Assembly (NCBI RefSeq): GCF_021922925.1
Contig: NZ_CP040786.1
Coordinates: 1,984,001 to 2,048,000, forward strand
Reading direction: 5' to 3'
Source: Clavibacter phaseoli
GTDB lineage: Bacteria; Actinomycetota; Actinomycetes; Actinomycetales; Microbacteriaceae
DNA length: 64,000 nucleotides
Part shown: positions 1 through 64,000 of the stretch, one piece after another
Numbering within the stretch: the stretch's first letter is position 1
How the letters are laid out: each line of letters opens with the position of its first letter
Notes under the pieces: generated by a model
The model's input: only the letters and a program-made list of their open reading frames with translations
Databases searched by the model: none
Told to the model about the DNA's origin: nothing
Position numbers and translations under genes: made by a program

Positions 1-219
1 GCGGAAGCCGGGCGTCGCGACCGCGTCGCCCGCGGGCAGGCCGTCGGGCAGCCGCTCCGCGCGGATGCGGCGGCAGGCGGCGAGCAGCTCGGGGCCGGCC
101 GCGCGGTGGATCGCGCCGTCCACTCCCCCGCCGCCGAGGAGCGACGAGTTCGCCGCGTTCACGATCGCGTCGAGGTCCTGCCGGGTGATGTCGCCGCGCA
201 CGGCCTCGAGCTCGGTCAT
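1..219 (-). CDS. Macrodomain protein (O-acetyl-ADP-ribose deacetylase-like), truncated by window edge
   Basis: Only the first 73 codons are inside the window; the gene runs off the left end. The start is the ATG at 217-219 on the minus strand. The N-terminus shows the classic macrodomain signature: GDITRQ, then [20 protein letters not shown], then RAAG, which form the ADP-ribose binding site. Family members hydrolyse O-acetyl-ADP-ribose or remove ADP-ribose from proteins; the exact substrate cannot be told from this fragment. It is divergent from the GH15 gene, with 276 bases between them. The remaining C-terminal part of the domain is not visible, so integrity is unknown. Confidence 0.85.
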
Positions 220-495
220 GGATCCAGCCTGGCCCGGATCGGCACGGGGAGGGAGACCCGCGCGGACGACGCTGTCCGACGGGCGGCGACCGGAACCGTT
301 CGGGTGGGCTCCGGGCACATCGGGATTATTCGGAACCCGGGGAAGAACGGATTGGGCGGCCCGCCGTGCGCGTCCCCGACGGGGCGCTCCCGGCGGGCCG
401 TCATGACCGCGACCGGCCGGCGGCCCGGTCGTGCGGAGGCGACGCGGGGATACTGGAGGGGTCGGTGACCTCCTGCCGGCGTCGACAGGAGTCCC

Positions 496-2331
496 ATGGC
501 CAAGCCCGCATCCCGCCCCGCCCCCGAGCGCACCGACGGCTACGTCGCCCTCCGCAGCTACGCCGCCATCGGGGACGGGCGCACCGTCGCGCTCATCGCG
601 GAGGACGGCGACATCGACTGGCTGCCGCTGCCGAACCTGCACACGGCGCCCGCGTTCGCCGCGATGCTCGACGCCCCGCACGGCGGCCGGATCACGCTGC
701 GGCCCGACGAGGACTTCGAGGTGACGCGGGCCTACGTGCCCGGCACCAACGTGCTCACCACCACCTTCACCACGGCGTCCGGCACGGTGCGCGTGACCGA
801 CGCGCTCGTCACGGGCGTCGCCGGTCGCCTGCCGTGGTCGGAGCTCGGGCGTCGGGTCGAGGGGCTCGCGGGCGCGGTCGCGATGAGCTGGCTCGTCGCG
901 CCCGGCACCGCGCTGGGCACGTCGTCGCCGTGGGTGCAGTCGACGCACAACGGGCACGTCATCCGCGTGGACGGCGTCACCCTCGCGGTCGTCGGCCTCG
1001 ACCACGGTCCCGCCGAGCCCGGGACGCAGTCGCTGTCCGGCGCGTTCACGACGAGGGAGGGGTCGCGCCACGTCATCACGATGGTGGGCACCGAGCGGGA
1101 GCCCGTGCGGATCCCGAACCCGGAGATCGTGGACGAGGGCATCGACCGCACCATCCGCAACTGGGAGTACTGGAGCGCCGAGTTCCGGTACGAGGGCGAG
1201 TGGGCCGAGGCCGTGCAGCGCAGCGCCCTCGCGCTGAAGCTGCTCGTGCACGCGCCCACCGGATCCATCGCCGCGGCCGCGACGACCTCGCTGCCCGAGC
1301 GGATGGACGGCGGCAAGAACTGGGACTACCGCTTCGCCTGGGTGCGCGACCTCGCGTACACGGTGAACGCGCTCGTGCGGTTCGGCCTGCGCGAGGAGAC
1401 GCACGCGGCGGTGTCGTGGATGCTCCGCACGATCCGCGACAACGGCCCGGACCTCCACGTCTTCTACTCCCTCGAGGGCGGCGTGCCCCAGGGCAGCTCG
1501 AACCCCGAGGTGCCGGGCTGGCGCGGCGTCGGGCCCGTCGTCGACGGCAACGACGCGCAGTCGCAGCTGCAGCTGGGCGTCTTCGGCGACCTGTTCGACG
1601 TGGTGCGCACCTACGTCCGCGACGGCAACGTGCTCGACGCCGACACCGGCCGGCTCCTCGCGACGTTCGCCGACCGCACCTGCGACATGTGGCAGAAGCG
1701 CGACGCCGGCATGTGGGAGCTCGAGGACGAGCAGCACTACACGACCTCGAAGCTCGGCTGCTGGCAGGCGCTCGACTGCGCCGTCGAGCTCGCGGAGCTG
1801 GGCCAGATCCCCGGCGTGCCGGACCGGTGGCGGGCCGAGCGCGACCGGATCCGCACCTGGGTCGAGGAGGAGTGCTGGGACGAGGGGCGCGGCGCCTACG
1901 TGATGCACCCGGGCAGCCAGCGGCTCGACGCGAGCATCCTGCTGCACGCCGTCTCCGGCTTCGACCGCGGCGAGCGCATGTCCCGCACCCTCGACGCGCT
2001 GCGCTCCGAGCTCGGCCGCGGGCCGCTGCTGTACCGCTACTCCGGCATGCCGGAGGAGGAGGGCACCTTCGTGGCATGCGCGTTCTGGATGGCGGGCGCG
2101 CTCGCGTGCGTCGGGCGGATGGACGAGGCGCGCGAGCTCATGGACCAGCTGGTCGACCTCGGCAACGACGTCGGGCTGTACGCCGAGATGATCGACGCCG
2201 ACGACGACGCGTTCCTCGGCAACCTGCCGCAGGGGCTCAGCCACCTCGCGCTGGTGAGCGCGGCGCTGACGATCGACGAGCTGTCGAGCGGGCGGAAGCG
2301 CTCGACGCGCACGCCGCGCGCGAAGCGGTAG
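496..2331 (+). CDS. Glycoside hydrolase family 15 protein (glucoamylase/trehalase-like)
   Basis: A 611-residue protein with the layout of bacterial GH15 enzymes: an N-terminal beta-sandwich (about 15-215) and an (alpha/alpha)6 barrel (about 230-600). Visible family signatures are [14 protein letters not shown] near residue 275 and [14 protein letters not shown] near 408, whose Glu matches the general acid position, followed by CWQALD. There is no signal peptide, so it is cytoplasmic. GH15 enzymes release glucose from alpha-glucans or split trehalose; many actinobacterial homologues are trehalases, but sequence alone does not decide. The ATG follows AGGAGTCCC, a good ribosome site. It appears monocistronic: the next gene is on the other strand, ending 11 bases away. 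Confidence 0.85.
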
Positions 2332-2341
2332 CGGTCCGGCG

Positions 2342-3082
2342 CTAGGCGCGCGGGCGGAGCGGGCCGGCGAACTCCGTGCGAACGCCGCGGGAGAACAGCA
2401 CCGAGTCGGGCGCGCGGTCGACGACCCCGGGGAGGCCAGCGGCCGCGACCAGCTCGTCGTCGAGGTCCACGAGCTCGGCCCGCTCCAGCGTCCACGCGTC
2501 GTGCGTGTTCGGCCAGTAGCGCGTCACGCCGCCGCGGGCCACGTGCATACCCCAGCGCGCGGTGAGGAAGTCGGCGAGCGGATCCCCCTCCACCTCCTCG
2601 CCGAGCGGCCGCACGGAGAGGCGCGACGACGGACGCGAGCCCGTGTGCCTTCGTGAGGTGTAGGTGACCACGCCGTCGTGCTCGTCGTGGGTCATCGACG
2701 CCCACATGTACGGCAGGCCGAGGCCCACGCGCGCCCCGATCACCGGCAGGAGCTTCGCGGCCTCGAGCGACCGGAAGACCACGCCGCGGCGGCCGTCGTC
2801 GCCGACGCTGTAGAGGCGCACGTTGAGCTCGGCGAACGTGCCGGCCCACGGCACGGCCGGCAGGGGCGGGAAGGCGCTGCGCGACAGGACGAACGGGATG
2901 AGGCCGACCCAGCTGGATCCGTCGTGGACGTCCGGTCGCGTGCCCGGCGGGAGGAGCGGGGCGACGAGCGCGGGATCCACGCACCAGTGCACGAAGGCGA
3001 GGTCGCTCCACACCTGGCGGATGACCGCGCGGCCGGGGAGGTCGGGGGCGGCGGCGGAGACCGGATCCGCGGGGCGGGTCAT
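2342..3082 (-). CDS. DUF2071 (YqjF-type) family protein
   Basis: A 246-residue cytoplasmic protein of the DUF2071 family, which shares the acetoacetate-decarboxylase-like fold; no firm biochemical role is known to me. Recognisable segments include [19 protein letters not shown] near the N-terminus, [11 protein letters not shown] and the central GLPYMWASM. The start ATG at 3080-3082 overlaps the stop of the upstream MarR gene by ATGA, so the two are translationally coupled and probably co-transcribed. Coupling to a MarR regulator suggests a detoxification or stress context, which is inference only. Confidence 0.75.
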
Positions 3083-3558
3083 CGGGCGCGCCCGGGAGTC
3101 GCCGTCGCGGGCGCGGGCGTGTCGATCGTCTCCGCGGCGGGCGCCGGGCGGCCGGCCGCGCGGATCACGTCGATGAGGCCGCGGCGCATCTCGGCGGAGC
3201 GGGCGAGCTCGGGGACGACGTCCTGCTCGAGCGCCTGCGCGCGCTCCCACGCGTCGGCGCCGGCCTGGGTGCGGGCGACGACGTGGCGGCGGCGGTCGTG
3301 GGGATCCGGCGCGCGCGACACGAGCCCCTCCCGCTCCAGCCGCTCGAGCGTGCGCGACATGGTCTGCGTCTCGACGTGCGCGGAGCGGGCGAGCTGGATC
3401 TGGCTGAGCGGCCCGTCGCGCAGGAGGTGCAGCGCGATGAGGCCCGCGTGCGTGACGCCGAGGGTCGCGAGAGCCTCCGACCAGGCGTGCTCGACCGCGC
3501 GCGCGGCCGTGGACAGCAGCCGCCCGGTGGGCCAGCTGGCGAGCTCGTCGTCCTGCAT
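3079..3558 (-). CDS. MarR family transcriptional regulator
   Basis: A 159-residue MarR-type repressor. The winged helix lies around residues 35-110: LATLGVTHAGLIALHLL, then PLSQIQLARSAHVETQTMSR (recognition helix), then LEREGLVSRAPDPHDRR, the typical wing. The start (ATG at 3556-3558) is preceded by AGGAGGG at ideal spacing. A longer in-frame extension upstream exists but would run across the palindromic operator, so I reject it. The stop overlaps the start of the DUF2071 gene. It is divergent from the TspO-like gene, and a perfect 10-base-arm palindrome lies between them, so it probably represses both itself and its neighbour. The ligand is unknown. Confidence 0.9.
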   Translation of the reverse strand: MQDDELASWPTGRLLSTAARAVEHAWSEALATLGVTHAGLIALHLLRDGPLSQIQLARSAHVETQTMSRTLERLEREGLVSRAPDPHDRRRHVVARTQAGADAWERAQALEQDVVPELARSAEMRRGLIDVIRAAGRPAPAAETIDTPAPATATPGRAR

Positions 3559-3582
3559 GGGCGCCCTCCTGCTACAGTGATC

Positions 3583-3611
3583 GTCAGCAGGCTTACTATC
3601 CGCCTGCTGAC
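3583..3611. promoter_or_regulatory. Palindromic operator between marR and tspO-like genes
   Basis: Perfect inverted repeat with arms GTCAGCAGGC (3583-3592) and GCCTGCTGAC (3602-3611) around a 9-base spacer TTACTATCC. The spacer contains TACTAT, a plausible -10 box for the plus-strand gene starting at 3638. Position and symmetry fit a MarR dimer site controlling both divergent genes. Confidence 0.7.
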
Positions 3612-3637
3612 ATTCCCATCGTAGAGGAGCAGGCCGC

Positions 3638-4456
3638 ATGGGCACCGTGAAGGACATCGTCCGGCAGATCGTCGTCATCTCGAGCATGGCGTTCGCCGTC
3701 ATCGGCTCCGCGTTCGGCTCGGGCGCGTTCAGCGGCCAGAGCATCCAGAGCGCGTCGAGCGGCGCCCTCAGCGCGAGCTACACGCCCGTCGCCCCGGCCG
3801 GCCCCGCCTTCTCCATCTGGAGCGTCGTCTACCTCGGGCTCGTCGCGTACACGGTCTGGCAGGCGCTCCCCGCCCAGCGCGCCGACGAGCGCCAGCGCCG
3901 GATCGGCTACCCCGTCGCCGTGACCCTCGTGCTCAACGCCGTGTGGATCCTCACCGCGCAGGCCGGGTTCCTCGTCCTCAGCGGCGTCGTCATCGTCGCG
4001 CTGCTCGTGACGCTGATGTGGACCTTCCGGGCGTTGATGGCGACGCGGCCGCGGAGCCTCGTCGAGGGCGTCGTGCTCGACGGCACGATGGGCCTCTACC
4101 TCGGCTGGGTGAGCGTCGCGACCATCGCGAACATCGCGTCGATCCTCACGGCGGCGGGCCTCCAGCCGGGCACCGCCGGGCGCGACGCGTGGGCGGTGGC
4201 GCTGCTGGCGGTCGCCGGCGTCGTCGGCGCGGTGCTCGCGCTCCGCGACGGCGGGCGGCTCGCGCCCTCCGCGGCGATCGCGTGGGGCCTCGCGTGGGTC
4301 GCCGTCGGACGCCTCACGGGCGAGCTGCTGTCGACGCCGGCCGCCGTGGCCGCGATCGTGGCGGCCGCCGCGGTCGTCGTCCTGACGCTCGTCGCCCGCG
4401 CACGGGCGGGTTGGGCCGGGCGGGTCGCCGCGCGTCCCGCGGTCGCCGCCCGCTAG
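3638..4456 (+). CDS. TspO/MBR-related tryptophan-rich membrane protein
   Basis: A 272-residue integral membrane protein with about seven or eight hydrophobic segments. The segment with FSIWSVVYLGLVAYTVW and the later MGLYLGWVSVATIANIA resemble the tryptophan-rich sensory protein (TspO/MBR) family, though it is longer than the usual 160 residues and the match is partial. TspO proteins bind tetrapyrroles and are linked to oxidative stress; the role here is not shown. The ATG follows GAGGAG. It is divergent from marR across the palindrome and probably under its control. A 7-bp-arm hairpin overlaps its stop codon. Confidence 0.65.
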   Translation: MGTVKDIVRQIVVISSMAFAVIGSAFGSGAFSGQSIQSASSGALSASYTPVAPAGPAFSIWSVVYLGLVAYTVWQALPAQRADERQRRIGYPVAVTLVLNAVWILTAQAGFLVLSGVVIVALLVTLMWTFRALMATRPRSLVEGVVLDGTMGLYLGWVSVATIANIASILTAAGLQPGTAGRDAWAVALLAVAGVVGAVLALRDGGRLAPSAAIAWGLAWVAVGRLTGELLSTPAAVAAIVAAAAVVVLTLVARARAGWAGRVAARPAVAAR

Positions 4457-4474
4457 CGGGGCGGCTCCCCCGCT
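4455..4474. terminator. Hairpin between convergent genes
   Basis: Arms AGCGGGG (4455-4461) and CCCCGCT (4468-4474) with a 6-base loop, overlapping the stop of the TspO-like gene and lying 15 bases past the stop of the convergent epimerase-like gene. No T-tract follows. Confidence 0.45.
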
Positions 4475-4489
4475 CCTCCGCTCGCCGGC

Positions 4490-5533
4490 TCAGCCCGCCG
4501 CGGCCGCCCGGTAGGCGGCGTCGGCCGCGTGCTTCGCGTCGACGAGGCGCTGGATCCGGCGGTCGGTGTCCGCGTCCGGCCGGGTGAGCTCGGGGTGCGC
4601 GGCCCGCCACGCGACGATGCCGCGGACGGCGAGGTGGAACGGGATCCGCGGCTGGAACGCGGGGACGAGCCGGCGGATCCGGGTGGTGTCGAACACGGCG
4701 CTGTGCGAGAGGTCGCCCAGCACGAGCTCGGACCAGCCCCAGTCGGGCTCGACGATCGGGAACTGCTCGGCGGGCACGTGCACGAGCCGCGCCTCGACCC
4801 CGAGCGCGTCGGCGACGAGGCGGTGGATCCGGTCCCAGGTCGAGACGTCGTCGCTCGTGATGTGCAGCGCCTCGCCGACCCCGCGCTCGTCGCCGAGGAT
4901 CCCGACGAGGCCGACGGCGAAGTCGTCCGCGTGCGTGAGCGTCCAGAGGGAGGTGCCGTCGCCCGGGACCACGACCTCCTCGCCGCGCGCGATGCGGTCG
5001 ACGACCGTCCAGTCGCCCGCGAGCGGCGGGCTCGCCTCGTCGTAGGTGTGCGACGGGCGCACGATCACGACGGGGAAGCCGCTCTCCGCGTGGTGGCGGA
5101 GGAAGGCGTCCTCCATCGCGATCTTGTCGCGCGCGTAGGAGAGGAACGGGTTGGCCCGGAGCGTCGACTCGGTGATGGGGGTCTGGAGCGCGGGCTTGCG
5201 GTAGATCGACGCCGAGCTGATGGCCACGAACTGGCGGGTGCGGCCGGCGAAGAGCTCCACGCGGCGGTCGGCGCCCGCGGCGTCGAAGGAGAGGAAGTCG
5301 ACGACCGCGTCGTAGGTGCGGTCGCCGATCGCGGCGAGGAGGGCGTCCGGGTCCTGGACGTCGGCGACGAGCGTCGTCACGCCCGCGGGCGTGCCCCGGC
5401 CCTTCGCGTCGGCGCCGCGGTTGACGACCGTGACGTCCATCCCGGCGGCGACGGAGGCCCGGACGCACGCGGCGCTGATGGTCCCCGTCCCCCCGAGGTA
5501 GAGCACGGACAGGGTGGCGGCATCGGGGGTCAT
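4490..5533 (-). CDS. NAD-dependent epimerase/dehydratase (extended SDR)
   Basis: A 347-residue extended short-chain dehydrogenase. The N-terminal Rossmann motif reads LYLGGTGTISAACV, and the active site carries YARDK (YxxxK) preceded by AISSASIY. The segment VIVRPSHTYDE and the conserved DDFAVGLVGIL are typical of nucleotide-sugar epimerases and dehydratases. The start at 5531-5533 is chosen because GAGGA precedes it at good spacing; a longer frame upstream has no family similarity. The substrate is unknown. It is divergent from the GH10 gene, sharing a 250-base intergenic region, but nothing shows common control. Confidence 0.8.
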   Translation of the reverse strand: MTPDAATLSVLYLGGTGTISAACVRASVAAGMDVTVVNRGADAKGRGTPAGVTTLVADVQDPDALLAAIGDRTYDAVVDFLSFDAAGADRRVELFAGRTRQFVAISSASIYRKPALQTPITESTLRANPFLSYARDKIAMEDAFLRHHAESGFPVVIVRPSHTYDEASPPLAGDWTVVDRIARGEEVVVPGDGTSLWTLTHADDFAVGLVGILGDERGVGEALHITSDDVSTWDRIHRLVADALGVEARLVHVPAEQFPIVEPDWGWSELVLGDLSHSAVFDTTRIRRLVPAFQPRIPFHLAVRGIVAWRAAHPELTRPDADTDRRIQRLVDAKHAADAAYRAAAAG

Positions 5534-5783
5534 CGGGTCCTCGTCATCGAAGCGGGGGCGCCGGTCGGATCCGCGCCCTGCGTGCACGCTACGCCCGCGG
5601 CCGCCCCTCCTCACCCGCGGCGGAGGGGGAAAGGTTGCGGACATCCGGGGCGCGGTGGACGCCCGTCGCGGCGCCCGCGTAGGTTCCTGGCGACCGCACC
5701 GACGCACCCGCCCGCGGCCCGCCTCCTCGCCGCCTCGCCGCGTGCGGGTGCCGGGCGCGCGGCGCACACCCTCGAGGGGATCC

Positions 5784-7088
5784 ATGCCCGCCACGCCATT
5801 CGACCCGTCGACCGCCGGGTGGCGCCCGACCGCCATCCCCGAGGCCCGCCGCGCGGACGCGGTGATCACGGTCCGCGGCGCCGACGGGCAGCCGCTCGCG
5901 CACGCCGAGGTGCGGGTGGAGCAGGCGAGCCGGGACATCGCGTTCGGCAACATCGGCTTCGACCTCATCCCGCTCGCGAACGGCGAGACGGATCCCGAGG
6001 CGGCCGGCGTCGAGACCTTCGGCGGCGCGCGCCTCGAGGGGCTGGAGCGGCTCGCGGAGCAGTGGCTCGGCGTGTTCGACACGGCCACGCTCCCCTTCTA
6101 CTGGGGCCGGTTCGAGCCCGTGCGCGGGAGGCCCGACACCGCGCGGCTGCTCGCGACCGCCCTCTGGCTGCGCGAGCGCGGCGTCGCCGTGAAGGGGCAC
6201 CCGCTCGTCTGGCACACGGTCACCGCGCCGTGGCTGCTCGACCTGCCGCTCGACGAGGTGGAGCGCGTGCAGCGGGAGCGGATCCGGCGCGACGTCGGCG
6301 ACTTCGCCGGGCTCGTCGACACGTGGGACGCCATCAACGAGGCCGTGATCATGCCGGTGTTCGACCGCGAGGACAACGGCATCACCCGGCTCGCGGCGGC
6401 GCGCGGTCGGCGCGCGATGGTGCGCATGGCCTTCGAGGAGGCGCGGGCGGCGGATCCGACGGCGACGCTGGTGCTCAACGACTTCGACCTCTCGCCCGCG
6501 TACGAGGAGCTCATCGAGGAGGTGCTGGGCGCGGGGATCCCGGTGGACGCGATCGGGCTGCAGACGCACATGCACCAGGGCTACCGCGGCGAGGAGGAGG
6601 TGATCGGGATCGTCGACCGGTTCGCGCGGTTCGGCCTGCCGATCCACATGACGGAGACGACGCTCCTCTCCGGCGACCCGATGCCTCCCGAGATCACCGA
6701 CCTCAACGACTACCGGGTCACGAGCTGGCCGTCCACGCCCGCGGGCGAGGAGCGGCAGGCGGAGGAGGTCGAGCGGCACTACCGCTCGCTCGTCGGGCAC
6801 CCGGCCGTCGCGGCCATCACCTACTGGGGGCTCGCGGACGACGGCATGTGGCTGGGCGCGCCCGGCGGCCTGGTGCGCGCGGACGGCACGCCCAAGCCCT
6901 CGTACGACGCGCTCCGCCGACTGATCCGCGAGGAGTGGCGGCTCGCCCCGACCACCCTGCGCACGGACGCGGAGGGCCTTATGCGCGTCACGGCGTTCGC
7001 GGGGGGCGTGCGGGTGGCGCACGCCGGGCGCGAGGCCGTCGTCGCCGTGGCGGCGGGCGCGTCGGCGGTGGAGGCGGTGCTGGGCTAG
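5784..7088 (+). CDS. GH10 endo-1,4-beta-xylanase, apparently cytoplasmic
   Basis: A 434-residue protein with a short N-terminal beta-domain and a GH10 TIM barrel. Key motifs are KGHPLVWH, WDAINEA (acid/base Glu about 186), LQTHMHQGY and HMTETTLL (nucleophile Glu about 291). GH10 enzymes cleave beta-1,4-xylan or xylo-oligosaccharides. There is no signal peptide, so it probably acts on imported xylo-oligosaccharides, or is exported by another path. The ATG follows GAGGGGATCC. It ends convergently with the flippase gene: the two stop codons share the palindrome CTAG (7085-7088), with no space for a separate terminator. Confidence 0.88.
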   Translation: MPATPFDPSTAGWRPTAIPEARRADAVITVRGADGQPLAHAEVRVEQASRDIAFGNIGFDLIPLANGETDPEAAGVETFGGARLEGLERLAEQWLGVFDTATLPFYWGRFEPVRGRPDTARLLATALWLRERGVAVKGHPLVWHTVTAPWLLDLPLDEVERVQRERIRRDVGDFAGLVDTWDAINEAVIMPVFDREDNGITRLAAARGRRAMVRMAFEEARAADPTATLVLNDFDLSPAYEELIEEVLGAGIPVDAIGLQTHMHQGYRGEEEVIGIVDRFARFGLPIHMTETTLLSGDPMPPEITDLNDYRVTSWPSTPAGEERQAEEVERHYRSLVGHPAVAAITYWGLADDGMWLGAPGGLVRADGTPKPSYDALRRLIREEWRLAPTTLRTDAEGLMRVTAFAGGVRVAHAGREAVVAVAAGASAVEAVLG

Positions 7089-8779
7089 GACGGGACGCGG
7101 GCGTCGGCGGACCGGTCGGCGGCGTCGCGGACGGGATCGACGTCGACGGGTTCCGCGGCCGGCGCCGGCGCCGGGGCGCTCCCCCGGCGGGCCTTCGGCA
7201 GCACGCGCGCGAGGTCGAGCACCCCGCGCACGTCGCGGCGCACGGCCGGCACGAGCGCGACGGCGAGCGCGTACAGCACCGCGGTCGTGCCGACGCCCGC
7301 GAGGAGCTGCAGCACGGCGGACCCGGTGTCGACGAGGGCGAGGAGCGCGCCGGTCGCGACGCTCACCGTCCCCACGACCCCGATGATCCGGAGCGCGCCC
7401 ATGTAGAGCCGGCGCGTGGGGATCGGCGCCTTGCGCGAGAGCCACCACAGCGAGATCGGCCAGCAGATGGCGGGCGCGGCGGCGTACCCGGCGGCGATGC
7501 CGACGATGCCGCCGGTGGACCCGATGAGGATGCAGCTCACCTTGATCACGGCGCTCAGCAGCGAGAAGCGGAAGAGGTCGCCCGTGAGGCCGCGCGACAC
7601 GTAGACCCAGTAGCCGACGAACGCGAGGGTGTCGAAGATGCCCGCGATGGCGAGGAGGCGGAGGATCGGCGCGACGCTGTCCCACTGCGGCCCGAGGAAC
7701 ACCGCGGTGATGGGGACGGCCGTGGCCGCGACGAGGCCGAGGCCCGCGCCGAGCGTGTAGCCGAGGGCGAGCTGGCCGCGCGCGACGTAGTCGGCGAAGC
7801 GGCGCTGCTCGTCGGCGAGGCGCGAGAGCACGGGGATCGCGACCGTGGTGAGCGGGCTGCGGATCTGCGCGAGCGGCGTCATCAGGAGCTGGAACGCGCG
7901 GTTGTAGATGCCGAGCGACCCGGCGCCGAAGCGGAGGCCCACGAGGAACGTGTCGATGTTGTTGCTGACGTAGCCGACCATCTGGCTGGACACCATGTTC
8001 CAGCCGAAGCGCAGCAGCGGGCCCATGGGCTCGCCGCGACGCGGGAGGCGCGGGATCCAGCGGGCGAAGCCGACCGCGAGGCCGAGCAGCACGAGCGTCT
8101 GCGTGAGCTGCTGCGCGACCAGCGCCCAGTAGCCCCAGCCGAGGAGCGCGCCGCCGATGGCGACGAGGAGCGCGACCGCGGGCGCCGTGACGTCGGCCGT
8201 CGCGAGCGCGCGGAACCGGAGGCTGCGGGTGAGGCTCGCGCGGTACTGGGTCGCGAGGCCGTTGAAGACGAAGGTGAGGCTGAGGGCGTGCGCGATGGGG
8301 ATCAGCTCGTCGTGGCCGAAGATCGCCGCGAGCGGCCAGGCGGCGCAGAAGACGAGCGCGGCGAGCACGAGGCCGATGCCGGCGTTGATCCACCAGAGGT
8401 TGTCGCGCTGGCCGCGGCTGAGGTCGCGCGCCTGGATGGCCGCGTTGGAGAGGCCGAAGTCGCGGAAGATCTCGCCGACGCCGATGATGGCGAGCACCAT
8501 CGCGAGCAGGCCGTAGTCGGTGGGCGTGAGGAGCCGCGCGAGGACGACGACGGACGCGACCTGGATGAGGATGCGGACGAGCTGCGCGCCGATCGTGACG
8601 ATCGCGCCGCGGGCCGCGCGGGCTCCGAGGCCCTGCGTGGCGGCGGGCGGCGTCTCCGGGGCGGGCGCGGCGGCGGGCGAGGCGGGCACGCTCGCCGCAG
8701 CGACGGCGCGGGAGGCGACGGCGTCCGCCGCGGGATCGGCGGCGGGGTCGCGCGGATCGCCGGGCAGGGCGGAATGCAT
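7085..8779 (-). CDS. Polysaccharide flippase (Wzx/MOP superfamily)
   Basis: A 564-residue integral membrane protein. After a roughly 70-residue Ala/Pro-rich cytoplasmic tail come about twelve to fourteen hydrophobic helices; the opening ARGAIVTIGAQLVRILIQVA and LLTPTDYGLLAMV are typical of Wzx-type lipopolysaccharide/exopolysaccharide flippases. It would move undecaprenyl-linked repeat units across the membrane. The start at 8777-8779 follows GGAG; an upstream in-frame extension is unsupported. It lies 165 bases downstream of a glycosyltransferase on the same strand and belongs to the exopolysaccharide locus. A short C-terminal tail is Pro/Ala-rich. Confidence 0.88.
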   Translation of the reverse strand: MHSALPGDPRDPAADPAADAVASRAVAAASVPASPAAAPAPETPPAATQGLGARAARGAIVTIGAQLVRILIQVASVVVLARLLTPTDYGLLAMVLAIIGVGEIFRDFGLSNAAIQARDLSRGQRDNLWWINAGIGLVLAALVFCAAWPLAAIFGHDELIPIAHALSLTFVFNGLATQYRASLTRSLRFRALATADVTAPAVALLVAIGGALLGWGYWALVAQQLTQTLVLLGLAVGFARWIPRLPRRGEPMGPLLRFGWNMVSSQMVGYVSNNIDTFLVGLRFGAGSLGIYNRAFQLLMTPLAQIRSPLTTVAIPVLSRLADEQRRFADYVARGQLALGYTLGAGLGLVAATAVPITAVFLGPQWDSVAPILRLLAIAGIFDTLAFVGYWVYVSRGLTGDLFRFSLLSAVIKVSCILIGSTGGIVGIAAGYAAAPAICWPISLWWLSRKAPIPTRRLYMGALRIIGVVGTVSVATGALLALVDTGSAVLQLLAGVGTTAVLYALAVALVPAVRRDVRGVLDLARVLPKARRGSAPAPAPAAEPVDVDPVRDAADRSADARVPS

Positions 8780-8944
8780 GGGGCTCCGTCGTCGGGTCGA
8801 GGAGGGGGTGGCGATCGGGTCGGCTGCGGGTGACAGCCGGATCACCGCGAGCTCGGGTGTCGGGCGGGCCGGCCGGGTATGCGGGCCCTGTCCGATGCTA
8901 TCCACGCGGGCGCGAGGATCCAGCCCCCGAACGGGGTGGGCGCG

Positions 8945-9994
8945 TCAGCCTCGCTCGACCCCGCGGCGGATCCGGAGCGCGCGCCGGTACGCGGACGCGT
9001 GCGCCGTGCCCGCCCGGTCCCAGTCGCGCGCGGCGAGGTCGGGCGACGCCGCGCGCGCGCCCGTGCGCACGGCCTCGGTCGCGCGCAGCAGCTCCTCGGG
9101 GGTCAGGTCGCCGTCGAAGAGGTGGATCCAGCCCGGGCCGACCTCCTCGTCGAGCGCGCGGTTCACGGCGTTGTCGGGCACGAGCACCGGCCGGTCGAGC
9201 GAGAGCGCCGCGAGCGCGCCGCCGGAGTTGTGCATGAAGCGGTACGGCAGCACGACGAGCTCGGAGGAGGTGACGATGTCGACGAGCTCGGCGTCGGACT
9301 GGAAGCGGAGGTCGAGGCGGATCCGGTCGTCGCCCGCGGCGAGCGCGCGGATCGTCCCGGCCAGCTCCTCGGAGGACGGGTTGCCGCCGATGCGCAGCGA
9401 CAGGTCGGCGCCCGCGTCGCCCGCGCCGCGGAACGCCGCGACGAGCTGCTCGACGCCCTTGTACCGGCGCACGAGGCCGACGTAGCCGAGGCGGCCGGGC
9501 ACCGCGTCGGCGCGCGGCTCGTCGCGGAACCAGTCGCGGTAGTGGCCGTGCAGGATCGTGGCGTGCGGCTGGTCGGCGGGGATCTCCGTGATCGGGTTCA
9601 CGCGCACCCGCAACGTGGTCGTCCGCTCCATGAGCCCGAGCAGCAGCGACTCGCGGCGGCTGATGCCCTGCGGCCGCTCGAGGTTGTGCACGGTGCGGAC
9701 GATCGGGATCCGGCGGAGCGCCAGCTTCGCGAGGAGCGCGACGGTGAACGCCTGGCGGACCGCCTTCTTCAGCGGGCTGTGCCCGTCGACGAGGATCTCG
9801 GGCCAGTGCACGTGGAACACGTCGTAGCGCCCGAGCAGCGCGGTGCGCCAGCTGAAGTGCAGCGGGCGGACGCCGGGGGTCGCGGCGAGCGCGCGCCCGA
9901 GCATCACGATGTACGGGTTCGTCGTGGGGCGCGGCGCCTGCGACGACTGGAGGACGACGAGGTCGCGGCCGGGCGGACGGGCGGGGACGGTCAT
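8945..9994 (-). CDS. Glycosyltransferase (GT-B fold)
   Basis: A 349-residue GT-B enzyme. It carries DVFHVHWPE in the N-terminal half, RTVHNLERP, and the donor-domain segments GYVGLVRRYKGVEQLV and LVVLPYRFMHNSGGAL, which match retaining GT4-like transferases. The sugar donor cannot be assigned. The start is the ATG at 9992-9994, preceded by AGGAG at good spacing. It is divergent from the double GT2 gene with about 154 bases between, and upstream of the flippase on the same strand. It probably adds a sugar to the lipid-linked repeat unit. Confidence 0.83.
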   Translation of the reverse strand: MTVPARPPGRDLVVLQSSQAPRPTTNPYIVMLGRALAATPGVRPLHFSWRTALLGRYDVFHVHWPEILVDGHSPLKKAVRQAFTVALLAKLALRRIPIVRTVHNLERPQGISRRESLLLGLMERTTTLRVRVNPITEIPADQPHATILHGHYRDWFRDEPRADAVPGRLGYVGLVRRYKGVEQLVAAFRGAGDAGADLSLRIGGNPSSEELAGTIRALAAGDDRIRLDLRFQSDAELVDIVTSSELVVLPYRFMHNSGGALAALSLDRPVLVPDNAVNRALDEEVGPGWIHLFDGDLTPEELLRATEAVRTGARAASPDLAARDWDRAGTAHASAYRRALRIRRGVERG

Positions 9995-10148
9995 GGCGCT
10001 CCTGAGCGGGATGACCGGCGGCGGTTCGTCGGGCACGACCACGGGGTCATCGGTCGAGGAAATAGACTATGCCACCACCCGCCCGCACCCGAGGGCGGTC
10101 CCCGCCGGCGACGCCCCGCCCGCCGCGCGCCCGACCGATGGGACCCGC

Positions 10149-12098
10149 ATGCCCCGCCCCGCCCTCCTCGCCGTCGTGGTCGTCAACTACGGATCCGCCG
10201 ACCTCGTGCGCGAGAACGTGCTGCCGCTCGTCGAGCGCCTCGACGACGCGCTGCTCGTGGTCGTCGACAACCGCACCACCGACGCGGAGCGGGAGCGCGT
10301 CCGCGACCTCGCCGCGCACCCGTCGACGCGCGTGCACGGCGTCTACCCGGACGGCAACACGGGCTTCGGCACCGGCATGAACATCGGCGTGGACGCGGCC
10401 CGCGCGCACGGCGCCCGCGAGTTCCTGCTGCTCAACCCCGACGCGACCATCGCGCCCGACCAGCTCGGCATCCTGCGGGGCGTCGTGGCGGCGGATCCGC
10501 TCACGCTCGCGGCCCCGACCATCCTCCGGCCGGACGGCAGCACGTGGTTCCGCGGCTCCGACCTCTACCTCGCCGACGGCCGGATCCGCTCCGCCGCCCG
10601 CCGCGCGCAGCACCCCGGCCTCGCGACCGAGCCGTGGCTCACGGGCGCCTGCCTGCTCGTGACCGACGAGCTGTGGACGCGGGTCGGCGGCTTCTCGGAC
10701 GACTACTTCCTGTACTGGGAGGACGTGGACCTCTCGCGCAAGGTCGTGGAGGCGGGCGGATCCCTGGCGGTCGTGGAGGAGGCCGTCGCCGTGCACGCGG
10801 AGGGCGGCACGCAGAGCGCCGGCCACGAGAGCGCGGGCCAGGCGAAGTCGGGCACGTACTACTACCACAACATCCGGAACCGGCTCCTCTACGGGGCCCG
10901 GCACCTCGACGCGGCGACGCTCCGCCGGTGGCGGCTGCTCACGCCCGTGATCGCGTACGAGGTGCTGCTGCAGGGCGGGCGACGGCAGTTCGCGCATCCG
11001 GTGGCGCCCGTCTCGGCGGCCCTGCGCGGGATCCGCGACGGCTACCGGCTCTCCGGCGGCTGGCGCGCGGTGCCGGCCCCCGCGCCGACGGCCGCCGCGC
11101 CGACGACCCCGGCACCCGCCCGCCCGATCGCGCCCGCCTCCTCGCTCGTGGTCGCGATCCTCACCTACCGGCGGCCCGAGGACATCCGCGCCGTGCTCCC
11201 GCTCGTCGCCGCCCAGGCCGCCGAGCTGCGGGAGGCCGCGGAGGCCGATGCCGCGCTCCCCCGTGCCGTGCGGATCGTCGTGGTCGACAACGACCCAGCG
11301 GGGGGAGCCGGCGCGGCCGTCGAGGACGCCGCCGCGGACTCCCCCGTGCCGATCGCCTACGTGCACGAGCCGACCCCCGGCATCTCCGCCGCCCGCAACC
11401 GCGCGCTCGACGCCGCGGGCGACGACGACCTGCTCGTGTTCCTCGACGACGACGAGCGGCCGGATCCGGGCTGGCTCGCCGCCCTCGTCCGCGCCCGCCA
11501 GGCGACGGGCAGCGCGGGCGTCGCCGGCCCCGTGCGCAGCGAGTACGAGGTCGAGCCGGACGCATGGGTGCGCGCGGGCGGCTTCTTCACGCGCCGCCGG
11601 CCCGCGACCGGCACGCGCCTCGAGGTCGCCGCGACCAACAACCTCCTGCTCGACCTCCGCGCCGTGCGCGCGGCGGGCCTCCGCTTCGACGTGGACCTCG
11701 GCACGCAGGGCGGCGAGGACACGCTCTTCACGCGGCAGCTCGTCGCGTCCGGCGGGCTGCTCACCTGGTGCGCCGAGGCGGGCGTCGTGGACGTCGTGCC
11801 GCGCGCCCGCACCACGCGCCGCTGGGTCGTGCTCCGCGCCTTCAGCAGCGGGAACTCGTGGAGCCTCACCTCGGTCGCGCTCGCCCCGGCCTCGACGCCC
11901 GCGCGCACGCGGATCCGCGCCGAGGCCACCGCCCGCGGGCTCGTGCGGGCGCTCGGCGGCACCGGGCGGATCGCGGTGGGCGCCGTCACGGGCAGCGTCG
12001 CGCACCGCGCCAAGGGCACCCGCACGCTCGCGCGCGGCGCCGGCATGGTCGCGGGCGCGTTCGGCTGGTCGTACCAGGAGTACGCGCGGCGCGACTGA
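10149..12098 (+). CDS. Double-domain GT2 glycosyltransferase (two GT-A modules in one chain)
   Basis: A 649-residue protein with two separate family 2 domains. Module 1 (about 1-300) starts VVVVNYGSADL and carries LLLNPDATI, the DxD-region, then GGFSDDYFLYWEDVDLSRKV, typical of rhamnosyltransferase-like GT2 enzymes. After a Pro/Ala linker (about 315-335), module 2 starts VVAILTYRRPEDIR and has LVFLDDDERPDPGW and GGEDTLFTRQL. Each module keeps its own DD/DxD and ED catalytic-region motif, so both may be active and add two consecutive sugars. It stands alone on the plus strand, divergent from the GT-B gene. Start chosen at the first ATG of the GT2 fold; no strong ribosome site is visible, so the start is less certain. 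Confidence 0.85.
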   Translation: MPRPALLAVVVVNYGSADLVRENVLPLVERLDDALLVVVDNRTTDAERERVRDLAAHPSTRVHGVYPDGNTGFGTGMNIGVDAARAHGAREFLLLNPDATIAPDQLGILRGVVAADPLTLAAPTILRPDGSTWFRGSDLYLADGRIRSAARRAQHPGLATEPWLTGACLLVTDELWTRVGGFSDDYFLYWEDVDLSRKVVEAGGSLAVVEEAVAVHAEGGTQSAGHESAGQAKSGTYYYHNIRNRLLYGARHLDAATLRRWRLLTPVIAYEVLLQGGRRQFAHPVAPVSAALRGIRDGYRLSGGWRAVPAPAPTAAAPTTPAPARPIAPASSLVVAILTYRRPEDIRAVLPLVAAQAAELREAAEADAALPRAVRIVVVDNDPAGGAGAAVEDAAADSPVPIAYVHEPTPGISAARNRALDAAGDDDLLVFLDDDERPDPGWLAALVRARQATGSAGVAGPVRSEYEVEPDAWVRAGGFFTRRRPATGTRLEVAATNNLLLDLRAVRAAGLRFDVDLGTQGGEDTLFTRQLVASGGLLTWCAEAGVVDVVPRARTTRRWVVLRAFSSGNSWSLTSVALAPASTPARTRIRAEATARGLVRALGGTGRIAVGAVTGSVAHRAKGTRTLARGAGMVAGAFGWSYQEYARRD

Positions 12099-12144
12099 GC
12101 GGATCTGCGCGGGCGCCCGCCCGCCCTCCCCTGGACGGGGGACT

Positions 12145-12166
12145 CGTCGGCGCGCGCCCGCCGACG
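12145..12166. terminator. Hairpin downstream of the double GT2 gene
   Basis: Arms CGTCGGCG (12145-12152) and CGCCGACG (12159-12166), 6-base loop, 47 bases after the GT2 stop. It is followed at once by TACGAT (12167-12172), which could be a -10 box for the next gene at 12295. Confidence 0.45.
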
Positions 12167-12294
12167 TACGATGCGAGGGCAGAAGACCCGGAATCCTGCG
12201 TCGGTCGACCACCCATCGCCCGCCCGCACCGCGCCGCCGACCCGCCCTGGTCGTCGGGCTCCGTCTTCGGCGTACCCGAAGAGCGAAGAAGGCC

Positions 12295-12942
12295 ATGCCC
12301 GCACCCGAGAGCACCCCGTCCGACCTGCGTCCACGTCGCGAGCGCCGCGCCCGCAGCCGCCGCACCACCGTCGCCGTGATCGGCGCCGCCTCCGTCCTCG
12401 CCGTCGCGGCCGTGGTCGGCACCGTGGTGGTGAGCGGATCCGGATCCGACTCCCCCGCGTCCGCCGCCGACACGAAGGAGTGGTCGGACGTCGCGCCCAC
12501 CGCGGGCGCCACGGAGACCCCCGCGCCGCTCCCCGAGGGCGACACCGCGACGCTCGGCCAGGAGGTGGCGACCACCGTGGGCCTCGACGAGACCGCGACG
12601 TTCCCCGGCTCGATCCAGGCGCGCATCGTCTCCGTCACGCCGACCAGCACCGACGGCGGCCGCGTGGGCGAGCTGAGCGGCGACGCGGTCGACGTGCGGC
12701 TCGAGCTCGTGAACGTCACGGACGCCGCCGTCCCGGTGGACTCCGTGGCCGTCAACGTCTTCTACGGCGCCGATCGCACGCCCGCGACTCCCGCCGACTC
12801 CGACACCGTGATCCGCGGCACGCTGGAGCCCGGCGCGTCCGCGACCGGCGACTACGTGTTCAGCGTGCCCGCGGCGTCGGCCGACGCGATCAGCGTGGTC
12901 GTGGCGCGCGACGCCGGCTCGCCGGTGGTCGTGTTCCAATAG
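12295..12942 (+). CDS. Membrane-anchored protein with DUF4352-like extracellular domain
   Basis: A 215-residue protein: basic cytoplasmic N-terminus, one membrane helix around residues 26-47 (VIGAASVLAVAAVVGTVVV), a Ser/Pro-rich linker, then a beta-sandwich domain (about 90-215) with VDVRLELVNVTDAAVPVDS, like the DUF4352 immunoglobulin-like fold found in actinobacterial lipoproteins and anchored proteins. Function is unknown; such domains often bind partners at the cell surface. It lies between the GT2 gene and the convergent tyrosine kinase, so it may be an accessory surface protein of the exopolysaccharide locus. The assigned domain is based on general pattern only. Confidence 0.7.
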   Translation: MPAPESTPSDLRPRRERRARSRRTTVAVIGAASVLAVAAVVGTVVVSGSGSDSPASAADTKEWSDVAPTAGATETPAPLPEGDTATLGQEVATTVGLDETATFPGSIQARIVSVTPTSTDGGRVGELSGDAVDVRLELVNVTDAAVPVDSVAVNVFYGADRTPATPADSDTVIRGTLEPGASATGDYVFSVPAASADAISVVVARDAGSPVVVFQ

Positions 12943-12971
12943 CGCGGGCGCACCACCCGCACCGACGAGAC

Positions 12972-13000
12972 GGGCGCGGCCGGATGATCCGGCCGCGCCC
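12972..13000. terminator. Strong bidirectional terminator hairpin
   Basis: Perfect inverted repeat with 14-base arms GGGCGCGGCCGGAT (12972-12985) and ATCCGGCCGCGCCC (12987-13000); the innermost bases form the loop. It lies between the convergent stops at 12942 and 13023 and can serve both strands. An additional ACGAGA/TCTCGT pair flanks it. Confidence 0.8.
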
Positions 13001-13022
13001 CTCTCGTGTCGTCGTGCGCGCG

Positions 13023-14453
13023 TCAGCTCGGGCTCGCGGACTCCCGCTCCGGAGCCGTCGAGGACCCCTGGGATAGGGTCGGCGCCGCCGCCGGACGCGG
13101 GGCACGAGACGTCTTCTCCGTCTCCGCTCGGTAGTACGCACGCTTGTCCTTCGTGGGCCGCACCTTGTTGAGCACGACGCCGAGCACGGATCCCCCCGAC
13201 TTCTCCACCGCGTCGAGCGCCTCGGTGAGCTGGCCGCGGTGCACGCGCGTCTGGTCGGTGACCACGATGGCCCCGTCCGTCATGCGCGCCACGAAGGCGG
13301 CGTCGGCGACGGCGATGAGCGGGGCCGTGTCGAGGACGATCACGTCATAGGTCGCCCGCGCCTGCGCGACCAGGTCCTCCATGCGCCCGGAGGCCAGCAG
13401 CTCGCTCGGGTTCGGGGGGATCTCGCCCGAGGTCAGCACCTCGAGGGAGCCCTCGCCCCACGGCTGCACGACGTCCTCCATCAGCGCCTGGCCGACGAGC
13501 ACGGTCGTGAGGCCGGCGTCGCCCTCGAGCCCGAGGTACTGCGCGATGACGGGACGGCGGAGGTCGGCGTCCACGAGCAGCACGCGGCGCCCGCCTTCGC
13601 TGAGCGAGATCGCGAGGTTCGCGGCGACCGTGGACTTGCCCTCGCCGGGGATGGACGACGTCACGACGAAGCTCGACGCCCGCTCCCCGAGGAGCACGAA
13701 GCGGAGGTTCGCCTTGAGCTGGCGGAAGCCCTCGGCGGCGGTCGAGAGCGGCCGGAGCGCCATCGCGAGGCCCGTGACGCCGCGCTCGCGCTCCAGCGAC
13801 CCGAGCAGCGGCGCCGTGGTCAGGTGCGCCACGGTCTCGGCGGAGCGGACGCGGGTGTCGAGCAGGCGCACGAGCGCGAGGCCGAGGAGCCCCGCGAGCA
13901 GCCCGAGGAGGAGCCCGGCGAGCGTGTTCGTTCGGCCGTTCGGCGCCGACTGGAACTCGGGCTCGGGGGCCTCCTGGATCACGCGCACGGAGACGGTGGG
14001 CGAGCCCTCGGCGCCGGTGGGCGCATACGCCTCCGCCGTGTCGCGGAGGCTCGTCGCGACGGCGTTGGCGATGTCCGCGGCCTGCGCGGGCGACGGCTCG
14101 GTGACGCTGATCTCCATCACCACGGTGTTCTGGGGCGTCGTGACCGTGACGGCGCGCGCGAGCTGCTGCGGCGTGAGGTCGAGGCCGAGGCGCGTGATCA
14201 CGGGCTCCAGCACCGCGGGCGACTCGGCGAGCTCGCCGAAGGAGAGCATCTGGCTCTGCGTGTAGGTGGCGCCCTGGTTGAGGTCGCTCGCGCTGGATCC
14301 GCTGCTCAGCGAGAAGTAGAGGCGCGACTGCGCGGTGTACACGGGCGTCGCGAGCTGCGACAGGCCGAACGCGACCGCGCCGCCCGCGAGCGTGGCGGCG
14401 ACCACGACGTACCAGAGTCGGCGGAGCAGGGCGGTGAACTCGTGGAGCGTCAT
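13023..14453 (-). CDS. Polysaccharide co-polymerase / tyrosine autokinase (Wzz-kinase fusion)
   Basis: A 476-residue protein in which the chain-length regulator and the BY-kinase are fused. Residues 1-200 are a Wzz domain between two membrane helices (about 15-35 and 178-200). The kinase follows with Walker A (PGEGKST, near 268), Walker A' (VLLVDADLRRP) and Walker B (DVIVLDTAPL). The C-terminal tail has only a short YY pair in KRAYYRAE rather than a long tyrosine cluster. These proteins set polymer length and couple polymerisation to export. The ATG overlaps the stop of the upstream polymerase gene (ATGA, 14450-14453), so the two are translationally coupled. A strong terminator follows. Confidence 0.92.
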   Translation of the reverse strand: MTLHEFTALLRRLWYVVVAATLAGGAVAFGLSQLATPVYTAQSRLYFSLSSGSSASDLNQGATYTQSQMLSFGELAESPAVLEPVITRLGLDLTPQQLARAVTVTTPQNTVVMEISVTEPSPAQAADIANAVATSLRDTAEAYAPTGAEGSPTVSVRVIQEAPEPEFQSAPNGRTNTLAGLLLGLLAGLLGLALVRLLDTRVRSAETVAHLTTAPLLGSLERERGVTGLAMALRPLSTAAEGFRQLKANLRFVLLGERASSFVVTSSIPGEGKSTVAANLAISLSEGGRRVLLVDADLRRPVIAQYLGLEGDAGLTTVLVGQALMEDVVQPWGEGSLEVLTSGEIPPNPSELLASGRMEDLVAQARATYDVIVLDTAPLIAVADAAFVARMTDGAIVVTDQTRVHRGQLTEALDAVEKSGGSVLGVVLNKVRPTKDKRAYYRAETEKTSRAPRPAAAPTLSQGSSTAPERESASPS

Positions 14454-15808
14454 CGTGAGGGGGTTCTTCCGGGTAGGAGCGGCGGGGCGGTGGTGCGGGC
14501 GGGATCGGGGCGGTCGGCGGCGACGGCCGCCACGGGGTCGGGCGGCGGCTCGGGCAGGGGCGCGCGGTCGCGGCGGAGGATCTGGCTGGTCGCCGCCACG
14601 CCCGCCAGGAACCACACGAGCGTCGCGTACTGCGTGATGAGCGCGACGGACGCGAGCGCCGGGATCTGCGCGACGAGCGCGATGGTGGCCGCGGTCGCGT
14701 GCCCCCGCAGCACGAGCCAGACGCCGACCGCGAGGGCGACGAGCACGGCGCCCGCCACGAGGAGGCCGAACGTGAGGCCCGTGAGCACGAGCTGGCTGTC
14801 GATGGAGCGGAACGGGCCGTAGAAGACGCGGCCGTCGCTGCCGCGGTGGGCCTCGGGGGTCGTGCCGAGGATGCCCATGCCGGGGACGAGGCTGTAGAGG
14901 TCGCCGCGGTAGTCGGAGCTGGCGCTCGCCTCCGTGCCCGCGTCGACGAACACGGCCTGCACGAAGGGCGCGACCGCGGCCGCGACCACGACCACGCCGG
15001 CCGTGACGGCGGCGCGCACGCGGAGCGAGATGGCGTCGCGGAGGAAGACGATGGAGAGGACGAGGCCGAGCACGGCGCCGAGCATGCCGACGCGGCTGAA
15101 CGTGAGGACGGCGGCGAGCATCATCACGGCCGTCATGCCGAGGCGCGCCACGAGGCCGAAGCGGGACGCGAGCGTGAGCGGGATCGCGATGGCGAGCGCC
15201 GAGCCGAGCGCGATCGAGTGCCCGTACGCGCCCTCGGCCCGCAGGATCCCGCCGCGCCCCTGCAGCGTCGCCCACGTCTCGCGGAGGCCCGCGTTGCCGG
15301 GGAGGAGCACGAACGGGTTCCAGCCGGTCGCGAACTCGACGATCGCGAGCGCGGCGACGACCGTGAAGACGACCGCGACGATCCGCTCCAGCGAGGCCAT
15401 GCCGATCCGGTGCGCCGCCATGCGCCCGAGCAGGTAGCCGGGCAGCGCGTAGGTGAGGAACGTCACGAGCGTGGACATGCCGATGCCCGCGCTGCCGCCG
15501 ACGACGACGCCGGCGATGCCCGCCGCGGTCATCAGCACCACGAGCGCGTCCAGCGGCGAGACCCGGAAGCCCGGCACCGGCACGATCGCGAGGATCACGA
15601 GGACGGCCGCGACCGTCGACGGCGGCAGGTAGTAGCCGCCGAGCGGCACCCCCGACCAGACGGGCACGAAGGAGAGCACGACGAGCCACAGGGCGACGGC
15701 CGTGCGCGGCAGGCGCCGCAGGACGAGCAGGAGGAGGGCGCCGCCCGCGAGCGCGATGCCGAGCACGAGCAGGGTCTGGAGGCCGGATCCGGCGAGCAGG
15801 GCGCTCAT
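14450..15808 (-). CDS. O-antigen ligase/polymerase-type membrane protein (Wzy-like)
   Basis: A 452-residue protein with about eleven hydrophobic helices and one larger external loop (about 285-335) before the last helices, the usual layout of Wzy polymerases and O-antigen ligases. ILRAEGAYGHSIALGSALAI and LTFSRVGMLGAVLGLV resemble the conserved core of the O-antigen ligase (Wzy_C) family. It would polymerise repeat units at the outer face of the membrane. It is coupled to the downstream kinase gene by a 4-base overlap. A strong hairpin at 15911-15959 separates it from the upstream surface-protein gene, so it probably has its own promoter in 15809-15910. Confidence 0.85.
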   Translation of the reverse strand: MSALLAGSGLQTLLVLGIALAGGALLLLVLRRLPRTAVALWLVVLSFVPVWSGVPLGGYYLPPSTVAAVLVILAIVPVPGFRVSPLDALVVLMTAAGIAGVVVGGSAGIGMSTLVTFLTYALPGYLLGRMAAHRIGMASLERIVAVVFTVVAALAIVEFATGWNPFVLLPGNAGLRETWATLQGRGGILRAEGAYGHSIALGSALAIAIPLTLASRFGLVARLGMTAVMMLAAVLTFSRVGMLGAVLGLVLSIVFLRDAISLRVRAAVTAGVVVVAAAVAPFVQAVFVDAGTEASASSDYRGDLYSLVPGMGILGTTPEAHRGSDGRVFYGPFRSIDSQLVLTGLTFGLLVAGAVLVALAVGVWLVLRGHATAATIALVAQIPALASVALITQYATLVWFLAGVAATSQILRRDRAPLPEPPPDPVAAVAADRPDPARTTAPPLLPGRTPSR

Positions 15809-15910
15809 CGCCTCCCCTCCCCCGGGAGCGCGCGCGGGCGTGATGGCGCCATGTCTCCCCCCTCCTTCGTTCCCCCGGCCGCGGGACGGCCCTCATCGAT
15901 CATGTCAGTG

Positions 15911-15959
15911 CGACGCCCCGGCGGGCGGGTCCACGTGGGACCCGCCCGCCGGGGCGTCG
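15911..15959. terminator. Very strong terminator hairpin after the surface-protein operon
   Basis: Inverted repeat with 22-base arms (15911-15932 and 15938-15959) around a 5-base loop ACGTG. The arms begin CGACGCCCCGG and pair fully. It starts 17 bases after the stop of the surface-protein gene on the minus strand. No T-tract follows. Confidence 0.85.
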
Positions 15960-15975
15960 TCTTCCGGCTCCTAGC

Positions 15976-18900
15976 TCACCGGGCCGTGCCGTCCGTCACC
16001 AGCAGGTCGTCGAGCGTGAACGCGACCGGCGCGGTCGCCGAGCTCGACAGGTAGGTCTGGATCCCGAACGTCCCCGCGGTCTGAAGGGCGGCCAGGGTCC
16101 CGGTCGTCGTCGACTGCCACGCGGTCGGTTCGGCCTGGCCGACGGGCCAGACCTTCGCGTTCATCGTGGTGGGCGACGTGCCCGTGACCTGCACGCGGAC
16201 CCGCAGCTGCTGCCCGGCCGTGTACGTGAGGTTCGGGACGACCACCGACTTCAGGTTGGTGCCGTTCTCGGACTGCACGATCATGACCTGGCCGGTCGAC
16301 CGCACCCAGACCTGCGTCTGGTAGAACGACGTGCCGACCTGGCGCGAGTTGATCCGCACGTACGCGCCGCCGCCCGTGGGCACCTTGTCGAGCGCGAAGC
16401 TCACCTGGGCGTCCGAGGTGGTGGTGCTCACGGCGTCGAGGCTGGCGGTGCGGGTCTCGCCCGCGGGGCTGGCGACCTGCGCCTTCCCGTCCTGCACCTT
16501 GAGGATCGACGCGTTGCCCGTGATGCGCCAGGCGCCTCCGGTCTCCGCCGTGCCCCAGCCGTTGGCGGCGGTGCGGGTGAAGGTGTCCTGCGCGAGGATC
16601 CCGGTGGCGGGCGGCGTGACGACCGGGGCGGTCACCGTGACGGTGCCGTCCTTCTTCGCCGACGCCAGTCCCTTGTCGTCCGTGACCGTGAGCGACACCG
16701 TGTAGGTGCCCGCGGCGGCGTAGGCGTGGGTCGCGGTGCGGCCCGTGCCCGTCGTGCCGTCCCCGAACGCCCAGGCGTAGGAGGCGACGGTGCCGTCCGC
16801 GTCGGTCGACGTGGATGCGTCGAACGAGGCCGTCAGGTCCTTGGCGGTCGACGTGAACGCCGCCGTCGGGGCCTGGTTGGCCGGCGTGACGACCGGGGCG
16901 GTCACGGTGACCGTGCCGTCCTTCTTCGCCGACACGAGGCCCTTGTCGTCCGTCACCGTGAGCGACACCGCGTAGGTGCCCGCGGCGGCGTAGGCGTGGT
17001 CCACCGTCTTGCCGGTGCCCGTCGTCCCGTCGCCGAACGCCCAGGCGTAGGACGCGACCGTGCCGTCGGCGTCGGTCGACGTGGATCCGTCGAACGAGGC
17101 GGTCAGGTCCTTGGCCGTCGACGTGAACGCCGCCGTCGGGGCCTGGTTCGCCGCGACGGGAGCGGTCACCGTGACGGTGCCGTCCTTCTTCGCCGAGACG
17201 AGGCCCTTGTCGTCCGTCACCGTGAGCGAGACCGCGTAGGTGCCGGCCGCGGCGTAGGCGTGGGTCGCGGTGCGGCCCGTGCCCGTGGTCCCGTCCCCGA
17301 ACGCCCAGGCGTACGAGGCGACCGTGCCGTCGGCGTCCGTCGAGCCGGATCCGTCGAACGAGGCCGTCAGGTCCTTGGCGGTCGACGTGAACGCCGCCGT
17401 CGGGGCCTGGTTGGCGGCGGGCGCCTGGCCGTCGCGGGCGACGACCAGGTCGTCGATCCGCGTCGTGACGGGAGCCGTCGCCGACCCCGAGAGGTAGGTC
17501 TGGATCCCGACGGAGCCGGCGGCCTGCAGCGCGGCGGTCGAGCTGGTGACGCTCGTCTGCCAGGCGGCGGGCTCGGCCTGGCCGGCGACCCACACCTTGG
17601 CCTTGACGGTGGTCGGCGAGGTGCCGGTCGTCAGGACGCGGACGCGGAGCTGCTGGCCGGCCTGGTAGGTCGTGCCGGGGAGGATGTACGACCCGATGGT
17701 CGTCGCCCCCTCCGACTGCACCAGCTGGATCTGCCCGGTCGCCTTGATCCAGACCTGCGTCTGGTAGAAGGCCGAGCCCACCTGGCGGGAGTTGACCCGG
17801 GTGTAGGAGCCGCCGCCCGTGGGGACGGAGTCGAGCGAGAAGGTCGCGCTGACGTCCGACGACGTGGTGGAGACCGCGTCGAGGGTCATCGTGCGGGTCT
17901 CGCCCTTGGGCGAGACGACCTGGCCCGTGCCGTCCTGCACCTTGACGATGTTCGTGCCGCCGGTGACGCGCCAGGCGCCGCCGAGGTCGGCCGTGCCCCA
18001 GCCCGTCGCGAGGGTGCGGCCGAACGAGTCCTGCGCCAGCACGTTCGACGCGGGCGCCTGGACGGTCACCTGCGAGGTGGTCGTCGTGGCGAGGCCCTTG
18101 TCGTCCGTGACCGTGAGCGACACCGCGAAGGTGCCGGCCGCGGCGTAGGCGTGGGTCGTGGTGCGGCCCGTGCCGGTGGTCCCGTCACCGAAGGCCCAGG
18201 CGTAGGACGCCACGGTGCCGTCGGGGTCGCTCGACGTGGAGGCGTCGAGCGAGGCGACGAGGTTCGCCACGGTGCTCGTGAACGCGGCGACGGGCGCCTG
18301 GTTCACGGGCGGGGCGGTGACCGTGACGCTCGCGGTCGTGCGACCGGTCGCGCCCTTGTCGTCCGTCACCGTCAGCGCGACCGTGTAGGTGCCGGCCTTC
18401 GCGTACGGGTGGGCGATGGAGGCCCCGGTGCCGGTCGTGCCGTCGCCGAACTCCCACGCCCAGGACGCGATGGTGCCGTCCGGGTCGCTGGATCCGCGGC
18501 CGTCGAGGTTCGCGACGAGGTCGGTCGTGGTGGACGCGATGACCGCGGTGGGCTCCCGGTTGACCGGGGGCGCCGTGACCTGGACCTGCGTGGACGCGGT
18601 GCCCGTGAGGCCCTTGTCGTCCGTGACCGTCAGCGTCACCGTGTAGGTGCCGCCCGCGGCGTAGGCGTGCGTCGGCGTCGGGCCGGTGCCCGTGCCGCCG
18701 TCGCCGAAGTCCCACGCGTAGGAGGCGACGGTGCCGTCGGCGTCCGTCGATGCGGATCCGTCGAGCTTGGCCGTGAGGTCGGTCGCCGTGGCCGTCACGA
18801 CGGCGGTCGGCGCGATGTTGGCGGGGGCCGCCTTCACCGTGACGTCCTGCTGCGTGCGGTTCGTGGTGCCGCGGTCGTCCGTCACCGTGAGGACCACCGG

Positions 18901-21900
18901 GTAGGTGCCCGCCGCGGCGTACGTGTGCGACTGGGTCGCACCGGACGCCTGGACGCCGTCGCCGAAGTCCCAGGCGTAGCCCGTGACCGTGCCGTCGGTG
19001 TCCGTGGATCCGGTCGCGTCGAACGACGCCGTCAGGAAGTCGGCGGTCTGCGTGAACGCGGCCTTGGGGGCCTGGTTCGGCACGCGGCCGGTCGTCCCGA
19101 GGGAGTAGTGCGTCGCGATGGTGCTGGCCGCGAGCACGGTCGGGTAGACCGCGACCTCGTCCATGCGCCCCTCGAAGGTGCCGCTGGAGGAGCCCCACGT
19201 GTTGTCGCCGCCGATGCGCCAGTAGCCGTCGTAGGCCTGCGCCTGCGTCTGGCCGTTCTGGCCGACGAGGTCGCCGTCCACGTAGAGCTTCAGGCCGTCG
19301 GATCCCTGCGACGCGACCATGTGGTGCCACTGGCCGTCGTTGTAGGCGCGGGGCGAGCTCGCGAGGTTGGTCTGGCCCGTCCACGTGCCGAACTGCAGGC
19401 GTCCGTCGTCCTGCATGTAGACGTGGCGGTCGTAGCTGCCGGAGAAGTTGAACGGATCCGCGTTGTCGCCGAAGCCGATCAGCTTGCCGCCGCGCGTGGT
19501 GGTCGTCTGGAACCACATCTCGAGCGAGTAGGAGGTCGGGTTCGCGACCCGCTGCTGGCTCACCGCGATGCTGTCGGAGAACGCCGCCGCCTGGCCGACG
19601 GAGCCCGAGAGGGCGCCCGCCTGGCCGAAGCGCACGTTGCGTCCGACGTTGGCGCCGACGTCGTTCTGGCCCGCGTCCTTGAGCGTCGACGAGCCGTCGG
19701 CGTCGTCGAGGCGCCAGTAGGAGGACGGGTCGGCCGCGTAGACCGCCTTGCCGTAGGCGTCCGAGGGCGCCGGCGGGATGGGCGAGGTGCGGCCGGACGC
19801 GACCAGGTGGTCGACGACGTCGGCGCGCGTGAGGGCGGTCGGGTAGATCGACACCTGAGCGATGTCGCCGGCCAGGTAGTAGCTCCGGGGCTGGTTGGGC
19901 CAGCCGCCGAGGTTGTCGCCGCCGACGCGCCAGTAGCCCTTGTAGTCCTGGCCGCGCGTGGTGTCCGCGCGCTGGCCGGCGAGCTTGCCGTCCACGAACA
20001 GCTTCATGCCCTCGGCGCCCATGGTGGCGACGATCTGGTGCCACTTCCCGTCGTTGAACCCGGGGGCCGAGCTCAGGGTCTGGGTCGCGCCCGTGTAGAC
20101 GCCGAAGAGGACGCGGCCGTCGTTGTCGAGGTAGACCATGCGGTCGTAGTTGCCCGACGTGCCCGTGTTGCTGCCGCCGAAGCCGACGACCTTGCCGCCG
20201 TTCGTCGAGGACGTCTTGACCCACGACTCGACGCTGAACGTGTCCGGCGCCTGCACGGCCTGGGGCGTGACCGCGAAGGACCCATCCTGGCCGGAGAAGG
20301 TGGTGGCGGTGGATCCGTCGATCGGGCCCGCGGCGCCGCGCGTGGCGTTGTCGACGCGGAGGTCCTCGAACGCGACGTGGTCGAGGCCGGCGGTGCCGTC
20401 CTTCTCGTCGAGCGGGTAGTACGCGGTCGCGCCGTCGTCCTTCACGCTCGTGGCGTACGCGTCGCTGCCCGACTGGTCGGTGACGGTGACGGGCGAGGCG
20501 CCGTTGCGGTCGGTGGAGTTCCCCGAGGAGTCGGTCACGACGACCTTGTAGGTGTGCGAGCTGCCGGGCACGAGGCCCTTGTCGATGAAGCCCATCGACG
20601 GCCGGTTCCAGAAGGTCGAGTCCTGCGTGACCTGGTAGACGGGCGTCGCGGTCTTGCCGTCGCGGATCACCTTGTAGGTGAGGCGCGAGTTGTCGCGGTC
20701 GAAGGTGGCCTGCCAGGAGACGCGGGCCTCGCCCTTCGTGTACGAGATCGACTTGGGGACGAGCTGGTCGTTGCCGTTCGGGCCGACCTTGTTCGGGGCG
20801 TCCTTGGCCATGGCGTAGCGGACGAGGCCCTGCTGCGCGGTGGTGTTCACGAACGGGAACTCGCCGCCGACGACGATGTAGTCCTCGTTGCCGTTGACGC
20901 TCCAGGCCGCCTGGCCCTGTCCCGTGAAGGAGCCGGTCACGTACTTCGGGAACCAGTTGAGCAGCGACGGGGACGGCGTGCCGGCCCAGTTCGCGTAGCC
21001 GTACGGGTCGGCCGTGGCCGTGCCGGTCGCGGTCTTGGAGAACGCGAGGCTGTGCTGGAAGGTCCACGGGTCCGTCTGCGGGAAGCCGCCGATGTTGCCG
21101 CAGTAGTGCGGGTGGCCCGCGACGTACGCGACCTTGCTCGTCGCGAAGACCGAGTAGGTGTCGCCGTGGCAGTCCTCGACCCAGTTCACGACGCCCGTGT
21201 TCGGGTCGGCCGAGAAGGCGCCCTCGAGGTTGCCGCCGTTGCCGAACGTGTAGCCGGATCCGTAGACCCGGTCGTCGGTCGCGTACAGGCTCGTGATCGA
21301 CGACTCGGTGCCGGCGTTCTTGACCTGCTGGTTCGCGGCCCACGGGAGCGAGGCGCCCGTGGCGGGATCGACCGCGCCGAGCCCGTAGGTCGGCGTGCCC
21401 GACAGCTGCGTGAAGCGGCCGCCGACGATGAGCTTGGACGCGTCCTTGGTGAGGGTGAGCGCGTCCACGACGGTGTCCGCGTCCGCGACGAACGGCTTCG
21501 TGCTGCCGTCGGTCGCGGACACCGCGGCGAGGTACTTCCGAGCGGCGCCGTTGACGCTCTGGAAGGTCCCGCCGAGGTACACGGTGTCGTTCGAGGCGCT
21601 CACCGTGCGGGTCTGGCTGCCCATGATGGGGCGGAAGGAGGGGATGATCTTGCCGGTCGCGGTGCTGAACGCCGCGGCGCGGTAGTAGCCCTGGCCGTCG
21701 ACGTCGGTGAAGTCGCCGACCACGTAGATCCGCGAGCCGTCGGGCGACGCGGTGACCGAGAGCGCCTGCGCGTTGAGCTTCGGCGCGAAGGACGTGATGA
21801 GCGCGCCCGTGCGGATGTCGTACGCGAGGAGGTTGCTGCGCGGCGTGAGGTTCGTGCCGGCCGCGGCGCCCGCGGGGCGCGCGTTCTGGAACTTGCCGGC

Positions 21901-22125
21901 GACGTAGACCGTGTTGCCGACGACGACCTGCGACCAGGCGACGCCGTCGATCTGGGTCGTGGGCAGCGGGTCGGCGGTGACCGTGACGGGCGTCTTGGGG
22001 TCGGTCGGGTCGACCGGCGCGGAGTCCGCCAGGGCGGGCTGCGCGATCACGACCGCGGACAGGATGACCGCGGCGGCCGCGGTCATCGCGGCCAGGCGGC
22101 GTCCCGCGGTGGAGATGATGCTCAT
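15976..22125 (-). CDS. Large modular secreted surface protein (propeller repeats, FnIII, 2 LamG, 7 PKD, 2 copies of a shared C-terminal domain)
   Basis: A 2049-residue secreted protein. Order, with rough residues: signal peptide 1-34 (AQPALA before the cut); four or more propeller-like repeats 50-450 (VYVAGKF, IYVVGDF, VYLGGTF, LIVGGRF); a fibronectin III-like domain 455-545; two LamG-type domains 552-785 and 789-1015 (KWHQIVATMG, QWHHMVASQG); four PKD domains 1017-1355; domain X 1357-1569; three nearly identical PKD domains 1570-1837; second domain X 1842-2049. No sortase motif or membrane anchor is seen, so attachment is unknown. LamG and PKD domains usually bind glycans. It sits 47 bases below a glycosyltransferase and is probably the last gene of the operon starting at 26993. 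Start has AGGA at good spacing. Confidence 0.88.
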   Translation of the reverse strand: MSIISTAGRRLAAMTAAAAVILSAVVIAQPALADSAPVDPTDPKTPVTVTADPLPTTQIDGVAWSQVVVGNTVYVAGKFQNARPAGAAAGTNLTPRSNLLAYDIRTGALITSFAPKLNAQALSVTASPDGSRIYVVGDFTDVDGQGYYRAAAFSTATGKIIPSFRPIMGSQTRTVSASNDTVYLGGTFQSVNGAARKYLAAVSATDGSTKPFVADADTVVDALTLTKDASKLIVGGRFTQLSGTPTYGLGAVDPATGASLPWAANQQVKNAGTESSITSLYATDDRVYGSGYTFGNGGNLEGAFSADPNTGVVNWVEDCHGDTYSVFATSKVAYVAGHPHYCGNIGGFPQTDPWTFQHSLAFSKTATGTATADPYGYANWAGTPSPSLLNWFPKYVTGSFTGQGQAAWSVNGNEDYIVVGGEFPFVNTTAQQGLVRYAMAKDAPNKVGPNGNDQLVPKSISYTKGEARVSWQATFDRDNSRLTYKVIRDGKTATPVYQVTQDSTFWNRPSMGFIDKGLVPGSSHTYKVVVTDSSGNSTDRNGASPVTVTDQSGSDAYATSVKDDGATAYYPLDEKDGTAGLDHVAFEDLRVDNATRGAAGPIDGSTATTFSGQDGSFAVTPQAVQAPDTFSVESWVKTSSTNGGKVVGFGGSNTGTSGNYDRMVYLDNDGRVLFGVYTGATQTLSSAPGFNDGKWHQIVATMGAEGMKLFVDGKLAGQRADTTRGQDYKGYWRVGGDNLGGWPNQPRSYYLAGDIAQVSIYPTALTRADVVDHLVASGRTSPIPPAPSDAYGKAVYAADPSSYWRLDDADGSSTLKDAGQNDVGANVGRNVRFGQAGALSGSVGQAAAFSDSIAVSQQRVANPTSYSLEMWFQTTTTRGGKLIGFGDNADPFNFSGSYDRHVYMQDDGRLQFGTWTGQTNLASSPRAYNDGQWHHMVASQGSDGLKLYVDGDLVGQNGQTQAQAYDGYWRIGGDNTWGSSSGTFEGRMDEVAVYPTVLAASTIATHYSLGTTGRVPNQAPKAAFTQTADFLTASFDATGSTDTDGTVTGYAWDFGDGVQASGATQSHTYAAAGTYPVVLTVTDDRGTTNRTQQDVTVKAAPANIAPTAVVTATATDLTAKLDGSASTDADGTVASYAWDFGDGGTGTGPTPTHAYAAGGTYTVTLTVTDDKGLTGTASTQVQVTAPPVNREPTAVIASTTTDLVANLDGRGSSDPDGTIASWAWEFGDGTTGTGASIAHPYAKAGTYTVALTVTDDKGATGRTTASVTVTAPPVNQAPVAAFTSTVANLVASLDASTSSDPDGTVASYAWAFGDGTTGTGRTTTHAYAAAGTFAVSLTVTDDKGLATTTTSQVTVQAPASNVLAQDSFGRTLATGWGTADLGGAWRVTGGTNIVKVQDGTGQVVSPKGETRTMTLDAVSTTSSDVSATFSLDSVPTGGGSYTRVNSRQVGSAFYQTQVWIKATGQIQLVQSEGATTIGSYILPGTTYQAGQQLRVRVLTTGTSPTTVKAKVWVAGQAEPAAWQTSVTSSTAALQAAGSVGIQTYLSGSATAPVTTRIDDLVVARDGQAPAANQAPTAAFTSTAKDLTASFDGSGSTDADGTVASYAWAFGDGTTGTGRTATHAYAAAGTYAVSLTVTDDKGLVSAKKDGTVTVTAPVAANQAPTAAFTSTAKDLTASFDGSTSTDADGTVASYAWAFGDGTTGTGKTVDHAYAAAGTYAVSLTVTDDKGLVSAKKDGTVTVTAPVVTPANQAPTAAFTSTAKDLTASFDASTSTDADGTVASYAWAFGDGTTGTGRTATHAYAAAGTYTVSLTVTDDKGLASAKKDGTVTVTAPVVTPPATGILAQDTFTRTAANGWGTAETGGAWRITGNASILKVQDGKAQVASPAGETRTASLDAVSTTTSDAQVSFALDKVPTGGGAYVRINSRQVGTSFYQTQVWVRSTGQVMIVQSENGTNLKSVVVPNLTYTAGQQLRVRVQVTGTSPTTMNAKVWPVGQAEPTAWQSTTTGTLAALQTAGTFGIQTYLSSSATAPVAFTLDDLLVTDGTAR
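16611..17412 (-). repeat. Three near-identical PKD-coding tandem repeats (about 270 bp each)
   Basis: Three consecutive units encode almost the same protein: APTAAFTSTAKDLTASFD, a short variable GSGST/GSTST/ASTST, then DADGTVASYAWAFGDGTTGT. Long DNA runs, for example the stretch over TVTAP near 16633, 16907 and 17170, are nearly unchanged between copies. The period is roughly 265-275 bases. Such repeats invite copy-number change by recombination and assembly collapse. Confidence 0.85.
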
Positions 22126-22172
22126 GGTGTCCTTGCTTCGGGTGGGTGGAGCGGGTGAGGGAGTGCCGGTGG

Positions 22173-23414
22173 TCAGCGGTCGCTGGCCGGTCGGGGGCTG
22201 CCGGTGCGCGTCGTGGCGCGGAGCATCGTGCCCACCGACCGCGCGATGCGCTGCCGGTAGAGCTCGGGTCCGTGCCGGTGCTCGGCGCGGAAGCGGTCGC
22301 GCGCGGCCCGGGCGCGGTAGGCGTCCCAGTCCGTCGCGATGTCCTGGAGGGCGTCCGCGAGGGCGGCGGGATCCGAGGGCGGCACCAGCTGCGCCGACTC
22401 GTATCCGCCCGCGGCCTCGCGGAGGCCGGAGGTGTCGCTGACCACCACGGGCCGCGCGGCCAGCAGCGCCTCGACGGCGGTGTTGCCGAACGGCTCGTCC
22501 ACCCGGGAGGGCACGACGCACGCGTCGGCGGCGGCCACGAACGGGGTGACGTCGGCGTGGAAGCCGTGCATCGTGATCCGCTCCTCGAGGCCCAGCACGC
22601 GGATCGTCGTGCGCAGCTGCTCCTCGTAGGCCTCGTAGCCGGGGAAGACGGCGCCCACGATGTCGAGGGTCGCCAGGGCGCCGCGGTCGCGGAGCTCGAC
22701 GATGGCCTCGACCGCGACGTCCACGCCCTTGCGGTCGGAGAGGCGGCCGACGTAGAGGACCCGGAGGCCGCCGTCGAGCGCCTCGCGCGCGGGGACGACC
22801 GCGGCGGGGCCGGGCACGCCGTTGTAGACGACCTCGGCGCGGCGCGCGACCCGCGGGAGGGCGCGGGCGAGCACGTCGACGCTGTAGCGGCTGTTCGCGA
22901 CGACGCTCGTGGCGAGCGCGAGCGGCAGGGCGAGCGCGGTGCCGACGGCGCGCGACGCGGATCCCTCCGCCTCGTGCACGTGGGCGAGGACCGGGCGGCC
23001 GGCGAGGCGGCCGACGAGGATCCAGAGCGGGATCGTCACGGTGTTGACGTAGACGGCGTCCGGGCGCTCGCGGCGCACGAGCCCGAGGCCCGCCGACAGG
23101 CCGCGGACGGACTGACCGACGAGGGCCGCGAAGCCGCGCGGGCGCAGCATCGACTTCCGGAGGACCGGGGTGGGCGTGTGCTGCACGCTCGCGCCGACGC
23201 CCGTGAGCGCGGCGACGAGCGGGCCGTCGGAGGGCAGGGTCACGACCGTGCGGGCGCCGGCGGCCACGAGGCCCGCGACGCTCTCGAGCAGCACGCGGTC
23301 GGATCCGTAGAGCTCGGCGCTCGGGTGCGCGACGAGGATCGTGCGGCCGCGGAGGTCCGCGCCCTCGTCGTCGGCCCGGGCGATCGCCTGCTCCGTGCCG
23401 GCGAACGCGGTCAC
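22173..23414 (-). CDS. Glycosyltransferase family 4
   Basis: A 413-residue GT-B enzyme of family GT4. The N-terminal half opens with ILVAHPSAELYGSDRVL; the donor half has LRVLYVGRLSDRKGVDVAVE, then MHGFHADVTPFVAAADACVV and PFGNTAVEALLAARPVV, which includes the usual E-x7-E-like sugar nucleotide region. Donor sugar is unknown. It starts with GTG at 23412-23414, overlapping the stop of the CDP-alcohol phosphotransferase gene (GTGA), which indicates translational coupling. It is one of two GT4 enzymes in this operon. Confidence 0.9.
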   Translation of the reverse strand: MTAFAGTEQAIARADDEGADLRGRTILVAHPSAELYGSDRVLLESVAGLVAAGARTVVTLPSDGPLVAALTGVGASVQHTPTPVLRKSMLRPRGFAALVGQSVRGLSAGLGLVRRERPDAVYVNTVTIPLWILVGRLAGRPVLAHVHEAEGSASRAVGTALALPLALATSVVANSRYSVDVLARALPRVARRAEVVYNGVPGPAAVVPAREALDGGLRVLYVGRLSDRKGVDVAVEAIVELRDRGALATLDIVGAVFPGYEAYEEQLRTTIRVLGLEERITMHGFHADVTPFVAAADACVVPSRVDEPFGNTAVEALLAARPVVVSDTSGLREAAGGYESAQLVPPSDPAALADALQDIATDWDAYRARAARDRFRAEHRHGPELYRQRIARSVGTMLRATTRTGSPRPASDR

Positions 23415-24217
23415 GCGGTCACCCGCGCGGAGCCGGCGGCGGCCTCGGCGCGGCGCGCGTCGAGCGCGCCCATGTCACGGAACCACTTGACCGACGCGAG
23501 CGCGAGGTGGCCGGCGTTGGCGAGCATCATCAGCGTGTACACCGCGAGGAAGACGACGGGGGCGCCGAGCAGCGCGAACACGATGCAGAGGAAGCCGTAG
23601 TCGGTGGGGATCACGAGCAGCGAGCGCAGGAGCGTCGAGCGGCCGGCCTCGGGCGCGGAGGCGCCGGTGACCTGGTGCACGCGCTTCAGCTGGTCGTTGA
23701 GGATCATCGCGAAGAAGCTCGCGGCAGCGACGATCGCGTAGGCGACGGGCACGAGCAGCCACGCGTCGGAGTCCGTGGCGGGCCAGCGGAACATCGACAC
23801 GAGCACCGCGAGGTGCAGGGACGAGATCTTGATGCAGTCGACGACGTGGTCGAGCCACTCGCCCGAGAGCGAGCCGCCGCCGCGGAGGCGCGCGACCTGG
23901 CCGTCGGCCGAGTCGAACGCGTAGCCGACCGCGAGCAGCAGCCACACGGCGATGCCGAGCCAGGCGGCGGGCTGCACGAGCGCGATGAGGGCGATCCCGG
24001 TGAACGTGAAGGCGGCGCTGATCGCGGTCACCTGGTTCGGGGTCAGCCCCGCGCGGTAGGCCCACGCGGCGAGCAGCCGGCCGGCCGGCCGGTTCACGCG
24101 GATCGAGTACGCGGGCGCGCCGCGGGCGGCCTTCTTCTGCGCGGAGGCCAGGCGGCGGACGACGTCGAGGTACGACTCGTCGCGCGCGGGCGCCGTGGTG
24201 CCGGTCGCGGCGGTCAT
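23411..24217 (-). CDS. CDP-alcohol phosphatidyltransferase family membrane protein
   Basis: A 268-residue membrane enzyme with about six helices. The complete family motif D-x2-DG-x2-AR-x8-G-x3-D-x3-D is present, beginning DSADGQVARLRGGG at about residue 100 and ending LDHVVD. The family transfers a phosphate-linked alcohol from a CDP-alcohol donor. Most members make phospholipids, but its place between two glycosyltransferases suggests a phospho-alcohol added to a glycan or glycolipid; that is inference. It overlaps both neighbours by four bases (24214-24217 and 23411-23414). Confidence 0.88.
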   Translation of the reverse strand: MTAATGTTAPARDESYLDVVRRLASAQKKAARGAPAYSIRVNRPAGRLLAAWAYRAGLTPNQVTAISAAFTFTGIALIALVQPAAWLGIAVWLLLAVGYAFDSADGQVARLRGGGSLSGEWLDHVVDCIKISSLHLAVLVSMFRWPATDSDAWLLVPVAYAIVAAASFFAMILNDQLKRVHQVTGASAPEAGRSTLLRSLLVIPTDYGFLCIVFALLGAPVVFLAVYTLMMLANAGHLALASVKWFRDMGALDARRAEAAAGSARVTA

Positions 24218-25446
24218 CGGCTCTCCTCGAGGAGGAAGGAGGTGCGGCCGGCGTCGCTCGGACGGAGCTCCGGCTCCCAGCGGGTGGCCGAGCGGACGCC
24301 GCGGCTCATGCCGTGCGTGGAGTAGCCGCGCGTCATGCGCGCCGCGAGCTCCTCGTAGCCGTCGGCGATGGCGTCCCAGTCGTAGGTCTCCTCGGCGCGC
24401 TCCTGCAGGCGGCGGCCGATCGCGACGGCCTCCTCGGCGTTCGCCTCCGCGCCCTCGACGAGCGCGGCGACGCCGGCGGCGTCCGACCAGAAGCGGCCGT
24501 CCTCGCCGAGCACGTCGCGGTTGAAGACGTTGTCGTTGGCGAGCGTCGCGGTCGCGGCGCCCATGGCGCGCAGCAGCGACGGGTTGGTGCCGCCGACCGA
24601 GTGGCCGTGGATGTAGGTGAGCGCGTGGGCGTAGAGCTGGTCGAGCTGCTCCTGGTCCCACACCCCGCCGAGGCGCTGGATGCGCGGGTCGGCGGTGGCG
24701 ACCTGCTCGATGCGGTCGGTGTACGCGGCGGAGTACGGCGCGGATCCGACGACGACGAGCGGCAGGGTCGCGTTCGACGCGGTGTACCCGTCGACGATGA
24801 CGTCGACGTGGTTCTCCGGCTCGAAGCGCGCGACGACGAGGTGGTACTGGCCGGGCTCGAGGCCGAGCTCGGCGAGGCGGTCGCTCGCGGGGTCGCGCAG
24901 GATGTTGGCGCCGTAGGTGAGCAGCTCCGTGGGGATCCCGAACTCGTGGTCGTAGTAGTCGGCGATGCCCTGGGCGTCCGAGATGAGCGCGTCGGCGTTC
25001 TTCACGGCCATCTGCTCCGCGATCCGGTAGTACTTCTTGCCCATGCGGCCCCACTTGCCGCGCTTCCACTCGAGGCCGTCCACGTGCACGGCCGTGGCCA
25101 CGCCGCGCGAGCGGATGAGGGGGACGAACGGCGCGTTGGCGGCGTTGAAGACGAAGGCCGCGTCCTGGCGCTTGCCGAGGGCCAGGTGGATCGCGGACAG
25201 CGCCGTGTGGCTGAGGGTCTCGATCGACTTGGTCTTGAGCGCGGGCAGGTGCACGAGCGTCATGCCGAGGTGGGTGCGCGGGCGCGCGCGGTTCGCCGAG
25301 CGGCAGTAGACGGTGACGTCGTGGCCGCGGGCGGCGAGGCGCTGCCCGATCTCCTCGATGGCGGTCTCGAATCCGCCGTACGCGGCGGGGACCCCCCGGG
25401 TCCCGACCATGGCGATGCGGAGTCGACGCGGTTCGATAGCAGACAT
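24214..25446 (-). CDS. Glycosyltransferase, GT4 with DUF1972 N-terminal domain
   Basis: A 410-residue GT4 enzyme. The opening AMVGTRGVPAAYGGFETAIE is the hallmark of the DUF1972 group, which contains rhamnosyl- and other deoxyhexosyltransferases of exopolysaccharide and S-layer glycan pathways. The donor domain has VVARFEPENHVDVIVDGY and YIHGHSVGGTNPSLLRAMG. The ATG (25444-25446) comes two bases after the stop of the priming transferase gene, so translation is likely continuous. It probably adds the second sugar to the lipid-linked intermediate. The sugar is not determined. Confidence 0.88.
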   Translation of the reverse strand: MSAIEPRRLRIAMVGTRGVPAAYGGFETAIEEIGQRLAARGHDVTVYCRSANRARPRTHLGMTLVHLPALKTKSIETLSHTALSAIHLALGKRQDAAFVFNAANAPFVPLIRSRGVATAVHVDGLEWKRGKWGRMGKKYYRIAEQMAVKNADALISDAQGIADYYDHEFGIPTELLTYGANILRDPASDRLAELGLEPGQYHLVVARFEPENHVDVIVDGYTASNATLPLVVVGSAPYSAAYTDRIEQVATADPRIQRLGGVWDQEQLDQLYAHALTYIHGHSVGGTNPSLLRAMGAATATLANDNVFNRDVLGEDGRFWSDAAGVAALVEGAEANAEEAVAIGRRLQERAEETYDWDAIADGYEELAARMTRGYSTHGMSRGVRSATRWEPELRPSDAGRTSFLLEESR

Positions 25447-25448
25447 TG

Positions 25449-26993
25449 TTAGTAGGCCCCCACGGGTCGGGTGAGCACACGGAAGGTGCGCCACATGATC
25501 ATCACGTCGCCGGTCAGGGACCAGTTCTCGACGTAGTACAGGTCGAGCCGGACGCTCTCGTCCCAGCTCAGGTCGCTCCGGCCGTTCACCTGCCACATGC
25601 CCGTGAGGCCGGGCTTGATGAACAGACGGCGGTGCACGTGGCTCTCGTAGCCCTGCACCTCGCGGCGCAGCGGCGGGCGCGGGCCCACCAGGCTCATGTC
25701 GCCGACGAGGATGTTCCACAGCTGCGGCAGCTCGTCGAGCGAGTAGCGGCGGAGCACGGTGCCCACGCGGGTCACGCGCGGGTCGCTCCGCATCTTGAAG
25801 AGCGGCCCGGATCCCTCGTTCGCGGCGGCGAGCGCCTCGAGCTCGGCCTCGGCGGTCACCCGCATCGAGCGGAACTTGAGCATGTGGAACTCCTGGCCGG
25901 ACTTCCCCACGCGCTCCTGGCGGAAGATGGCGCCGCCGGGGCTGTCGATGCGCACGATGCACGCGATGACGAGCATCACGGGCGCGAGCACCACGAGCGC
26001 GAGGCCGGCCACCGCGATGTCGAGGGCCCGCTTCATCACGTGCTTGCCGCCCTCGAACTGCGGGATCTCCACGTGGATGAGCGGGAGGCCCTCGACCGGG
26101 CGGAAGTGGATCCGGGGGCCGGCGACGTCCGTGAGGCGCGACGCGAGCACCAGCTCGATCGACGAGCCCTCGAGCTCCCAGCCGAGCGTGCGGACGGCGT
26201 TGCTGCCGGCGCGCGGCTGGCTGGCGACGATGACGGCGTCGGCGGCGGTGCGGGCGGCGGCCGCCGCGACGGATCCGAGGTCGGAGACGACGGGGATCGT
26301 GCGCCCGGCGACCTCGAGGCCCTCGAGGTGCTCGTCGATCGCGACGCCCACCACCGTGTAGCCGGAGGCGGGACGCAGCAGGATCTGCGCGGCCACGTCC
26401 TCGACGTCGGCGCGGGCGCCCACGACCACGACGCGGGAGAGGTGCGCGCCCTGCAGCCGGCGGCGGATGAGCCACTGGCGCCAGCTCCAGCGGGCGAGGA
26501 GCAGGGCGACCACGCCGAGCGGGAAGGCGATCACGACGTAGCCGCGGGCGATGTCGACCTTGAGGAGCAGGAAGCCGATCGCGAGCGCGCCGAACGTGAT
26601 GGCCGACGCGTTGACGACCCGCTTGTACTCGGAGACGCCGACCCCGACGATGCGGGCGTCACGGGTGCGGAAGGCGCCGAGGACGGCGATCCAGGCGGCC
26701 ACGACGATCACCGAGACGACGCCGTAGTCGAGCTGCAGCGAGCCGGCGTCGACCGCCGCGTCCCCCGTGCCGAAGCGCGTGAGCTGGGCGACGAGGACGG
26801 TCGCGATGATGATCGCGTAGTCGCTCGCGATGAGGCGGGTGCGGTAGTCGCGGGCCCAGCGGCGGCCCGAGGGGACGACGGGGGTGGCCGCCGCGACGCC
26901 GGATCCGATGATCGGGCGGTGCGCGGAGCGGCGCTCGGTGCGCAGGCGGGTGCGCTCGTCCCGGGTCGCGGGACGGTTCCTCGTGGTGCTCAT
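25449..26993 (-). CDS. Exopolysaccharide priming sugar-phosphate transferase (polyprenyl glycosylphosphotransferase)
   Basis: A 514-residue protein with the WbaP/CpsE layout: four N-terminal membrane helices (about 40-150), a CoA-binding-like Rossmann domain (about 165-300, VVVVGARADVEDVA), one more helix (about 330-352), and the catalytic bacterial sugar transferase domain with KRALDIAVAG, FRQERVGKSGQEFHMLKFRS, YSLDELPQLWNILVGDMSLV and GLTGMWQVNGRSD. It moves the first hexose-1-phosphate to undecaprenyl phosphate. It is the first gene of the operon 26993-15976. The ATG at 26991-26993 is chosen because similarity begins soon after; the frame upstream is unsupported. Confidence 0.93.
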   Translation of the reverse strand: MSTTRNRPATRDERTRLRTERRSAHRPIIGSGVAAATPVVPSGRRWARDYRTRLIASDYAIIIATVLVAQLTRFGTGDAAVDAGSLQLDYGVVSVIVVAAWIAVLGAFRTRDARIVGVGVSEYKRVVNASAITFGALAIGFLLLKVDIARGYVVIAFPLGVVALLLARWSWRQWLIRRRLQGAHLSRVVVVGARADVEDVAAQILLRPASGYTVVGVAIDEHLEGLEVAGRTIPVVSDLGSVAAAAARTAADAVIVASQPRAGSNAVRTLGWELEGSSIELVLASRLTDVAGPRIHFRPVEGLPLIHVEIPQFEGGKHVMKRALDIAVAGLALVVLAPVMLVIACIVRIDSPGGAIFRQERVGKSGQEFHMLKFRSMRVTAEAELEALAAANEGSGPLFKMRSDPRVTRVGTVLRRYSLDELPQLWNILVGDMSLVGPRPPLRREVQGYESHVHRRLFIKPGLTGMWQVNGRSDLSWDESVRLDLYYVENWSLTGDVMIMWRTFRVLTRPVGAY

Positions 26994-27112
26994 CGCGTGC
27001 CGTGCAGCGCGTCGAGCGGTCGCGGGATGTCGGAGGGGCGGGTGGGCGCGTTCGGGCGCGGACGGCGGGTACTGTCCTGCGCCGATGACGGGTTCATCGG
27101 GTGTGTGCCTGC

Positions 27113-27125
27113 GTTTCGGGTTACA
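27113..27125 (-). promoter_or_regulatory. TGTAACCC-GAAAC motif, copy 1
   Basis: On the minus strand it reads TGTAACCCGAAAC, about 120 bases upstream of the priming transferase start. A copy differing by one inserted base (TGTAACCCAGAAAC) lies at 32949-32962 and points towards the cytidylyltransferase gene. A shared regulator is possible; unproven. Confidence 0.35.
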
Positions 27126-27294
27126 GGTGGGTGGTGCGGGGTGCGACGCGGTCCGGGAAGACCTCGTCCGGTTCACGGCTCGGGGACGGACGGGCTGGGT
27201 GGGCCTCGTCCGAGAGCGTCCATCGCGGGTACGACGGGTGAACACCGGGTGGTGACGGTGGCAATGCTAAACGCTCCCTGTGCCCCGTCGCCCC

Positions 27295-27309
27295 TCCCCC
27301 TTCGGGGGA
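27295..27309. terminator. Hairpin downstream of beta-helix gene 1
   Basis: Arms TCCCCC (27295-27300) and GGGGGA (27304-27309) with loop TTC, 30 bases past the stop of the minus-strand gene at 27339. The stem is short, so it is a modest terminator candidate. Confidence 0.4.
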
Positions 27310-27338
27310 CGGACGCCCCCCGGCCCCGTCGGCCGCCC

Positions 27339-29957
27339 TCACCCGGCCGACGCGCCGAGCACGCGGGCGCCGGTCGCCACCCCCCGGAGCGCCGCCACCG
27401 CGGCGGGCACCCCCACCGCGACGGTCGCCTGCCGGCCCGCGATCTCGTCGGTCAGCCGCCAGCCGGATCCGAGCGCCGTCCGCCCGACGACGTCGAGGCT
27501 CGTGCGGTCGTTCCCCGTCGCTCCGGCGAACGCCCCGATCGTGTCGTAGACGGCCGGATCCCCGGGACCGCGCGCCCACACGATCGCCCACCGGGGGCTC
27601 GCCGCCTGGTCGCGCTGGTAGACGTTGCCGGATGTCGTGATCCCCATCTGCGTCGCGGAGCGCTCGTGCGAGTGGTCCTCCACGGCGAGCAGCGCGTTGC
27701 CGGTGCTGCCCTGCATCACGTTGTCCGCCACCTGGATGTCGGTGACGATCCACGTGACCGTCGGGTCCGGCAGCTGCTGCCGGGGGTCGTGCCCGGCCTC
27801 CCCCAGGTTCGCCGCGCGCCGGGTGCCCTGCGCGATGTCGACGTCCCGCCTGTTGCCCGAGAAGGTGTTGGCCCACACCTGCGCGTGGCCGGAGTCGTCG
27901 ATCCAGAGACCCGCGGCGCCGTTGCCCGCGGAGACGACGTCCACGAACGCGAGCTGGGCCGACAGCTCGAAGACGACGCCGTTGCCCGTGTTCGCCAGCA
28001 CGTCGCTCCCCGCCACCGTCGCGTCGAACACCGACTCGTCGAACCAGAGGCCGTTCCCGTCGTTGCGGAGGAACGCGCTGTCGGTCACGTCCACGTCGCG
28101 GCTGCGGGTGATCTTGAACCCGCCCGAGACGGGTGCCCGGTTGAAGCCCTCCGCGTTGTCGTCCGCGACGAGGAGCTGGGAGGCGCGGAGCCGGTCGGCG
28201 TAGTTCGCGTGGATCCCGAGCATGCCGTTGCGCGCCGAGGTCACCGCGCGCAGGGTCGCGTCCGTCGCCTGCACGGAGAGGCCCGTGGTCGCGTTGTCGG
28301 TGATCGCGACGTCGGCGATGGTCACGTCCCTGCCGCTGACGACGACCGCGCCCATGTCGGGGACCGACGGCGCGTACCGGCGGATGCCGATGCCGCGCAC
28401 GGTGCTGCCGTCGCCGCGCACGGCGAGGGCGCTGACGCGGTCGCTGGCGCGCACGGTCCGGCCGCCCGGATCCGAGCCGAGGTAGAGGCGGTCGGCGGTG
28501 GTGTCGACGAAGAACGTGCCCGCGGTCACCTGGGCGAGCGAGGCGACCTGCCGCTGCGCCGCCTGGCCGATCCAGACCTGGTCGGGGTGCGCGGCCATCG
28601 GCCGGGCCGGGCTCACGAACGCCCAGCCCTCCCGCGTGCCGTCGGGCGCGCCGCGCGTGTAGGTGGGGCTCGCGTCGAAGGCGACGTCCCAGCCGGAGGC
28701 GTAGCGGGTGGATCCGGATGCGGTCCACGACGTCAGCGTGCGGCTGCCGTCGAGCCAGACCGCCTCGCCCGGGTACGACTGCAGCGTGAGCGCCTTGCCC
28801 GCGGGCATCACGACGGTCTCGTGGTACGTGCCGGCGCGGACGACGACGGTGCGTCCCGACGGCGCCGCGTCGACCCCCCTCTGGATGCTCCGGTACGGGG
28901 ACGCCTTCGTGCCGGCGCCGCCGTCCGAGCCGGTGGGCGACACGTAGACGCCGTCGGCGGGCGCCGGGTAGGTCGCGGTGCCGACCGCGGCGGAGCCGGA
29001 TCCCGTGCCGGGCCGGGCGTCGCCGCGGGGCACGGCCTGCTCCGGGTCCGCGGAGGTCGGCGCGGGAGCGGTCGGGGTGGGCGTCGGGGTCGGCGTGGCG
29101 GTCGGCGTGGGCGTGGGGGCCGGCGTGGGCGTCGGCGTGGGCGTCGGGGTCGGCGTCGGCGTCGCTCCCGCCCGCGTCAGCGGCCGCACCGCCAGGTCGT
29201 CGAACGCGAGCGCCTGCGGGCGCGACGACGACGAGAGGTACGACCAGACGCGGGTCGCGGATCCGGCGGTCAGCCGCGCGGCGCTCGCGTCCCACGCGGC
29301 GACCTGCCAGGCGGGCACGGCCTGCCCCACCCGCCAGGCGCGCGCGTCGACGGCCACCGGCGAGGATCCGGAGACGCGGGTCTGGATGCCCAGCACCTGC
29401 CCGGGCACGAGCCCGCGCGCCACGACGACCTCGGCGGCGATCGTGGTCTGCGCCGCCGTGGATCCGTTCACCCGCACGACCGAGAGCCACGCGTCCCCCG
29501 CCGGGTCGACGCGCACGCTCGCCTGGTAGTACGACGACCCGGTCGCCCGCTGCTGGAGGCCCGCGTGGACGCCGCCGCCGACGGCCGGGATGCGCGGCAG
29601 CATCACGCGCATGGTGGCCTCGGCGTCCGCCGAGACCGCGCCCGGCACGCTCGCCGTCAGGGACGTCCCCGCCTTCGGCAGGTCGACGACGCCCTGCGTG
29701 CCGTTGACCCGGAACGCCGACGGCAGGTCGTACCCGTAGGCCGCGGCGCCGGCGGCCGTGCCCCAGCCGCCGGTCGCGCTGCGGGTGAACGCGTCCGAGA
29801 AGACGGCGGCGCCGGCGACGAGGTCCTGGCCGGTCGCGGCCGACGCGGGACCCGCGGCGACGAGCGCGGCGGGGAGGACGAGCCCGGCCGCGACGGCCAG
29901 GGCGATCGCGTGCCGGCGGCGGACCGGGGGACGGGAGGTGCGGGACGTGCCGTTCAT
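27339..29957 (-). CDS. Secreted right-handed parallel beta-helix protein, copy 1
   Basis: An 872-residue secreted protein. Signal peptide about 1-41 (ending GPASAAT). Residues about 50-262 are the same domain X found twice in the large surface protein: FTRSATGGWGTA, SSYYQASVRV, FDDLAVRPL. A Thr-Pro repeat linker follows (about 264-300), then a pectate-lyase-like parallel beta-helix (about 325-835) with VYVSPTGSDGG at its start, typical of DUF1565/NosD-type proteins, and a 40-residue tail. Beta-helix proteins often bind or cleave polysaccharides; no catalytic residues could be assigned. AGGA precedes the start. It is a tandem paralogue of the gene at 30243-32873. Confidence 0.85.
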   Translation of the reverse strand: MNGTSRTSRPPVRRRHAIALAVAAGLVLPAALVAAGPASAATGQDLVAGAAVFSDAFTRSATGGWGTAAGAAAYGYDLPSAFRVNGTQGVVDLPKAGTSLTASVPGAVSADAEATMRVMLPRIPAVGGGVHAGLQQRATGSSYYQASVRVDPAGDAWLSVVRVNGSTAAQTTIAAEVVVARGLVPGQVLGIQTRVSGSSPVAVDARAWRVGQAVPAWQVAAWDASAARLTAGSATRVWSYLSSSSRPQALAFDDLAVRPLTRAGATPTPTPTPTPTPTPAPTPTPTATPTPTPTPTAPAPTSADPEQAVPRGDARPGTGSGSAAVGTATYPAPADGVYVSPTGSDGGAGTKASPYRSIQRGVDAAPSGRTVVVRAGTYHETVVMPAGKALTLQSYPGEAVWLDGSRTLTSWTASGSTRYASGWDVAFDASPTYTRGAPDGTREGWAFVSPARPMAAHPDQVWIGQAAQRQVASLAQVTAGTFFVDTTADRLYLGSDPGGRTVRASDRVSALAVRGDGSTVRGIGIRRYAPSVPDMGAVVVSGRDVTIADVAITDNATTGLSVQATDATLRAVTSARNGMLGIHANYADRLRASQLLVADDNAEGFNRAPVSGGFKITRSRDVDVTDSAFLRNDGNGLWFDESVFDATVAGSDVLANTGNGVVFELSAQLAFVDVVSAGNGAAGLWIDDSGHAQVWANTFSGNRRDVDIAQGTRRAANLGEAGHDPRQQLPDPTVTWIVTDIQVADNVMQGSTGNALLAVEDHSHERSATQMGITTSGNVYQRDQAASPRWAIVWARGPGDPAVYDTIGAFAGATGNDRTSLDVVGRTALGSGWRLTDEIAGRQATVAVGVPAAVAALRGVATGARVLGASAG
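29071..29163 (-). repeat. Thr-Pro coding low-complexity tandem hexamers
   Basis: About 15 near-repeats of a six-base unit of the type GGCGTC/GGCGTG/GGGGTC encode the Thr-Pro linker of beta-helix protein 1. Slippage by one unit keeps the reading frame, so linker length may vary between strains. Confidence 0.75.
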
Positions 29958-30192
29958 GGGACGGTCCTTGCGTGTGCGCGGCGGCGGATGGCGGTGGATG
30001 CCCGTCCGGGGACGGGCTCGTGGGTGCGATCCCAGGCTCCGTCTCCGCCGTCCGCCGCTCGTCGCGCAGGGGCCAGTAGTCGTACTCATCCGCCGCGCCG
30101 CCGCACTGGTTCGCGCCCTGACGCCGCCGCCCCGGCCACCGGCGCCCCTACCGGCGGGCACCGCGACGGACGCGGTGACGCCGCGTACGCCA

Positions 30193-30226
30193 GGACGGGC
30201 CGACCCCCGAGGGGATCGGCCCGTCC
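30193..30226. terminator. Strong hairpin between the two beta-helix genes
   Basis: Outer arms GGACGGGCCGA (30193-30203) and TCGGCCCGTCC (30216-30226), inner CCCC/GGGG pair, loop CGA and one bulged A. It starts 17 bases after the stop of beta-helix gene 2 on the minus strand. On the plus strand it is followed by TTTC. Confidence 0.75.
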
Positions 30227-30242
30227 TTTCGTGCGCGCGGGG

Positions 30243-32873
30243 TCAGCCCACGTCGGCCCCGAGCTCGCGCGCGCCGGTCAGCCAGCCGAGCAGGCCCGCA
30301 ACAGCGCCGATGAGCGGCACGGCCACCTGGGTCTCGACGCGACGGACCTCGTCGGTCAGCCGGAAGCCGGATCCCACGACGGGGCGTCCGTCGATCGCGA
30401 GCGAGGTGCGGTCGTTGCCGGTCGCGGCGCTGAACGCCTGCACGGATCCGTAGACGGCCGGGTCGCCGGCGCCGCGGGACCAGATCACGGCCCAGCCCGG
30501 GCGGTTCCCCGCGTCGCGCTGGTACACGTTGCCGGAGGTCGTGATCCCCATCTGCCCGGCCGAGCGCTGGTGCGAGTGGTCCTCGACGGCCAGCAGGGCG
30601 TTGCCGGTGGATCCCTGCATCACGTTGTTCGCGATGTCGATGTCGGTCACCACCCACGTCACGGTGGGGTCCGGCAGCTTCTGGCGCGGATCGTGGCCGG
30701 GCGTCGAGAGGTTCGACGCGCGTCGCGTGCCCTGCGAGATGTCGACGTTGCGGTCGTTGGCGACGAACGTGTTGTTCCAGATGTCCACGTGGCCGGTGTC
30801 GTCGATCCAGACGCCCTCCTCGCCGTTGCGGGCCACCACGTTGTCCACGATGGCGATCTGGGCCGACAGCTCGAAGGCGATGCCCGATCCCGCGTTGTCC
30901 ATCACGTCGTCGCCCGTGACGTTCGCGTCGTACACGGACTCGTCGAACCACAGGCCGTTGCCGGCGTTGCGGAGGATCGCGCTGTCCTTCACGTCCACGT
31001 CGCGGCTGCGGGTGATCTTGAACCCGCCGGACACGGGCGCCCGGTTGAAGCGCTCCGTGTTGTTGTCGGCCACCAGGAGGCGCGTGGCGCGCAGCCCGTC
31101 GGCGTAGTTCGCGTGCATCCCGAGCATGCCGTTGCGGGCCACGGTGAGCGCGGTCGCCTTCGCGCCGGTCGCCGTGATGGAGATGCCCGTGGTGGCGTTG
31201 TCGGTGATCACGAGGTTCTCGACCGTGACGTTCCTGGCCTGCACGACGACGGCGCCGAGGTCCGGCACCGAGGGCGCGTACCGGCGGATGCCGATGCCCC
31301 GCACCGTGCTGCCGTCGCCGCGGACACTGAGCGCCTGCACGAGGTCGCTCGAGCGCACGGTCTGGCTGCCCGGGTCGGATCCGAGGTAGAGGCGGTCCGC
31401 GGCGGTGTCGACGAAGAACGTGCCGGCGACGAGCTGGGCCCGCGAGGCGACCTGCTTCTGGGCGGTCTGGCCGATCCAGACCTGGTCGGGGTGCGCGGCC
31501 ATCGGGTACGCGGGGTTCACGAACTGCCAGCCGGTCGCGGTGCCGTCGGGCTTGCCGCGCGTGTAGGTGGGGCTCGCGTCGAACGCGACGGTCCAGCCGC
31601 TCGCGTAGCGGGTGGACCCGGAGGCCGTCCAGGACGAGACCTGGCGGCTGCCGTCGAGCCACACGGCCTCGCCCGGGTACGACTGGAGCGTGAGGGCCTT
31701 GCCCTGCGGCATCACCACCGACTCGTGGTACGTGCCGGCGCGGACGACGACGGTGCGCCCGGCGGGGGCGGCGTCGACGGCCTTCTGGATGGTGGCGTAC
31801 GGGGACGACTTGGAGCCGGATCCGCCGTTCGAGCCGGTCGGCGCGACGTACACCGCGTCGGACGGGACGCCGTAGGAGGTGGATCCGACGGGCGCGGAGC
31901 CGGAGCCCGTGCGCGCGTCGCCGAGGGAGACGCCCTGCTCGGCGTCGGACGAGCCCGAGCCGGAACCGGTGCCGGGTGCCGGGGCGGGCGCGGGAGCCGG
32001 GGTCGTCGGCGCCGGCGTCGGGGTCGGCGCGGGGGCCGCGGCCTGCGCCGTCAGCGGTCGGATCGCCACGTCGTCGAACGCGACGGCCTGCGGCCCGGAG
32101 GACTTCGAGAGGTACGACCACAGGCGCGTGCCCGTGCCCGAGGTGAGGCGCGACGCGCTCGTGTCGACGGCCGCGGCCTGCCAGCCGGGGACGGACTGGC
32201 CGTCCACCCACGCGCGGGCGTCGATCGCGACCGCGGTGGAGCCCGAGACGCGCGACTGGATGTTCACCACGCGGCCGGGCACGACGCCCCGGGCCACGAC
32301 GGTGTCGCCGACCACGGTGGTCTGCGCCGCGGTGGATCCGGTGACGCGCACGACCGAGAGCCGCGCGTCGCCCGCGCTGTCGACCCGCACGCTCGACTGG
32401 TAGTAGGAGGAGCCGGACACGCGCTGCTGGAGCCCGGCGTAGACGCCGTTGCCCTGCGCGGGGACGCGGGGGATCAGCACGCGGACGGTGGTCTCGCTGT
32501 CGACGGGAGCGGCGACCGGCACGGCGGCGGACGCGGCGGTGCCGGCCCGGGCGAGGTCGATGACGCCCTGCCCGCCGTTCGCGCGGAACGCCGAGACGCC
32601 GTCGTAGGAGTACGCCGCGGAGCCGGCGGCGGTGCCCCAGCCGCCGGTGGCGCTGCGGGTGAAGGAGTCGGAGAAGACGGGGCTGCCCGCGGTGAGGTCC
32701 TGCCCGGTCGCGGCGCCCGCGGTCTGCGGGGCGACGAGCGCGGCCGGGACGGCGAGGCCGACGGCGACGGCGATCGCGATCAGGTGGCGGGCGGGCCGGG
32801 GGCGGGATGCGGGGGCGACGTGCTTCGGAGTGCGGCGGCGGGTCGATCGACTGGATGGGGTGCGGTGGCGCAT
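30243..32873 (-). CDS. Secreted right-handed parallel beta-helix protein, copy 2
   Basis: An 876-residue paralogue of the preceding protein. It has a long basic N-terminus and signal peptide (about 1-54, ending PQTAGAAT), domain X (about 62-275: FTRSATGGWGTA, SSYYQSSVRV, FDDVAIRPL), a Pro/Ala/Thr linker with a Gly-Ser end, and the beta-helix (about 330-845, VYVAPTGSNGG at the start). Most helix rungs match copy 1 closely, e.g. GIGIRRYAPSVPD and GGFKITRSRDVDV. Linker and signal peptide differ most. The ATG at 32871-32873 has GAGGA 9 bases upstream. The pair probably arose by gene duplication; a terminator between them suggests separate transcripts. Confidence 0.85.
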   Translation of the reverse strand: MRHRTPSSRSTRRRTPKHVAPASRPRPARHLIAIAVAVGLAVPAALVAPQTAGAATGQDLTAGSPVFSDSFTRSATGGWGTAAGSAAYSYDGVSAFRANGGQGVIDLARAGTAASAAVPVAAPVDSETTVRVLIPRVPAQGNGVYAGLQQRVSGSSYYQSSVRVDSAGDARLSVVRVTGSTAAQTTVVGDTVVARGVVPGRVVNIQSRVSGSTAVAIDARAWVDGQSVPGWQAAAVDTSASRLTSGTGTRLWSYLSKSSGPQAVAFDDVAIRPLTAQAAAPAPTPTPAPTTPAPAPAPAPGTGSGSGSSDAEQGVSLGDARTGSGSAPVGSTSYGVPSDAVYVAPTGSNGGSGSKSSPYATIQKAVDAAPAGRTVVVRAGTYHESVVMPQGKALTLQSYPGEAVWLDGSRQVSSWTASGSTRYASGWTVAFDASPTYTRGKPDGTATGWQFVNPAYPMAAHPDQVWIGQTAQKQVASRAQLVAGTFFVDTAADRLYLGSDPGSQTVRSSDLVQALSVRGDGSTVRGIGIRRYAPSVPDLGAVVVQARNVTVENLVITDNATTGISITATGAKATALTVARNGMLGMHANYADGLRATRLLVADNNTERFNRAPVSGGFKITRSRDVDVKDSAILRNAGNGLWFDESVYDANVTGDDVMDNAGSGIAFELSAQIAIVDNVVARNGEEGVWIDDTGHVDIWNNTFVANDRNVDISQGTRRASNLSTPGHDPRQKLPDPTVTWVVTDIDIANNVMQGSTGNALLAVEDHSHQRSAGQMGITTSGNVYQRDAGNRPGWAVIWSRGAGDPAVYGSVQAFSAATGNDRTSLAIDGRPVVGSGFRLTDEVRRVETQVAVPLIGAVAGLLGWLTGARELGADVG

Positions 32874-33249
32874 GCGGGCGGGTCCTCGCTCGGATCTGTC
32901 CGTCAGACAGGCTGGTGAACACCCACCAGACAGGTGGGGTTGAGTGAATGTAACCCAGAAACAGCCTGTTGTGTCCCCCGAAAGGAGGTCATGGCGGGGG
33001 CGGGGGTCCCGCGCCCCCTGGATCACCGGCATGCCCCCCCGTTCGGGTATCCCGCTTCCGCGGTCGGCCGGGTCGCCCGTAAGATCGGCGGAGGTCCACC
33101 CGCTCCCCGTCGCCCCCACCCAGGGCGGCCGACGTACCCGCGTCGCGGAGCAGGAGGACCCCGCCCGGCGTACCCGCACCGGGCTGCACCCGATCCCGCA
33201 TCCGCGCGTACCCGCGCCCGGAACGCGGACGACCCGAGACACGTGTGCC
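32874..33249. promoter_or_regulatory. Divergent promoter region, beta-helix 2 / cytidylyltransferase
   Basis: 376 bases without a credible gene. The left half is less GC-rich and holds two direct copies of CAGACAGG (near 32904 and 32927), an inverted repeat CTGGTG/CACCAG around AACACC, GGTGAACACC (32914-32923) and TGTAACCCAGAAAC. The right half is GC-rich leader with an AGGAGGA-like stretch near 33152 that is too far from the start to be its ribosome site. Confidence 0.5.
32949..32962 (+). promoter_or_regulatory. TGTAACCC-GAAAC motif, copy 2
   Basis: TGTAACCCAGAAAC, the second occurrence of the word seen at 27113-27125. It lies 76 bases upstream of beta-helix gene 2 on one side and about 290 bases upstream of the cytidylyltransferase on the other. 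Confidence 0.35.
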
Positions 33250-33747
33250 ATGACCCGAATCGGCTACGCCGCCGGTGCCTTCGACCTCTTCCACGTCGGA
33301 CACCTCAACATCCTCAAGCACGCCAAGAGCCAGTGCGACTTCCTCATCGCGGGCGTCGTCTCCGACGAGATGCTCGAGCGCAACAAGGGAATCACGCCCG
33401 TGGTGCCGCTCGCCGAGCGCCTGGAGATCGTCAGCCACATCAGCTACGTCGACGAGGCCCGCGCGGAGACGCTGCCGGACAAGCTCGACACCTGGCGCGA
33501 CGTCGGCTTCGACGTCTTCTTCAAAGGCGACGACTGGCGCGGCACCCCGAAGGGCGAGCGCCTGGAGGCCGAGTTCGCGGCCGTCGGCGTGGAGGTCGTG
33601 TACTTCCCGTACACGATGCACACCTCCAGCACGCGGCTGCGGCGCGCGCTCGACATCCTGAGCGGCGTCGGCGCGCCCGCGGCGGCCCCCGCCGCGACGC
33701 TCGCGCAGCCGGCCGCGCACGGCTCCCCCGCGCTGGTCGGCCGCTAG
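33250..33747 (+). CDS. Adenylyl/cytidylyltransferase family protein (glycerol-3-phosphate cytidylyltransferase-like)
   Basis: A 165-residue nucleotidyltransferase. GAFDLFHVGHLNIL gives the HxGH motif at residues 15-18, and FFKGDDWRGTPKGER the region around the second substrate site. The usual RTxGISTT signature is replaced by MHTSSTRLRR, so activity is likely but the substrate may differ. TagD enzymes make CDP-glycerol; others activate sugar phosphates. It borders the exopolysaccharide locus, and a CDP-alcohol phosphotransferase is encoded at 23411-24217, so it may supply that enzyme; this is inference. The C-terminal 25 residues are Ala/Pro-rich and not part of the fold. Confidence 0.8.
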   Translation: MTRIGYAAGAFDLFHVGHLNILKHAKSQCDFLIAGVVSDEMLERNKGITPVVPLAERLEIVSHISYVDEARAETLPDKLDTWRDVGFDVFFKGDDWRGTPKGERLEAEFAAVGVEVVYFPYTMHTSSTRLRRALDILSGVGAPAAAPAATLAQPAAHGSPALVGR

Positions 33748-33818
33748 GCCGCAGCGCCGCCAGGGCGTCAGGGCGTCAGGGCGCCAGCAGGTCGGCGCGC
33801 GGACGGGCCGCCGCGCCG

Positions 33819-34787
33819 CTAGGCCGTCAGCCGGTCCGCCGCGCGCTCGGTCGCCTGGATCAGCGCGTCGAGGATCCCCGGCTCGTCGAAGGCGTGCCCG
33901 GCGTCCGGCACCATCGTGAAGCGCGCCTCGGGTAACGCCCGATGCAGGTCCCACGCGGTGACGGCCGGCGTGCACATGTCGTAGCGGCCCTGCACGATCT
34001 CCGTGGGGATGTCGCGGATGAGGTGCGCGTCGCGGATCAGCTGGCCGTCCTCCATCCACCCGCCGTGCGTGAAGTAGTGGTTCTCGATGCGCGCGAACGC
34101 GAGCGCGTACGTCGGCTCGGCGAAGCGCGCCACCACCTCGGGCTTCGGCAGCAGCGTGATGCCCGACGCCTCCCACGTGGACCACGCCACCGCGGCCGGC
34201 CCGTGCACCGCGGGGTCGGGATCCGCGAGCAGCCGCGCGTACGCGTCGATGATCCCGCCGCGCTCCACCCCGGGCACGGGCGCCGTGAACGCCTCCCAGC
34301 CGTCGGGGTAGACCATGCCGGCGGGCCCCTCGTAGAACCAGTCGAGCTCGGTCGCGCGCAGCGTGAAGATGCCGCGGAGGATGAGGCCCGTCACGCGCGC
34401 CGGGTGCGTCTCGGCGTAGGCGAGCGCGAGGGTCGAGCCCCAGGATCCGCCGAACACCAGCCAGCGCTCGACGCCGAGGTGCTCGCGCAGCCGCTCGAGG
34501 TCGGCCACGAGGTGCCAGGTGGTGTTGACGGACAGATCCGCCGAGGGGTCGGAGACGTGCGGCGTGCTCCGGCCGCAGCCGCGCTGGTCGACGAGCACGA
34601 TGCGGTACCTGGCCGGGTCGAAGAGGCGCCGGTGCGCCGGGCTGGTCCCGCCGCCGGGCCCGCCGTGCAGGAAGACGACGGGGATCCCGTCCGGGTTCCC
34701 CGAGACCTCCCAGTGGAGGAGCTGGCCGTCCCCCACGTCGAGCATGCCGGTGTCGTGCGGGTCGATCTCGGGGAAGAGGCTCTGCAT
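33819..34787 (-). CDS. pip: Proline iminopeptidase (S33 family)
   Basis: A 322-residue alpha/beta hydrolase. It shows VVFLHGGPGGGTSP (oxyanion region), VDQRGCGRS, and FGGSWGSTLAL with Ser 115 as nucleophile; the Asp is in VQGRYDM and the His in AGHAFDEP. All family features are present at usual length. The enzyme removes N-terminal proline from peptides in the cytoplasm. It starts at the ATG 34785-34787 and is divergent from the SGNH-like gene. It is a canonical Pip and distinct from the second S33 hydrolase inside the hydroxyproline locus at 49807-51114. Confidence 0.93.
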   Translation of the reverse strand: MQSLFPEIDPHDTGMLDVGDGQLLHWEVSGNPDGIPVVFLHGGPGGGTSPAHRRLFDPARYRIVLVDQRGCGRSTPHVSDPSADLSVNTTWHLVADLERLREHLGVERWLVFGGSWGSTLALAYAETHPARVTGLILRGIFTLRATELDWFYEGPAGMVYPDGWEAFTAPVPGVERGGIIDAYARLLADPDPAVHGPAAVAWSTWEASGITLLPKPEVVARFAEPTYALAFARIENHYFTHGGWMEDGQLIRDAHLIRDIPTEIVQGRYDMCTPAVTAWDLHRALPEARFTMVPDAGHAFDEPGILDALIQATERAADRLTA

Positions 34788-34901
34788 GCGTCGAGCCTAC
34801 GGGCGCCCGGACGCCGTCCACCCCCGGACGGGGTCGGCGCACCGGCCGCCGCCGCGTAGCCTTCCAGGGACCCGACCGCATCCCCCGGAGACGAGGACCC
34901 A

Positions 34902-35693
34902 TTGCCCGCCCTGCCCACGAGGCGACCGTCGCCGGGGAGCGTCCCGCGCACGGTCCTGCGGCCGCTGGTGCCCCTCGCCCACGGCGCCGCGATGGCCCTG
35001 GCGCGGCCGACGCTGCGCCTGCACCTCCACCTCTACATGCGCGAGATGGAGGCGGGGATCTTCCCGCAGCACGACGACGTCTCCGCGATCGCGGGACCGG
35101 ATCCCGAGCGCGTCCTGTTCGTCGGCGACATCGGCGTCGCCGGGTACGGCGTGCTCCTCGCCGGGATGGCGATGCCCGCGCAGGTCGCCGCCCGGCGCAC
35201 CTCGGCGACGGGCCGCGGCATGGAGTGGGAGAGCGTCGCGGCGTACGACATGACCGCGCGGAACGCCGCCGCCGCCATCGCCGACCGGGACGCCGCGCCC
35301 CTCGACCTCGCGGTGGTCGCGCTCGGCATCCCCGACGTGCTCGTCGCGACGTCGGTCGAGGAGTGGACCGACCGGCTGACGGGGATCATCGCGAGCATCC
35401 GCGCCCAGGCGGGCGACGGCTGCCGCATCGTCGTCACGGGCATCCCGCCGATGGACCGGTTCCAGCCGATCCCGATGGTCGCCCGGAAGCTCCTGCAGGC
35501 GCAGGTCGGCCGGCTGAACCGCGCGACGGCCCTGCTCGACGACCCGGGGCGCGGCGTGATCCACGCGCCCTACCCCGACATCTCCGGCACGCGCCTGCAC
35601 GTCCGCGACCGCTTCTCCTACCGCGTGATGCACGCGCACTGGGCCGAGGCGATCATGCCGTTCCTGGGCGACCCGCAGCCCGTCGCCGACTGA
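34902..35693 (+). CDS. SGNH/GDSL-hydrolase-like protein with degenerate catalytic site
   Basis: A 263-residue SGNH-fold protein. Block I reads LFVGDIGVAGYGV where active enzymes have GDS, so the nucleophile Ser is Ile (codon ATC). Block III reads VALGIPDVL where GxND is expected (Asn is Pro), and the final block reads RDRFSYRVMHAHWAEA where D-x-x-H is expected (His is Ser). All three key positions are lost while length and fold pattern are kept, so it is probably a non-catalytic relative. The start is a TTG at 34902 with GAGGA just upstream; the next ATG at 34991 would cut the N-terminus. A downstream DUF1349 gene follows after 25 bases and may be co-transcribed. Confidence 0.75.
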   Translation: MPALPTRRPSPGSVPRTVLRPLVPLAHGAAMALARPTLRLHLHLYMREMEAGIFPQHDDVSAIAGPDPERVLFVGDIGVAGYGVLLAGMAMPAQVAARRTSATGRGMEWESVAAYDMTARNAAAAIADRDAAPLDLAVVALGIPDVLVATSVEEWTDRLTGIIASIRAQAGDGCRIVVTGIPPMDRFQPIPMVARKLLQAQVGRLNRATALLDDPGRGVIHAPYPDISGTRLHVRDRFSYRVMHAHWAEAIMPFLGDPQPVAD

Positions 35694-35718
35694 CGTCCGG
35701 CAGCCGTAGCCTCGTCGC

Positions 35719-36330
35719 ATGAGCGATCTCCCCGCGTCCGCCGCCCCCCTCGCCGACGTCCCCTGGACCGGCGGCACCTGGACCACCGAGCCGGAGGCCG
35801 TGCGGATCCACGAAGGGGGGATGGACGTGACCGCGCGCGAGGGCAGCGACGCCTGGCGCATCACCTCGTACGGCTTCGTGCACGACACCGAGCACGCGCT
35901 CCTCGCGCCGCTGCCGCAGGGGTCGGCCGTGGAGGTCGCGTTCACGCTCGACCTCCGCGAGCAGTTCGACCAGGCCGGCGTCTTCGTGCGGGTCGACGCG
36001 GAGACGTGGACCAAGGCGGGCGTCGAGCGCAGCGACGGCGAGGACGGCCTCGGCGCGGTCGTCACGCGCGGCGTCTCCGACTGGTCGCTCGCCCCGGTGC
36101 CGGGCTGGTCGGGCCGCCTCGTCACGATCCGCGCGAGCCGCTCCGGCGACGCCCTCACGGTGCGCGCCCGGGTCGACGACGAGCCATGGCGCCTCGTGCG
36201 GGTCGCGCCGCTGGATCCCGACGCCGCCGTGACCGCGGGCCCCTTCTGCTGCGCGCCCACCCGTGCGGGCTTCACGGCCCGCTTCGCGTCGTGGCGCACG
36301 GGCCCGGCGGACGCGGCGCTGCACGACTAG
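35719..36330 (+). CDS. DUF1349 family protein
   Basis: A 203-residue protein of the DUF1349 family, a concanavalin-like beta-sandwich. Typical parts are TDAWRITSYGF-like DAWRITSYGFVHDTEHALL, FDQAGVFVRVD, WTKAGVERSDG and FCCAPTRAGFTARF near the C-terminus. No signal peptide, so cytoplasmic. The fold suggests carbohydrate binding, but no function is established. It follows the SGNH-like gene by 25 bases on the same strand. Confidence 0.85.
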   Translation: MSDLPASAAPLADVPWTGGTWTTEPEAVRIHEGGMDVTAREGSDAWRITSYGFVHDTEHALLAPLPQGSAVEVAFTLDLREQFDQAGVFVRVDAETWTKAGVERSDGEDGLGAVVTRGVSDWSLAPVPGWSGRLVTIRASRSGDALTVRARVDDEPWRLVRVAPLDPDAAVTAGPFCCAPTRAGFTARFASWRTGPADAALHD

Positions 36331-36335
36331 GCGCG

Positions 36336-37127
36336 CTACCGCGGCCGGGCTCCGTCAGCATCCGCGTCCGCGTCCACGAGCACGACCTCGACGCCGGCCT
36401 GCCGGGCGTCGTGGAGGAGGGCGATCGGGGCGTCCCGGGTCGTGACGATGGCGTCGAGGTCCGCTATGCCGCCGAAGCGGTGGGCCGCCGTCCGCGCGAA
36501 CTTGTCGGGCGTGGCCACGAGCACCACCCGGCGGGACGCCGCGAGCGCGGCGCGCTTCACGAGCGCGTCGCCCCAGCCGGCGACGGTGAGCCCGGTGTCA
36601 GGATCCGCCGCGCACGCGCCCAGGACGGCGACGTCGAACCGCATCCCCCGCACGGCGTCCACCGCGCTCGCGCCCGTGAAGGCGAGGTCGTCGTGGTCGA
36701 CGGCGCCGCCGGGGACGATCACCTGGTCCCCGGGCCGGGCGGCGAGCGCCGCGGCGGCGTGCAGGGACAGGGCGAGCGCCGTGATCCCCGTGCCCGCGAT
36801 CTCGCGCGCCACGGCGAGCGCGGTCGTGCCGTTGTCGATGAGCACGGCGTCACCCGGCCGGATCAGCGTGGCAGCCGCGCGGCCGAGCGCCGCCTTGAGC
36901 GACGCGTCCTCGTCCCGCCGGAGGGCGAACGGGTACTCGACGCCGCGCCGGGTGGCCGGCTCGGCCCCGCCGCGGACCCGGCGCAGCGCGCCCTGCTCGG
37001 CGAGCTCGACCAGGTCGCGGCGGATGCTGATGGTCGACGCGCCCGTGAGGGTCGCGAGCTCGTCGACCGTGCGGCGGCCGGAGTCGAGCGCGCGGATGAT
37101 CGTTCGGTGGCGTTCTGATCGTTGCAC
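36336..37127 (-). CDS. DeoR family transcriptional regulator
   Basis: A 263-residue DeoR-type repressor. The N-terminal helix-turn-helix is ELATLTGASTISIRRDLVEL, and the effector domain has IDNGTTALAVA, DQVIVPGGAVD and the conserved VLVATPDKF near the C-terminus, which in this family binds a phosphorylated sugar. The start is a GTG at 37125-37127 with AGGA upstream; the frame further upstream runs through the divergent MFS gene and is rejected. It is divergent from the MFS transporter with only 30 bases between starts and so probably controls it. The convergent DUF1349 gene ends 5 bases from its stop. Confidence 0.88.
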   Translation of the reverse strand: MQRSERHRTIIRALDSGRRTVDELATLTGASTISIRRDLVELAEQGALRRVRGGAEPATRRGVEYPFALRRDEDASLKAALGRAAATLIRPGDAVLIDNGTTALAVAREIAGTGITALALSLHAAAALAARPGDQVIVPGGAVDHDDLAFTGASAVDAVRGMRFDVAVLGACAADPDTGLTVAGWGDALVKRAALAASRRVVLVATPDKFARTAAHRFGGIADLDAIVTTRDAPIALLHDARQAGVEVVLVDADADADGARPR

Positions 37128-37157
37128 GTGATCATCCTGGTCCCTAGCGTGACCGCC

Positions 37158-38384
37158 ATGACCCCTCCCACCCCGCCCATGCGGCGCGCGACCGCGGGCG
37201 TCGGCCTCGCCTTCGCCAGCAACGGGGCGATCTTCGCCTCCCTCCTGCCCTGGTACCCGCTCCTCTCCGAGCGGCTCGACCTCGGCGCGGCGCAGTTCGG
37301 GCTGATCGTCGCGTGCTTCGCCGTCGGGTCCATCGCGTCGTCGGCGCTGCCGGCGCCCCTGATCGCGCGCTTCGGCGCCGTGCCCGTCGCCGTGGTCGGC
37401 ACGGCGCTCGTCGGCGTCGCGGTCGCCGCGGCGGCCTGGGCCGCCGCCGGGTGGATGCTCGCGCTCGCGCTCCTGGCGGCCGGCTTCCTGGACGCGGTCG
37501 TCGACGTCGCCCAGAACGTCGCCGGCATCCGGGTGCAGGACGCCGCGGGGCGCTCGATCCTCTCCTCCATGCACGCGCTGTGGAGCCTGGGGGCCGTGGC
37601 GGGCGGCGGGGTCGCGACCCTCGCGGCGGCGGCGGGCGCGGACGTGCGGCTGCACCTCGCGCTGACGGGCGCCGCGTGCCTCGCGCTGGTGCTCCTCGGC
37701 GGCCGGCTGATCGGCCCCGCCGCCCGGGCCCCCGGCGACGCGCGCCCGGCGGCATCCGCGGATCCGGCGGCGCCCGTCCGTCGCGGATCCCGCCTCCGTC
37801 GCGCGCTCGTGGTCTCGCTGCCCCTCGTGGCCGTGGCGATCTGCGGGACCATGGTCGAGGACGTCGCCAACAACTGGGCCGCGCTCTCGGCCGTGCGGAT
37901 CGGCGGCCTGCCCGTCGACGTGGCCGGCGTCGCCTTCATCGTCGTGATCGGCAGCCAGTGCGTCGGCCGGTTCACGGGCGACGCGCTCATCCAGCGCACC
38001 AGCCGCGCGGCGGTCGCCCGGCTCGGTGGGGCGCTCATCGCGCTCGGCGCGATCCTCGTGGTCAGCACGACGGGTCAGGTCGCCACCTTGCTCGTCGGCC
38101 TCGCCCTCGCCGGCTACGGCTCGGCGACGCTCGTGCCGAGCGCCATGAGCGCGGCCGCGGAGATCCCCGGTGTGAGCGCCGGCGCCGGCGTCACCATCGT
38201 GAGCTGGCTCATGCGCCTGGGCTTCCTCGTGACCAGCCCGCTGATCGGAGGCCTCGCGGACGCCGTCGACCTCCGGCTGGGCCTCGGCCTCGTGATCGTC
38301 GTGGGCGTCGCCGCCGCCCTCCTGGCGGGCGCCCTCGGCGGACGGCGGCCGCACCCGGGCGCGGTGGGGGCGTCAACCCGCTGA
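37158..38384 (+). CDS. MFS transporter
   Basis: A 408-residue major facilitator with twelve predicted helices and a longer central loop (about 190-215). It resembles YbjJ/FucP-like members (GFLDAVVDVAQNVAG, SLGAVAGGGVAT). The substrate is unknown; control by a DeoR regulator suggests a sugar or sugar derivative, which is inference. Start chosen at the ATG 37158, clear of the regulator's start region; an in-frame upstream ATG at 37122 would overlap the DeoR gene. Confidence 0.85.
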   Translation: MTPPTPPMRRATAGVGLAFASNGAIFASLLPWYPLLSERLDLGAAQFGLIVACFAVGSIASSALPAPLIARFGAVPVAVVGTALVGVAVAAAAWAAAGWMLALALLAAGFLDAVVDVAQNVAGIRVQDAAGRSILSSMHALWSLGAVAGGGVATLAAAAGADVRLHLALTGAACLALVLLGGRLIGPAARAPGDARPAASADPAAPVRRGSRLRRALVVSLPLVAVAICGTMVEDVANNWAALSAVRIGGLPVDVAGVAFIVVIGSQCVGRFTGDALIQRTSRAAVARLGGALIALGAILVVSTTGQVATLLVGLALAGYGSATLVPSAMSAAAEIPGVSAGAGVTIVSWLMRLGFLVTSPLIGGLADAVDLRLGLGLVIVVGVAAALLAGALGGRRPHPGAVGASTR

Positions 38385-38424
38385 CCGACGGCCGCGGGAC
38401 CCGCCAGAAGCGGGCGCTGGCCCC

Positions 38425-40650
38425 CTACCTCTTCTTCTCGCTCTTCTCCATCCGCGGCGCCGAGCCGTCGGCGATCCGCGCGTCGCGGTAGGCGCGCGCC
38501 TCGTCCTGGCGGTCCCTCTCCTGGCCCGAGGCGACCGCCGCGCGGACGTGCGCGGGCGTGTAGCCGAACGCGTCCACGAGGTCCTGCGCGTGCGGGCGGA
38601 GGCGGGCGACGAGCCGGTCGATGTAGGCGGTGACCGCGCGGGCGCGGGGCGCGCTGAGGCGGCCGTGGATCAGGAACCAGGCGAGGTCGTCCTCGATGAG
38701 GCGGAGGCCGAAGAGGTCGCGGGTCCAGGTGAGGATGCGGCGGGTGCCGTCGTCCATCGCCCGGCCGGTCTCCGACGCGGGGTCCAGCGCCTCGGTGAAC
38801 GCCTCCCACTGGAGCAGCTGCGCGTGCGCGCGGGCCGCCTCGATGAGCGCGTGCTGGTGCCGGTTGAACAGCGCCGCGGCCTCGGCCGGCGGCATCTTGC
38901 GGGTGGCGCGGAGCGCGGTGGCGATCTCGCCGACCATGGCCTCCACGCGGCCCGTCAGGAGCGCGCGCTGCGTGTCCGGCTCGCGGAGCTGGCCGACGGA
39001 GCGCGCGGTGGATCCCCGGTCCGCGAGCGCCTGCCCGAGCGTGCGCAGGCCGGTCGAGCGGAGCGTGCGATCCGCGGCCTGCTCAACGGCGTAGCGCGCG
39101 AGCACCCCGAAGTCGGCCTTCGCGAACCGTCGGTTGACGTCGGTGAGCAGGCGCTTGGCGACGAGCTGCAGGAGCACGGTGTTGTCGCCCTCGAAGGTCG
39201 CGTAGACGTCGAGGTCGGCGCGGAGCCCGACGAGGCGGTTCTCGGCGAGGAATCCCTGGCCGCCGGTCGCCTCGCGCGCCTCCTGGATGGTGTCGAGCGC
39301 GTGCCAGGTGCTGAGCGGCTTGAGGGCGGCGGCGAGCGTCTCGAGGTCCTGCCGGTCCTCGTCGGTGTCGGTCTTCCCCGAGAACACCGAGTCGAACTGG
39401 CCGAGGAGCTTCTCGTGCGCGAAGGACGCGGCGTAGGTGGTGGCGATGCGCGGGATCAGCCGGCGCTGGTGGCGCTGGTAGTCGAGCAGCACCTCCTCGT
39501 CGGTGCCGCCGGCGACGAACTGGCGGCGCTGGTTGCCGTACGTGACGGCGATCTGCAGCGCGATCTTGGCGGCGCTCGTGGCGGCGCCGTCGAGCGAGAC
39601 GCGGCCCTGCACGAGCGTGCCGAGCATCGTGAAGAAGCGGCGGCCGGGGCTGGCGATCTCCGACGTGTAGGCGCCGTCCTCGGCCACGTCGCCGTAGCGG
39701 TTGAGGAGGTTCGCGCGCGGCACGCGCACGTGGTCGAAGTGGAGCCGGCCGTTGTCGATCCCGTTGAGGCCGCCCTTGAGGCCGTCGTCCTCGCCGCCGA
39801 CGCCGGGCAGGAACGCGCCGGTCGCATCGCGGAGCGGCACGAAGAAGCAGTGCACGCCGTGGTTCACGCCCTGCGTCACGAGCTGCGCGAACACCGTCGC
39901 GGCGCGGCCGTCGACCGCCGCGTTGCCGAGGTAGTCCTTCCACGCCGCGCGGAACGGGGTGTGCAGGTCGAACTCCCCGGTCTCGGGGTCGTAGGTCGCG
40001 GTCGTACCGATGCTGGCGACGTCGGATCCGTGGCCCGTCTCGGTCATCGCGAAGGCGCCGGGCGTCTCGAGCGTCATGATCCCGGGCAGCAGCTCGCGGT
40101 GGTGGCGCTCGGTGCCGAGGTGCATCACCGCGGAGCCGAACAGCCCCCACTGCACGCCCGCCTTGATCTGCAGCGACGGATCCGCGGCCACGAGCTCCTC
40201 GAAGCCCGCGATGTTGCCGCCGTGGTCCTCGAGCCCGCCGACGATCCGCGGGAACGCGCGGTGCACGCCGCCGTGCTCGACGAGGATCTTGAGCTGCTCG
40301 CTCACGCGCGCCCGGTGCTGGTGCATGTCGAGTCCCTCGACGCGGTGGAGCTCGGGACGGCTGGTGAGCTCACGGGAGGAGCGGCGGACGTCGGCCCAGC
40401 GGCCGAGGAGCAGGCGCCCCAGCGCCTCCACGTCGACGCGGGGGCCGGCGTCGGTCCCCGCGTCGCCGTCGGCGCGGTCGAGCTCGCGCGCGACCTCGGC
40501 GTCCACGTCGCCCGCGACCGGGACGCCCGCCTCGCGCAGCGCGCCCTCGTGCACCGAGCCCTCCTCGGCCGCGCCGCCCTGCGGGCCCGCGGCGGGGCCT
40601 CGTCCCCTCGTGCCGCGGGTGGTGCGTCCTCGTGCCGCCGTGTCGACCAT
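38425..40650 (-). CDS. Acyl-CoA dehydrogenase/oxidase family flavoprotein
   Basis: A 741-residue protein, nearly twice the size of a standard acyl-CoA dehydrogenase and close to acyl-CoA oxidases. It has MTETGHGSDVAS (FAD/substrate loop), GNQRRQFVAGG, and GGQGFLAENRLVGLRADLDV followed by TFEGDNTVLLQ, which carries the oxidase-type catalytic region. It would oxidise acyl-CoA to enoyl-CoA in fatty-acid breakdown; whether O2 or ETF is the acceptor is not visible. The ATG has a perfect GGAGGA three bases before the spacer TCC. The first 85 residues are low-complexity and charged. It is a single-gene unit, convergent with the MFS gene. Confidence 0.88.
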   Translation of the reverse strand: MVDTAARGRTTRGTRGRGPAAGPQGGAAEEGSVHEGALREAGVPVAGDVDAEVARELDRADGDAGTDAGPRVDVEALGRLLLGRWADVRRSSRELTSRPELHRVEGLDMHQHRARVSEQLKILVEHGGVHRAFPRIVGGLEDHGGNIAGFEELVAADPSLQIKAGVQWGLFGSAVMHLGTERHHRELLPGIMTLETPGAFAMTETGHGSDVASIGTTATYDPETGEFDLHTPFRAAWKDYLGNAAVDGRAATVFAQLVTQGVNHGVHCFFVPLRDATGAFLPGVGGEDDGLKGGLNGIDNGRLHFDHVRVPRANLLNRYGDVAEDGAYTSEIASPGRRFFTMLGTLVQGRVSLDGAATSAAKIALQIAVTYGNQRRQFVAGGTDEEVLLDYQRHQRRLIPRIATTYAASFAHEKLLGQFDSVFSGKTDTDEDRQDLETLAAALKPLSTWHALDTIQEAREATGGQGFLAENRLVGLRADLDVYATFEGDNTVLLQLVAKRLLTDVNRRFAKADFGVLARYAVEQAADRTLRSTGLRTLGQALADRGSTARSVGQLREPDTQRALLTGRVEAMVGEIATALRATRKMPPAEAAALFNRHQHALIEAARAHAQLLQWEAFTEALDPASETGRAMDDGTRRILTWTRDLFGLRLIEDDLAWFLIHGRLSAPRARAVTAYIDRLVARLRPHAQDLVDAFGYTPAHVRAAVASGQERDRQDEARAYRDARIADGSAPRMEKSEKKR

Positions 40651-40796
40651 GGATCCTCCGTGCCGTCGCCTGGACCGGCATCCCTGCCGGCACCGGCCAC
40701 GCTATGCACGGATCCCCCGGCTGCCGAAAATCACGTCGCGGGCCTCCAACGCGCTCCCGCGGCAGGCGGTCGCGCGTTGTGGGAACCCTCAGCGGC

Positions 40797-40822
40797 GGGC
40801 GGCCCGGGAGCCCGGACCGCCC
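40797..40822. terminator. Terminator hairpin after the hydroxyproline operon
   Basis: Arms GGGCGG-C-CCGGG (40797-40808) and CCCGG-A-CCGCCC (40811-40822), one C-A mismatch. It lies 18 bases past the stop of the aldehyde dehydrogenase gene on the minus strand. Confidence 0.65.
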
Positions 40823-40840
40823 GATCGATCGTGCCGGTCG

Positions 40841-42340
40841 TCAGGCGCGGGCGCCGCGCGCGCTCACCCGCTGCGGCACGCCCCACGGGTTCGCGGTGCG
40901 CAGCGGCTCGGGCAGCAGCGCGTCGGGCACGCCCTGGAACGCGACGCCGCGGAGCAGCCGGTCGAGCGACGCCGTGCCGACGCTCGTGCCGCGGTCGAGC
41001 GTGGTGGCGGGCCAGGGTCCGCCGTGCTGCTGCGCGTCGGTGACGGAGACGCCCGTCGGCCAGGCGTCGACGAGCACGCGGCCGGCGCGGGCGGCGAGCA
41101 CGCGGATCAGCTCGGCCGCGGCCTGGTCGGCCTCTCCCTCGCCGAGGTGGACGCTCGCGGTCAGCTCGCCCGGGAAGGTGCGCGCCGCGAGGGCGGCGAG
41201 GTCGGTGCCCGCGGGGTACTCGACGAGGAGCGCGAACGGGCCGAAGACCTCGTGGCGGAGGGCGTCGCCCGCGGCCTCGAAGTCGGCGAGCGCGACGGCG
41301 GCGACGGTGGGGGTCACGGATCCGTCGTCGCCGGCGGGCGCGCGGCCCTCCGCGACGAGGCGCACGCCGTCGACCGCGATGGCGGCGGCGCGGCCGCCCG
41401 CGTAGCCCTCGGCGATCTTGCGGTTCAGCATCCCGTGCGGGGCGACCGTGCCGGCCTCCTCCGCGAGGACCGCGTCGAGGCCGTGGCCCGCGGGGATCAG
41501 CACGATCCCGGGCGCGGTGCAGAGCTGTCCGGCGGATCCGGCCGCGCTGGCCACGAGGGCCGACGCGATGTCCTCCCCGCGCTCGGCGGCGGCGCGCTCG
41601 GTGATCACGACGGGGTTGACGCTGCCGAGCTCGCCGAAGAACGGGATCGGGTCGGGGCGGGCTGCGGCGACGTCGGCGAGGAAGCGGCCGGCGCGGAGCG
41701 AGCCCGTGAAGGTGGCGGCGCGGATCCGCGGATCGCGCAGCATCGCGAGCCCAGCCTCCTCGCCCTCGACGAGCTGCAGCGTGCCCTCGGGGAGGCCCGC
41801 CTCGACGAGCGCGGCGGATGCGGCCGCCGCGACGAGGCGCGACAGCTCGGGGTGGCCGGGGTGGGCCTTCACGACCACCGGGCAGCCGACCGCGAGCGCC
41901 GACGCGGTGTCGCCGCCCGCGACGGAGAAGGCGAACGGGAAGTTCGACGCCGCGAAGTTGAGCACCGGGCCGACGGGCACGAGGTACCGGCGGATGTCGG
42001 GGCGCGGGGCGGGTGCCGCGTCGGCGTCCGCGTGGTCGATGCGCGCGTCGAGGTAGCGGCCGTCGCGTACGGCGGCCGCGAGGATCCGCAGCTGCACGGT
42101 CGTGCGCGTCAGCTCGCCGGCGAGGCGGCCGGGCGCGAGCGCGGTCTCCCGCTCGGCGACGGGCAGCAGCTCGGGGCGGATCGCCTCGAGCGCGTCGGCG
42201 ACGGCGTCGAGCGCGCGGGCGCGGGCCGCCGGCGCCAGCGCGGCGAGCGGCGCGGCGGCCCGGGCGGCGCGCGCGGCGACGGCGTCCACGGTCGCCTGCG
42301 CGGTCGGGTCGGTGGTCGCATCGATCTCGTGCGGGGTCAT
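40841..42340 (-). CDS. Aldehyde dehydrogenase, probable 2-oxoglutarate semialdehyde dehydrogenase
   Basis: A 499-residue NAD(P)-dependent aldehyde dehydrogenase. Visible are LNFAASNFPFAFSVAGGDTA, VVVKAHPGHP, FTGSLRAGR, the general base Glu in FGELGSVNP and the catalytic Cys in GSAGQLCTAPG. The FAASNFPFAFSVAGGDTASA region is typical of the branch containing 2-oxoglutarate semialdehyde dehydrogenases. As last gene of the hydroxyproline operon it would make 2-oxoglutarate, the pathway product that enters the TCA cycle. The ATG has AGGAGA upstream. A 26-base gap separates it from the epimerase gene. Confidence 0.88.
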   Translation of the reverse strand: MTPHEIDATTDPTAQATVDAVAARAARAAAPLAALAPAARARALDAVADALEAIRPELLPVAERETALAPGRLAGELTRTTVQLRILAAAVRDGRYLDARIDHADADAAPAPRPDIRRYLVPVGPVLNFAASNFPFAFSVAGGDTASALAVGCPVVVKAHPGHPELSRLVAAAASAALVEAGLPEGTLQLVEGEEAGLAMLRDPRIRAATFTGSLRAGRFLADVAAARPDPIPFFGELGSVNPVVITERAAAERGEDIASALVASAAGSAGQLCTAPGIVLIPAGHGLDAVLAEEAGTVAPHGMLNRKIAEGYAGGRAAAIAVDGVRLVAEGRAPAGDDGSVTPTVAAVALADFEAAGDALRHEVFGPFALLVEYPAGTDLAALAARTFPGELTASVHLGEGEADQAAAELIRVLAARAGRVLVDAWPTGVSVTDAQQHGGPWPATTLDRGTSVGTASLDRLLRGVAFQGVPDALLPEPLRTANPWGVPQRVSARGARA

Positions 42341-42366
42341 GTCTCTCCTCGGTGGGGGCTCATCCG

Positions 42367-43368
42367 TCAGAACCGGAAGCCGCTCGGGAACGGGTCGGTG
42401 GGATCCAGCAGGTACTGTCCCATGCCGGTGATCCACGCGCGCCCCGTGATGGCGGGGACGATCGCGGGACGGCCGGCGACGGTCGTCTCGCGGAGAATCC
42501 GGCCGGTGAAGCGGCTGCCGATGAACGACTCGTTCACGAAGTCGTCGCCGACCGCCAGCTCGCCGCGCGCCCACAGCTCGGCCATGCGCGCGGACGTGCC
42601 GGTGCCGCACGGCGAGCGGTCGAACCAGCCGGGGTGGATCGCCATGGCGTGCCGCGACAGCCGCGCGTCGGATCCGGGCGCCAGGAACTCCACGTGGTGG
42701 CAGTGGTCGACCCCGGAGATCTCCGGGTGCGACGGCGCGTCCTGGTCGTTGATCGCGCCCATGATCGCGAGCCCGGCCTGGAGGATCTCCTGCTGCCGCT
42801 CGCGGTCGAACGGCAGCCCGAGCGCGTCTAGCTCGACGACGGCGTAGAAGTTGCCCCCGAACGCGAGGCTGTACGGGACGGTGCCGTGGCCCGGCACGTC
42901 GATGGAGGCGTCGAGCCGCTCCACGTACGACGGCACGTTCTCGATCGTGACGGACGCGGCGCGTCCGCCATCCACGTCGACGCGCGCGATCACGAGCCCG
43001 GCCGGGGTGTCGAGCCGGATCGTGGTGACCGGCTCCTGCACCTCGACGAGCCCGGTCTCCACGAGCACGGTCGCCACGCCGATGGTGCCGTGGCCGCACA
43101 TCGGCAGGCAGCCGGACACCTCGATGTAGAGGACGCCCCAGTCGCAGTCGTCGCGCGTGGGCGGCTGCAGGATCGCGCCGCTCATCGCCGCGTGCCCGCG
43201 CGGCTCGGTCATGAGCAGGAGCCGCAGGTGGTCGAGGTGCTCGATGAGGTGCAGGCGGCGCTCGTTCATGGTGGAGCCGGGGATCACGCCGAACCCGCTC
43301 GTGACGACGCGGGTCGGCATGCCCTCGGTGTGCGAGTCGACGGCGTGGAAGACGCGGGAGGACCTCAT
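42367..43368 (-). CDS. 4-hydroxyproline 2-epimerase (proline racemase family)
   Basis: A 333-residue member of the proline racemase superfamily. Both catalytic cysteines are present, Cys 91 in PMCGHGTIG and Cys 254 in RSPCGTGTSA, which rules out the dehydratase branch, where the second region differs or the first Cys is Thr. The operon context identifies the substrate: it converts trans-4-hydroxy-L-proline to cis-4-hydroxy-D-proline for the dehydrogenase. It is 7 bases downstream of the deaminase gene. Known homologues are called lhpA or hypE in other bacteria. Proline racemase activity is not excluded by sequence. Confidence 0.9.
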   Translation of the reverse strand: MRSSRVFHAVDSHTEGMPTRVVTSGFGVIPGSTMNERRLHLIEHLDHLRLLLMTEPRGHAAMSGAILQPPTRDDCDWGVLYIEVSGCLPMCGHGTIGVATVLVETGLVEVQEPVTTIRLDTPAGLVIARVDVDGGRAASVTIENVPSYVERLDASIDVPGHGTVPYSLAFGGNFYAVVELDALGLPFDRERQQEILQAGLAIMGAINDQDAPSHPEISGVDHCHHVEFLAPGSDARLSRHAMAIHPGWFDRSPCGTGTSARMAELWARGELAVGDDFVNESFIGSRFTGRILRETTVAGRPAIVPAITGRAWITGMGQYLLDPTDPFPSGFRF

Positions 43369-43375
43369 CCCTCGA

Positions 43376-44293
43376 TCATCGCCCCGCGAGGTGGTCGAGC
43401 GCGCGGCGCGTGTCGCGCGTCACCTGCTCGGCGACGGCGGCGGGCAGCGGCGCGCGCGGCGGTCGCGTGGGGCCGCCCGTGCTCTCGCCGGCCACGTCGA
43501 TCGACAGCTTGATGGCCTGCACGAACTCGGTGCGCGAGTCCCAGCGGAAGACGGGGACGAGGTGCTGGTACAGCGCCTTCGCCTCGTCGATGCGGCCGCT
43601 GGTCGCGAGCCCGTACAGCTCGACGGCCTCGCGCGGGAACGCGTTCGGGTAGCCCGCGAACCAGCCGACGGCGCCCATGATGAGCGACTCGAGCAGCAGG
43701 TCGTCGGCGCCCGCGATGACGTCGAGGCCCGTGAGGTCCTGGATCTCCGTCACGCGCCGGATGTCGCCCGAGAACTCCTTGATCGCCACGACGTTCTCGA
43801 GCGCGTCGAGGCGCTGCAGGAGCTGCGGCGTGAGGTCGACCTTGGTGTCGAACGGGTTGTTGTAGGCCATGATCGGCAGGCCCACCTCGTCGACGCGCGC
43901 GTAGTGCTCGACGACCTCGTCGTCGCTCGCCCGGTAGATGGTGGGCGGGAGGAGCAGCACGCCGTCGGCGCCGTCCTCGGCCGCGATCTCGGCCCACTTC
44001 TTGGCCTGGTGCCAGCCGACGCCGTGCACGCCGGCCACGACGATCCCGCGGTCGCCGACGGTCTCGACCGCGACCTGCACGACCTTCCGGCGCTCCTCGT
44101 CGGTGAGCGAGGAGTACTCGCCGAGGGATCCGTTCGGGCCGACGCCGCGGCAGCCGTTGGACATGAGCCAGTCGCAGTGGGCGGCGTACGCGTCGTAGTC
44201 GACGGCGAGGCCGGCGGGGGCCGACGCGTCCTCGCGGAACGGCAGCGTGGTGGCGACGACGACGCCTCCGAGGTCCAGGGCGGGTGCGGTCAT
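43376..44293 (-). CDS. DapA-family lyase, probable 1-pyrroline-4-hydroxy-2-carboxylate deaminase
   Basis: A 305-residue class I aldolase-like protein of the dihydrodipicolinate synthase family. The Schiff-base Lys is about 172 in VVAIKEFSGD and the Tyr about 144 in MAYNNP; GPNGSLGEYSSL is the substrate loop. In hydroxyproline pathways this family removes ammonia and water from the cyclic imine to give 2-oxoglutarate semialdehyde. A true DapA is less likely because the gene sits between the dehydrogenase and epimerase genes. The ATG overlaps the upstream stop (44290-44293). Confidence 0.88.
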   Translation of the reverse strand: MTAPALDLGGVVVATTLPFREDASAPAGLAVDYDAYAAHCDWLMSNGCRGVGPNGSLGEYSSLTDEERRKVVQVAVETVGDRGIVVAGVHGVGWHQAKKWAEIAAEDGADGVLLLPPTIYRASDDEVVEHYARVDEVGLPIMAYNNPFDTKVDLTPQLLQRLDALENVVAIKEFSGDIRRVTEIQDLTGLDVIAGADDLLLESLIMGAVGWFAGYPNAFPREAVELYGLATSGRIDEAKALYQHLVPVFRWDSRTEFVQAIKLSIDVAGESTGGPTRPPRAPLPAAVAEQVTRDTRRALDHLAGR

Positions 44294-45897
44294 GGCATGT
44301 CCTTCCGGTCGGTGGTGCGAGGCGGTGCGGGGGTGGTCGGGGGCGCGTGCTCGCGGGGCGGATCCTCCCCGGTCGGCGGGTCGTCGGCGCCGGGCGCGGC
44401 GAGGGACGGGGGTCCGGCGTCGCGGCGGTCGTACGCGGCGGCGAGCTCGCCGAGGCGCACGGGCGAGGCGATGGGGCGGCGGTCGGATCCGGGGCCCGGC
44501 GCGGCGGGCGCGTGGGCGGATCCCCCGCACGCCGGCGCCTCCGCGGCGAGCAGCTGCTCGACGGTCCGCCCGCAGACGCGGCCCTGGCAGATGCCGAGGC
44601 CGGCGCGCGTCGCGAGCTTCATGGAGCGGAGGTCGGTGGACGACGCGGCGCGGGCGGTCGCGCGGAGACGCCCGACGGGCACCTCCTCGCAGCGGCAGGC
44701 GAGCGTGTCGTCGCGCAGCCAGCCGGTCCAGCCGGGGCGGATCCCGTGCGCGGCCTCGATGCGGCCGGCCACGTCGTGGGCCACGGCCCGGCGGCGGACG
44801 GCGGGCGCGACGGCGGCGTCGGACGGGGATCCGCCCGCGGCGCAGTGCCCGGCGACCTCGCCCTCCGCGAGGGCCTGGTCCACTCCCCCGATGCCGGTGA
44901 TCTCGCCGGCCGCGTACACGCCCACGGGACCCGCGCCCTGGTCGGCGTCGACCTCGACGAAGCGGTCGGAGCCGATGCGGCAGCCCGCCGCGATGGGCAG
45001 CTCGAGCCGGGGCGTGAACCCGTGGCCGACGCACACGGCGTCCACCGCGATCCGCCGCTCGGTGCCCGGGATCGGCGCCCACGACGCGTCGAGGCGCTGC
45101 ACGGTGACGGCCTCGACCCGGTCGGTCCCGTGCGCCGCGACGACCGCGCTGCCCGTGGCGTACCCGATGCGCTCGCGCGCCAGCACGGAGACGTACCCGG
45201 CGAGCTCGGCGGCCTTGTGCGGCGCGCGGGCGAGGCCCGCCGGACGTCGGAGCCAGCCGCGGGCGAGCCCCGGCACACGCGCGGCCTCGTGGATCCCGAC
45301 CACGCGCGCCCCCGCCTGCACGAGCGACACCGCGACGGGCAGGAGGAAGGGGCCGGCACCCGCGACGATCATGCGGTCGCCTATGCGCACGCGCTCGCCC
45401 TTCGCGAGGGCCTGCGCGGCGCCCGCGGTGAAGACGCCCGGGAGGTCCCAGCCGGGGAAGGGCAGCGTGCGGTCGTGCGCGCCGGTCGCGAGCACGAGCC
45501 CGTCGGGACGGAGCGCGAGGGGCTCGCGGCGCGATCCGTCGACCTGGCCGACGAGCACGTGGACGACGGCGGCGGGCGTGGCGGGCGCGTCAGCATCGGC
45601 GTCCGGCGTCGGCCGCTCGATCGCCCACACCTGCGCGCCCGTGACGATCGCGCAGCCGTCGTCGGCGGCGAGCCGGGAGCGGAGCGCGGTGAACGCGTCC
45701 CAGCCGTGGTGCAGGATCCGCTCGCGCGCCGCCGGACGCGACTCCGGCAGGTGCCGCCAGTACTGGCCGCCCAGCTCGTCGGACGCGTCGAGCAGCGTGA
45801 CCCGGGACCCGCGTCCGCGGGCGGCGGCCGCGGCGGCGAGCCCGGCCGGTCCCGCGCCGACGACGACGACGTGACGCCGGTCGTCCGCGCCGCTCAC
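44290..45897 (-). CDS. D-hydroxyproline dehydrogenase subunit, FAD/NAD-binding with [2Fe-2S] BFD-like domain
   Basis: A 535-residue flavoprotein. The N-terminal dinucleotide-binding motif is VVVVGAGPAGLAAAA; later come LVLATGAHDRTLPF, MIVAGAGPFLLPVAV and VYAAGEITGIGG. The C-terminal third holds a BFD-like iron-sulphur site: LACRCEEV, then LGICQGRVCG. This is the layout of the alpha subunit of bacterial D-hydroxyproline, D-nopaline/octopine and HcnB-type dehydrogenases. It starts with GTG at 45895-45897, coupled by a GTGA overlap to the small iron-sulphur subunit, and ends overlapping the deaminase start. The last 70 residues are Pro/Ala-rich and atypical. Confidence 0.88.
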   Translation of the reverse strand: MSGADDRRHVVVVGAGPAGLAAAAAARGRGSRVTLLDASDELGGQYWRHLPESRPAARERILHHGWDAFTALRSRLAADDGCAIVTGAQVWAIERPTPDADADAPATPAAVVHVLVGQVDGSRREPLALRPDGLVLATGAHDRTLPFPGWDLPGVFTAGAAQALAKGERVRIGDRMIVAGAGPFLLPVAVSLVQAGARVVGIHEAARVPGLARGWLRRPAGLARAPHKAAELAGYVSVLARERIGYATGSAVVAAHGTDRVEAVTVQRLDASWAPIPGTERRIAVDAVCVGHGFTPRLELPIAAGCRIGSDRFVEVDADQGAGPVGVYAAGEITGIGGVDQALAEGEVAGHCAAGGSPSDAAVAPAVRRRAVAHDVAGRIEAAHGIRPGWTGWLRDDTLACRCEEVPVGRLRATARAASSTDLRSMKLATRAGLGICQGRVCGRTVEQLLAAEAPACGGSAHAPAAPGPGSDRRPIASPVRLGELAAAYDRRDAGPPSLAAPGADDPPTGEDPPREHAPPTTPAPPRTTDRKDMP

Positions 45898-46286
45898 GAC
45901 GGCTCCCCCGCGCGCTCGGCCGGTCCGGTGGATCCGGCGGGTCCCGCGGATCCGGCGTCCTGCGCGGTCGCGTCCGGCACGGTCGCGCCGGGCCCGGTCT
46001 CGACCACGTCGCCCTCGACCGCGCGGCGCTGGCAGGCGCGCACGTCCGGCAGCCCGTTGACGGTGACGGTGCAGTCGAAGCACACGCCGATCCCGCAGAA
46101 GACGCCGCGCGGACGGCCCGCGCTCGCGGTCGTGCGCCAGGCGAGCGTGCCCGAGGCGAGCAGCGCGCCGGCGATGGTCTGGCCGCGCACGCCCTCGACG
46201 GGATCCCCGTCCACGGTGAAGCGCACCGCCTCGGCGGGTCCCGGGCGGACCGGGTCGCGCGCCGGATCCACGCGCCGCGGCGTCAT
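45894..46286 (-). CDS. D-hydroxyproline dehydrogenase, small [2Fe-2S] subunit
   Basis: A 130-residue ferredoxin-like protein. The cluster motif is GVFCGIGVCFDCTVTVNG (C-x4-C-x2-C) followed by RACQRR for the fourth Cys. This is the gamma/HcnA-type subunit that carries electrons between the two flavoprotein subunits. The C-terminal 40 residues form an Ala/Gly/Pro/Glu tail. Its ATG overlaps the stop of the larger oxidoreductase subunit (46283-46286) and its stop overlaps the start of the next subunit, so all three are translated together. Confidence 0.9.
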   Translation of the reverse strand: MTPRRVDPARDPVRPGPAEAVRFTVDGDPVEGVRGQTIAGALLASGTLAWRTTASAGRPRGVFCGIGVCFDCTVTVNGLPDVRACQRRAVEGDVVETGPGATVPDATAQDAGSAGPAGSTGPAERAGEPS

Positions 46287-47515
46287 GCGCGCACCCCGGC
46301 GGCGTGGGTCGGCGACGCGGCGCCCCCGGACGCGGCGCCCCCGGGCATCGCGAGCCCGAGCGACGCGCGCGCCACGGAGAAGGGCCGCACGTCGAGCGGC
46401 GTCGCGGCGCCCGTCATCTGCGCGGTGATGAGGTCCGCCGTCGCGACCGACAGCCCGATGCCCGCGCCCTCGTGCCCGCTCGCGTGCCAGAGGCCGGGCA
46501 GCCGCGGATCCGGGCCGACGACCGGGAGGTGGTCGGGCAGGTAGGGCCGGAAGCCGCCGTAGGAGCGCATCGCGTTCGCCTCGGCGAGGAAGGGGAAGAG
46601 CCGCACGGCCTTCGCGGCGAGCTCCTCGAGCACGGCGACGCGCAGCGACGCGTCGAAGCCCACGCGCTCGCGGCTGGATCCGATGAGCACCGTCCCGGAC
46701 GGCGTCGACTCCACGACGCCCGAGGTCTGCAGCGCGCCGTCGCCGGATCCGACCGCGCCCACGTAGTCGCCGTCGTAGACCTTGTGGAGGACGCGGTGCG
46801 GCATGCGCGTGGTCACGAGCACGACCCCGCGCCGCGGCAGCACGGGCAGCTCGACGCCGAGGGCGCGCGCCACCTCGCCCGACCAGGGGCCGGCGGCGAC
46901 GAGCACGTCGTCCGCCGGGATGTCGCCCGCGCTCGTCCGCACGCCGCGGAGCGCGCCGTCGGCGTCGAGCAGCGGCCCCGTCACCTCGACGCCCGTGCGC
47001 ACGACCGCGCCCGCGCGCCGGGCCGACGCCGCGAGCGCCTCGGTGGCGATGGCGGGCTGCACCTGCGCGTCCTCGGGGTAGTGCACGGCCGCGGTGATCG
47101 CCGGGTTCAGCCACGGCTCGAGCTCGAGGGCCCGGCGCGCGTCCACGGGGATCGCGTCGACCCCCGCGGAGCGCTGGGTGGCGGCGAACGCGAGGAGCGG
47201 ATCCGCGCCCTCGTCGGTGGTCGTGACGACGAGCCCGCCCTTGGGCTCGTACTCGATGGAGGGCAGCGCGTCGCCCAGCTCGTCGGCGAGCTCGTCGGCG
47301 ACCTCGGGCCAGCGGCGGGCGGCGAGCTGCGCGAGCTCGAGCTCCGCGCCGGGGCCCTTGTCGGAGACGAGGATGTTGCCCTCGCCCTGCGCGCTCGTGC
47401 CGGAGGCGACGGCGGCCCGCTCGACGACCGTGACGCGGATCCCCGCCCGAGCGAGCGACCGGGCGCACGCGGCACCCACGATGCCCCCGCCGACGACGAC
47501 CACGTGACGCGTCAT
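46283..47515 (-). CDS. D-hydroxyproline dehydrogenase, catalytic FAD subunit (DAO family)
   Basis: A 410-residue D-amino-acid-oxidase-fold protein. It opens with VVVVGGGIVGAACARSLARA and shows EGNILVSDKGPGAELELAQL, a hallmark of HcnC/hydroxyproline dehydrogenase beta subunits, and near the C-terminus HASGHEGAGIGLSVATADLI. It oxidises cis-4-hydroxy-D-proline to the cyclic imine. First gene of the six-gene operon; a palindrome with the GTAATATGTCAC word lies 57-73 bases upstream of its start. The last 20 residues are Ala/Gly-rich. Confidence 0.9.
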   Translation of the reverse strand: MTRHVVVVGGGIVGAACARSLARAGIRVTVVERAAVASGTSAQGEGNILVSDKGPGAELELAQLAARRWPEVADELADELGDALPSIEYEPKGGLVVTTTDEGADPLLAFAATQRSAGVDAIPVDARRALELEPWLNPAITAAVHYPEDAQVQPAIATEALAASARRAGAVVRTGVEVTGPLLDADGALRGVRTSAGDIPADDVLVAAGPWSGEVARALGVELPVLPRRGVVLVTTRMPHRVLHKVYDGDYVGAVGSGDGALQTSGVVESTPSGTVLIGSSRERVGFDASLRVAVLEELAAKAVRLFPFLAEANAMRSYGGFRPYLPDHLPVVGPDPRLPGLWHASGHEGAGIGLSVATADLITAQMTGAATPLDVRPFSVARASLGLAMPGGAASGGAASPTHAAGVRA

Positions 47516-47571
47516 GGTGTCCCTGCTCTCACGGGTGGATGCGCCTCGGGAGGCGGTGCGGCGGTCGGCGA

Positions 47572-47588
47572 TGACAGTAATATGTCAC
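47572..47588. promoter_or_regulatory. Operator-like inverted repeat upstream of the hydroxyproline operon
   Basis: Inverted repeat TGACA (47572-47576) / TGTCA (47583-47587) around GTAATA. The plus strand reads GTAATATGTCAC at 47577-47588, the reverse complement of GTGACATATTAC found upstream of the GH127 gene. A GntR-family gene ends 41 bases away and is the obvious candidate to bind it. Confidence 0.65.
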
Positions 47589-47628
47589 ACATCGTCGACG
47601 AGGGGAAGCCCCTCCGTCGCCGGACGGA

Positions 47629-48342
47629 TCAGGCGACGGTGTCCGCGGGCTCGGGATCCGCGACGCCCGCGGCCTCGTCCTCGCCGCGCCCCGCCCACCA
47701 GCCGGTGGCGTGTCGGATGTGCCGCACCATCAGCTGGTGCGACCCGGGGCCGTCGCCGGCGACGAGCGCCCGCAGCAGCTCGTGGTGCTCGGCCGCCGAC
47801 GCGTCGAGCATGGCGCTCGCCTTCATCGACGCGAGGCCGACGAGGCGCGTGCGCGAGCGGAGGTCCGCGATGGCCTCGGTGAGCACGGGGTTGCCGAGCA
47901 TCCGCGTGAGGGAGAGGTGGAACTCCTGGTCGGCCTCGAGGTACGCGCGGAGGTCGCCCTCGCGCGCGCCCTCCTCGATGCGGTCGGCGAGCGCCTCCAG
48001 CCCCGGCAGCGCGCCGTCCGGCAGCTGGCCGGCGAGCCGCTCCATGGCGGGCGCCTCGAGGAGCTGGCGCACCTGCACCAGGTGGCCGAGCTCCTCGTCG
48101 CTCACGGCGGTGACCCGGAAGCCCTTGTTGCGGACCGTCTCGACGAAGCCGCGCTTCTCGAGCTCGAGCACCGCCTCGCGGACGGGCGTCGCCGAGACGT
48201 CGAAGCGCACGGCGAGCGTGGGCACGGTGATGAGCGTGCCCGGCTCCAGCTCGCCCGAGACGATGGCCGCGGACAGGGCCTGGTGCACGTGCTCGCGCAG
48301 GCTCGCGCGCGGCGGTGCGGGACGCAGTGCGGAGAGGCTCAT
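47629..48342 (-). CDS. GntR family regulator (FadR/FCD subfamily)
   Basis: A 237-residue regulator. The winged helix (about 15-80) has ITVPTLAVRFDVSATPVREA and LEKRGFVETVRNKGFRV; the FCD ligand domain follows with YLEADQEFHLSLTRMLGNP and AAEHHELLRALVAGD, including the His and Asp residues that bind a metal and small acid. The ligand is likely hydroxyproline or a pathway intermediate (inference). It starts 19 bases after the stop of the Xaa-Pro aminopeptidase gene, with a perfect AGGAGGA, so it is the last gene of the importer/peptidase unit and sits just above the hydroxyproline operon. Confidence 0.9.
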   Translation of the reverse strand: MSLSALRPAPPRASLREHVHQALSAAIVSGELEPGTLITVPTLAVRFDVSATPVREAVLELEKRGFVETVRNKGFRVTAVSDEELGHLVQVRQLLEAPAMERLAGQLPDGALPGLEALADRIEEGAREGDLRAYLEADQEFHLSLTRMLGNPVLTEAIADLRSRTRLVGLASMKASAMLDASAAEHHELLRALVAGDGPGSHQLMVRHIRHATGWWAGRGEDEAAGVADPEPADTVA

Positions 48343-48361
48343 GCGGATCCTCCTCCTCGGC

Positions 48362-49810
48362 TCAGGACGGGGACCGCTGCTCCCGCATCCAGGACTCCAG
48401 GCCCCGGGCGTCGATCGGCAGCGCGTCCGACAGCACGTCGGACCCCGTCTGCGTCACCACGATATCGTCTTCGATCCGCACGCCGATGCCCCTCAGCTCG
48501 GGGGGCACCATCGCGTCGTCCGGCGGGAAGTACAGGCCCGGCTCGACCGTCAGCACCATGCCCGCCTCGACCGCGCGGTCGTAGCCGGCGTGGCCGGCGC
48601 CCGAGCAGTCGTGCACGTCGAGCCCGAGGTGGTGCCCGATCCCGCAGACGAGCCAGCGCCGGTGGTGCTGCCCCGAGGGCGAGAGCGCCTCGTCGACCGA
48701 GACGGGCAGGATCCCCATGTCGTGCAGGCCCTGCGCCACCACCTCCATGGACGCGTGGTGGAAGTCGACGAGCGGGCGCCCGGGCGCCACGGCGTCGAGG
48801 CCCGCGCGGTGGGCGCGCTCCACGACGTCGTGCACGAGCCGCTGCTCGGGCGTGAAGGAGCCGGAGATCGGGAACGTGCGGGTGACGTCGGCCGTGTGGA
48901 GGCTGCGGGCCTCCACGCCCATGTCGAGGAGGACGAGCTCGCCGTCGCGGAGCGGCCCGTCGCAGCGCACCCAGTGCAGCGTCGTCGCGTGGCCGCCGCC
49001 GCCCACGATCGTCGCGTAGCCGGGTCCGTTGCCCACCGTGCGCGCGTGCCGGTCGAAGGTGCCCTGCAGCCAGCGCTCGCCGCCGTGGGCCTGCGCCCGC
49101 GGGATCTCCCGCACGACCTCCGCGAAGCCCTCGACCGTGTCGTCGACCGCGCGGCGCAGCTCCTCGACCTCCCACGCGTCCTTGAGCACGCGCAGCTCGC
49201 CGAGCGCCGCCACGAGGCGGGGGTCGCGCGGCACGTCGGCGAGCGCCGAGGGCACGCCGGTGACGGCTCCCGCGCGGCGCACGTCGCGGACGCCGGCGAG
49301 GTCGCGCGCGATGCGGTCGGGGTCGCGCACCGGGATCCCGAGCGCTCGCTGCCAGTCGGCGTGCGCGGGGGCGGGGCCGACCCAGAGCTCGCCGTGGTCG
49401 GCGTCGGAGAAGAAGCGCGGATCGCCGGGGTGGGCGGGCGCGGGCACGTGCAGCACGGCGTCGTGGCCGCCCGGCACCGCGTGCATCACCAGCACGGCGC
49501 CCTCGATCTGCACGCCGGTCAGCCACACGAAGTCGCTGTCGGCGCGGAACGCGTAGCGGCAGTCGTCGTTGCGCGTGGGCGCGTAGCCGCTCGCGACGGC
49601 GAGCGTGACGCCGGGCATCGCGGCGCTCAGCCGGGCCCGGTGCGCGGCGCCGGCCTCGACCGCGCCGGGCACGGTCGTCGGCGTGCGGTCGGGGGTGATC
49701 CAGCCGCCGGCCATGAGGTCGCGGAAGGCGGGCACCTGCGCGAGGCGCGGGGGTCGGCGGTCCTCCGGGGTGACGGACGCGGGGGTCGTGCGGGGCGTCG
49801 TGTCGGTCAT
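48362..49810 (-). CDS. pepP: Xaa-Pro aminopeptidase (aminopeptidase P, M24B)
   Basis: A 482-residue aminopeptidase P. The N-terminal domain (about 50-220) precedes the pita-bread catalytic domain with the metal ligands: two Asp in LLDMGVEARSLHTADVTRTF, His in CGIGHHLGLDVHD, and Glu in LTVEPGLYF and GVRIEDDI. It releases the N-terminal residue from peptides with proline, and probably hydroxyproline, in second place. Its start overlaps the stop of the S33 hydrolase (49807-49810). Placement between a peptide importer and hydroxyproline catabolism points to degradation of imported Pro/Hyp-rich peptides. Confidence 0.92.
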   Translation of the reverse strand: MTDTTPRTTPASVTPEDRRPPRLAQVPAFRDLMAGGWITPDRTPTTVPGAVEAGAAHRARLSAAMPGVTLAVASGYAPTRNDDCRYAFRADSDFVWLTGVQIEGAVLVMHAVPGGHDAVLHVPAPAHPGDPRFFSDADHGELWVGPAPAHADWQRALGIPVRDPDRIARDLAGVRDVRRAGAVTGVPSALADVPRDPRLVAALGELRVLKDAWEVEELRRAVDDTVEGFAEVVREIPRAQAHGGERWLQGTFDRHARTVGNGPGYATIVGGGGHATTLHWVRCDGPLRDGELVLLDMGVEARSLHTADVTRTFPISGSFTPEQRLVHDVVERAHRAGLDAVAPGRPLVDFHHASMEVVAQGLHDMGILPVSVDEALSPSGQHHRRWLVCGIGHHLGLDVHDCSGAGHAGYDRAVEAGMVLTVEPGLYFPPDDAMVPPELRGIGVRIEDDIVVTQTGSDVLSDALPIDARGLESWMREQRSPS

Positions 49811-51114
49811 CGGGGCAGGCCTCCTCCATCGCGGGCGATCGTGTCCATCAGGCGCCCGAGGACGCCGGGCGCTCCCAGGCCGTCGTGCTCGTGCTCGTTC
49901 GTGATCCACGCGCGGACGTTGCCCACGCGCGCGACCGTGTCCTGCTGCAGACCCGCGTCCACGTACATGTCGTCGTGGTAGATCGCGGCGGCGACGGGCA
50001 CCTCGTTGGCGGCGAGGCGGGCCGGGTCGTAGAGCTCCGGCCAGTCGTCGCGGCGGGCCATGACCTCGACCGCGCCGCGGAACGGGCGCAGCAGCCGGAT
50101 CTCCTCGAACATCCAGGGGTACATCATCTCGCCGGTGAGCAGCAGCGGCCGGGCAGTCGGCGCGAACGCCGGGTGCCGGCCGCGCTCCCGCTCGGCGGCC
50201 CACGCGGTGGCGGGCCGGGTTCCCGACGCGTAGATGCTCTCCTGCATCGCGGCGAACAGCGGGTTCGCGGCGTAGGAGGTGAGGCGCAGCGCCTCGGCGA
50301 GGAGCACGTCGGTGGGCTCGCCGCGGTCGTCGACGGCCTCGTCGAGGAGGGCGTGGATCCGCTCGCGCCCCGGCGCCATGCCGAGGTCGATGCCGATGGT
50401 CTGCAGGCGCCGGACGGTGAGCGCGTCGCCGTCTGGGAGCGTGACGTCGCCCGCCGCCAGCCGGTCGGCGAGGCGGGACAGGATCCCCACGTCGGCCGGA
50501 TAGCGCGCGTGGTAGCCGGCGTTCTTCCGGACCGTGCGCGGGTAGGTCCGGCGGTAGACCTCCTCGGCGTCCGGGTCGAGCGAGGCGAGGCCGCCCGTCA
50601 CGTAGCAGGCCGACAGCGCCTCGGGCGCGAGCGACAGGTACGTCAGCGTGAGGAAGCCGCCGTAGCTCTGGCCGAGCGTCGACCAGCGTCGCCCGCCCTC
50701 GAGGTGCTGCCGCAGCGCCTCGGCGTCCTGCACGATCGAGTCGGCGCGGAACAGCGCGAGGTACCGGGCGGCGGACGCGTGGTCGTCGCCGAACCGGATC
50801 ATGGTGCGCGCCGTGACGGGCGTGCTCCTGCCGGTGCCGCGCTGGTCGAGGAGCACGACGCGGTGCGTGCGGAGGGCGTGGCCGATCCAGCCGCCGTCGT
50901 CGAGCACGCGCGGCGACTTCCCGCCCGGGCCGCCCTGGAGGTAGAGGAGCGCGGGCAGGTCGTCGCCGCGGCGGTCGGGGGCGACGAGCTCGCGGGCGAA
51001 CACCGTCATCGTGGCGGTGGGCTCGCCGTCGCGGGCCGCTCCCCAGTCGAGCGGGACCTCGATCTCGTGGTCGGTGACGTGGACGCCCGGGACGGTCGCG
51101 GATCCGACGATCAC
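49807..51114 (-). CDS. S33 family alpha/beta hydrolase (proline iminopeptidase-like)
   Basis: A 435-residue alpha/beta hydrolase. LLYLQGGPGGKSPRVLDD and LLDQRGTGRSTPV are the S33 hallmarks; the nucleophile is Ser 150 in LGQSYGGFLTL. It belongs to the longer type of S33 peptidases that remove N-terminal proline or release tripeptides. It starts with GTG at 51112-51114, which overlaps the stop of the importer ATPase gene (GTGA), and its own stop overlaps the pepP start. The tight coupling to transport and pepP suggests it trims imported Pro/Hyp-rich peptides; hydroxyproline specificity is inferred only. Confidence 0.85.
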   Translation of the reverse strand: MIVGSATVPGVHVTDHEIEVPLDWGAARDGEPTATMTVFARELVAPDRRGDDLPALLYLQGGPGGKSPRVLDDGGWIGHALRTHRVVLLDQRGTGRSTPVTARTMIRFGDDHASAARYLALFRADSIVQDAEALRQHLEGGRRWSTLGQSYGGFLTLTYLSLAPEALSACYVTGGLASLDPDAEEVYRRTYPRTVRKNAGYHARYPADVGILSRLADRLAAGDVTLPDGDALTVRRLQTIGIDLGMAPGRERIHALLDEAVDDRGEPTDVLLAEALRLTSYAANPLFAAMQESIYASGTRPATAWAAERERGRHPAFAPTARPLLLTGEMMYPWMFEEIRLLRPFRGAVEVMARRDDWPELYDPARLAANEVPVAAAIYHDDMYVDAGLQQDTVARVGNVRAWITNEHEHDGLGAPGVLGRLMDTIARDGGGLPR

Positions 51115-52010
51115 GCGGCCGACCCGCCCGCCGCGTCGAGCCCGGCGGCGTCGAGGCCGGCCGCGGCGCGCGCGGCGGTCCGCCTCCGGTCCCACTCGGG
51201 GTCGATGCGCGGCACGGCGTCGAGGAGCGAGCGCGTGTACGGGTGCTGCGGCCGCTCGAAGACGTCGTCGCGCGTGCCCTCCTCCACGACCTTGCCGGCG
51301 CTCATCACGGCGACCCGGTCGGAGAGCTGCCGGACGACCGCGAGGTCGTGCGCGATGAAGACGTAGCTGAGGCCGCGCTCGCGCTGGAGGTCGCGGAGCA
51401 GCGCGATGACGCGCGCCTGCACCGTCACGTCGAGCGCGGAGACCGCCTCGTCGCACACGATGAGGCCCGGGCTCACGGCGAGCGCCCGCGCGATCCCGAT
51501 GCGCTGGCACTGCCCGCCCGAGAACTGCGCCGGGTAGCGCTGCGCGTGGTCGGGGTTGAGGCCCACCCGGTCGAGCAGGTCGCGCACGAGCTTCCCGTGC
51601 CCGCCCGGCGTCGTGACGCCCTGGTACCGCAGCGGCGCGCTGATGATCTGCTCCACCGTGTGCCGCGGGTTGAGCGACGACGCCGGATCCTGGAACACCA
51701 CCTGCACCTGCCGCCGGAACTCGCGCAGGGCCGCGCCCTTCGCGTGCGTCACGTCCTCGCCCTTGAGCGAGAACGTGCCGGAGGTCGGGTCGAGCAGGCG
51801 GGCGACGATGCGCGCGGTCGTCGACTTGCCGGATCCGGACTCCCCCACGATCGAGAGCGTCTGCCCGGTCGGCACGTCGAGGTCGACGTGGTCGACGGCG
51901 AGGAACCGCCGGACCGGCGGGCGGAGGCCGGAGCCGCCGCGCGTCACGTACTCCTTGGTGAGGCCGCGGGCCGAGAGGAACGGCTCGGGCGCGGTGGCGG
52001 AGGTGCTCAT
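51111..52010 (-). CDS. Oligopeptide ABC transporter, ATP-binding protein 2 (DppF/OppF type)
   Basis: A 299-residue ABC ATPase: Walker [11 protein letters not shown]-loop VVFQDPASSLNP, signature FSGGQCQRIGIARAL, Walker B LIVCDEAVSALDVT and a switch His in FIAHDLAVV. The C-terminal oligopeptide-transporter extension has PQHPYTRSLLDAVP. The signature SGGQCQR differs slightly from the usual SGGQRQR. It pairs with the upstream ATPase to energise peptide import. Overlaps both neighbours by four bases. Confidence 0.92.
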   Translation of the reverse strand: MSTSATAPEPFLSARGLTKEYVTRGGSGLRPPVRRFLAVDHVDLDVPTGQTLSIVGESGSGKSTTARIVARLLDPTSGTFSLKGEDVTHAKGAALREFRRQVQVVFQDPASSLNPRHTVEQIISAPLRYQGVTTPGGHGKLVRDLLDRVGLNPDHAQRYPAQFSGGQCQRIGIARALAVSPGLIVCDEAVSALDVTVQARVIALLRDLQRERGLSYVFIAHDLAVVRQLSDRVAVMSAGKVVEEGTRDDVFERPQHPYTRSLLDAVPRIDPEWDRRRTAARAAAGLDAAGLDAAGGSAA

Positions 52011-52873
52011 GAGGCGGTTCCCGTCGTCGGTCGGTCGTAGGCGGCGTCGATGCGGGGGATCGCCTCGAGCAGCGCGTGCGTGTACGGATCCTCGGGCGCG
52101 GTGAACACGCGCTCGGTCGTGCCGCTCTCGACGCGGTGCCCGCCCTGCATGACGAGCACCTCGTCGGCCAGGGAGGAGACCACGGCGAGGTCGTGGGTGA
52201 TGACGAGCATGCCCATCCCCGTGTCGCGGCGGATCTCCCGCAGCAGGTCGAGGATCTGCGCCTGCACCGTCACGTCGAGCGCCGTGGTCGGCTCGTCGGC
52301 GATGAGCAGCTCGGGCTCGAGGCAGAGCGCCATCGCGATCATGATGCGCTGCCGCATGCCGCCCGAGAACTGGTGCGGGTAGTGGTCGACGCGCGTGCCG
52401 GCCTCGCGGATCCGCACGCGCTCGAGCGCCTCCACGACCACCTGGCGCACGGCCCGGCGGGATCCGCCGCGGTGCGCCCGGTAGGCCTCCTCGATCTGGA
52501 GGCCCACCGTGTAGTACGGGTTGAGCGACGACAGCGGGTCCTGGAAGACCATCGCCATGCGGTCGCCGCGCATGGCCCGCAGCTCCCGGTCGGTCCGACC
52601 GACGAGCTCCTCGCCCGCCAGCCTGATGCTGCCGGTGACCTTCCCTCCGCGGGGCACGAGCCCCATCACGGCGAGCGAGGTCATCGACTTCCCGGAGCCC
52701 GACTCCCCCACGATGCCGAGGGTGCTGTCCGGCTCCACGCGGAAGGAGAGGTCCTTCACGACCTCCACCGGCCCCCGCGAGGTGGGGAACGCGATGGTGA
52801 GGTGCTCGACCTCGAGCAGCGGCGTCCCGGGGACGGCCCGCGCGGGCGGCTGGTGCGGTGCGGTGGCGGTCAC
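52007..52873 (-). CDS. Oligopeptide ABC transporter, ATP-binding protein 1 (DppD/OppD type)
   Basis: A 288-residue ABC ATPase: Walker [10 protein letters not shown] (Thr replaced by Met is common in DppD), Q-loop [12 protein letters not shown], signature [15 protein letters not shown], Walker [15 protein letters not shown], and the C-terminal extension [14 protein letters not shown]. It starts with GTG at 52871-52873 coupled to the stop of the permease gene by GTGA. It forms the ATPase pair with the next gene. Confidence 0.92.
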
Positions 52874-53862
52874 GCGGTGATCCTCACTCGGGGGTCGAGC
52901 ACGGTGTACAGCACGTCGACGACCACGTTCCCGACGACCACGAAGGCCGCGGCGAGGAGCGTGACGCCCATGATGACGGGCTGGTCGTTCTTGGCGATGG
53001 AGTCGGCGGCGAGCTTGCCGACGCCGTTGAGGCCGAAGATGCTCTCGGCGATCAGGGCGCCGCCGAGCAGGCCGGCGAAGTCCATGCCGAACAGGGTGAC
53101 GACGGGCGTGAGCGACGGCCGGAGCGCGTGGCGCCGGATCACGAGCGCCGCGGACAGGCCCTTGGCCCGCGCGGTGCGCAGGTAGTCCTCCTCGAGCGTG
53201 TCGAGGACGTTGGCCCGCACGATGCGCGCGTACACCGAGGCGTACCCGAGCGCGACCACGATCCACGGCATGAGGTACGAGTCGAACCACATGACCGGGT
53301 CGTCGGCGAACGCCACGGACTGCGGGAACGGCAGGATCTGCAGCTGCACGACGAGCACGTACTGCAGGAGCAGCGCGGCGAAGGTCGTCGGCACGCTGAT
53401 CCCGGTGAGCGCCGCCGTCATCGCGGCCCGGTCCCATCCGGTGCCCTGCTTGATCGCGCTGACGAGGCCGCCGGCCACGCCGAAGACGACCCAGAGGACC
53501 GCCGCGCCGACCGCGACCGTGATGCTCACGGGCAGGCGGGACAGCATCAGGTCGAGCACGGGCTGCTGCGTCTGGAAGCTGAAGCCGAGGCACGGCGCGG
53601 CGCACTGGATCGCCGTGGGGCCGTCGCCGTAGGTGCGGCCCGTGAAGATCCCCGCGATGAAGTCGCCGTACTGCGCCCAGAACGGCCGGTCGAGGCCGAG
53701 GAGCTGGCGGATGGAGTCGATCTTGTCCGGCGTGCAGGTCTTGCCGCAGATGGTGACGGCGGGATCCGGCTGGAGCAGGAAGAAGATCATGTAGGTGAAC
53801 AGGCTGATGAGCGCGAGCACGATCAGCGCCGCCCCGGCCCGGCGGAGGAGGTAGCCGATCAT
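52870..53862 (-). CDS. Oligopeptide ABC transporter permease 1 (DppB type)
   Basis: A 330-residue permease with six helices and an external loop after the first helix. The EAA-type cytoplasmic loop is LEEDYLRTARAKGLSAALV, followed by RHALRPSLTPVVTLFG. The N-terminal RRAGAALIVLALISLFTYM is standard for DppB. The loop at about 35-90 contains four cysteines (ICGKTC, QCAAPC), unusual for the family and possibly two external disulphides. Its ATG overlaps the stop of the second permease gene (53859-53862). Confidence 0.92.
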   Translation of the reverse strand: MIGYLLRRAGAALIVLALISLFTYMIFFLLQPDPAVTICGKTCTPDKIDSIRQLLGLDRPFWAQYGDFIAGIFTGRTYGDGPTAIQCAAPCLGFSFQTQQPVLDLMLSRLPVSITVAVGAAVLWVVFGVAGGLVSAIKQGTGWDRAAMTAALTGISVPTTFAALLLQYVLVVQLQILPFPQSVAFADDPVMWFDSYLMPWIVVALGYASVYARIVRANVLDTLEEDYLRTARAKGLSAALVIRRHALRPSLTPVVTLFGMDFAGLLGGALIAESIFGLNGVGKLAADSIAKNDQPVIMGVTLLAAAFVVVGNVVVDVLYTVLDPRVRITA

Positions 53863-54821
53863 GCCGCCTCCCCCTGCTCGAGCGCGGTGCGGAGGTGGTC
53901 GCCGAACACCGTGAACGACAGCACCGTGAGGAAGAGGAACGAGCCCGGCACGATGAAGTACGCGGGGTCGACCGTGTACCAGGCGACCGAGTCGGCGATC
54001 ATCTGACCCCACGAGGGCGTCGGCGGCAGCACGCCCACCCCGAGGAACGACAGGCTCGCCTCGGTGCCGATGTACCCCGGCACCGAGAGCGTGGCCAGCA
54101 CGATGATGGTGCCGCGCAGGTTCGGCAGCACCTCCCGGAAGATCACGCGCATCGACGAGGCGCCGGATGCGCGCGCGGCCTCCACGAAGTCGCGCGTGCG
54201 GATCGTCATGGTCTGGCCGCGCACGATGCGCGCCGTGTACGGCCAGCCGAAGACGCTGAGCACCAGGACGAGCAGCGCCGGGCGGTTGCCCGCGGGCAGC
54301 GCCGAGAGGATCGCGATCATGAAGATCAGCGCCGGGAAGGCCATGAGGAAGTCCATGACGCGCGACACGATCTGGTCGACGATCCCGCCGAAGTAGCCGG
54401 CGACCATGCCCGCGACCATGCCGACGGCCGTGGTGACGACCGTCGCGGAGACCGCGATGAGCAGGGACACCCGGGCGCCGTACGCGATGCGGGCGAAGAT
54501 GTCGCGCCCGTTCTGCGGCTCGACGCCGAACCAGTGCGAGGCGCTGACGCCGCCGAACGGGCCGATGGGCAGGCCGCCGAGGACGGGGTCCACGGCCGTC
54601 GCGTCGAACGTCGTCGGACCCCAGCCGGTGATCCCGCTCAGGAGCGGCGCGAACACCGCCAGGACCAGGACCAGCACCACGAACGCGGTGCTGGCGATCA
54701 CGGACGGCTTCGACCGGAGGGCCGCGACCACGCGCTTGGCCGGCGTCACGGCGGGCGGCCGTCCCGTCGGGTAGGCGGAGGTCGCGTCGGGCGCCGACGC
54801 GCCCTGGAGGGTGGCGGTCAC
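53859..54821 (-). CDS. Oligopeptide ABC transporter permease 2 (DppC type)
   Basis: A 320-residue permease with a cytoplasmic N-tail and six helices. HWFGVEPQNGRDIFARIAYG, typical of DppC, is followed by the EAA-type loop TRDFVEAARASGASSMRVI and FREVLPNLRGTI. The start is a GTG at 54819-54821, three bases after the stop of the substrate-binding protein gene. It pairs with the DppB-type permease. Confidence 0.92.
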   Translation of the reverse strand: MTATLQGASAPDATSAYPTGRPPAVTPAKRVVAALRSKPSVIASTAFVVLVLVLAVFAPLLSGITGWGPTTFDATAVDPVLGGLPIGPFGGVSASHWFGVEPQNGRDIFARIAYGARVSLLIAVSATVVTTAVGMVAGMVAGYFGGIVDQIVSRVMDFLMAFPALIFMIAILSALPAGNRPALLVLVLSVFGWPYTARIVRGQTMTIRTRDFVEAARASGASSMRVIFREVLPNLRGTIIVLATLSVPGYIGTEASLSFLGVGVLPPTPSWGQMIADSVAWYTVDPAYFIVPGSFLFLTVLSFTVFGDHLRTALEQGEAA

Positions 54822-54824
54822 CGC

Positions 54825-56507
54825 CTACTTCCCCGTGTGGAGGCCGACGGTGGCGAAGTCCACGCCGCCCGCGAAGTACGGGTCCGCGTAGGCGTTGCGC
54901 ACGTTGGCGCCCAGCACGAGGAGCGCGCTGCCGAAGTAGAGCGGGACGGTCGGCGCGAGCTCCTGGATCTGCTCGTCGAGGTCGCCCCACGCCGCGTTCG
55001 CCGCGTCGAGGTCGGTCATGGACGAGATCTCGTCGATCTTCGCGTTCACGGCCGGATCGTTGAGCTGCGCGACGTTGTTGTTGCCCTTGGCGCTGATCTG
55101 CCGGCCGTCGAAGAGCGTCGGGAGGACCGTGCTGGCCGAGCGCCAGTCCGGGCACCAGCCCGTGACGGCGGCGTCGTGCTGCTGCGAGGTCGTGCCGATG
55201 GTCTCGTAGTAGGTCGCCGTGTCGATGATGTTGAACTCCACCGTGATGCCGACCTTCGCGAGCGACTGCTGGAGCGACTCGCCGATCTTCTGCTGGGTGG
55301 GGAGGTTGCGCTGGTCGAGCGTGATGGTGAAGCCGTCCTCCACGCCCGCCTCCTTGAGGAGCGCCTTCGCCTTCTCGACGTCGCCCGCGCTGTCCGTGCT
55401 GGGGTACAGGTCGAAGTCCTTGTGGCCGGGCACGGTGGGCGTGAGCATCGTCGAGGCGGGGACGGCGAGAGACGGCCCGCCGATGACGTCGATGACCGAC
55501 TTCTTGTCCACGGCGTAGGCGATGGCCTGGCGGACGCGGGGGTCGTCGAGGTGGGGCTTGGTCGTGTTCAGCGCGAGGTAGGTCGTGCAGCCGCCGTCGC
55601 CGGTCACGGTCCGCGATTTGATCTCCGGGGTCTGGATGCGGGAGACGGAGGCCGCCGTGATCCCGCCGGCGATGGCGTTCTTGTCGTCGCCCTGGCCCGC
55701 GATCATGCGCTCGTCGATGGTCGCCTGGTCGAGGCCGACGTCGAACTGCCAGACGTCGGGCTTCGCCGTGCGCACGTCGTCGGTGGCCTGGTCCCACTCG
55801 GTGTTGCGCTCGAGGGTGAGGGAGGAGCCGGGCGTGCGCGCCGTCACCTTGTAGGGCCCGGACGCGATCGGCTGCTGGTCGATGCTCGTCGCCGTGACCT
55901 TCGCGGGATCGGCGGGGAACGGCGTGAAGGTGCTCTGCGCGGCGACGCTCGCGAACTCCGGCACGGAGCGGTTGAGGTGGAAGACGATGGTCTTCTCGTC
56001 GGGGGTCTCGATGGAGGGCAGGTCGCCGGAGATGTAGGGGCCCTGGTAGGAGTCGCCGCCCGCGAGGTACATGCGGGAGTACGGGGAGCCGATGGCCAGC
56101 GACGGCTCGAAGGCGCGCTCGACGCCGAACTTCACGGACTCGCTCGTGATCGGCGAGCCGTCCTCGAACTTGAGGCCGTCCTTGAGCGTGAAGGTCCAGA
56201 CGGTGGCGTCCGCGTTCGGGGTCCCCGTGTCGGTGGCGAGGTCGGGGGCGATCGTGGCGCCGTCCTTCCCGGAGACCGTCGTCAGCGTGCGGTAGATGAG
56301 CCGGTAGAGGTTCTGGACGCCGGTGTCGTAGCCCATCTCCGGATCCAGGTGCGAGAAGTCGGCGCTGGCGAGCACCTGGATCGTGCCGCCCGTGTCGGCG
56401 GGGCCGGTGACGCCGCCTGCCGCGGCGCCGCCTCCGGCGCCGGCGCAGGACGTGAGGGCGAGGCTGGCGGCGACGGCCAGCCCTACTGCGGTGATTCGTC
56501 GGTTCAT
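54825..56507 (-). CDS. Oligopeptide ABC transporter substrate-binding lipoprotein (SBP family 5)
   Basis: A 560-residue lipoprotein. The lipobox LALTSC puts the lipidated Cys at residue 21. Family 5 features include SHLDPEMGYDTGVQNLYRLI, FTLKDGLKFEDGSPITSESV and DDPRVRQAIAYAVDKKSVID. It binds peptides outside the membrane and hands them to the permease pair. Context suggests peptides rich in proline/hydroxyproline, possibly still arabinosylated, because the nearby arabinofuranosidase has no signal peptide. The start is at 56505-56507; a 12-residue upstream extension is not needed for the signal. Confidence 0.92.
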   Translation of the reverse strand: MNRRITAVGLAVAASLALTSCAGAGGGAAAGGVTGPADTGGTIQVLASADFSHLDPEMGYDTGVQNLYRLIYRTLTTVSGKDGATIAPDLATDTGTPNADATVWTFTLKDGLKFEDGSPITSESVKFGVERAFEPSLAIGSPYSRMYLAGGDSYQGPYISGDLPSIETPDEKTIVFHLNRSVPEFASVAAQSTFTPFPADPAKVTATSIDQQPIASGPYKVTARTPGSSLTLERNTEWDQATDDVRTAKPDVWQFDVGLDQATIDERMIAGQGDDKNAIAGGITAASVSRIQTPEIKSRTVTGDGGCTTYLALNTTKPHLDDPRVRQAIAYAVDKKSVIDVIGGPSLAVPASTMLTPTVPGHKDFDLYPSTDSAGDVEKAKALLKEAGVEDGFTITLDQRNLPTQQKIGESLQQSLAKVGITVEFNIIDTATYYETIGTTSQQHDAAVTGWCPDWRSASTVLPTLFDGRQISAKGNNNVAQLNDPAVNAKIDEISSMTDLDAANAAWGDLDEQIQELAPTVPLYFGSALLVLGANVRNAYADPYFAGGVDFATVGLHTGK

Positions 56508-56612
56508 CGGACTCTCGTTTCGTGGATGGCGGCCGTGGCGCACCGGGTGGGGAGTGACGGACGGGGTCGTGCGATGGGAGGGGATGGGGGGGAGCGGAGG
56601 TGCGTGCGACCG

Positions 56613-56635
56613 CCCCGGATCGGGTCGATCCGGGG
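56613..56635. terminator. Hairpin between GH127 and the transporter genes
   Basis: Arms CCCCGGATC (56613-56621) and GATCCGGGG (56627-56635), 5-base loop, 23 bases past the GH127 stop on the minus strand. It may stop part of the transcript or stabilise ends. The space 56508-56612 probably holds a promoter for the transporter unit, but no clear box was found. Confidence 0.6.
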
Positions 56636-56658
56636 AGCCGCGCGCGCGGGCCGAGGCG

Positions 56659-58665
56659 TCAGCCGGTGTCGGCGGCGCGGATCCAGACCCGCATGGCGGC
56701 GGGCGACCGGTTGCCCCAGAGGGCGTACGGCACGAGCACGGCGTCGACGGGATCGGCCGACGCGGCGGGGGCGACGGCGCCGGGGACGACCTCGGGGTAG
56801 AGCTCGTCGGGTGCGGGGACCGCGCGGCGGAGGCGCACGGCGAGCGCGACGCCCGACGCGGGATCGGCGGCGTCCGACGCCGGACCCCACGGCGCGGCGA
56901 GCGGGAGCGGGACGGTCCGCGCCGACGCGAGGTCGCGCGGGTCGAGGAGCAGGTCGTCGACGGGGGCGCCGGCGTCCTCCTGCTCGACGGCGAACACGAT
57001 CGGGCCGCGCGCCACCGCGAGGCTGCCGCGCGTGGCGTCGAGGTGCGGGTGGGATCCGAGGGCCCGCACGGGCATGTCCAGCTCGACCACGAGCGCGTCG
57101 CCGGCGACCCAGGCGCGCGTGGCGCGGATCCACCGGTCGTCGGCCTCCGCGTCGACCTCGGCGGTGGACCCGTCGGCGCCCGACACCACGGCGCTCGCCG
57201 ACCGGCACCAGCCGGGCCGGCGCAGCACGATGCCCGTCTCCGCGCCGGATGCGCGCAGCACCTCGACGCGCACGGCGCCGTCCCACGGGTACGCGGTCGT
57301 CACGCGGACGTCGATCGCGTCGGTGCGGATCACGCACGCGGCCGGGTGCGCGATGACGAGGTCGTCGCCGTCCCGCACCGCGACGTGGTCCTGCAGCTCG
57401 CTCATCCAGCGGACGATGTTCGGCGGGCAGCACGGGCAGGTGAACCACGGGCGCCGCATCAGCTCGCCCTCGGTCTCGGCGCCGGACTGCGCGTGGTGGT
57501 CGGGGCGGCGCTGGAGCGGGTTGTCGTAGAAGAAGCCCGTGCCGTCGGCGGAGAGTCCCACCGCGTAGGCGTTCAGCAGCACGGTCTCGTGGGTGTCGAG
57601 GAACCGGGGCTCGCCCGTCGCGAGGAACAGGCGCCACGCCCACTGCATGACGGCGATGGCCGCGCAGGTCTCGCTGTAGGAGCGCTCGCTCGGCAGCTCG
57701 TAGGCGTCGCCGATCGCCTCGTCCGAGTGGCGGCTGCCGAGCCCGCCGGTGACGTAGAGGCGGGTGCGCACGGCGTCGTCGAAGAGGCGGATCGAGGCCG
57801 CGAGCAGCTCGGCGTCGCCCGTCTCCGTCGCCACGTCCGTCGCGCCAGCGGCGAGGTAGGCCATGCGGACGGCGTGCCCCGTGACGGCCGGCATCTCGCG
57901 GAAGGGGTGCGCGTCCTGGAAGTACTCGGCGGGGAAGACCCGCGTCGCCACCGTGCCGTGCCCGCGACGGTCGACGAACGCGGAGGCGAGGTCGAGGTAG
58001 GAGCGCTCCCCCGTCTCGCGATGCAGCTCGACGAGCGCCATCTCGACCTCGGGGTGGCCGCAGACCTCGGCGCGCCCACCCGGGCCGAACTCCCGCACCG
58101 CGGCGTCGGCGAAGCGGCGGGCCACGGCGAGGAGCCGGCCGTCGCCGCCCTGTCGGGAGTCGGCGACGGCGGCCTGGATCAGGTGCCCTAGGTTGTAGAG
58201 CTCGTGGCCCCAGGCGAGGTCGGACCAGGGCGCGCGCTCGGATCCGGGCCGCTGCACGTAGGAGCCGATGTAGCCGTCCTCCGCCTGCACGCGCTCGAGC
58301 ACGTCGGTCGCCTCCTCGAGGAAGGCGCGCATCTCCGGGCTGGCGTCGCCTCGGCCGACCTCGTAGGCCACGCCCTCGAGGGTCTTGTAGACGTCGGTGT
58401 CGAGGAACGGGTAGCGCGGGACGAGCCGCTCGCCCGGTCCGTCGACGGCCGCGCGGAGGTCGTCGAGGTTGCCGGCCCGGGCCATGGACGCGATCGCGTG
58501 GGGGATCGTGCGGACGCGGTTGCGCTCCTGCCATGCCCCGAGCAGGCCGCCCTCCAGGGTGACGGCGTCGGTGCCCAGCGGTCGTCGGGATCCGGTGCTG
58601 GGGAGGACGGCAGCGCGGCTCGCGGCCGCGCGGATAGCATCCGCATCTGCTCCTGTGACTGCCAT
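56659..58665 (-). CDS. GH127 beta-L-arabinofuranosidase (HypBA1-like)
   Basis: A 668-residue GH127 enzyme. Family features are GYIGSYVQ, HELYNLGHLIQAA, VTGGLGSRHSDEAIGDAYEL, YSETCAAIA (Glu and Cys metal ligands) and CPCCPPNIVRW (about 411-421), which gives the catalytic and metal-binding cysteines. Characterised GH127 enzymes (HypBA1 of Bifidobacterium) cut beta-L-arabinofuranosyl units, including those on hydroxyproline in plant extensins and solanaceous lectins. There is no signal peptide, so it acts in the cytoplasm, which requires import of the sugar-peptide. The start at 58663-58665 has GAGGGAG before it. A 12-base word shared with the hydroxyproline operon sits 37 bases upstream. Confidence 0.92.
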   Translation of the reverse strand: MAVTGADADAIRAAASRAAVLPSTGSRRPLGTDAVTLEGGLLGAWQERNRVRTIPHAIASMARAGNLDDLRAAVDGPGERLVPRYPFLDTDVYKTLEGVAYEVGRGDASPEMRAFLEEATDVLERVQAEDGYIGSYVQRPGSERAPWSDLAWGHELYNLGHLIQAAVADSRQGGDGRLLAVARRFADAAVREFGPGGRAEVCGHPEVEMALVELHRETGERSYLDLASAFVDRRGHGTVATRVFPAEYFQDAHPFREMPAVTGHAVRMAYLAAGATDVATETGDAELLAASIRLFDDAVRTRLYVTGGLGSRHSDEAIGDAYELPSERSYSETCAAIAVMQWAWRLFLATGEPRFLDTHETVLLNAYAVGLSADGTGFFYDNPLQRRPDHHAQSGAETEGELMRRPWFTCPCCPPNIVRWMSELQDHVAVRDGDDLVIAHPAACVIRTDAIDVRVTTAYPWDGAVRVEVLRASGAETGIVLRRPGWCRSASAVVSGADGSTAEVDAEADDRWIRATRAWVAGDALVVELDMPVRALGSHPHLDATRGSLAVARGPIVFAVEQEDAGAPVDDLLLDPRDLASARTVPLPLAAPWGPASDAADPASGVALAVRLRRAVPAPDELYPEVVPGAVAPAASADPVDAVLVPYALWGNRSPAAMRVWIRAADTG

Positions 58666-58702
58666 GGCGCTCCCTCGTCCGGCCTCGGGCAGCCGGTGGT
58701 AG

Positions 58703-58714
58703 GTGACATATTAC
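58703..58714 (+). promoter_or_regulatory. GTGACATATTAC word upstream of GH127
   Basis: Exact 12-base match (in inverted orientation) to the palindrome at 47577-47588 upstream of the hydroxyproline operon. It lies 37 bases before the GH127 start, in an AT-rich island of an otherwise GC-rich region. Likely the binding site of the GntR regulator at 47629-48342; inference. Confidence 0.6.
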
Positions 58715-58885
58715 AAATACGCCATACGGTGTTGGCAATCCCGATGAAGCGTCTGCGGCCTCCCGTTACACGCTGTTTACATGGGGACCCGCTCGCGCCC
58801 CCGCCGACGGGCCGGCCCGCTACCACGGCCCGGCCGCTCCCCACAGCCCGCGTGGAGCGCACGGCCGGACCAGTACGATCGTGGG

Positions 58886-58996
58886 CAACGGCGACAGCTC
58901 TTCGGGTGAGCTGTCCCGCCAGCGCCGGGCCGGTCTTCGGGTAAAAGTCGGCCGTGTGCGCGGCTCGGTCCCGCAGCCCTCGAGGCTCGGGACCGG
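58886..58996 (+). other. Candidate structured RNA element (three hairpins)
   Basis: After a possible -10 TACGAT come hairpin 1 (GACAGCTC/GAGCTGTC, 58893-58915), hairpin 2 (58928-58934 with 58947-58953, two G-U pairs) and hairpin 3 (58967-58994). The loops of hairpins 1 and 2 share TCTTCGGGT. It may be a small RNA on the plus strand or simply a processing/termination region for recQ on the minus strand; no known RNA family was recognised. Confidence 0.3.
58967..58994. terminator. Hairpin downstream of recQ
   Basis: Arms GGTCCCG-C-AGCC (58967-58978) and GGCT-CGGGACC (58984-58994), loop CTCGA with one bulged C. It lies 38 bases past the recQ stop on the minus strand and may terminate it. Confidence 0.6.
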
Positions 58997-59032
58997 GTCC
59001 CCTCCCCGCCGCCGCGGCGGCGCGCCCGCGTC

Positions 59033-60919
59033 CTACTCGGCCGCGGCGGATCCGGCGGCGACGACCGCGAGCAGCCCCTCGCCGTAGGTGTCGAGCTTCT
59101 TCTGGCCGACCCCCGTGATGCCCGCGAGCTGGCCGAGGTCCTGCGGGCGCACCGTCGCGACCTCGCGCAGCGTGACGTCGGCGAACACGACGTACGCGGG
59201 GACGCCCTGCTCCTTGGCCTGCTCCGAGCGCCACGTGCGGAGCGCCTCGAAGAGCCCCTGCGCCTCCTCGGGGAGGTCGACCACCTGGCCGCCCTTCGCC
59301 CGGGTGGTGCGGGTGCCGCGGCCGCGCACGAGGCGCTCGGGCTCCTGCCGCATGGGCACCTGCCGGGATCCGGTGAGCACGTCGCCGCTGCCCGGGGTGA
59401 TGACGAGGGTGCCGTAGCCGTCGTCGCTCACGCCGAGCAGGCCCTGCGCGAGGAGCTGGCGGACGACGCCGCGCCACTGCACGTCGGTGAGCTCGCCGCC
59501 GATGCCGAAGGTGGCGAGCTGGTCGTGCCCCTGCTGGCGGACGCGGTCGGTCTCGTTGCCGAGCAGGATGTCGATGAGGTGCGCGGCGCCGAAGCGCTGG
59601 TTCCGCTCGCGCTGCAGCCGGACGATCGTGGACAGCAGCTTCTGCGACGGGACCGTGGCGTCCCACGTCTCGACGGGCTCGAGGCACGTGTCGCAGTTGC
59701 CGCACGGACCCGTCTCCTCGCCGAAGTAGCGCAGGAGCTGCACGCGCCGGCAGCCGACCGTCTCGCACAGCGCGAGCATCGCGTCCAGGTGCTGCGAGAG
59801 CCGGCGGCGGTGCTGCGCGTCGCCCTCGGACTGGTCGATCATGCGGCGCTGCTGGACCACGTCCTGCAGGCCGTAGGCGAGCCAGGCCGTGGAGGGCAGG
59901 CCGTCGCGGCCCGCGCGCCCCGTCTCCTGGTAGTAGCCCTCGATGGACTTCGGCAGGTCGATGTGCGCGACGAAGCGCACGTCGGGCTTGTCGATGCCCA
60001 TGCCGAACGCGATGGTGGCGCACATGACGATGCCGTCCTCGCGGAGGAAGCGCGCCTGGTTGCGCTGCCGGACGGCCGCGTCGAGGCCCGCGTGGTACGG
60101 GAGCGCGGTGATGCCCTGCTTGTTCAGCGCCTCCGCCGTCTGCTCGACGGTCTTCCGCGACAGGCAGTAGACGATGCCGGCGTCGCCCGCGTGCTCGTTC
60201 CGGATGAGGTCGACCAGCTGCTTGCGCGGCTCCGCCTTGGGCACGATGCGGTAGCGGATGTTCGGGCGGTCGAACGAGGAGACGAAGTGGCGCGCGTCCT
60301 GCAGGCCCAGGCGCGCGGTGATGTCGGCGTGCGTGGCCTCGTTGGCCGTGGCGGTGAGCGCGATGCGCGGCACCTCCGGCCAGCGCTCCTGCAGCATCGA
60401 CAGCGCGAGGTAGTCCTTGCGGAAGTCGTGGCCCCACTGGGAGACGCAGTGCGCCTCGTCGATGGCGAAGAGGGCGATGCGCGCCTCGTCGAGGAGGCGC
60501 CCCATCCGGTCGAGGATGAGGCGCTCGGGCGCGAGGTAGAGCAGGTCGAGGTCGCCGTCGAGCAGGGCCCGCTCGACCTCGCGGCTGGTCTCGAGGTCCT
60601 GCGTGGAGTTGAGGAACGCGGCCCGGACGCCGACGGCGCGCAGCGCGTCGACCTGGTCCTGCATGAGCGCGATGAGCGGCGAGATGACGACGCCCGTGCC
60701 CTCGCGCACGAGGCTCGGGATCTGGTAGCAGAGCGACTTGCCGCCGCCCGTGGGCATGAGGACCAGCGCGTCGCCGCCGCCGATGACGTGCTCGACGATC
60801 TCCTGCTGGTCGCCGCGGAAGGCGTCGTACCCGAACACCGTGCCGAGGCGCTCGAGGGCGGGGGCCAGGGCGCCGTCGGAGGGCGCCGTGCCGGCGGGAA
60901 CGGGAGGGGTGGAGGTCAT
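59033..60919 (-). CDS. recQ: ATP-dependent DNA helicase RecQ
   Basis: A 628-residue RecQ helicase. Helicase motifs in order: [13 protein letters not shown] (I), [12 protein letters not shown] (Ia), [15 protein letters not shown] (II), ALTATA (III), and [11 protein letters not shown] with [10 protein letters not shown] (V, VI). The RecQ-Ct zinc site has GPCGNCDTC after an earlier Cys, and a single HRDC domain ends the protein ([20 protein letters not shown]). It acts in recombination and replication-fork repair. The start ATG (60917-60919) is chosen at the first Met near the fold. The thioredoxin gene upstream is separated by a hairpin. Confidence 0.95.
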
Positions 60920-60980
60920 CGGGGCAATCGTATCCGGGGGCCGGTCGGCCGGCGGCGGGGAGGAGGGCGGTGGGGACGCG

Positions 60981-61011
60981 GACGGCCCCTTCCGGATGGG
61001 GAGGGGCCGTC
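60981..61011. terminator. Terminator hairpin after trxA
   Basis: Arms GACGGCCCCT (60981-60990) and AGGGGCCGTC (61002-61011) with an 11-base loop, 36 bases past the thioredoxin stop on the minus strand. Confidence 0.7.
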
Positions 61012-61047
61012 GGCGCGGATCAGGCGCGGATGCGGATCGGGCGCTGC

Positions 61048-61449
61048 TCAGATCGCGGTGGGGTCGGCGCTCGCGCCGGGGGTGGCCTGCGCGGCCTCGG
61101 CGGCGGCCTGCTCCTTGAGGGCGGCCACGTCGACGGCGCGCACCTCCTCGATGAGCGACTCGAGCGCCGGGGCGGGCAGCGCGCCCGCCTGGCTGAAGAT
61201 GAGCGTCTGGTCCTTGAAGATCATGAGCGTCGGGATGGCGGAGATGTTCGCCTGCTGCGCGAGGAACTGCTGTGCCTCGGTGTCGACCTTGCCGTGGACG
61301 ATGTCGGCGTGCTTCTCGCTCGACTTGTCGAAGACGGGCGCGAACTGCTTGCAGGGGCCGCACCAGTCGGCCCAGAAGTCGACGACGACGATGCCGTTGG
61401 AGTCGACGATGCTCTCGAAGTTCTCGGCGGTCAGCTCGGTGGTGGCCAT
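61048..61449 (-). CDS. trxA: Thioredoxin
   Basis: A 133-residue thioredoxin with the active site [12 protein letters not shown] (Cys 30 and Cys 33), the cis-Pro in AIPTLMIF, and a C-terminal Ala-rich extension of about 25 residues beyond the usual 105. It reduces protein disulphides in the cytoplasm. The ATG has AGAGGA upstream. Whether it is the main housekeeping thioredoxin cannot be told from here. Confidence 0.93.
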
Positions 61450-61534
61450 GGTGCGTCCTCTTCTCGTGCTCGGTTCGTGCGGTCAGGGGGTCCAACCGGG
61501 CATGCCGCCCGCGCATTCCACGTGCGTCCCGCGG

Positions 61535-63700
61535 CTACCAGACGAGGACGATCGAGGGCCAGACGGTGCTCGACCCCTTCGCCTCGTCGTCGCCCGCGTA
61601 GCTCGCGGTGAGCAGGTGGATCCCGCGGGACAGGCGCGGCAGGGTGACGGTCGCGCGGCCGGCGTCGGCAGCCGTGACGTCGACCGTGGCGATGGCGCGG
61701 CCCCGGTCGAGGATCTGCACGCGGCCGGTCGGCGCGGTCGCGCCGGCGGCCAGCTTGACCGTGTACCTCACCGGCTGCCCGCTGCGGACCAGCAGGCGGT
61801 CGGCGTAGCCCACGAGCGTCGAGGCGTCGCGGATCGTGTCGAGGCCCACCTTCACGGGGTCGTGGTCGCTGGAGCGGAAGGCGCTGGATCCGTCGGTCGC
61901 GGCCCCGCCGTACTCGCGCGCCGCCCACTCGGGCGCGTTGATGTCCCACACCCCCACGCCCGTGACCGCCGCGGCGCCGGCGCGGGTCGCGAGGACGTGG
62001 TCGAGGGATCCGACCTCGCCGTCGAAGGAGTAGGTGCGCTCGCCGGGCGCCTTCGCCGCGACGAGGTCGACGAAGCCGGCGTCGCGGAGGACCTGGATCG
62101 GGTCCTCCTCGGAGTAGGCGTTGAAGTCGCCGAGCAGGTAGATGAGGTCGGATCCGCTCGACGCCTGCAGCTCGGACGCGAAGCGCGCGACGGCCTTCGC
62201 CTGCGCCACGCGGTCGGCGTTGAAGAAGCCCTGGCCGTCGGCCGGCTGCGTCCCCGAGCCGGACTTCGACTTGAGGTGGTTCGCGACCACCGTGAAGGTC
62301 CGGTCGCCGCCGCGGAACGACTGCGCGACGGGCTCGCGGGCGTTGCCCCAGACCGTCTCGTCGATCTGCGTGGCGGCCGCGCCCACGGGGGTGACGGCGT
62401 CGGTGCGGTAGACGATCGCGTTCTGGATCTCGTCGGTCGGCGTGGACTGCAGCGCGACCGGGGTGCGCACGTAGTCCCAGACGCGGGATCCGGCGGCGTC
62501 GTTGAGGCCGCGCACGAGGTCGGCCGTCGCGGTGTCGGCGGGCTCGCCGAACCTCGTGGAGTTCTCGATCTCCATGAGGGTCACGACCTGCGCGTCGAGC
62601 CCGGTGATCGCCGTGACGATCTTGGCGCGCTGCCTCTGGAGCTCGTCCGCGGTCTGCGCGCCGCGCTCCCCGAGGGTCGTGAAGTAGTTGAGGACGTTGA
62701 AGCCGGCGATGCGGACGTCGCCGCCGACCTCGGGCGAGGACGCGGGGCGCGGGTCCGCGCTCGCGAAGGTCGGCACGCGGCCGGCCGCGTCGAGCGAGGT
62801 GACGGGCGTCGTGGGCTGGAGGCGCCAGTCGTCGAAGCCGTAGGCCAGCACGTAGGGCGTGGCCGGGAAGACCGGGACGTCGCCGTTCCGCACCACGCGG
62901 TCGGCCGTGTAGTACGGCTGCGTCGCGCCCGCGGGGTACGCGGCGTTCGTCAGCTGGATGTTGTAGCCGTCGTCGAGGAGGAGACGGCGCGCGCGGTTGT
63001 CGGCGGCGATCCGGTCGGCCTCGGCGCCCGGGCGCACGACGTCGGTGGCCTTGACGGGCAGGTCCGCGCCGGCGCTCAGCCAGAGCGTGCCGAAGGTGTC
63101 GAGCTGGTGCGCGGATCCGACGCGGTAGTCGCCCGTGGGCGTCACGAGCATGCTCTCGAGCGACTCGCGGTCGGCGCCGCGCAGGGTGTCGGGCAGCGGG
63201 GTGGCGGCGGGCACGCCGACAACGGCCTCGACGAGGTCGGTCGCGGTCGCGGCGAGCTGGGTCTGGCCCTGGCGCTCGGACGCGGTGCCCGTGACGCGCA
63301 CGAGGTCGCCGATGGCGACGGCCGGGTCCGCGCTCGCCAGGTAGACGAAGATCCCGTCGGAGGCGCCGGGCGTCGCGTCGATCGCGCCGCCCGAGCCCCG
63401 GGTCTGGATCACGATCCCCGCGTAGCCGCTCGCCCCGCGGTAGTCGGCGGTGACGACGCCCTCGACCGTGACGACGCGGCCGGCGAACGGGGTCGCGCTG
63501 CCGGTGCCCTGCACGTCGGCGATCGCGACGGTCGCGGTCGCGGCCTCGGCGGGCGACGCGACGAGCGCGCAGAGGCCGAGGGCCAGCGCGCTCGCGACGG
63601 CGAGCGGGCGGGCGACGCGGCGGGCTCCCGCGGGACGACGGGCCGGCCAGGCGGCCCCCGATCCGGATGCGGTGGCGGGTGCGGTCTCGGTGTCGTGCAT
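61535..63700 (-). CDS. Secreted ExeM/NucH-family endonuclease
   Basis: A 721-residue secreted nuclease. The signal peptide is about 1-53 (ending SPAEA). An OB/LTD-like domain (about 57-190) carries VVTVEGVVTADYRG; the exonuclease-endonuclease-phosphatase fold (about 325-630) shows RIAGFNVLNYFTTLGERGA, TLMEIEN, VANHLKSKSGSG, LLGDFNAYSEEDPI and SSDHDPVKVGL, which supply the Glu, Asp, Asn and His of the active site. A bacterial immunoglobulin-like repeat (about 640-715) ends it. It degrades extracellular DNA for nutrients or biofilm remodelling. It may be a single-gene transcript; the stop is 85 bases before the trxA start. Confidence 0.92.
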   Translation of the reverse strand: MHDTETAPATASGSGAAWPARRPAGARRVARPLAVASALALGLCALVASPAEAATATVAIADVQGTGSATPFAGRVVTVEGVVTADYRGASGYAGIVIQTRGSGGAIDATPGASDGIFVYLASADPAVAIGDLVRVTGTASERQGQTQLAATATDLVEAVVGVPAATPLPDTLRGADRESLESMLVTPTGDYRVGSAHQLDTFGTLWLSAGADLPVKATDVVRPGAEADRIAADNRARRLLLDDGYNIQLTNAAYPAGATQPYYTADRVVRNGDVPVFPATPYVLAYGFDDWRLQPTTPVTSLDAAGRVPTFASADPRPASSPEVGGDVRIAGFNVLNYFTTLGERGAQTADELQRQRAKIVTAITGLDAQVVTLMEIENSTRFGEPADTATADLVRGLNDAAGSRVWDYVRTPVALQSTPTDEIQNAIVYRTDAVTPVGAAATQIDETVWGNAREPVAQSFRGGDRTFTVVANHLKSKSGSGTQPADGQGFFNADRVAQAKAVARFASELQASSGSDLIYLLGDFNAYSEEDPIQVLRDAGFVDLVAAKAPGERTYSFDGEVGSLDHVLATRAGAAAVTGVGVWDINAPEWAAREYGGAATDGSSAFRSSDHDPVKVGLDTIRDASTLVGYADRLLVRSGQPVRYTVKLAAGATAPTGRVQILDRGRAIATVDVTAADAGRATVTLPRLSRGIHLLTASYAGDDEAKGSSTVWPSIVLVW

Positions 63701-63929
63701 GGCGTCGTCCCCCTCGGCGTCGCGGGTTCCCCCGCATGGGGGATCACCCGTCGAGCGTAGGCCGGGGGCGACGCCGGGCGGCGGGCCGCAACCGGATCGT
63801 CATCGGCTCGTCATGCGATCGTCGCGGCAGGGCTCGCCGCGCGGCCGAGGCGATGGCGGACCACCTCCTCCACGTACTATCGTCAGGACAAACATTCGCC
63901 CGCCGGCCCGAGGAGCAGTGCGACGACGC

Positions 63930-64000
63930 ATGGTCCAGACCCGCACCACCCCCGCATCCCGCGCCGCCGTGACGGCCCGCCCGAGCGGATCCGCCGCGTG
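63930..64000 (+). CDS. Start of an unidentified gene, cut by window edge
   Basis: The last 71 bases open a reading frame from ATG at 63930 with the N-terminus MVQTRTTPASRAAVTARPSG. AGGAG lies 14 bases upstream, and an in-frame GTG at 63918 is too close to it; the start is uncertain. TACTAT (63884-63889) is a plausible -10 box. No family can be recognised from about 23 residues. It is divergent from the nuclease gene. Confidence 0.35.
   Translation, partial: MVQTRTTPASRAAVTARPSGSAA

What the first reader, a model, noticed from the sequence alone, without database searches (positions are those of the whole stretch)
40841..58665. A complete predicted system for using plant hydroxyproline-rich glycoproteins
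One strand carries, in order of use, a GH127 beta-L-arabinofuranosidase, a five-component oligopeptide importer, a proline iminopeptidase-like enzyme, Xaa-Pro aminopeptidase, a GntR regulator and the full trans-4-hydroxyproline to 2-oxoglutarate route (2-epimerase, three-part D-Hyp dehydrogenase, Pyr4H2C deaminase, semialdehyde dehydrogenase). Each family is known alone; GH127 enzymes are known to act on Hyp-linked arabinofuranosides of extensins. The combined gene set in a plant-associated actinobacterium suggests extensin/HRGP peptides are imported and fully used. What is seen: gene order and motifs. What is inferred: substrate identity and joint function.
Basis: partly seen in the sequence, partly recalled or inferred. 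Interest (0 to 1): 0.85.

Follow-up and report, generated by a model that had tools for sequence, protein, structure and literature searches.

The report
Hydroxyproline glycopeptide import and breakdown operon
A plant-associated bacterium carries fifteen neighbouring genes, arranged as two probable operons that share a rare DNA control site, which may let it take up sugar-coated fragments of plant cell-wall proteins, strip off the arabinose and burn the hydroxyproline.

Summary
Fifteen minus-strand genes (40841-58665) encode GH127, an Opp-type importer, an S33-like hydrolase, aminopeptidase P, a GntR/FCD regulator and the trans-4-hydroxyproline pathway, in a Clavibacter-like genome. In 249 Microbacteriaceae genomes, 20 of 20 GH127 matches of this clade lie within 20 kb of the S33 or epimerase gene; of 112 other GH127 matches, 3 do. 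New evidence: the 12-mer GTAATATGTCAC occurs exactly twice in the 3.23-Mb genome, before GH127 and before D-Hyp dehydrogenase. It occurs 27 times in 19 related genomes; the 24 copies I read lie at this block or at hydroxyproline-type genes, and the other 3 map beside them by coordinates. It resembles the footprinted site of Streptomyces HypR, repressor of L-hydroxyproline use. In G079, where the operons lie 1.16 Mb apart, both carry it. So in Microbacteriaceae GH127 and the peptide importer probably belong to a hydroxyproline regulon. Best reading: Hyp-arabinosylated (HRGP-type) peptides are imported, deglycosylated in the cytoplasm, trimmed and catabolised. Not shown: sugar linkage, imported ligand, extracellular release. 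'Complete' and 'in order of use' are overstated. A new variant: HypR regulon plus GH127 and peptide import.

The parts
56659..58665 (-). GH127 (beta-L-arabinofuranosidase family), 668 aa, predicted cytoplasmic
   Evidence: Pfam PF07944/PF20736/PF20737; 12 HypBA1 positions conserved; no hydrophobic N-terminal stretch by crude measure; frame checked
58703..58714 (-). HypR-type operator GTAATATGTCAC before GH127, 37 bp upstream of the ATG
   Evidence: exact match; one of only two exact copies in the genome
54825..56507 (-). SBP_bac_5 lipoprotein, solute-binding protein of the importer, 560 aa
   Evidence: Pfam PF00496 264 bits; hydrophobic N-terminus followed by LTSC (lipobox recognised from memory)
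53859..54821 (-). OppC-type permease
   Evidence: PF00528
52870..53862 (-). OppB-type permease
   Evidence: PF00528 and PF19300
52007..52873 (-). OppD-type ATPase
   Evidence: PF00005 and PF08352
51111..52010 (-). OppF-type ATPase
   Evidence: PF00005 and PF08352
49807..51114 (-). S33-like alpha/beta hydrolase, proposed Pro/Hyp iminopeptidase
   Evidence: Abhydrolase_1; best PDB match 8jgn, AT3g61540, 334 bits
48362..49810 (-). M24 aminopeptidase P (Xaa-Pro aminopeptidase)
   Evidence: AMP_N and Peptidase_M24
47629..48342 (-). GntR/FCD regulator, HypR-like
   Evidence: PF00392 and PF07729; alignment with GntR genes of Streptomyces Hyp operons
47577..47588 (+). HypR-type operator before the D-Hyp dehydrogenase operon (reads GTGACATATTAC in gene sense)
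   Evidence: exact match
46283..47515 (-). D-Hyp dehydrogenase, FAD (DAO) subunit, SCO6289-like
   Evidence: PF01266 223 bits
45894..46286 (-). D-Hyp dehydrogenase, 2Fe-2S subunit, SCO6290-like
   Evidence: PF13510
44290..45897 (-). D-Hyp dehydrogenase, Pyr_redox_2 + Fer2_BFD subunit, SCO6291-like
   Evidence: PF07992 and PF04324
43376..44293 (-). Pyr4H2C deaminase (DHDPS family)
   Evidence: PF00701 147.7 bits; activity by context
42367..43368 (-). 4-hydroxyproline 2-epimerase (proline racemase family, Cys/Cys)
   Evidence: PF05544 428.9 bits; MCGHG and SPCGTG motifs
40841..42340 (-). Aldehyde dehydrogenase, proposed alpha-ketoglutarate semialdehyde dehydrogenase
   Evidence: PF00171; specificity by context only

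Best explanation
The block is a two-operon, HypR-controlled system for feeding on hydroxyproline-containing peptides that carry beta-L-arabinofuranosyl groups, most likely fragments of plant hydroxyproline-rich glycoproteins. Proposed steps: (1) peptides released outside by unlinked proteases are bound by the lipoprotein SBP and imported by OppBCDF; (2) GH127 removes arabinose in the cytoplasm, and the arabinose can enter an L-arabinose isomerase route encoded about 84 kb from the block; (3) the S33-like hydrolase and aminopeptidase P release Hyp and Pro; (4) epimerase, three-part D-Hyp dehydrogenase, Pyr4H2C deaminase and semialdehyde dehydrogenase turn Hyp into 2-oxoglutarate; (5) the GntR/FCD regulator represses both operons through one GTAATATGTCAC site each, and growth with hydroxyproline lifts the repression. 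Shown here: genes, order, conservation, clade-specific linkage, shared operator. Inferred from the Streptomyces homologues: repression and the pathway's function. Inferred without direct test: steps 1-3 and the ligand.
For: Family assignments. Same 15-gene order in Clavibacter, Okibacterium and Agromyces. Of 249 family genomes, the 20 GH127 matches at 51% identity or more: 20 within 20 kb of S33 or epimerase, 19 near S33, 18 near epimerase, 17 near both; of 112 lower matches, 3. All 20 of these genomes hold the epimerase, against 55 of 249 overall (Fisher 3e-15). Exact 12-mer twice in the genome, no one-mismatch copy. 27 exact sites in 15 of 19 related genomes, reversed-pattern control 0; 24 of the 27 read, each at the block or at hydroxyproline-type genes. 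Site with up to 2 mismatches within 250 bp of 16 of 18 block GH127 genes (12 at up to 1) and of 0 of 21 unlinked GH127; of 52 DAO rows 40 (38 at up to 1; two rows are repeats, so 39 of 50 genes). In trans in G079: exact sites at the GH127 block L101 and at the Hyp operon L148, 1.16 Mb apart. The site shares 9 of 11 bases, core ATGTCAC, with the HypR footprint TACAATGTCAC; HypR represses SCO6289-6293, and loss of SCO6293 abolishes growth on L-Hyp (PMC6608401, abstract and passages). Other GH127 lineages also sit near Hyp or S33 genes: L096, L097, L099 and six Rhizobiales loci. araA present.
Against: No substrate was tested. The 12 positions checked are identical in HypBA1, BT1003 (aceric acid hydrolase) and 4qjy, and the best PDB score is BT1003, not HypBA1. 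In the passages read, HypBA1 is shown on beta-Ara2, a GH146 enzyme on Hyp-linked Araf, and beta-L-Araf also occurs outside HRGPs. In Kribbella, Nonomuraea and Streptomyces MP131-18 the GH127 promoter lacks the site (0 of 7 at up to 2 mismatches), so co-regulation is shown only in Microbacteriaceae. Two block GH127 promoters miss it in the 250-bp count (L100 with 3 mismatches; L098 with 5, although an exact site lies about 30 bp before its aligned start). Four of 19 genomes have no exact copy. In G079 each operon has its own HypR-like gene, so one shared regulator is not proven. The own genome has nine 2-mismatch copies elsewhere, against 1 for the reversed control, that I did not examine. In S. 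coelicolor L-Hyp did not change HypR binding in vitro. 35 of 55 epimerase-bearing genomes lack this GH127 clade. No release enzyme is in the block.
Confidence: 0.7

Rival explanations
1. A general Hyp-peptide system (for example for collagen or gelatin peptides) in which GH127 serves some other substrate and is only a passenger.
For: Streptomyces Hyp operons with S33 and a HypR-like gene lack GH127 in most loci read (L048 is the exception), and the S. coelicolor HypR regulon holds a secreted collagenase (PMC6608401, abstract and passages). 35 of 55 epimerase genomes lack this GH127 clade.
Against: GH127 leads the importer operon and carries the operator in its own promoter. Collagen Hyp carries no arabinofuranoside (recalled). 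20 of 20 genomes with this GH127 clade also hold the epimerase.
Confidence: 0.13
2. GH127 here acts on a different plant sugar linkage (aceric acid or another rhamnogalacturonan-II, AGP or arabinan side chain) and the importer carries oligosaccharides, co-induced with Hyp as a generic plant cell-wall signal.
For: Best PDB match is BT1003, 296 bits, against 256 for HypBA1; the only NCBIfam hit is aceric acid hydrolase; beta-L-Araf occurs in several plant glycans (PMC10850190, start of abstract); Opp-type binding proteins can bind sugars (recalled).
Against: NCBIfam score 312 of a cut-off of 950. Peptidase-family genes lie in the same operon. Best SBP match is 2wok, an oligopeptide-binding protein. 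The genome's exact operator copies lie only at these two operons.
Confidence: 0.14
3. As in Bifidobacterium, the organism mainly harvests arabinose; Hyp catabolism is neighbouring but separate.
For: araA exists in the genome; the B. longum system strips and imports beta-Ara2 (PMC7263609, passages).
Against: No GH121, GH43 or sugar-type importer among the 15 genes; regulator and operator are of the hydroxyproline type.
Confidence: 0.03

Closest known systems
HypR regulon of Streptomyces coelicolor (SCO6289-6294, PMC6608401, abstract and passages seen)
   Same: GntR/FCD regulator; same set of three dehydrogenase parts, deaminase and epimerase; very similar operator
   Different: The described regulon has a secreted M9 collagenase; GH127, an Opp importer, an S33 hydrolase and aminopeptidase P are not in the regulon table seen
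B. longum HypAA-HypBA2-HypBA1 system (PMC7263609, PMC5928203, passages seen)
   Same: Cytoplasmic GH127 and an ABC importer for Hyp-linked arabinose chains
   Different: There the sugar (beta-Ara2) is imported; LacI-family regulator; GH121 and GH43 present; no Hyp catabolism in the described cluster
lhp/hyp operons of Pseudomonas and Sinorhizobium (as mentioned in PMC6608401 and PMC4113996, passages seen)
   Same: Epimerase, D-Hyp dehydrogenase or oxidase, deaminase, aldehyde dehydrogenase
   Different: Take up free Hyp (recalled); no GH127 or peptide arm mentioned in the passages seen
In-silico HRGP use in Latescibacteria (PMC4454575, passages seen)
   Same: GH127 proposed to act on extensin arabinose
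   Different: No linked operon or regulon in the passages seen; sugars and oligopeptides are listed as separate routes

Membership tests
GH127 | Three GH127 Pfam domains over cut-off | tested here: met
GH127 | Zinc site and catalytic residues (HypBA1 E322, E338, C340, C417, C418) | tested here: met
   C417 nucleophile, C340 and C418, and the carboxylate pair E322/E338 from PMC10728902 passages; E338 as ligand and the other pocket positions recalled
GH127 | beta-L-arabinofuranosidase specificity | not testable with these tools
   positions checked are identical in BT1003, an aceric acid hydrolase
Aceric acid hydrolase (NF049879) | Score over the curated cut-off | tested here: not met
   312.3 of 950 bits
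trans-4-L-Hyp pathway | Epimerase, three-part D-Hyp dehydrogenase, deaminase and aldehyde dehydrogenase families in one operon | tested here: met
4-hydroxyproline epimerase (NF010578) | Score over the curated cut-off | tested here: not met
   348.5 of 376 bits; PF05544 met and both Cys motifs present; 68-80% identical to the epimerases in the Streptomyces loci (the 80% one is a fragment)
alpha-ketoglutarate semialdehyde dehydrogenase (NF042993) | Score over the curated cut-off | tested here: not met
   68.7 of 770 bits; family Aldedh only
Prolyl aminopeptidase (TIGR01249) | Score over the curated cut-off | tested here: not met
   37.3 of 259.75 bits; so only S33-like
HypR regulon | GntR + FCD regulator gene beside the Hyp operon | tested here: met
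HypR regulon | Operator of the HypR type before the D-Hyp dehydrogenase gene | tested here: met
   9 of 11 bases shared with the published footprint
HypR regulon | Repression relieved in the presence of hydroxyproline | not testable with these tools
   needs experiment
B. longum HypBA system | GH121, GH43 and sugar importer with GH127 | tested here: not met
   absent among the 15 genes; the rest of the genome was not searched for GH121 or GH43

The most novel reading that the evidence does not exclude
The importer takes up intact Hyp-arabinosylated peptides rather than bare peptides, so the system could also consume arabinosylated plant peptide hormones and thereby mute plant signalling, not only eat wall protein.
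Probability: 0.12. Interest if true: 0.85.

Novelty: new variant of a known kind. Interest (0 to 1): 0.62.

Why it matters
Hydroxyproline-rich glycoproteins are a large plant wall resource, and the best described bacterial system (B. longum) takes the sugar. Here a shared control site ties a GH127 enzyme, a peptide importer, proline-type peptidases and hydroxyproline catabolism together in Microbacteriaceae, with partial versions in other actinobacteria. This turns 'which bacteria eat extensin, and how?' into a direct test of induction, ligand binding and growth, and gives a genomic marker (the operator plus the GH127 clade) to look for such bacteria.

Tried and rejected
Sigma-70 promoter scan of 40600-59100: none found. 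tRNA and Rfam scans of the window: none. Active-site positions could not separate HypBA1-like from aceric-acid-like GH127. The GH127 tree (62 sequences, three of them partial PDB chains) puts the block clade among actinobacterial GH127, apart from the three solved references, with FastTree local support 0.96 for the block clade and low support at several other nodes; it does not settle specificity. Palindrome counting upstream of GH127 missed the operator; it was found by comparing the two window promoters. The idea that GH127 acts outside the cell was dropped for lack of a hydrophobic N-terminus (a crude measure). Structure prediction, fold search and the search for homologous proteins were not used. 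Paper searches whose listings showed no report of a linked GH127, oligopeptide and hydroxyproline operon: (open-licence PMC papers only; some searches listed 12 of 16, 15 of 16 and 12 of 12,549). Searches looked for single enzymes. Seven papers were opened, as passages found by terms, plus one outline with abstract.

Rows dropped before counts: one second piece of a split GH127 match (G187:C202) and 26 epimerase-table rows at 31-41% identity (a second racemase-like family; this drops genomes G104, G118 and G242, so 55 instead of 58 genomes). All 57 S33 rows were used. L009 and L109 are the same genome; L094 lies inside L123; L029 and L126 overlap on one contig. In one search I had loci for 18 of the 20 block GH127 genes (G224 and G175 not fetched) and 21 of the 112 other matches. 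Of the 27 exact sites I read the DNA round 24; three (G148:C1:941168, G244:C1:3088841, G085:C9:31358) are placed by coordinates only.

Changed on re-check: confidence 0.72 to 0.70 and the other-linkage rival 0.12 to 0.14, because the passages read show HypBA1 on beta-Ara2 and a GH146 enzyme on Hyp-linked Araf. The araA distance, the GH127-SBP gap and the account were corrected.
Full report
What is there. The window lies in a Clavibacter-like genome (G000, 3.23 Mb in two contigs, window at C1:1984001-2048000; closest named relatives of the S33-like protein are two Clavibacter records at 95 and 93%). On the minus strand, 58665 to 40841, fifteen genes follow each other: GH127, SBP_bac_5 lipoprotein, OppC, OppB, OppD, OppF, S33-like alpha/beta hydrolase, M24 aminopeptidase P, GntR/FCD regulator, DAO, Fer2_4, Pyr_redox_2 + Fer2_BFD, DHDPS, proline racemase family and aldehyde dehydrogenase. 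All frames are open, and 8 of 14 junctions overlap by 4 bp. Larger gaps are 367 bp before GH127, 151 bp between GH127 and the likely ATG of the binding protein (with a perfect hairpin at 56613-56635), and 113 bp between the regulator and DAO.

How sure the names are. Family names are secure by Pfam. Finer names are not all secure: NCBIfam cut-offs are not reached for the epimerase (348.5 of 376), the aldehyde dehydrogenase (93.9 of 485.2 at best), the S33-like hydrolase (37.3 of 259.75) or GH127 as aceric acid hydrolase (312.3 of 950). The pathway reading rests on the set: the same three dehydrogenase parts, deaminase and epimerase make up SCO6289-6293 of Streptomyces coelicolor, where deletion of SCO6293 stops growth on L-hydroxyproline (PMC6608401, abstract and passages). 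Streptomyces lividans uses t4Hyp and induces its epimerase and neighbouring genes (PMC4113996, passages).

Conservation. The full order is in Clavibacter L002 and L003, Okibacterium L009 and Agromyces L017. GH127-SBP-Opp-S33 without a D-Hyp dehydrogenase operon in the locus is in four Kribbella loci, in Nonomuraea L011 and L012, and in Streptomyces L048, which has DHDPS, a piece of epimerase and GntR beside it. 19 of the 80 loci hold an epimerase match of 60% identity or more. I asked 17 of these genomes for the epimerase: the four full-block genomes have it at 80-98%; the eight actinobacterial genomes with a partial block at 69-79%; the five Rhizobiales genomes only at 39-41%.

Linkage statistics. 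Three queries over the same 249 Microbacteriaceae genomes, drawn evenly from a larger group, were joined. GH127 matches at 51% identity or more: 20 of 20 within 20 kb of S33 or epimerase, 17 of 20 near both. GH127 matches below that: 3 of 112. Genomes with the block GH127 clade: 20 of 20 have the epimerase, against 55 of 249 overall (Fisher 3e-15). GH127 as such is therefore not a hydroxyproline gene; this clade is associated with one.

The operator. Comparing the two window promoters gave a shared 12-mer, GTAATATGTCAC, before GH127 (58703-58714) and, in reverse, before DAO (47577-47588). In the whole genome it occurs exactly twice, at these two places, with no one-mismatch copy; nine two-mismatch copies exist elsewhere (reversed control 1) and were not examined. 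In 19 related genomes it occurs 27 times, in 15 of the 19, reversed-pattern control 0. I read the DNA round 24 of the 27: they lie before a block GH127, before a D-Hyp dehydrogenase gene in or outside the block, before a sodium:alanine symporter gene in L103 (followed there by proline racemase and ornithine cyclodeaminase family genes) and a similar gene in L102, or before a transporter, DHDPS and ornithine cyclodeaminase set in L159. Three are placed by coordinates only, within 5 kb of such genes.

Controls. Within 250 bp upstream, up to 2 mismatches: 16 of 18 block GH127 genes, 0 of 21 unlinked GH127 genes, 0 of 7 block GH127 genes outside Microbacteriaceae, 0 of 3 other-clade GH127 genes near Hyp or S33 genes, and 40 of 52 DAO rows (39 of 50 without two repeats); the reversed pattern gave 0 in every set.

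The test that does not depend on adjacency is G079: the GH127 block and the Hyp operon lie 1.16 Mb apart, and both carry exact sites (L101 two copies, L148 one). A qualification: each of the two has its own HypR-like gene. G003 is a weaker case: the Hyp operon has an exact site, but its GH127 promoter has only a 3-mismatch match.

Link to a known regulator. HypR of S. coelicolor, a GntR/FCD protein, protects TACAATGTCAC and represses SCO6289-6293, a putative collagenase gene and a 2-oxoglutarate dehydrogenase/decarboxylase gene; reporters respond to L-Hyp, although L-Hyp did not change binding in vitro (PMC6608401, abstract and passages). The window site shares 9 of 11 bases and the whole core ATGTCAC. 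The window regulator aligns along its length with the GntR genes of Streptomyces Hyp operons, including the stretch SATPVREA that I take for part of the recognition helix (helix assignment recalled). I therefore call the window regulator HypR-like; binding was not tested.

Why GH127 points to plant glycoprotein, and how far. Characterised GH127 and GH146 enzymes are mostly beta-L-arabinofuranosidases, and extensin Hyp carries short beta-arabinofuranose chains (PMC7263609, PMC10850190, passages). But in those passages HypBA1 is shown on beta-Ara2, a GH146 paralogue is the enzyme for Hyp-linked Araf, and beta-L-Araf also occurs in AGPs, arabinan and RG-II. Twelve HypBA1 positions are conserved in the window protein, but equally in BT1003, an aceric acid hydrolase. 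PDB scores are 296 (6ex6, BT1003), 287 (4qjy) and 256 (3wkw, HypBA1) (that 6ex6 is BT1003 is recalled). Context decides more. Other GH127 lineages also lie near Hyp or S33 genes: L096 and L097 beside the Hyp operon, with SBP_bac_8 and permease genes of a sugar-type ABC transporter; L099 with two GH127 genes and a GH36 alpha-galactosidase after Opp-S33-M24; and six Rhizobiales loci. GH36 next to GH127 is of interest because extensin serines carry alpha-galactose (recalled).

Mechanism proposed. Import of Hyp peptides by the Opp system; cytoplasmic removal of arabinose by GH127, which lacks a hydrophobic N-terminus by a crude measure; release of Hyp and Pro by the S33-like hydrolase and aminopeptidase P; epimerisation, oxidation, deamination and oxidation to 2-oxoglutarate; control of both operons by the HypR-like repressor. 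Arabinose could enter the L-arabinose isomerase route: a three-domain araA is at C1:1940170, about 84 kb from the block. The best structural match of the binding protein is 2wok, an oligopeptide-binding protein of clavulanic acid biosynthesis.

What is new. The Hyp pathway, HypR, GH127 and Opp systems are each known. The paper searches listed under Tried and rejected showed no report that joins GH127 and peptide import to hydroxyproline catabolism, within an open-licence library and the listings seen. The difference from Bifidobacterium is the direction of the meal: there the sugar is taken up; here the gene set implies that the peptide is taken, possibly with its sugar.

Limits. No enzyme or ligand was tested. 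Co-regulation is shown only in Microbacteriaceae. No release enzyme is in the block, and the rest of the genome was not searched for one. Clavibacter includes crop pathogens, so bench tests are proposed in other genera only.

Noticed in passing
L103:4642-8176 (and L102:4853-12258): In L103, a sodium:alanine symporter, second proline racemase-like and ornithine cyclodeaminase family gene in a row (perhaps trans-3-hydroxyproline use), preceded by an exact GTAATATGTCAC site. In L102 the site precedes a similar symporter-like gene, but the racemase and cyclodeaminase-like genes lie about 4 kb further on. In L103 a divergent SMP-30/gluconolactonase-like gene could share the site.
   Followed up: partly
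L103:9304-11601: LPXTG-anchored protein between that gene set and the GH127 operon, with a sub-threshold zinc-metallopeptidase-like Pfam match; could be a surface peptidase.
   Followed up: no
L099:9482-16527: GH36 alpha-galactosidase (Pfam) and two GH127 genes (one by Pfam, one by tblastn) downstream of Opp-S33-M24 in G188; resembles a fuller extensin glycan kit.
   Followed up: partly
L096 and L097: A different GH127 lineage beside the Hyp operon together with SBP_bac_8 and permease genes of a sugar-type transporter, instead of the Opp importer.
   Followed up: partly
L014, L018, L022, L023, L050, L037: Rhizobiales loci with an S33-like gene close to a distant GH127 (31-33% identity); in L014 and L023 the neighbours look like a sugar ABC transporter set (by reading ORF starts; Pfam not run).
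   Followed up: partly
L159 (G003:C2:274000-286000): Exact operator before a transporter, DHDPS and ornithine cyclodeaminase set; no DHDPS match to the window protein was found in this genome's main Hyp operon (L147).
   Followed up: yes
L017, L101, L115 GH127 promoters: Two tandem operator copies 23 bp apart; a second copy of the core at 33-42 bp in L009, L107 and L108.
   Followed up: partly
window 56613-56635: GC-rich perfect hairpin in the GH127-SBP gap, a possible attenuator or processing site.
   Followed up: no
L048 near 14000: Truncated epimerase copy (90 aa, 81%) next to the GH127-Opp-S33-M24-DHDPS block; a full copy lies elsewhere in that genome.
   Followed up: no
G000:C1:2522470-2524380: Second, unlinked GH127 (42% identical) in the window's genome.
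   Followed up: partly
G079 L101 and L148: Two HypR-like genes, one with the GH127 block and one with the distant Hyp operon.
   Followed up: no
window 59033-63700: RecQ helicase and an ExeM/NucH-type extracellular nuclease upstream of the block.
   Followed up: no
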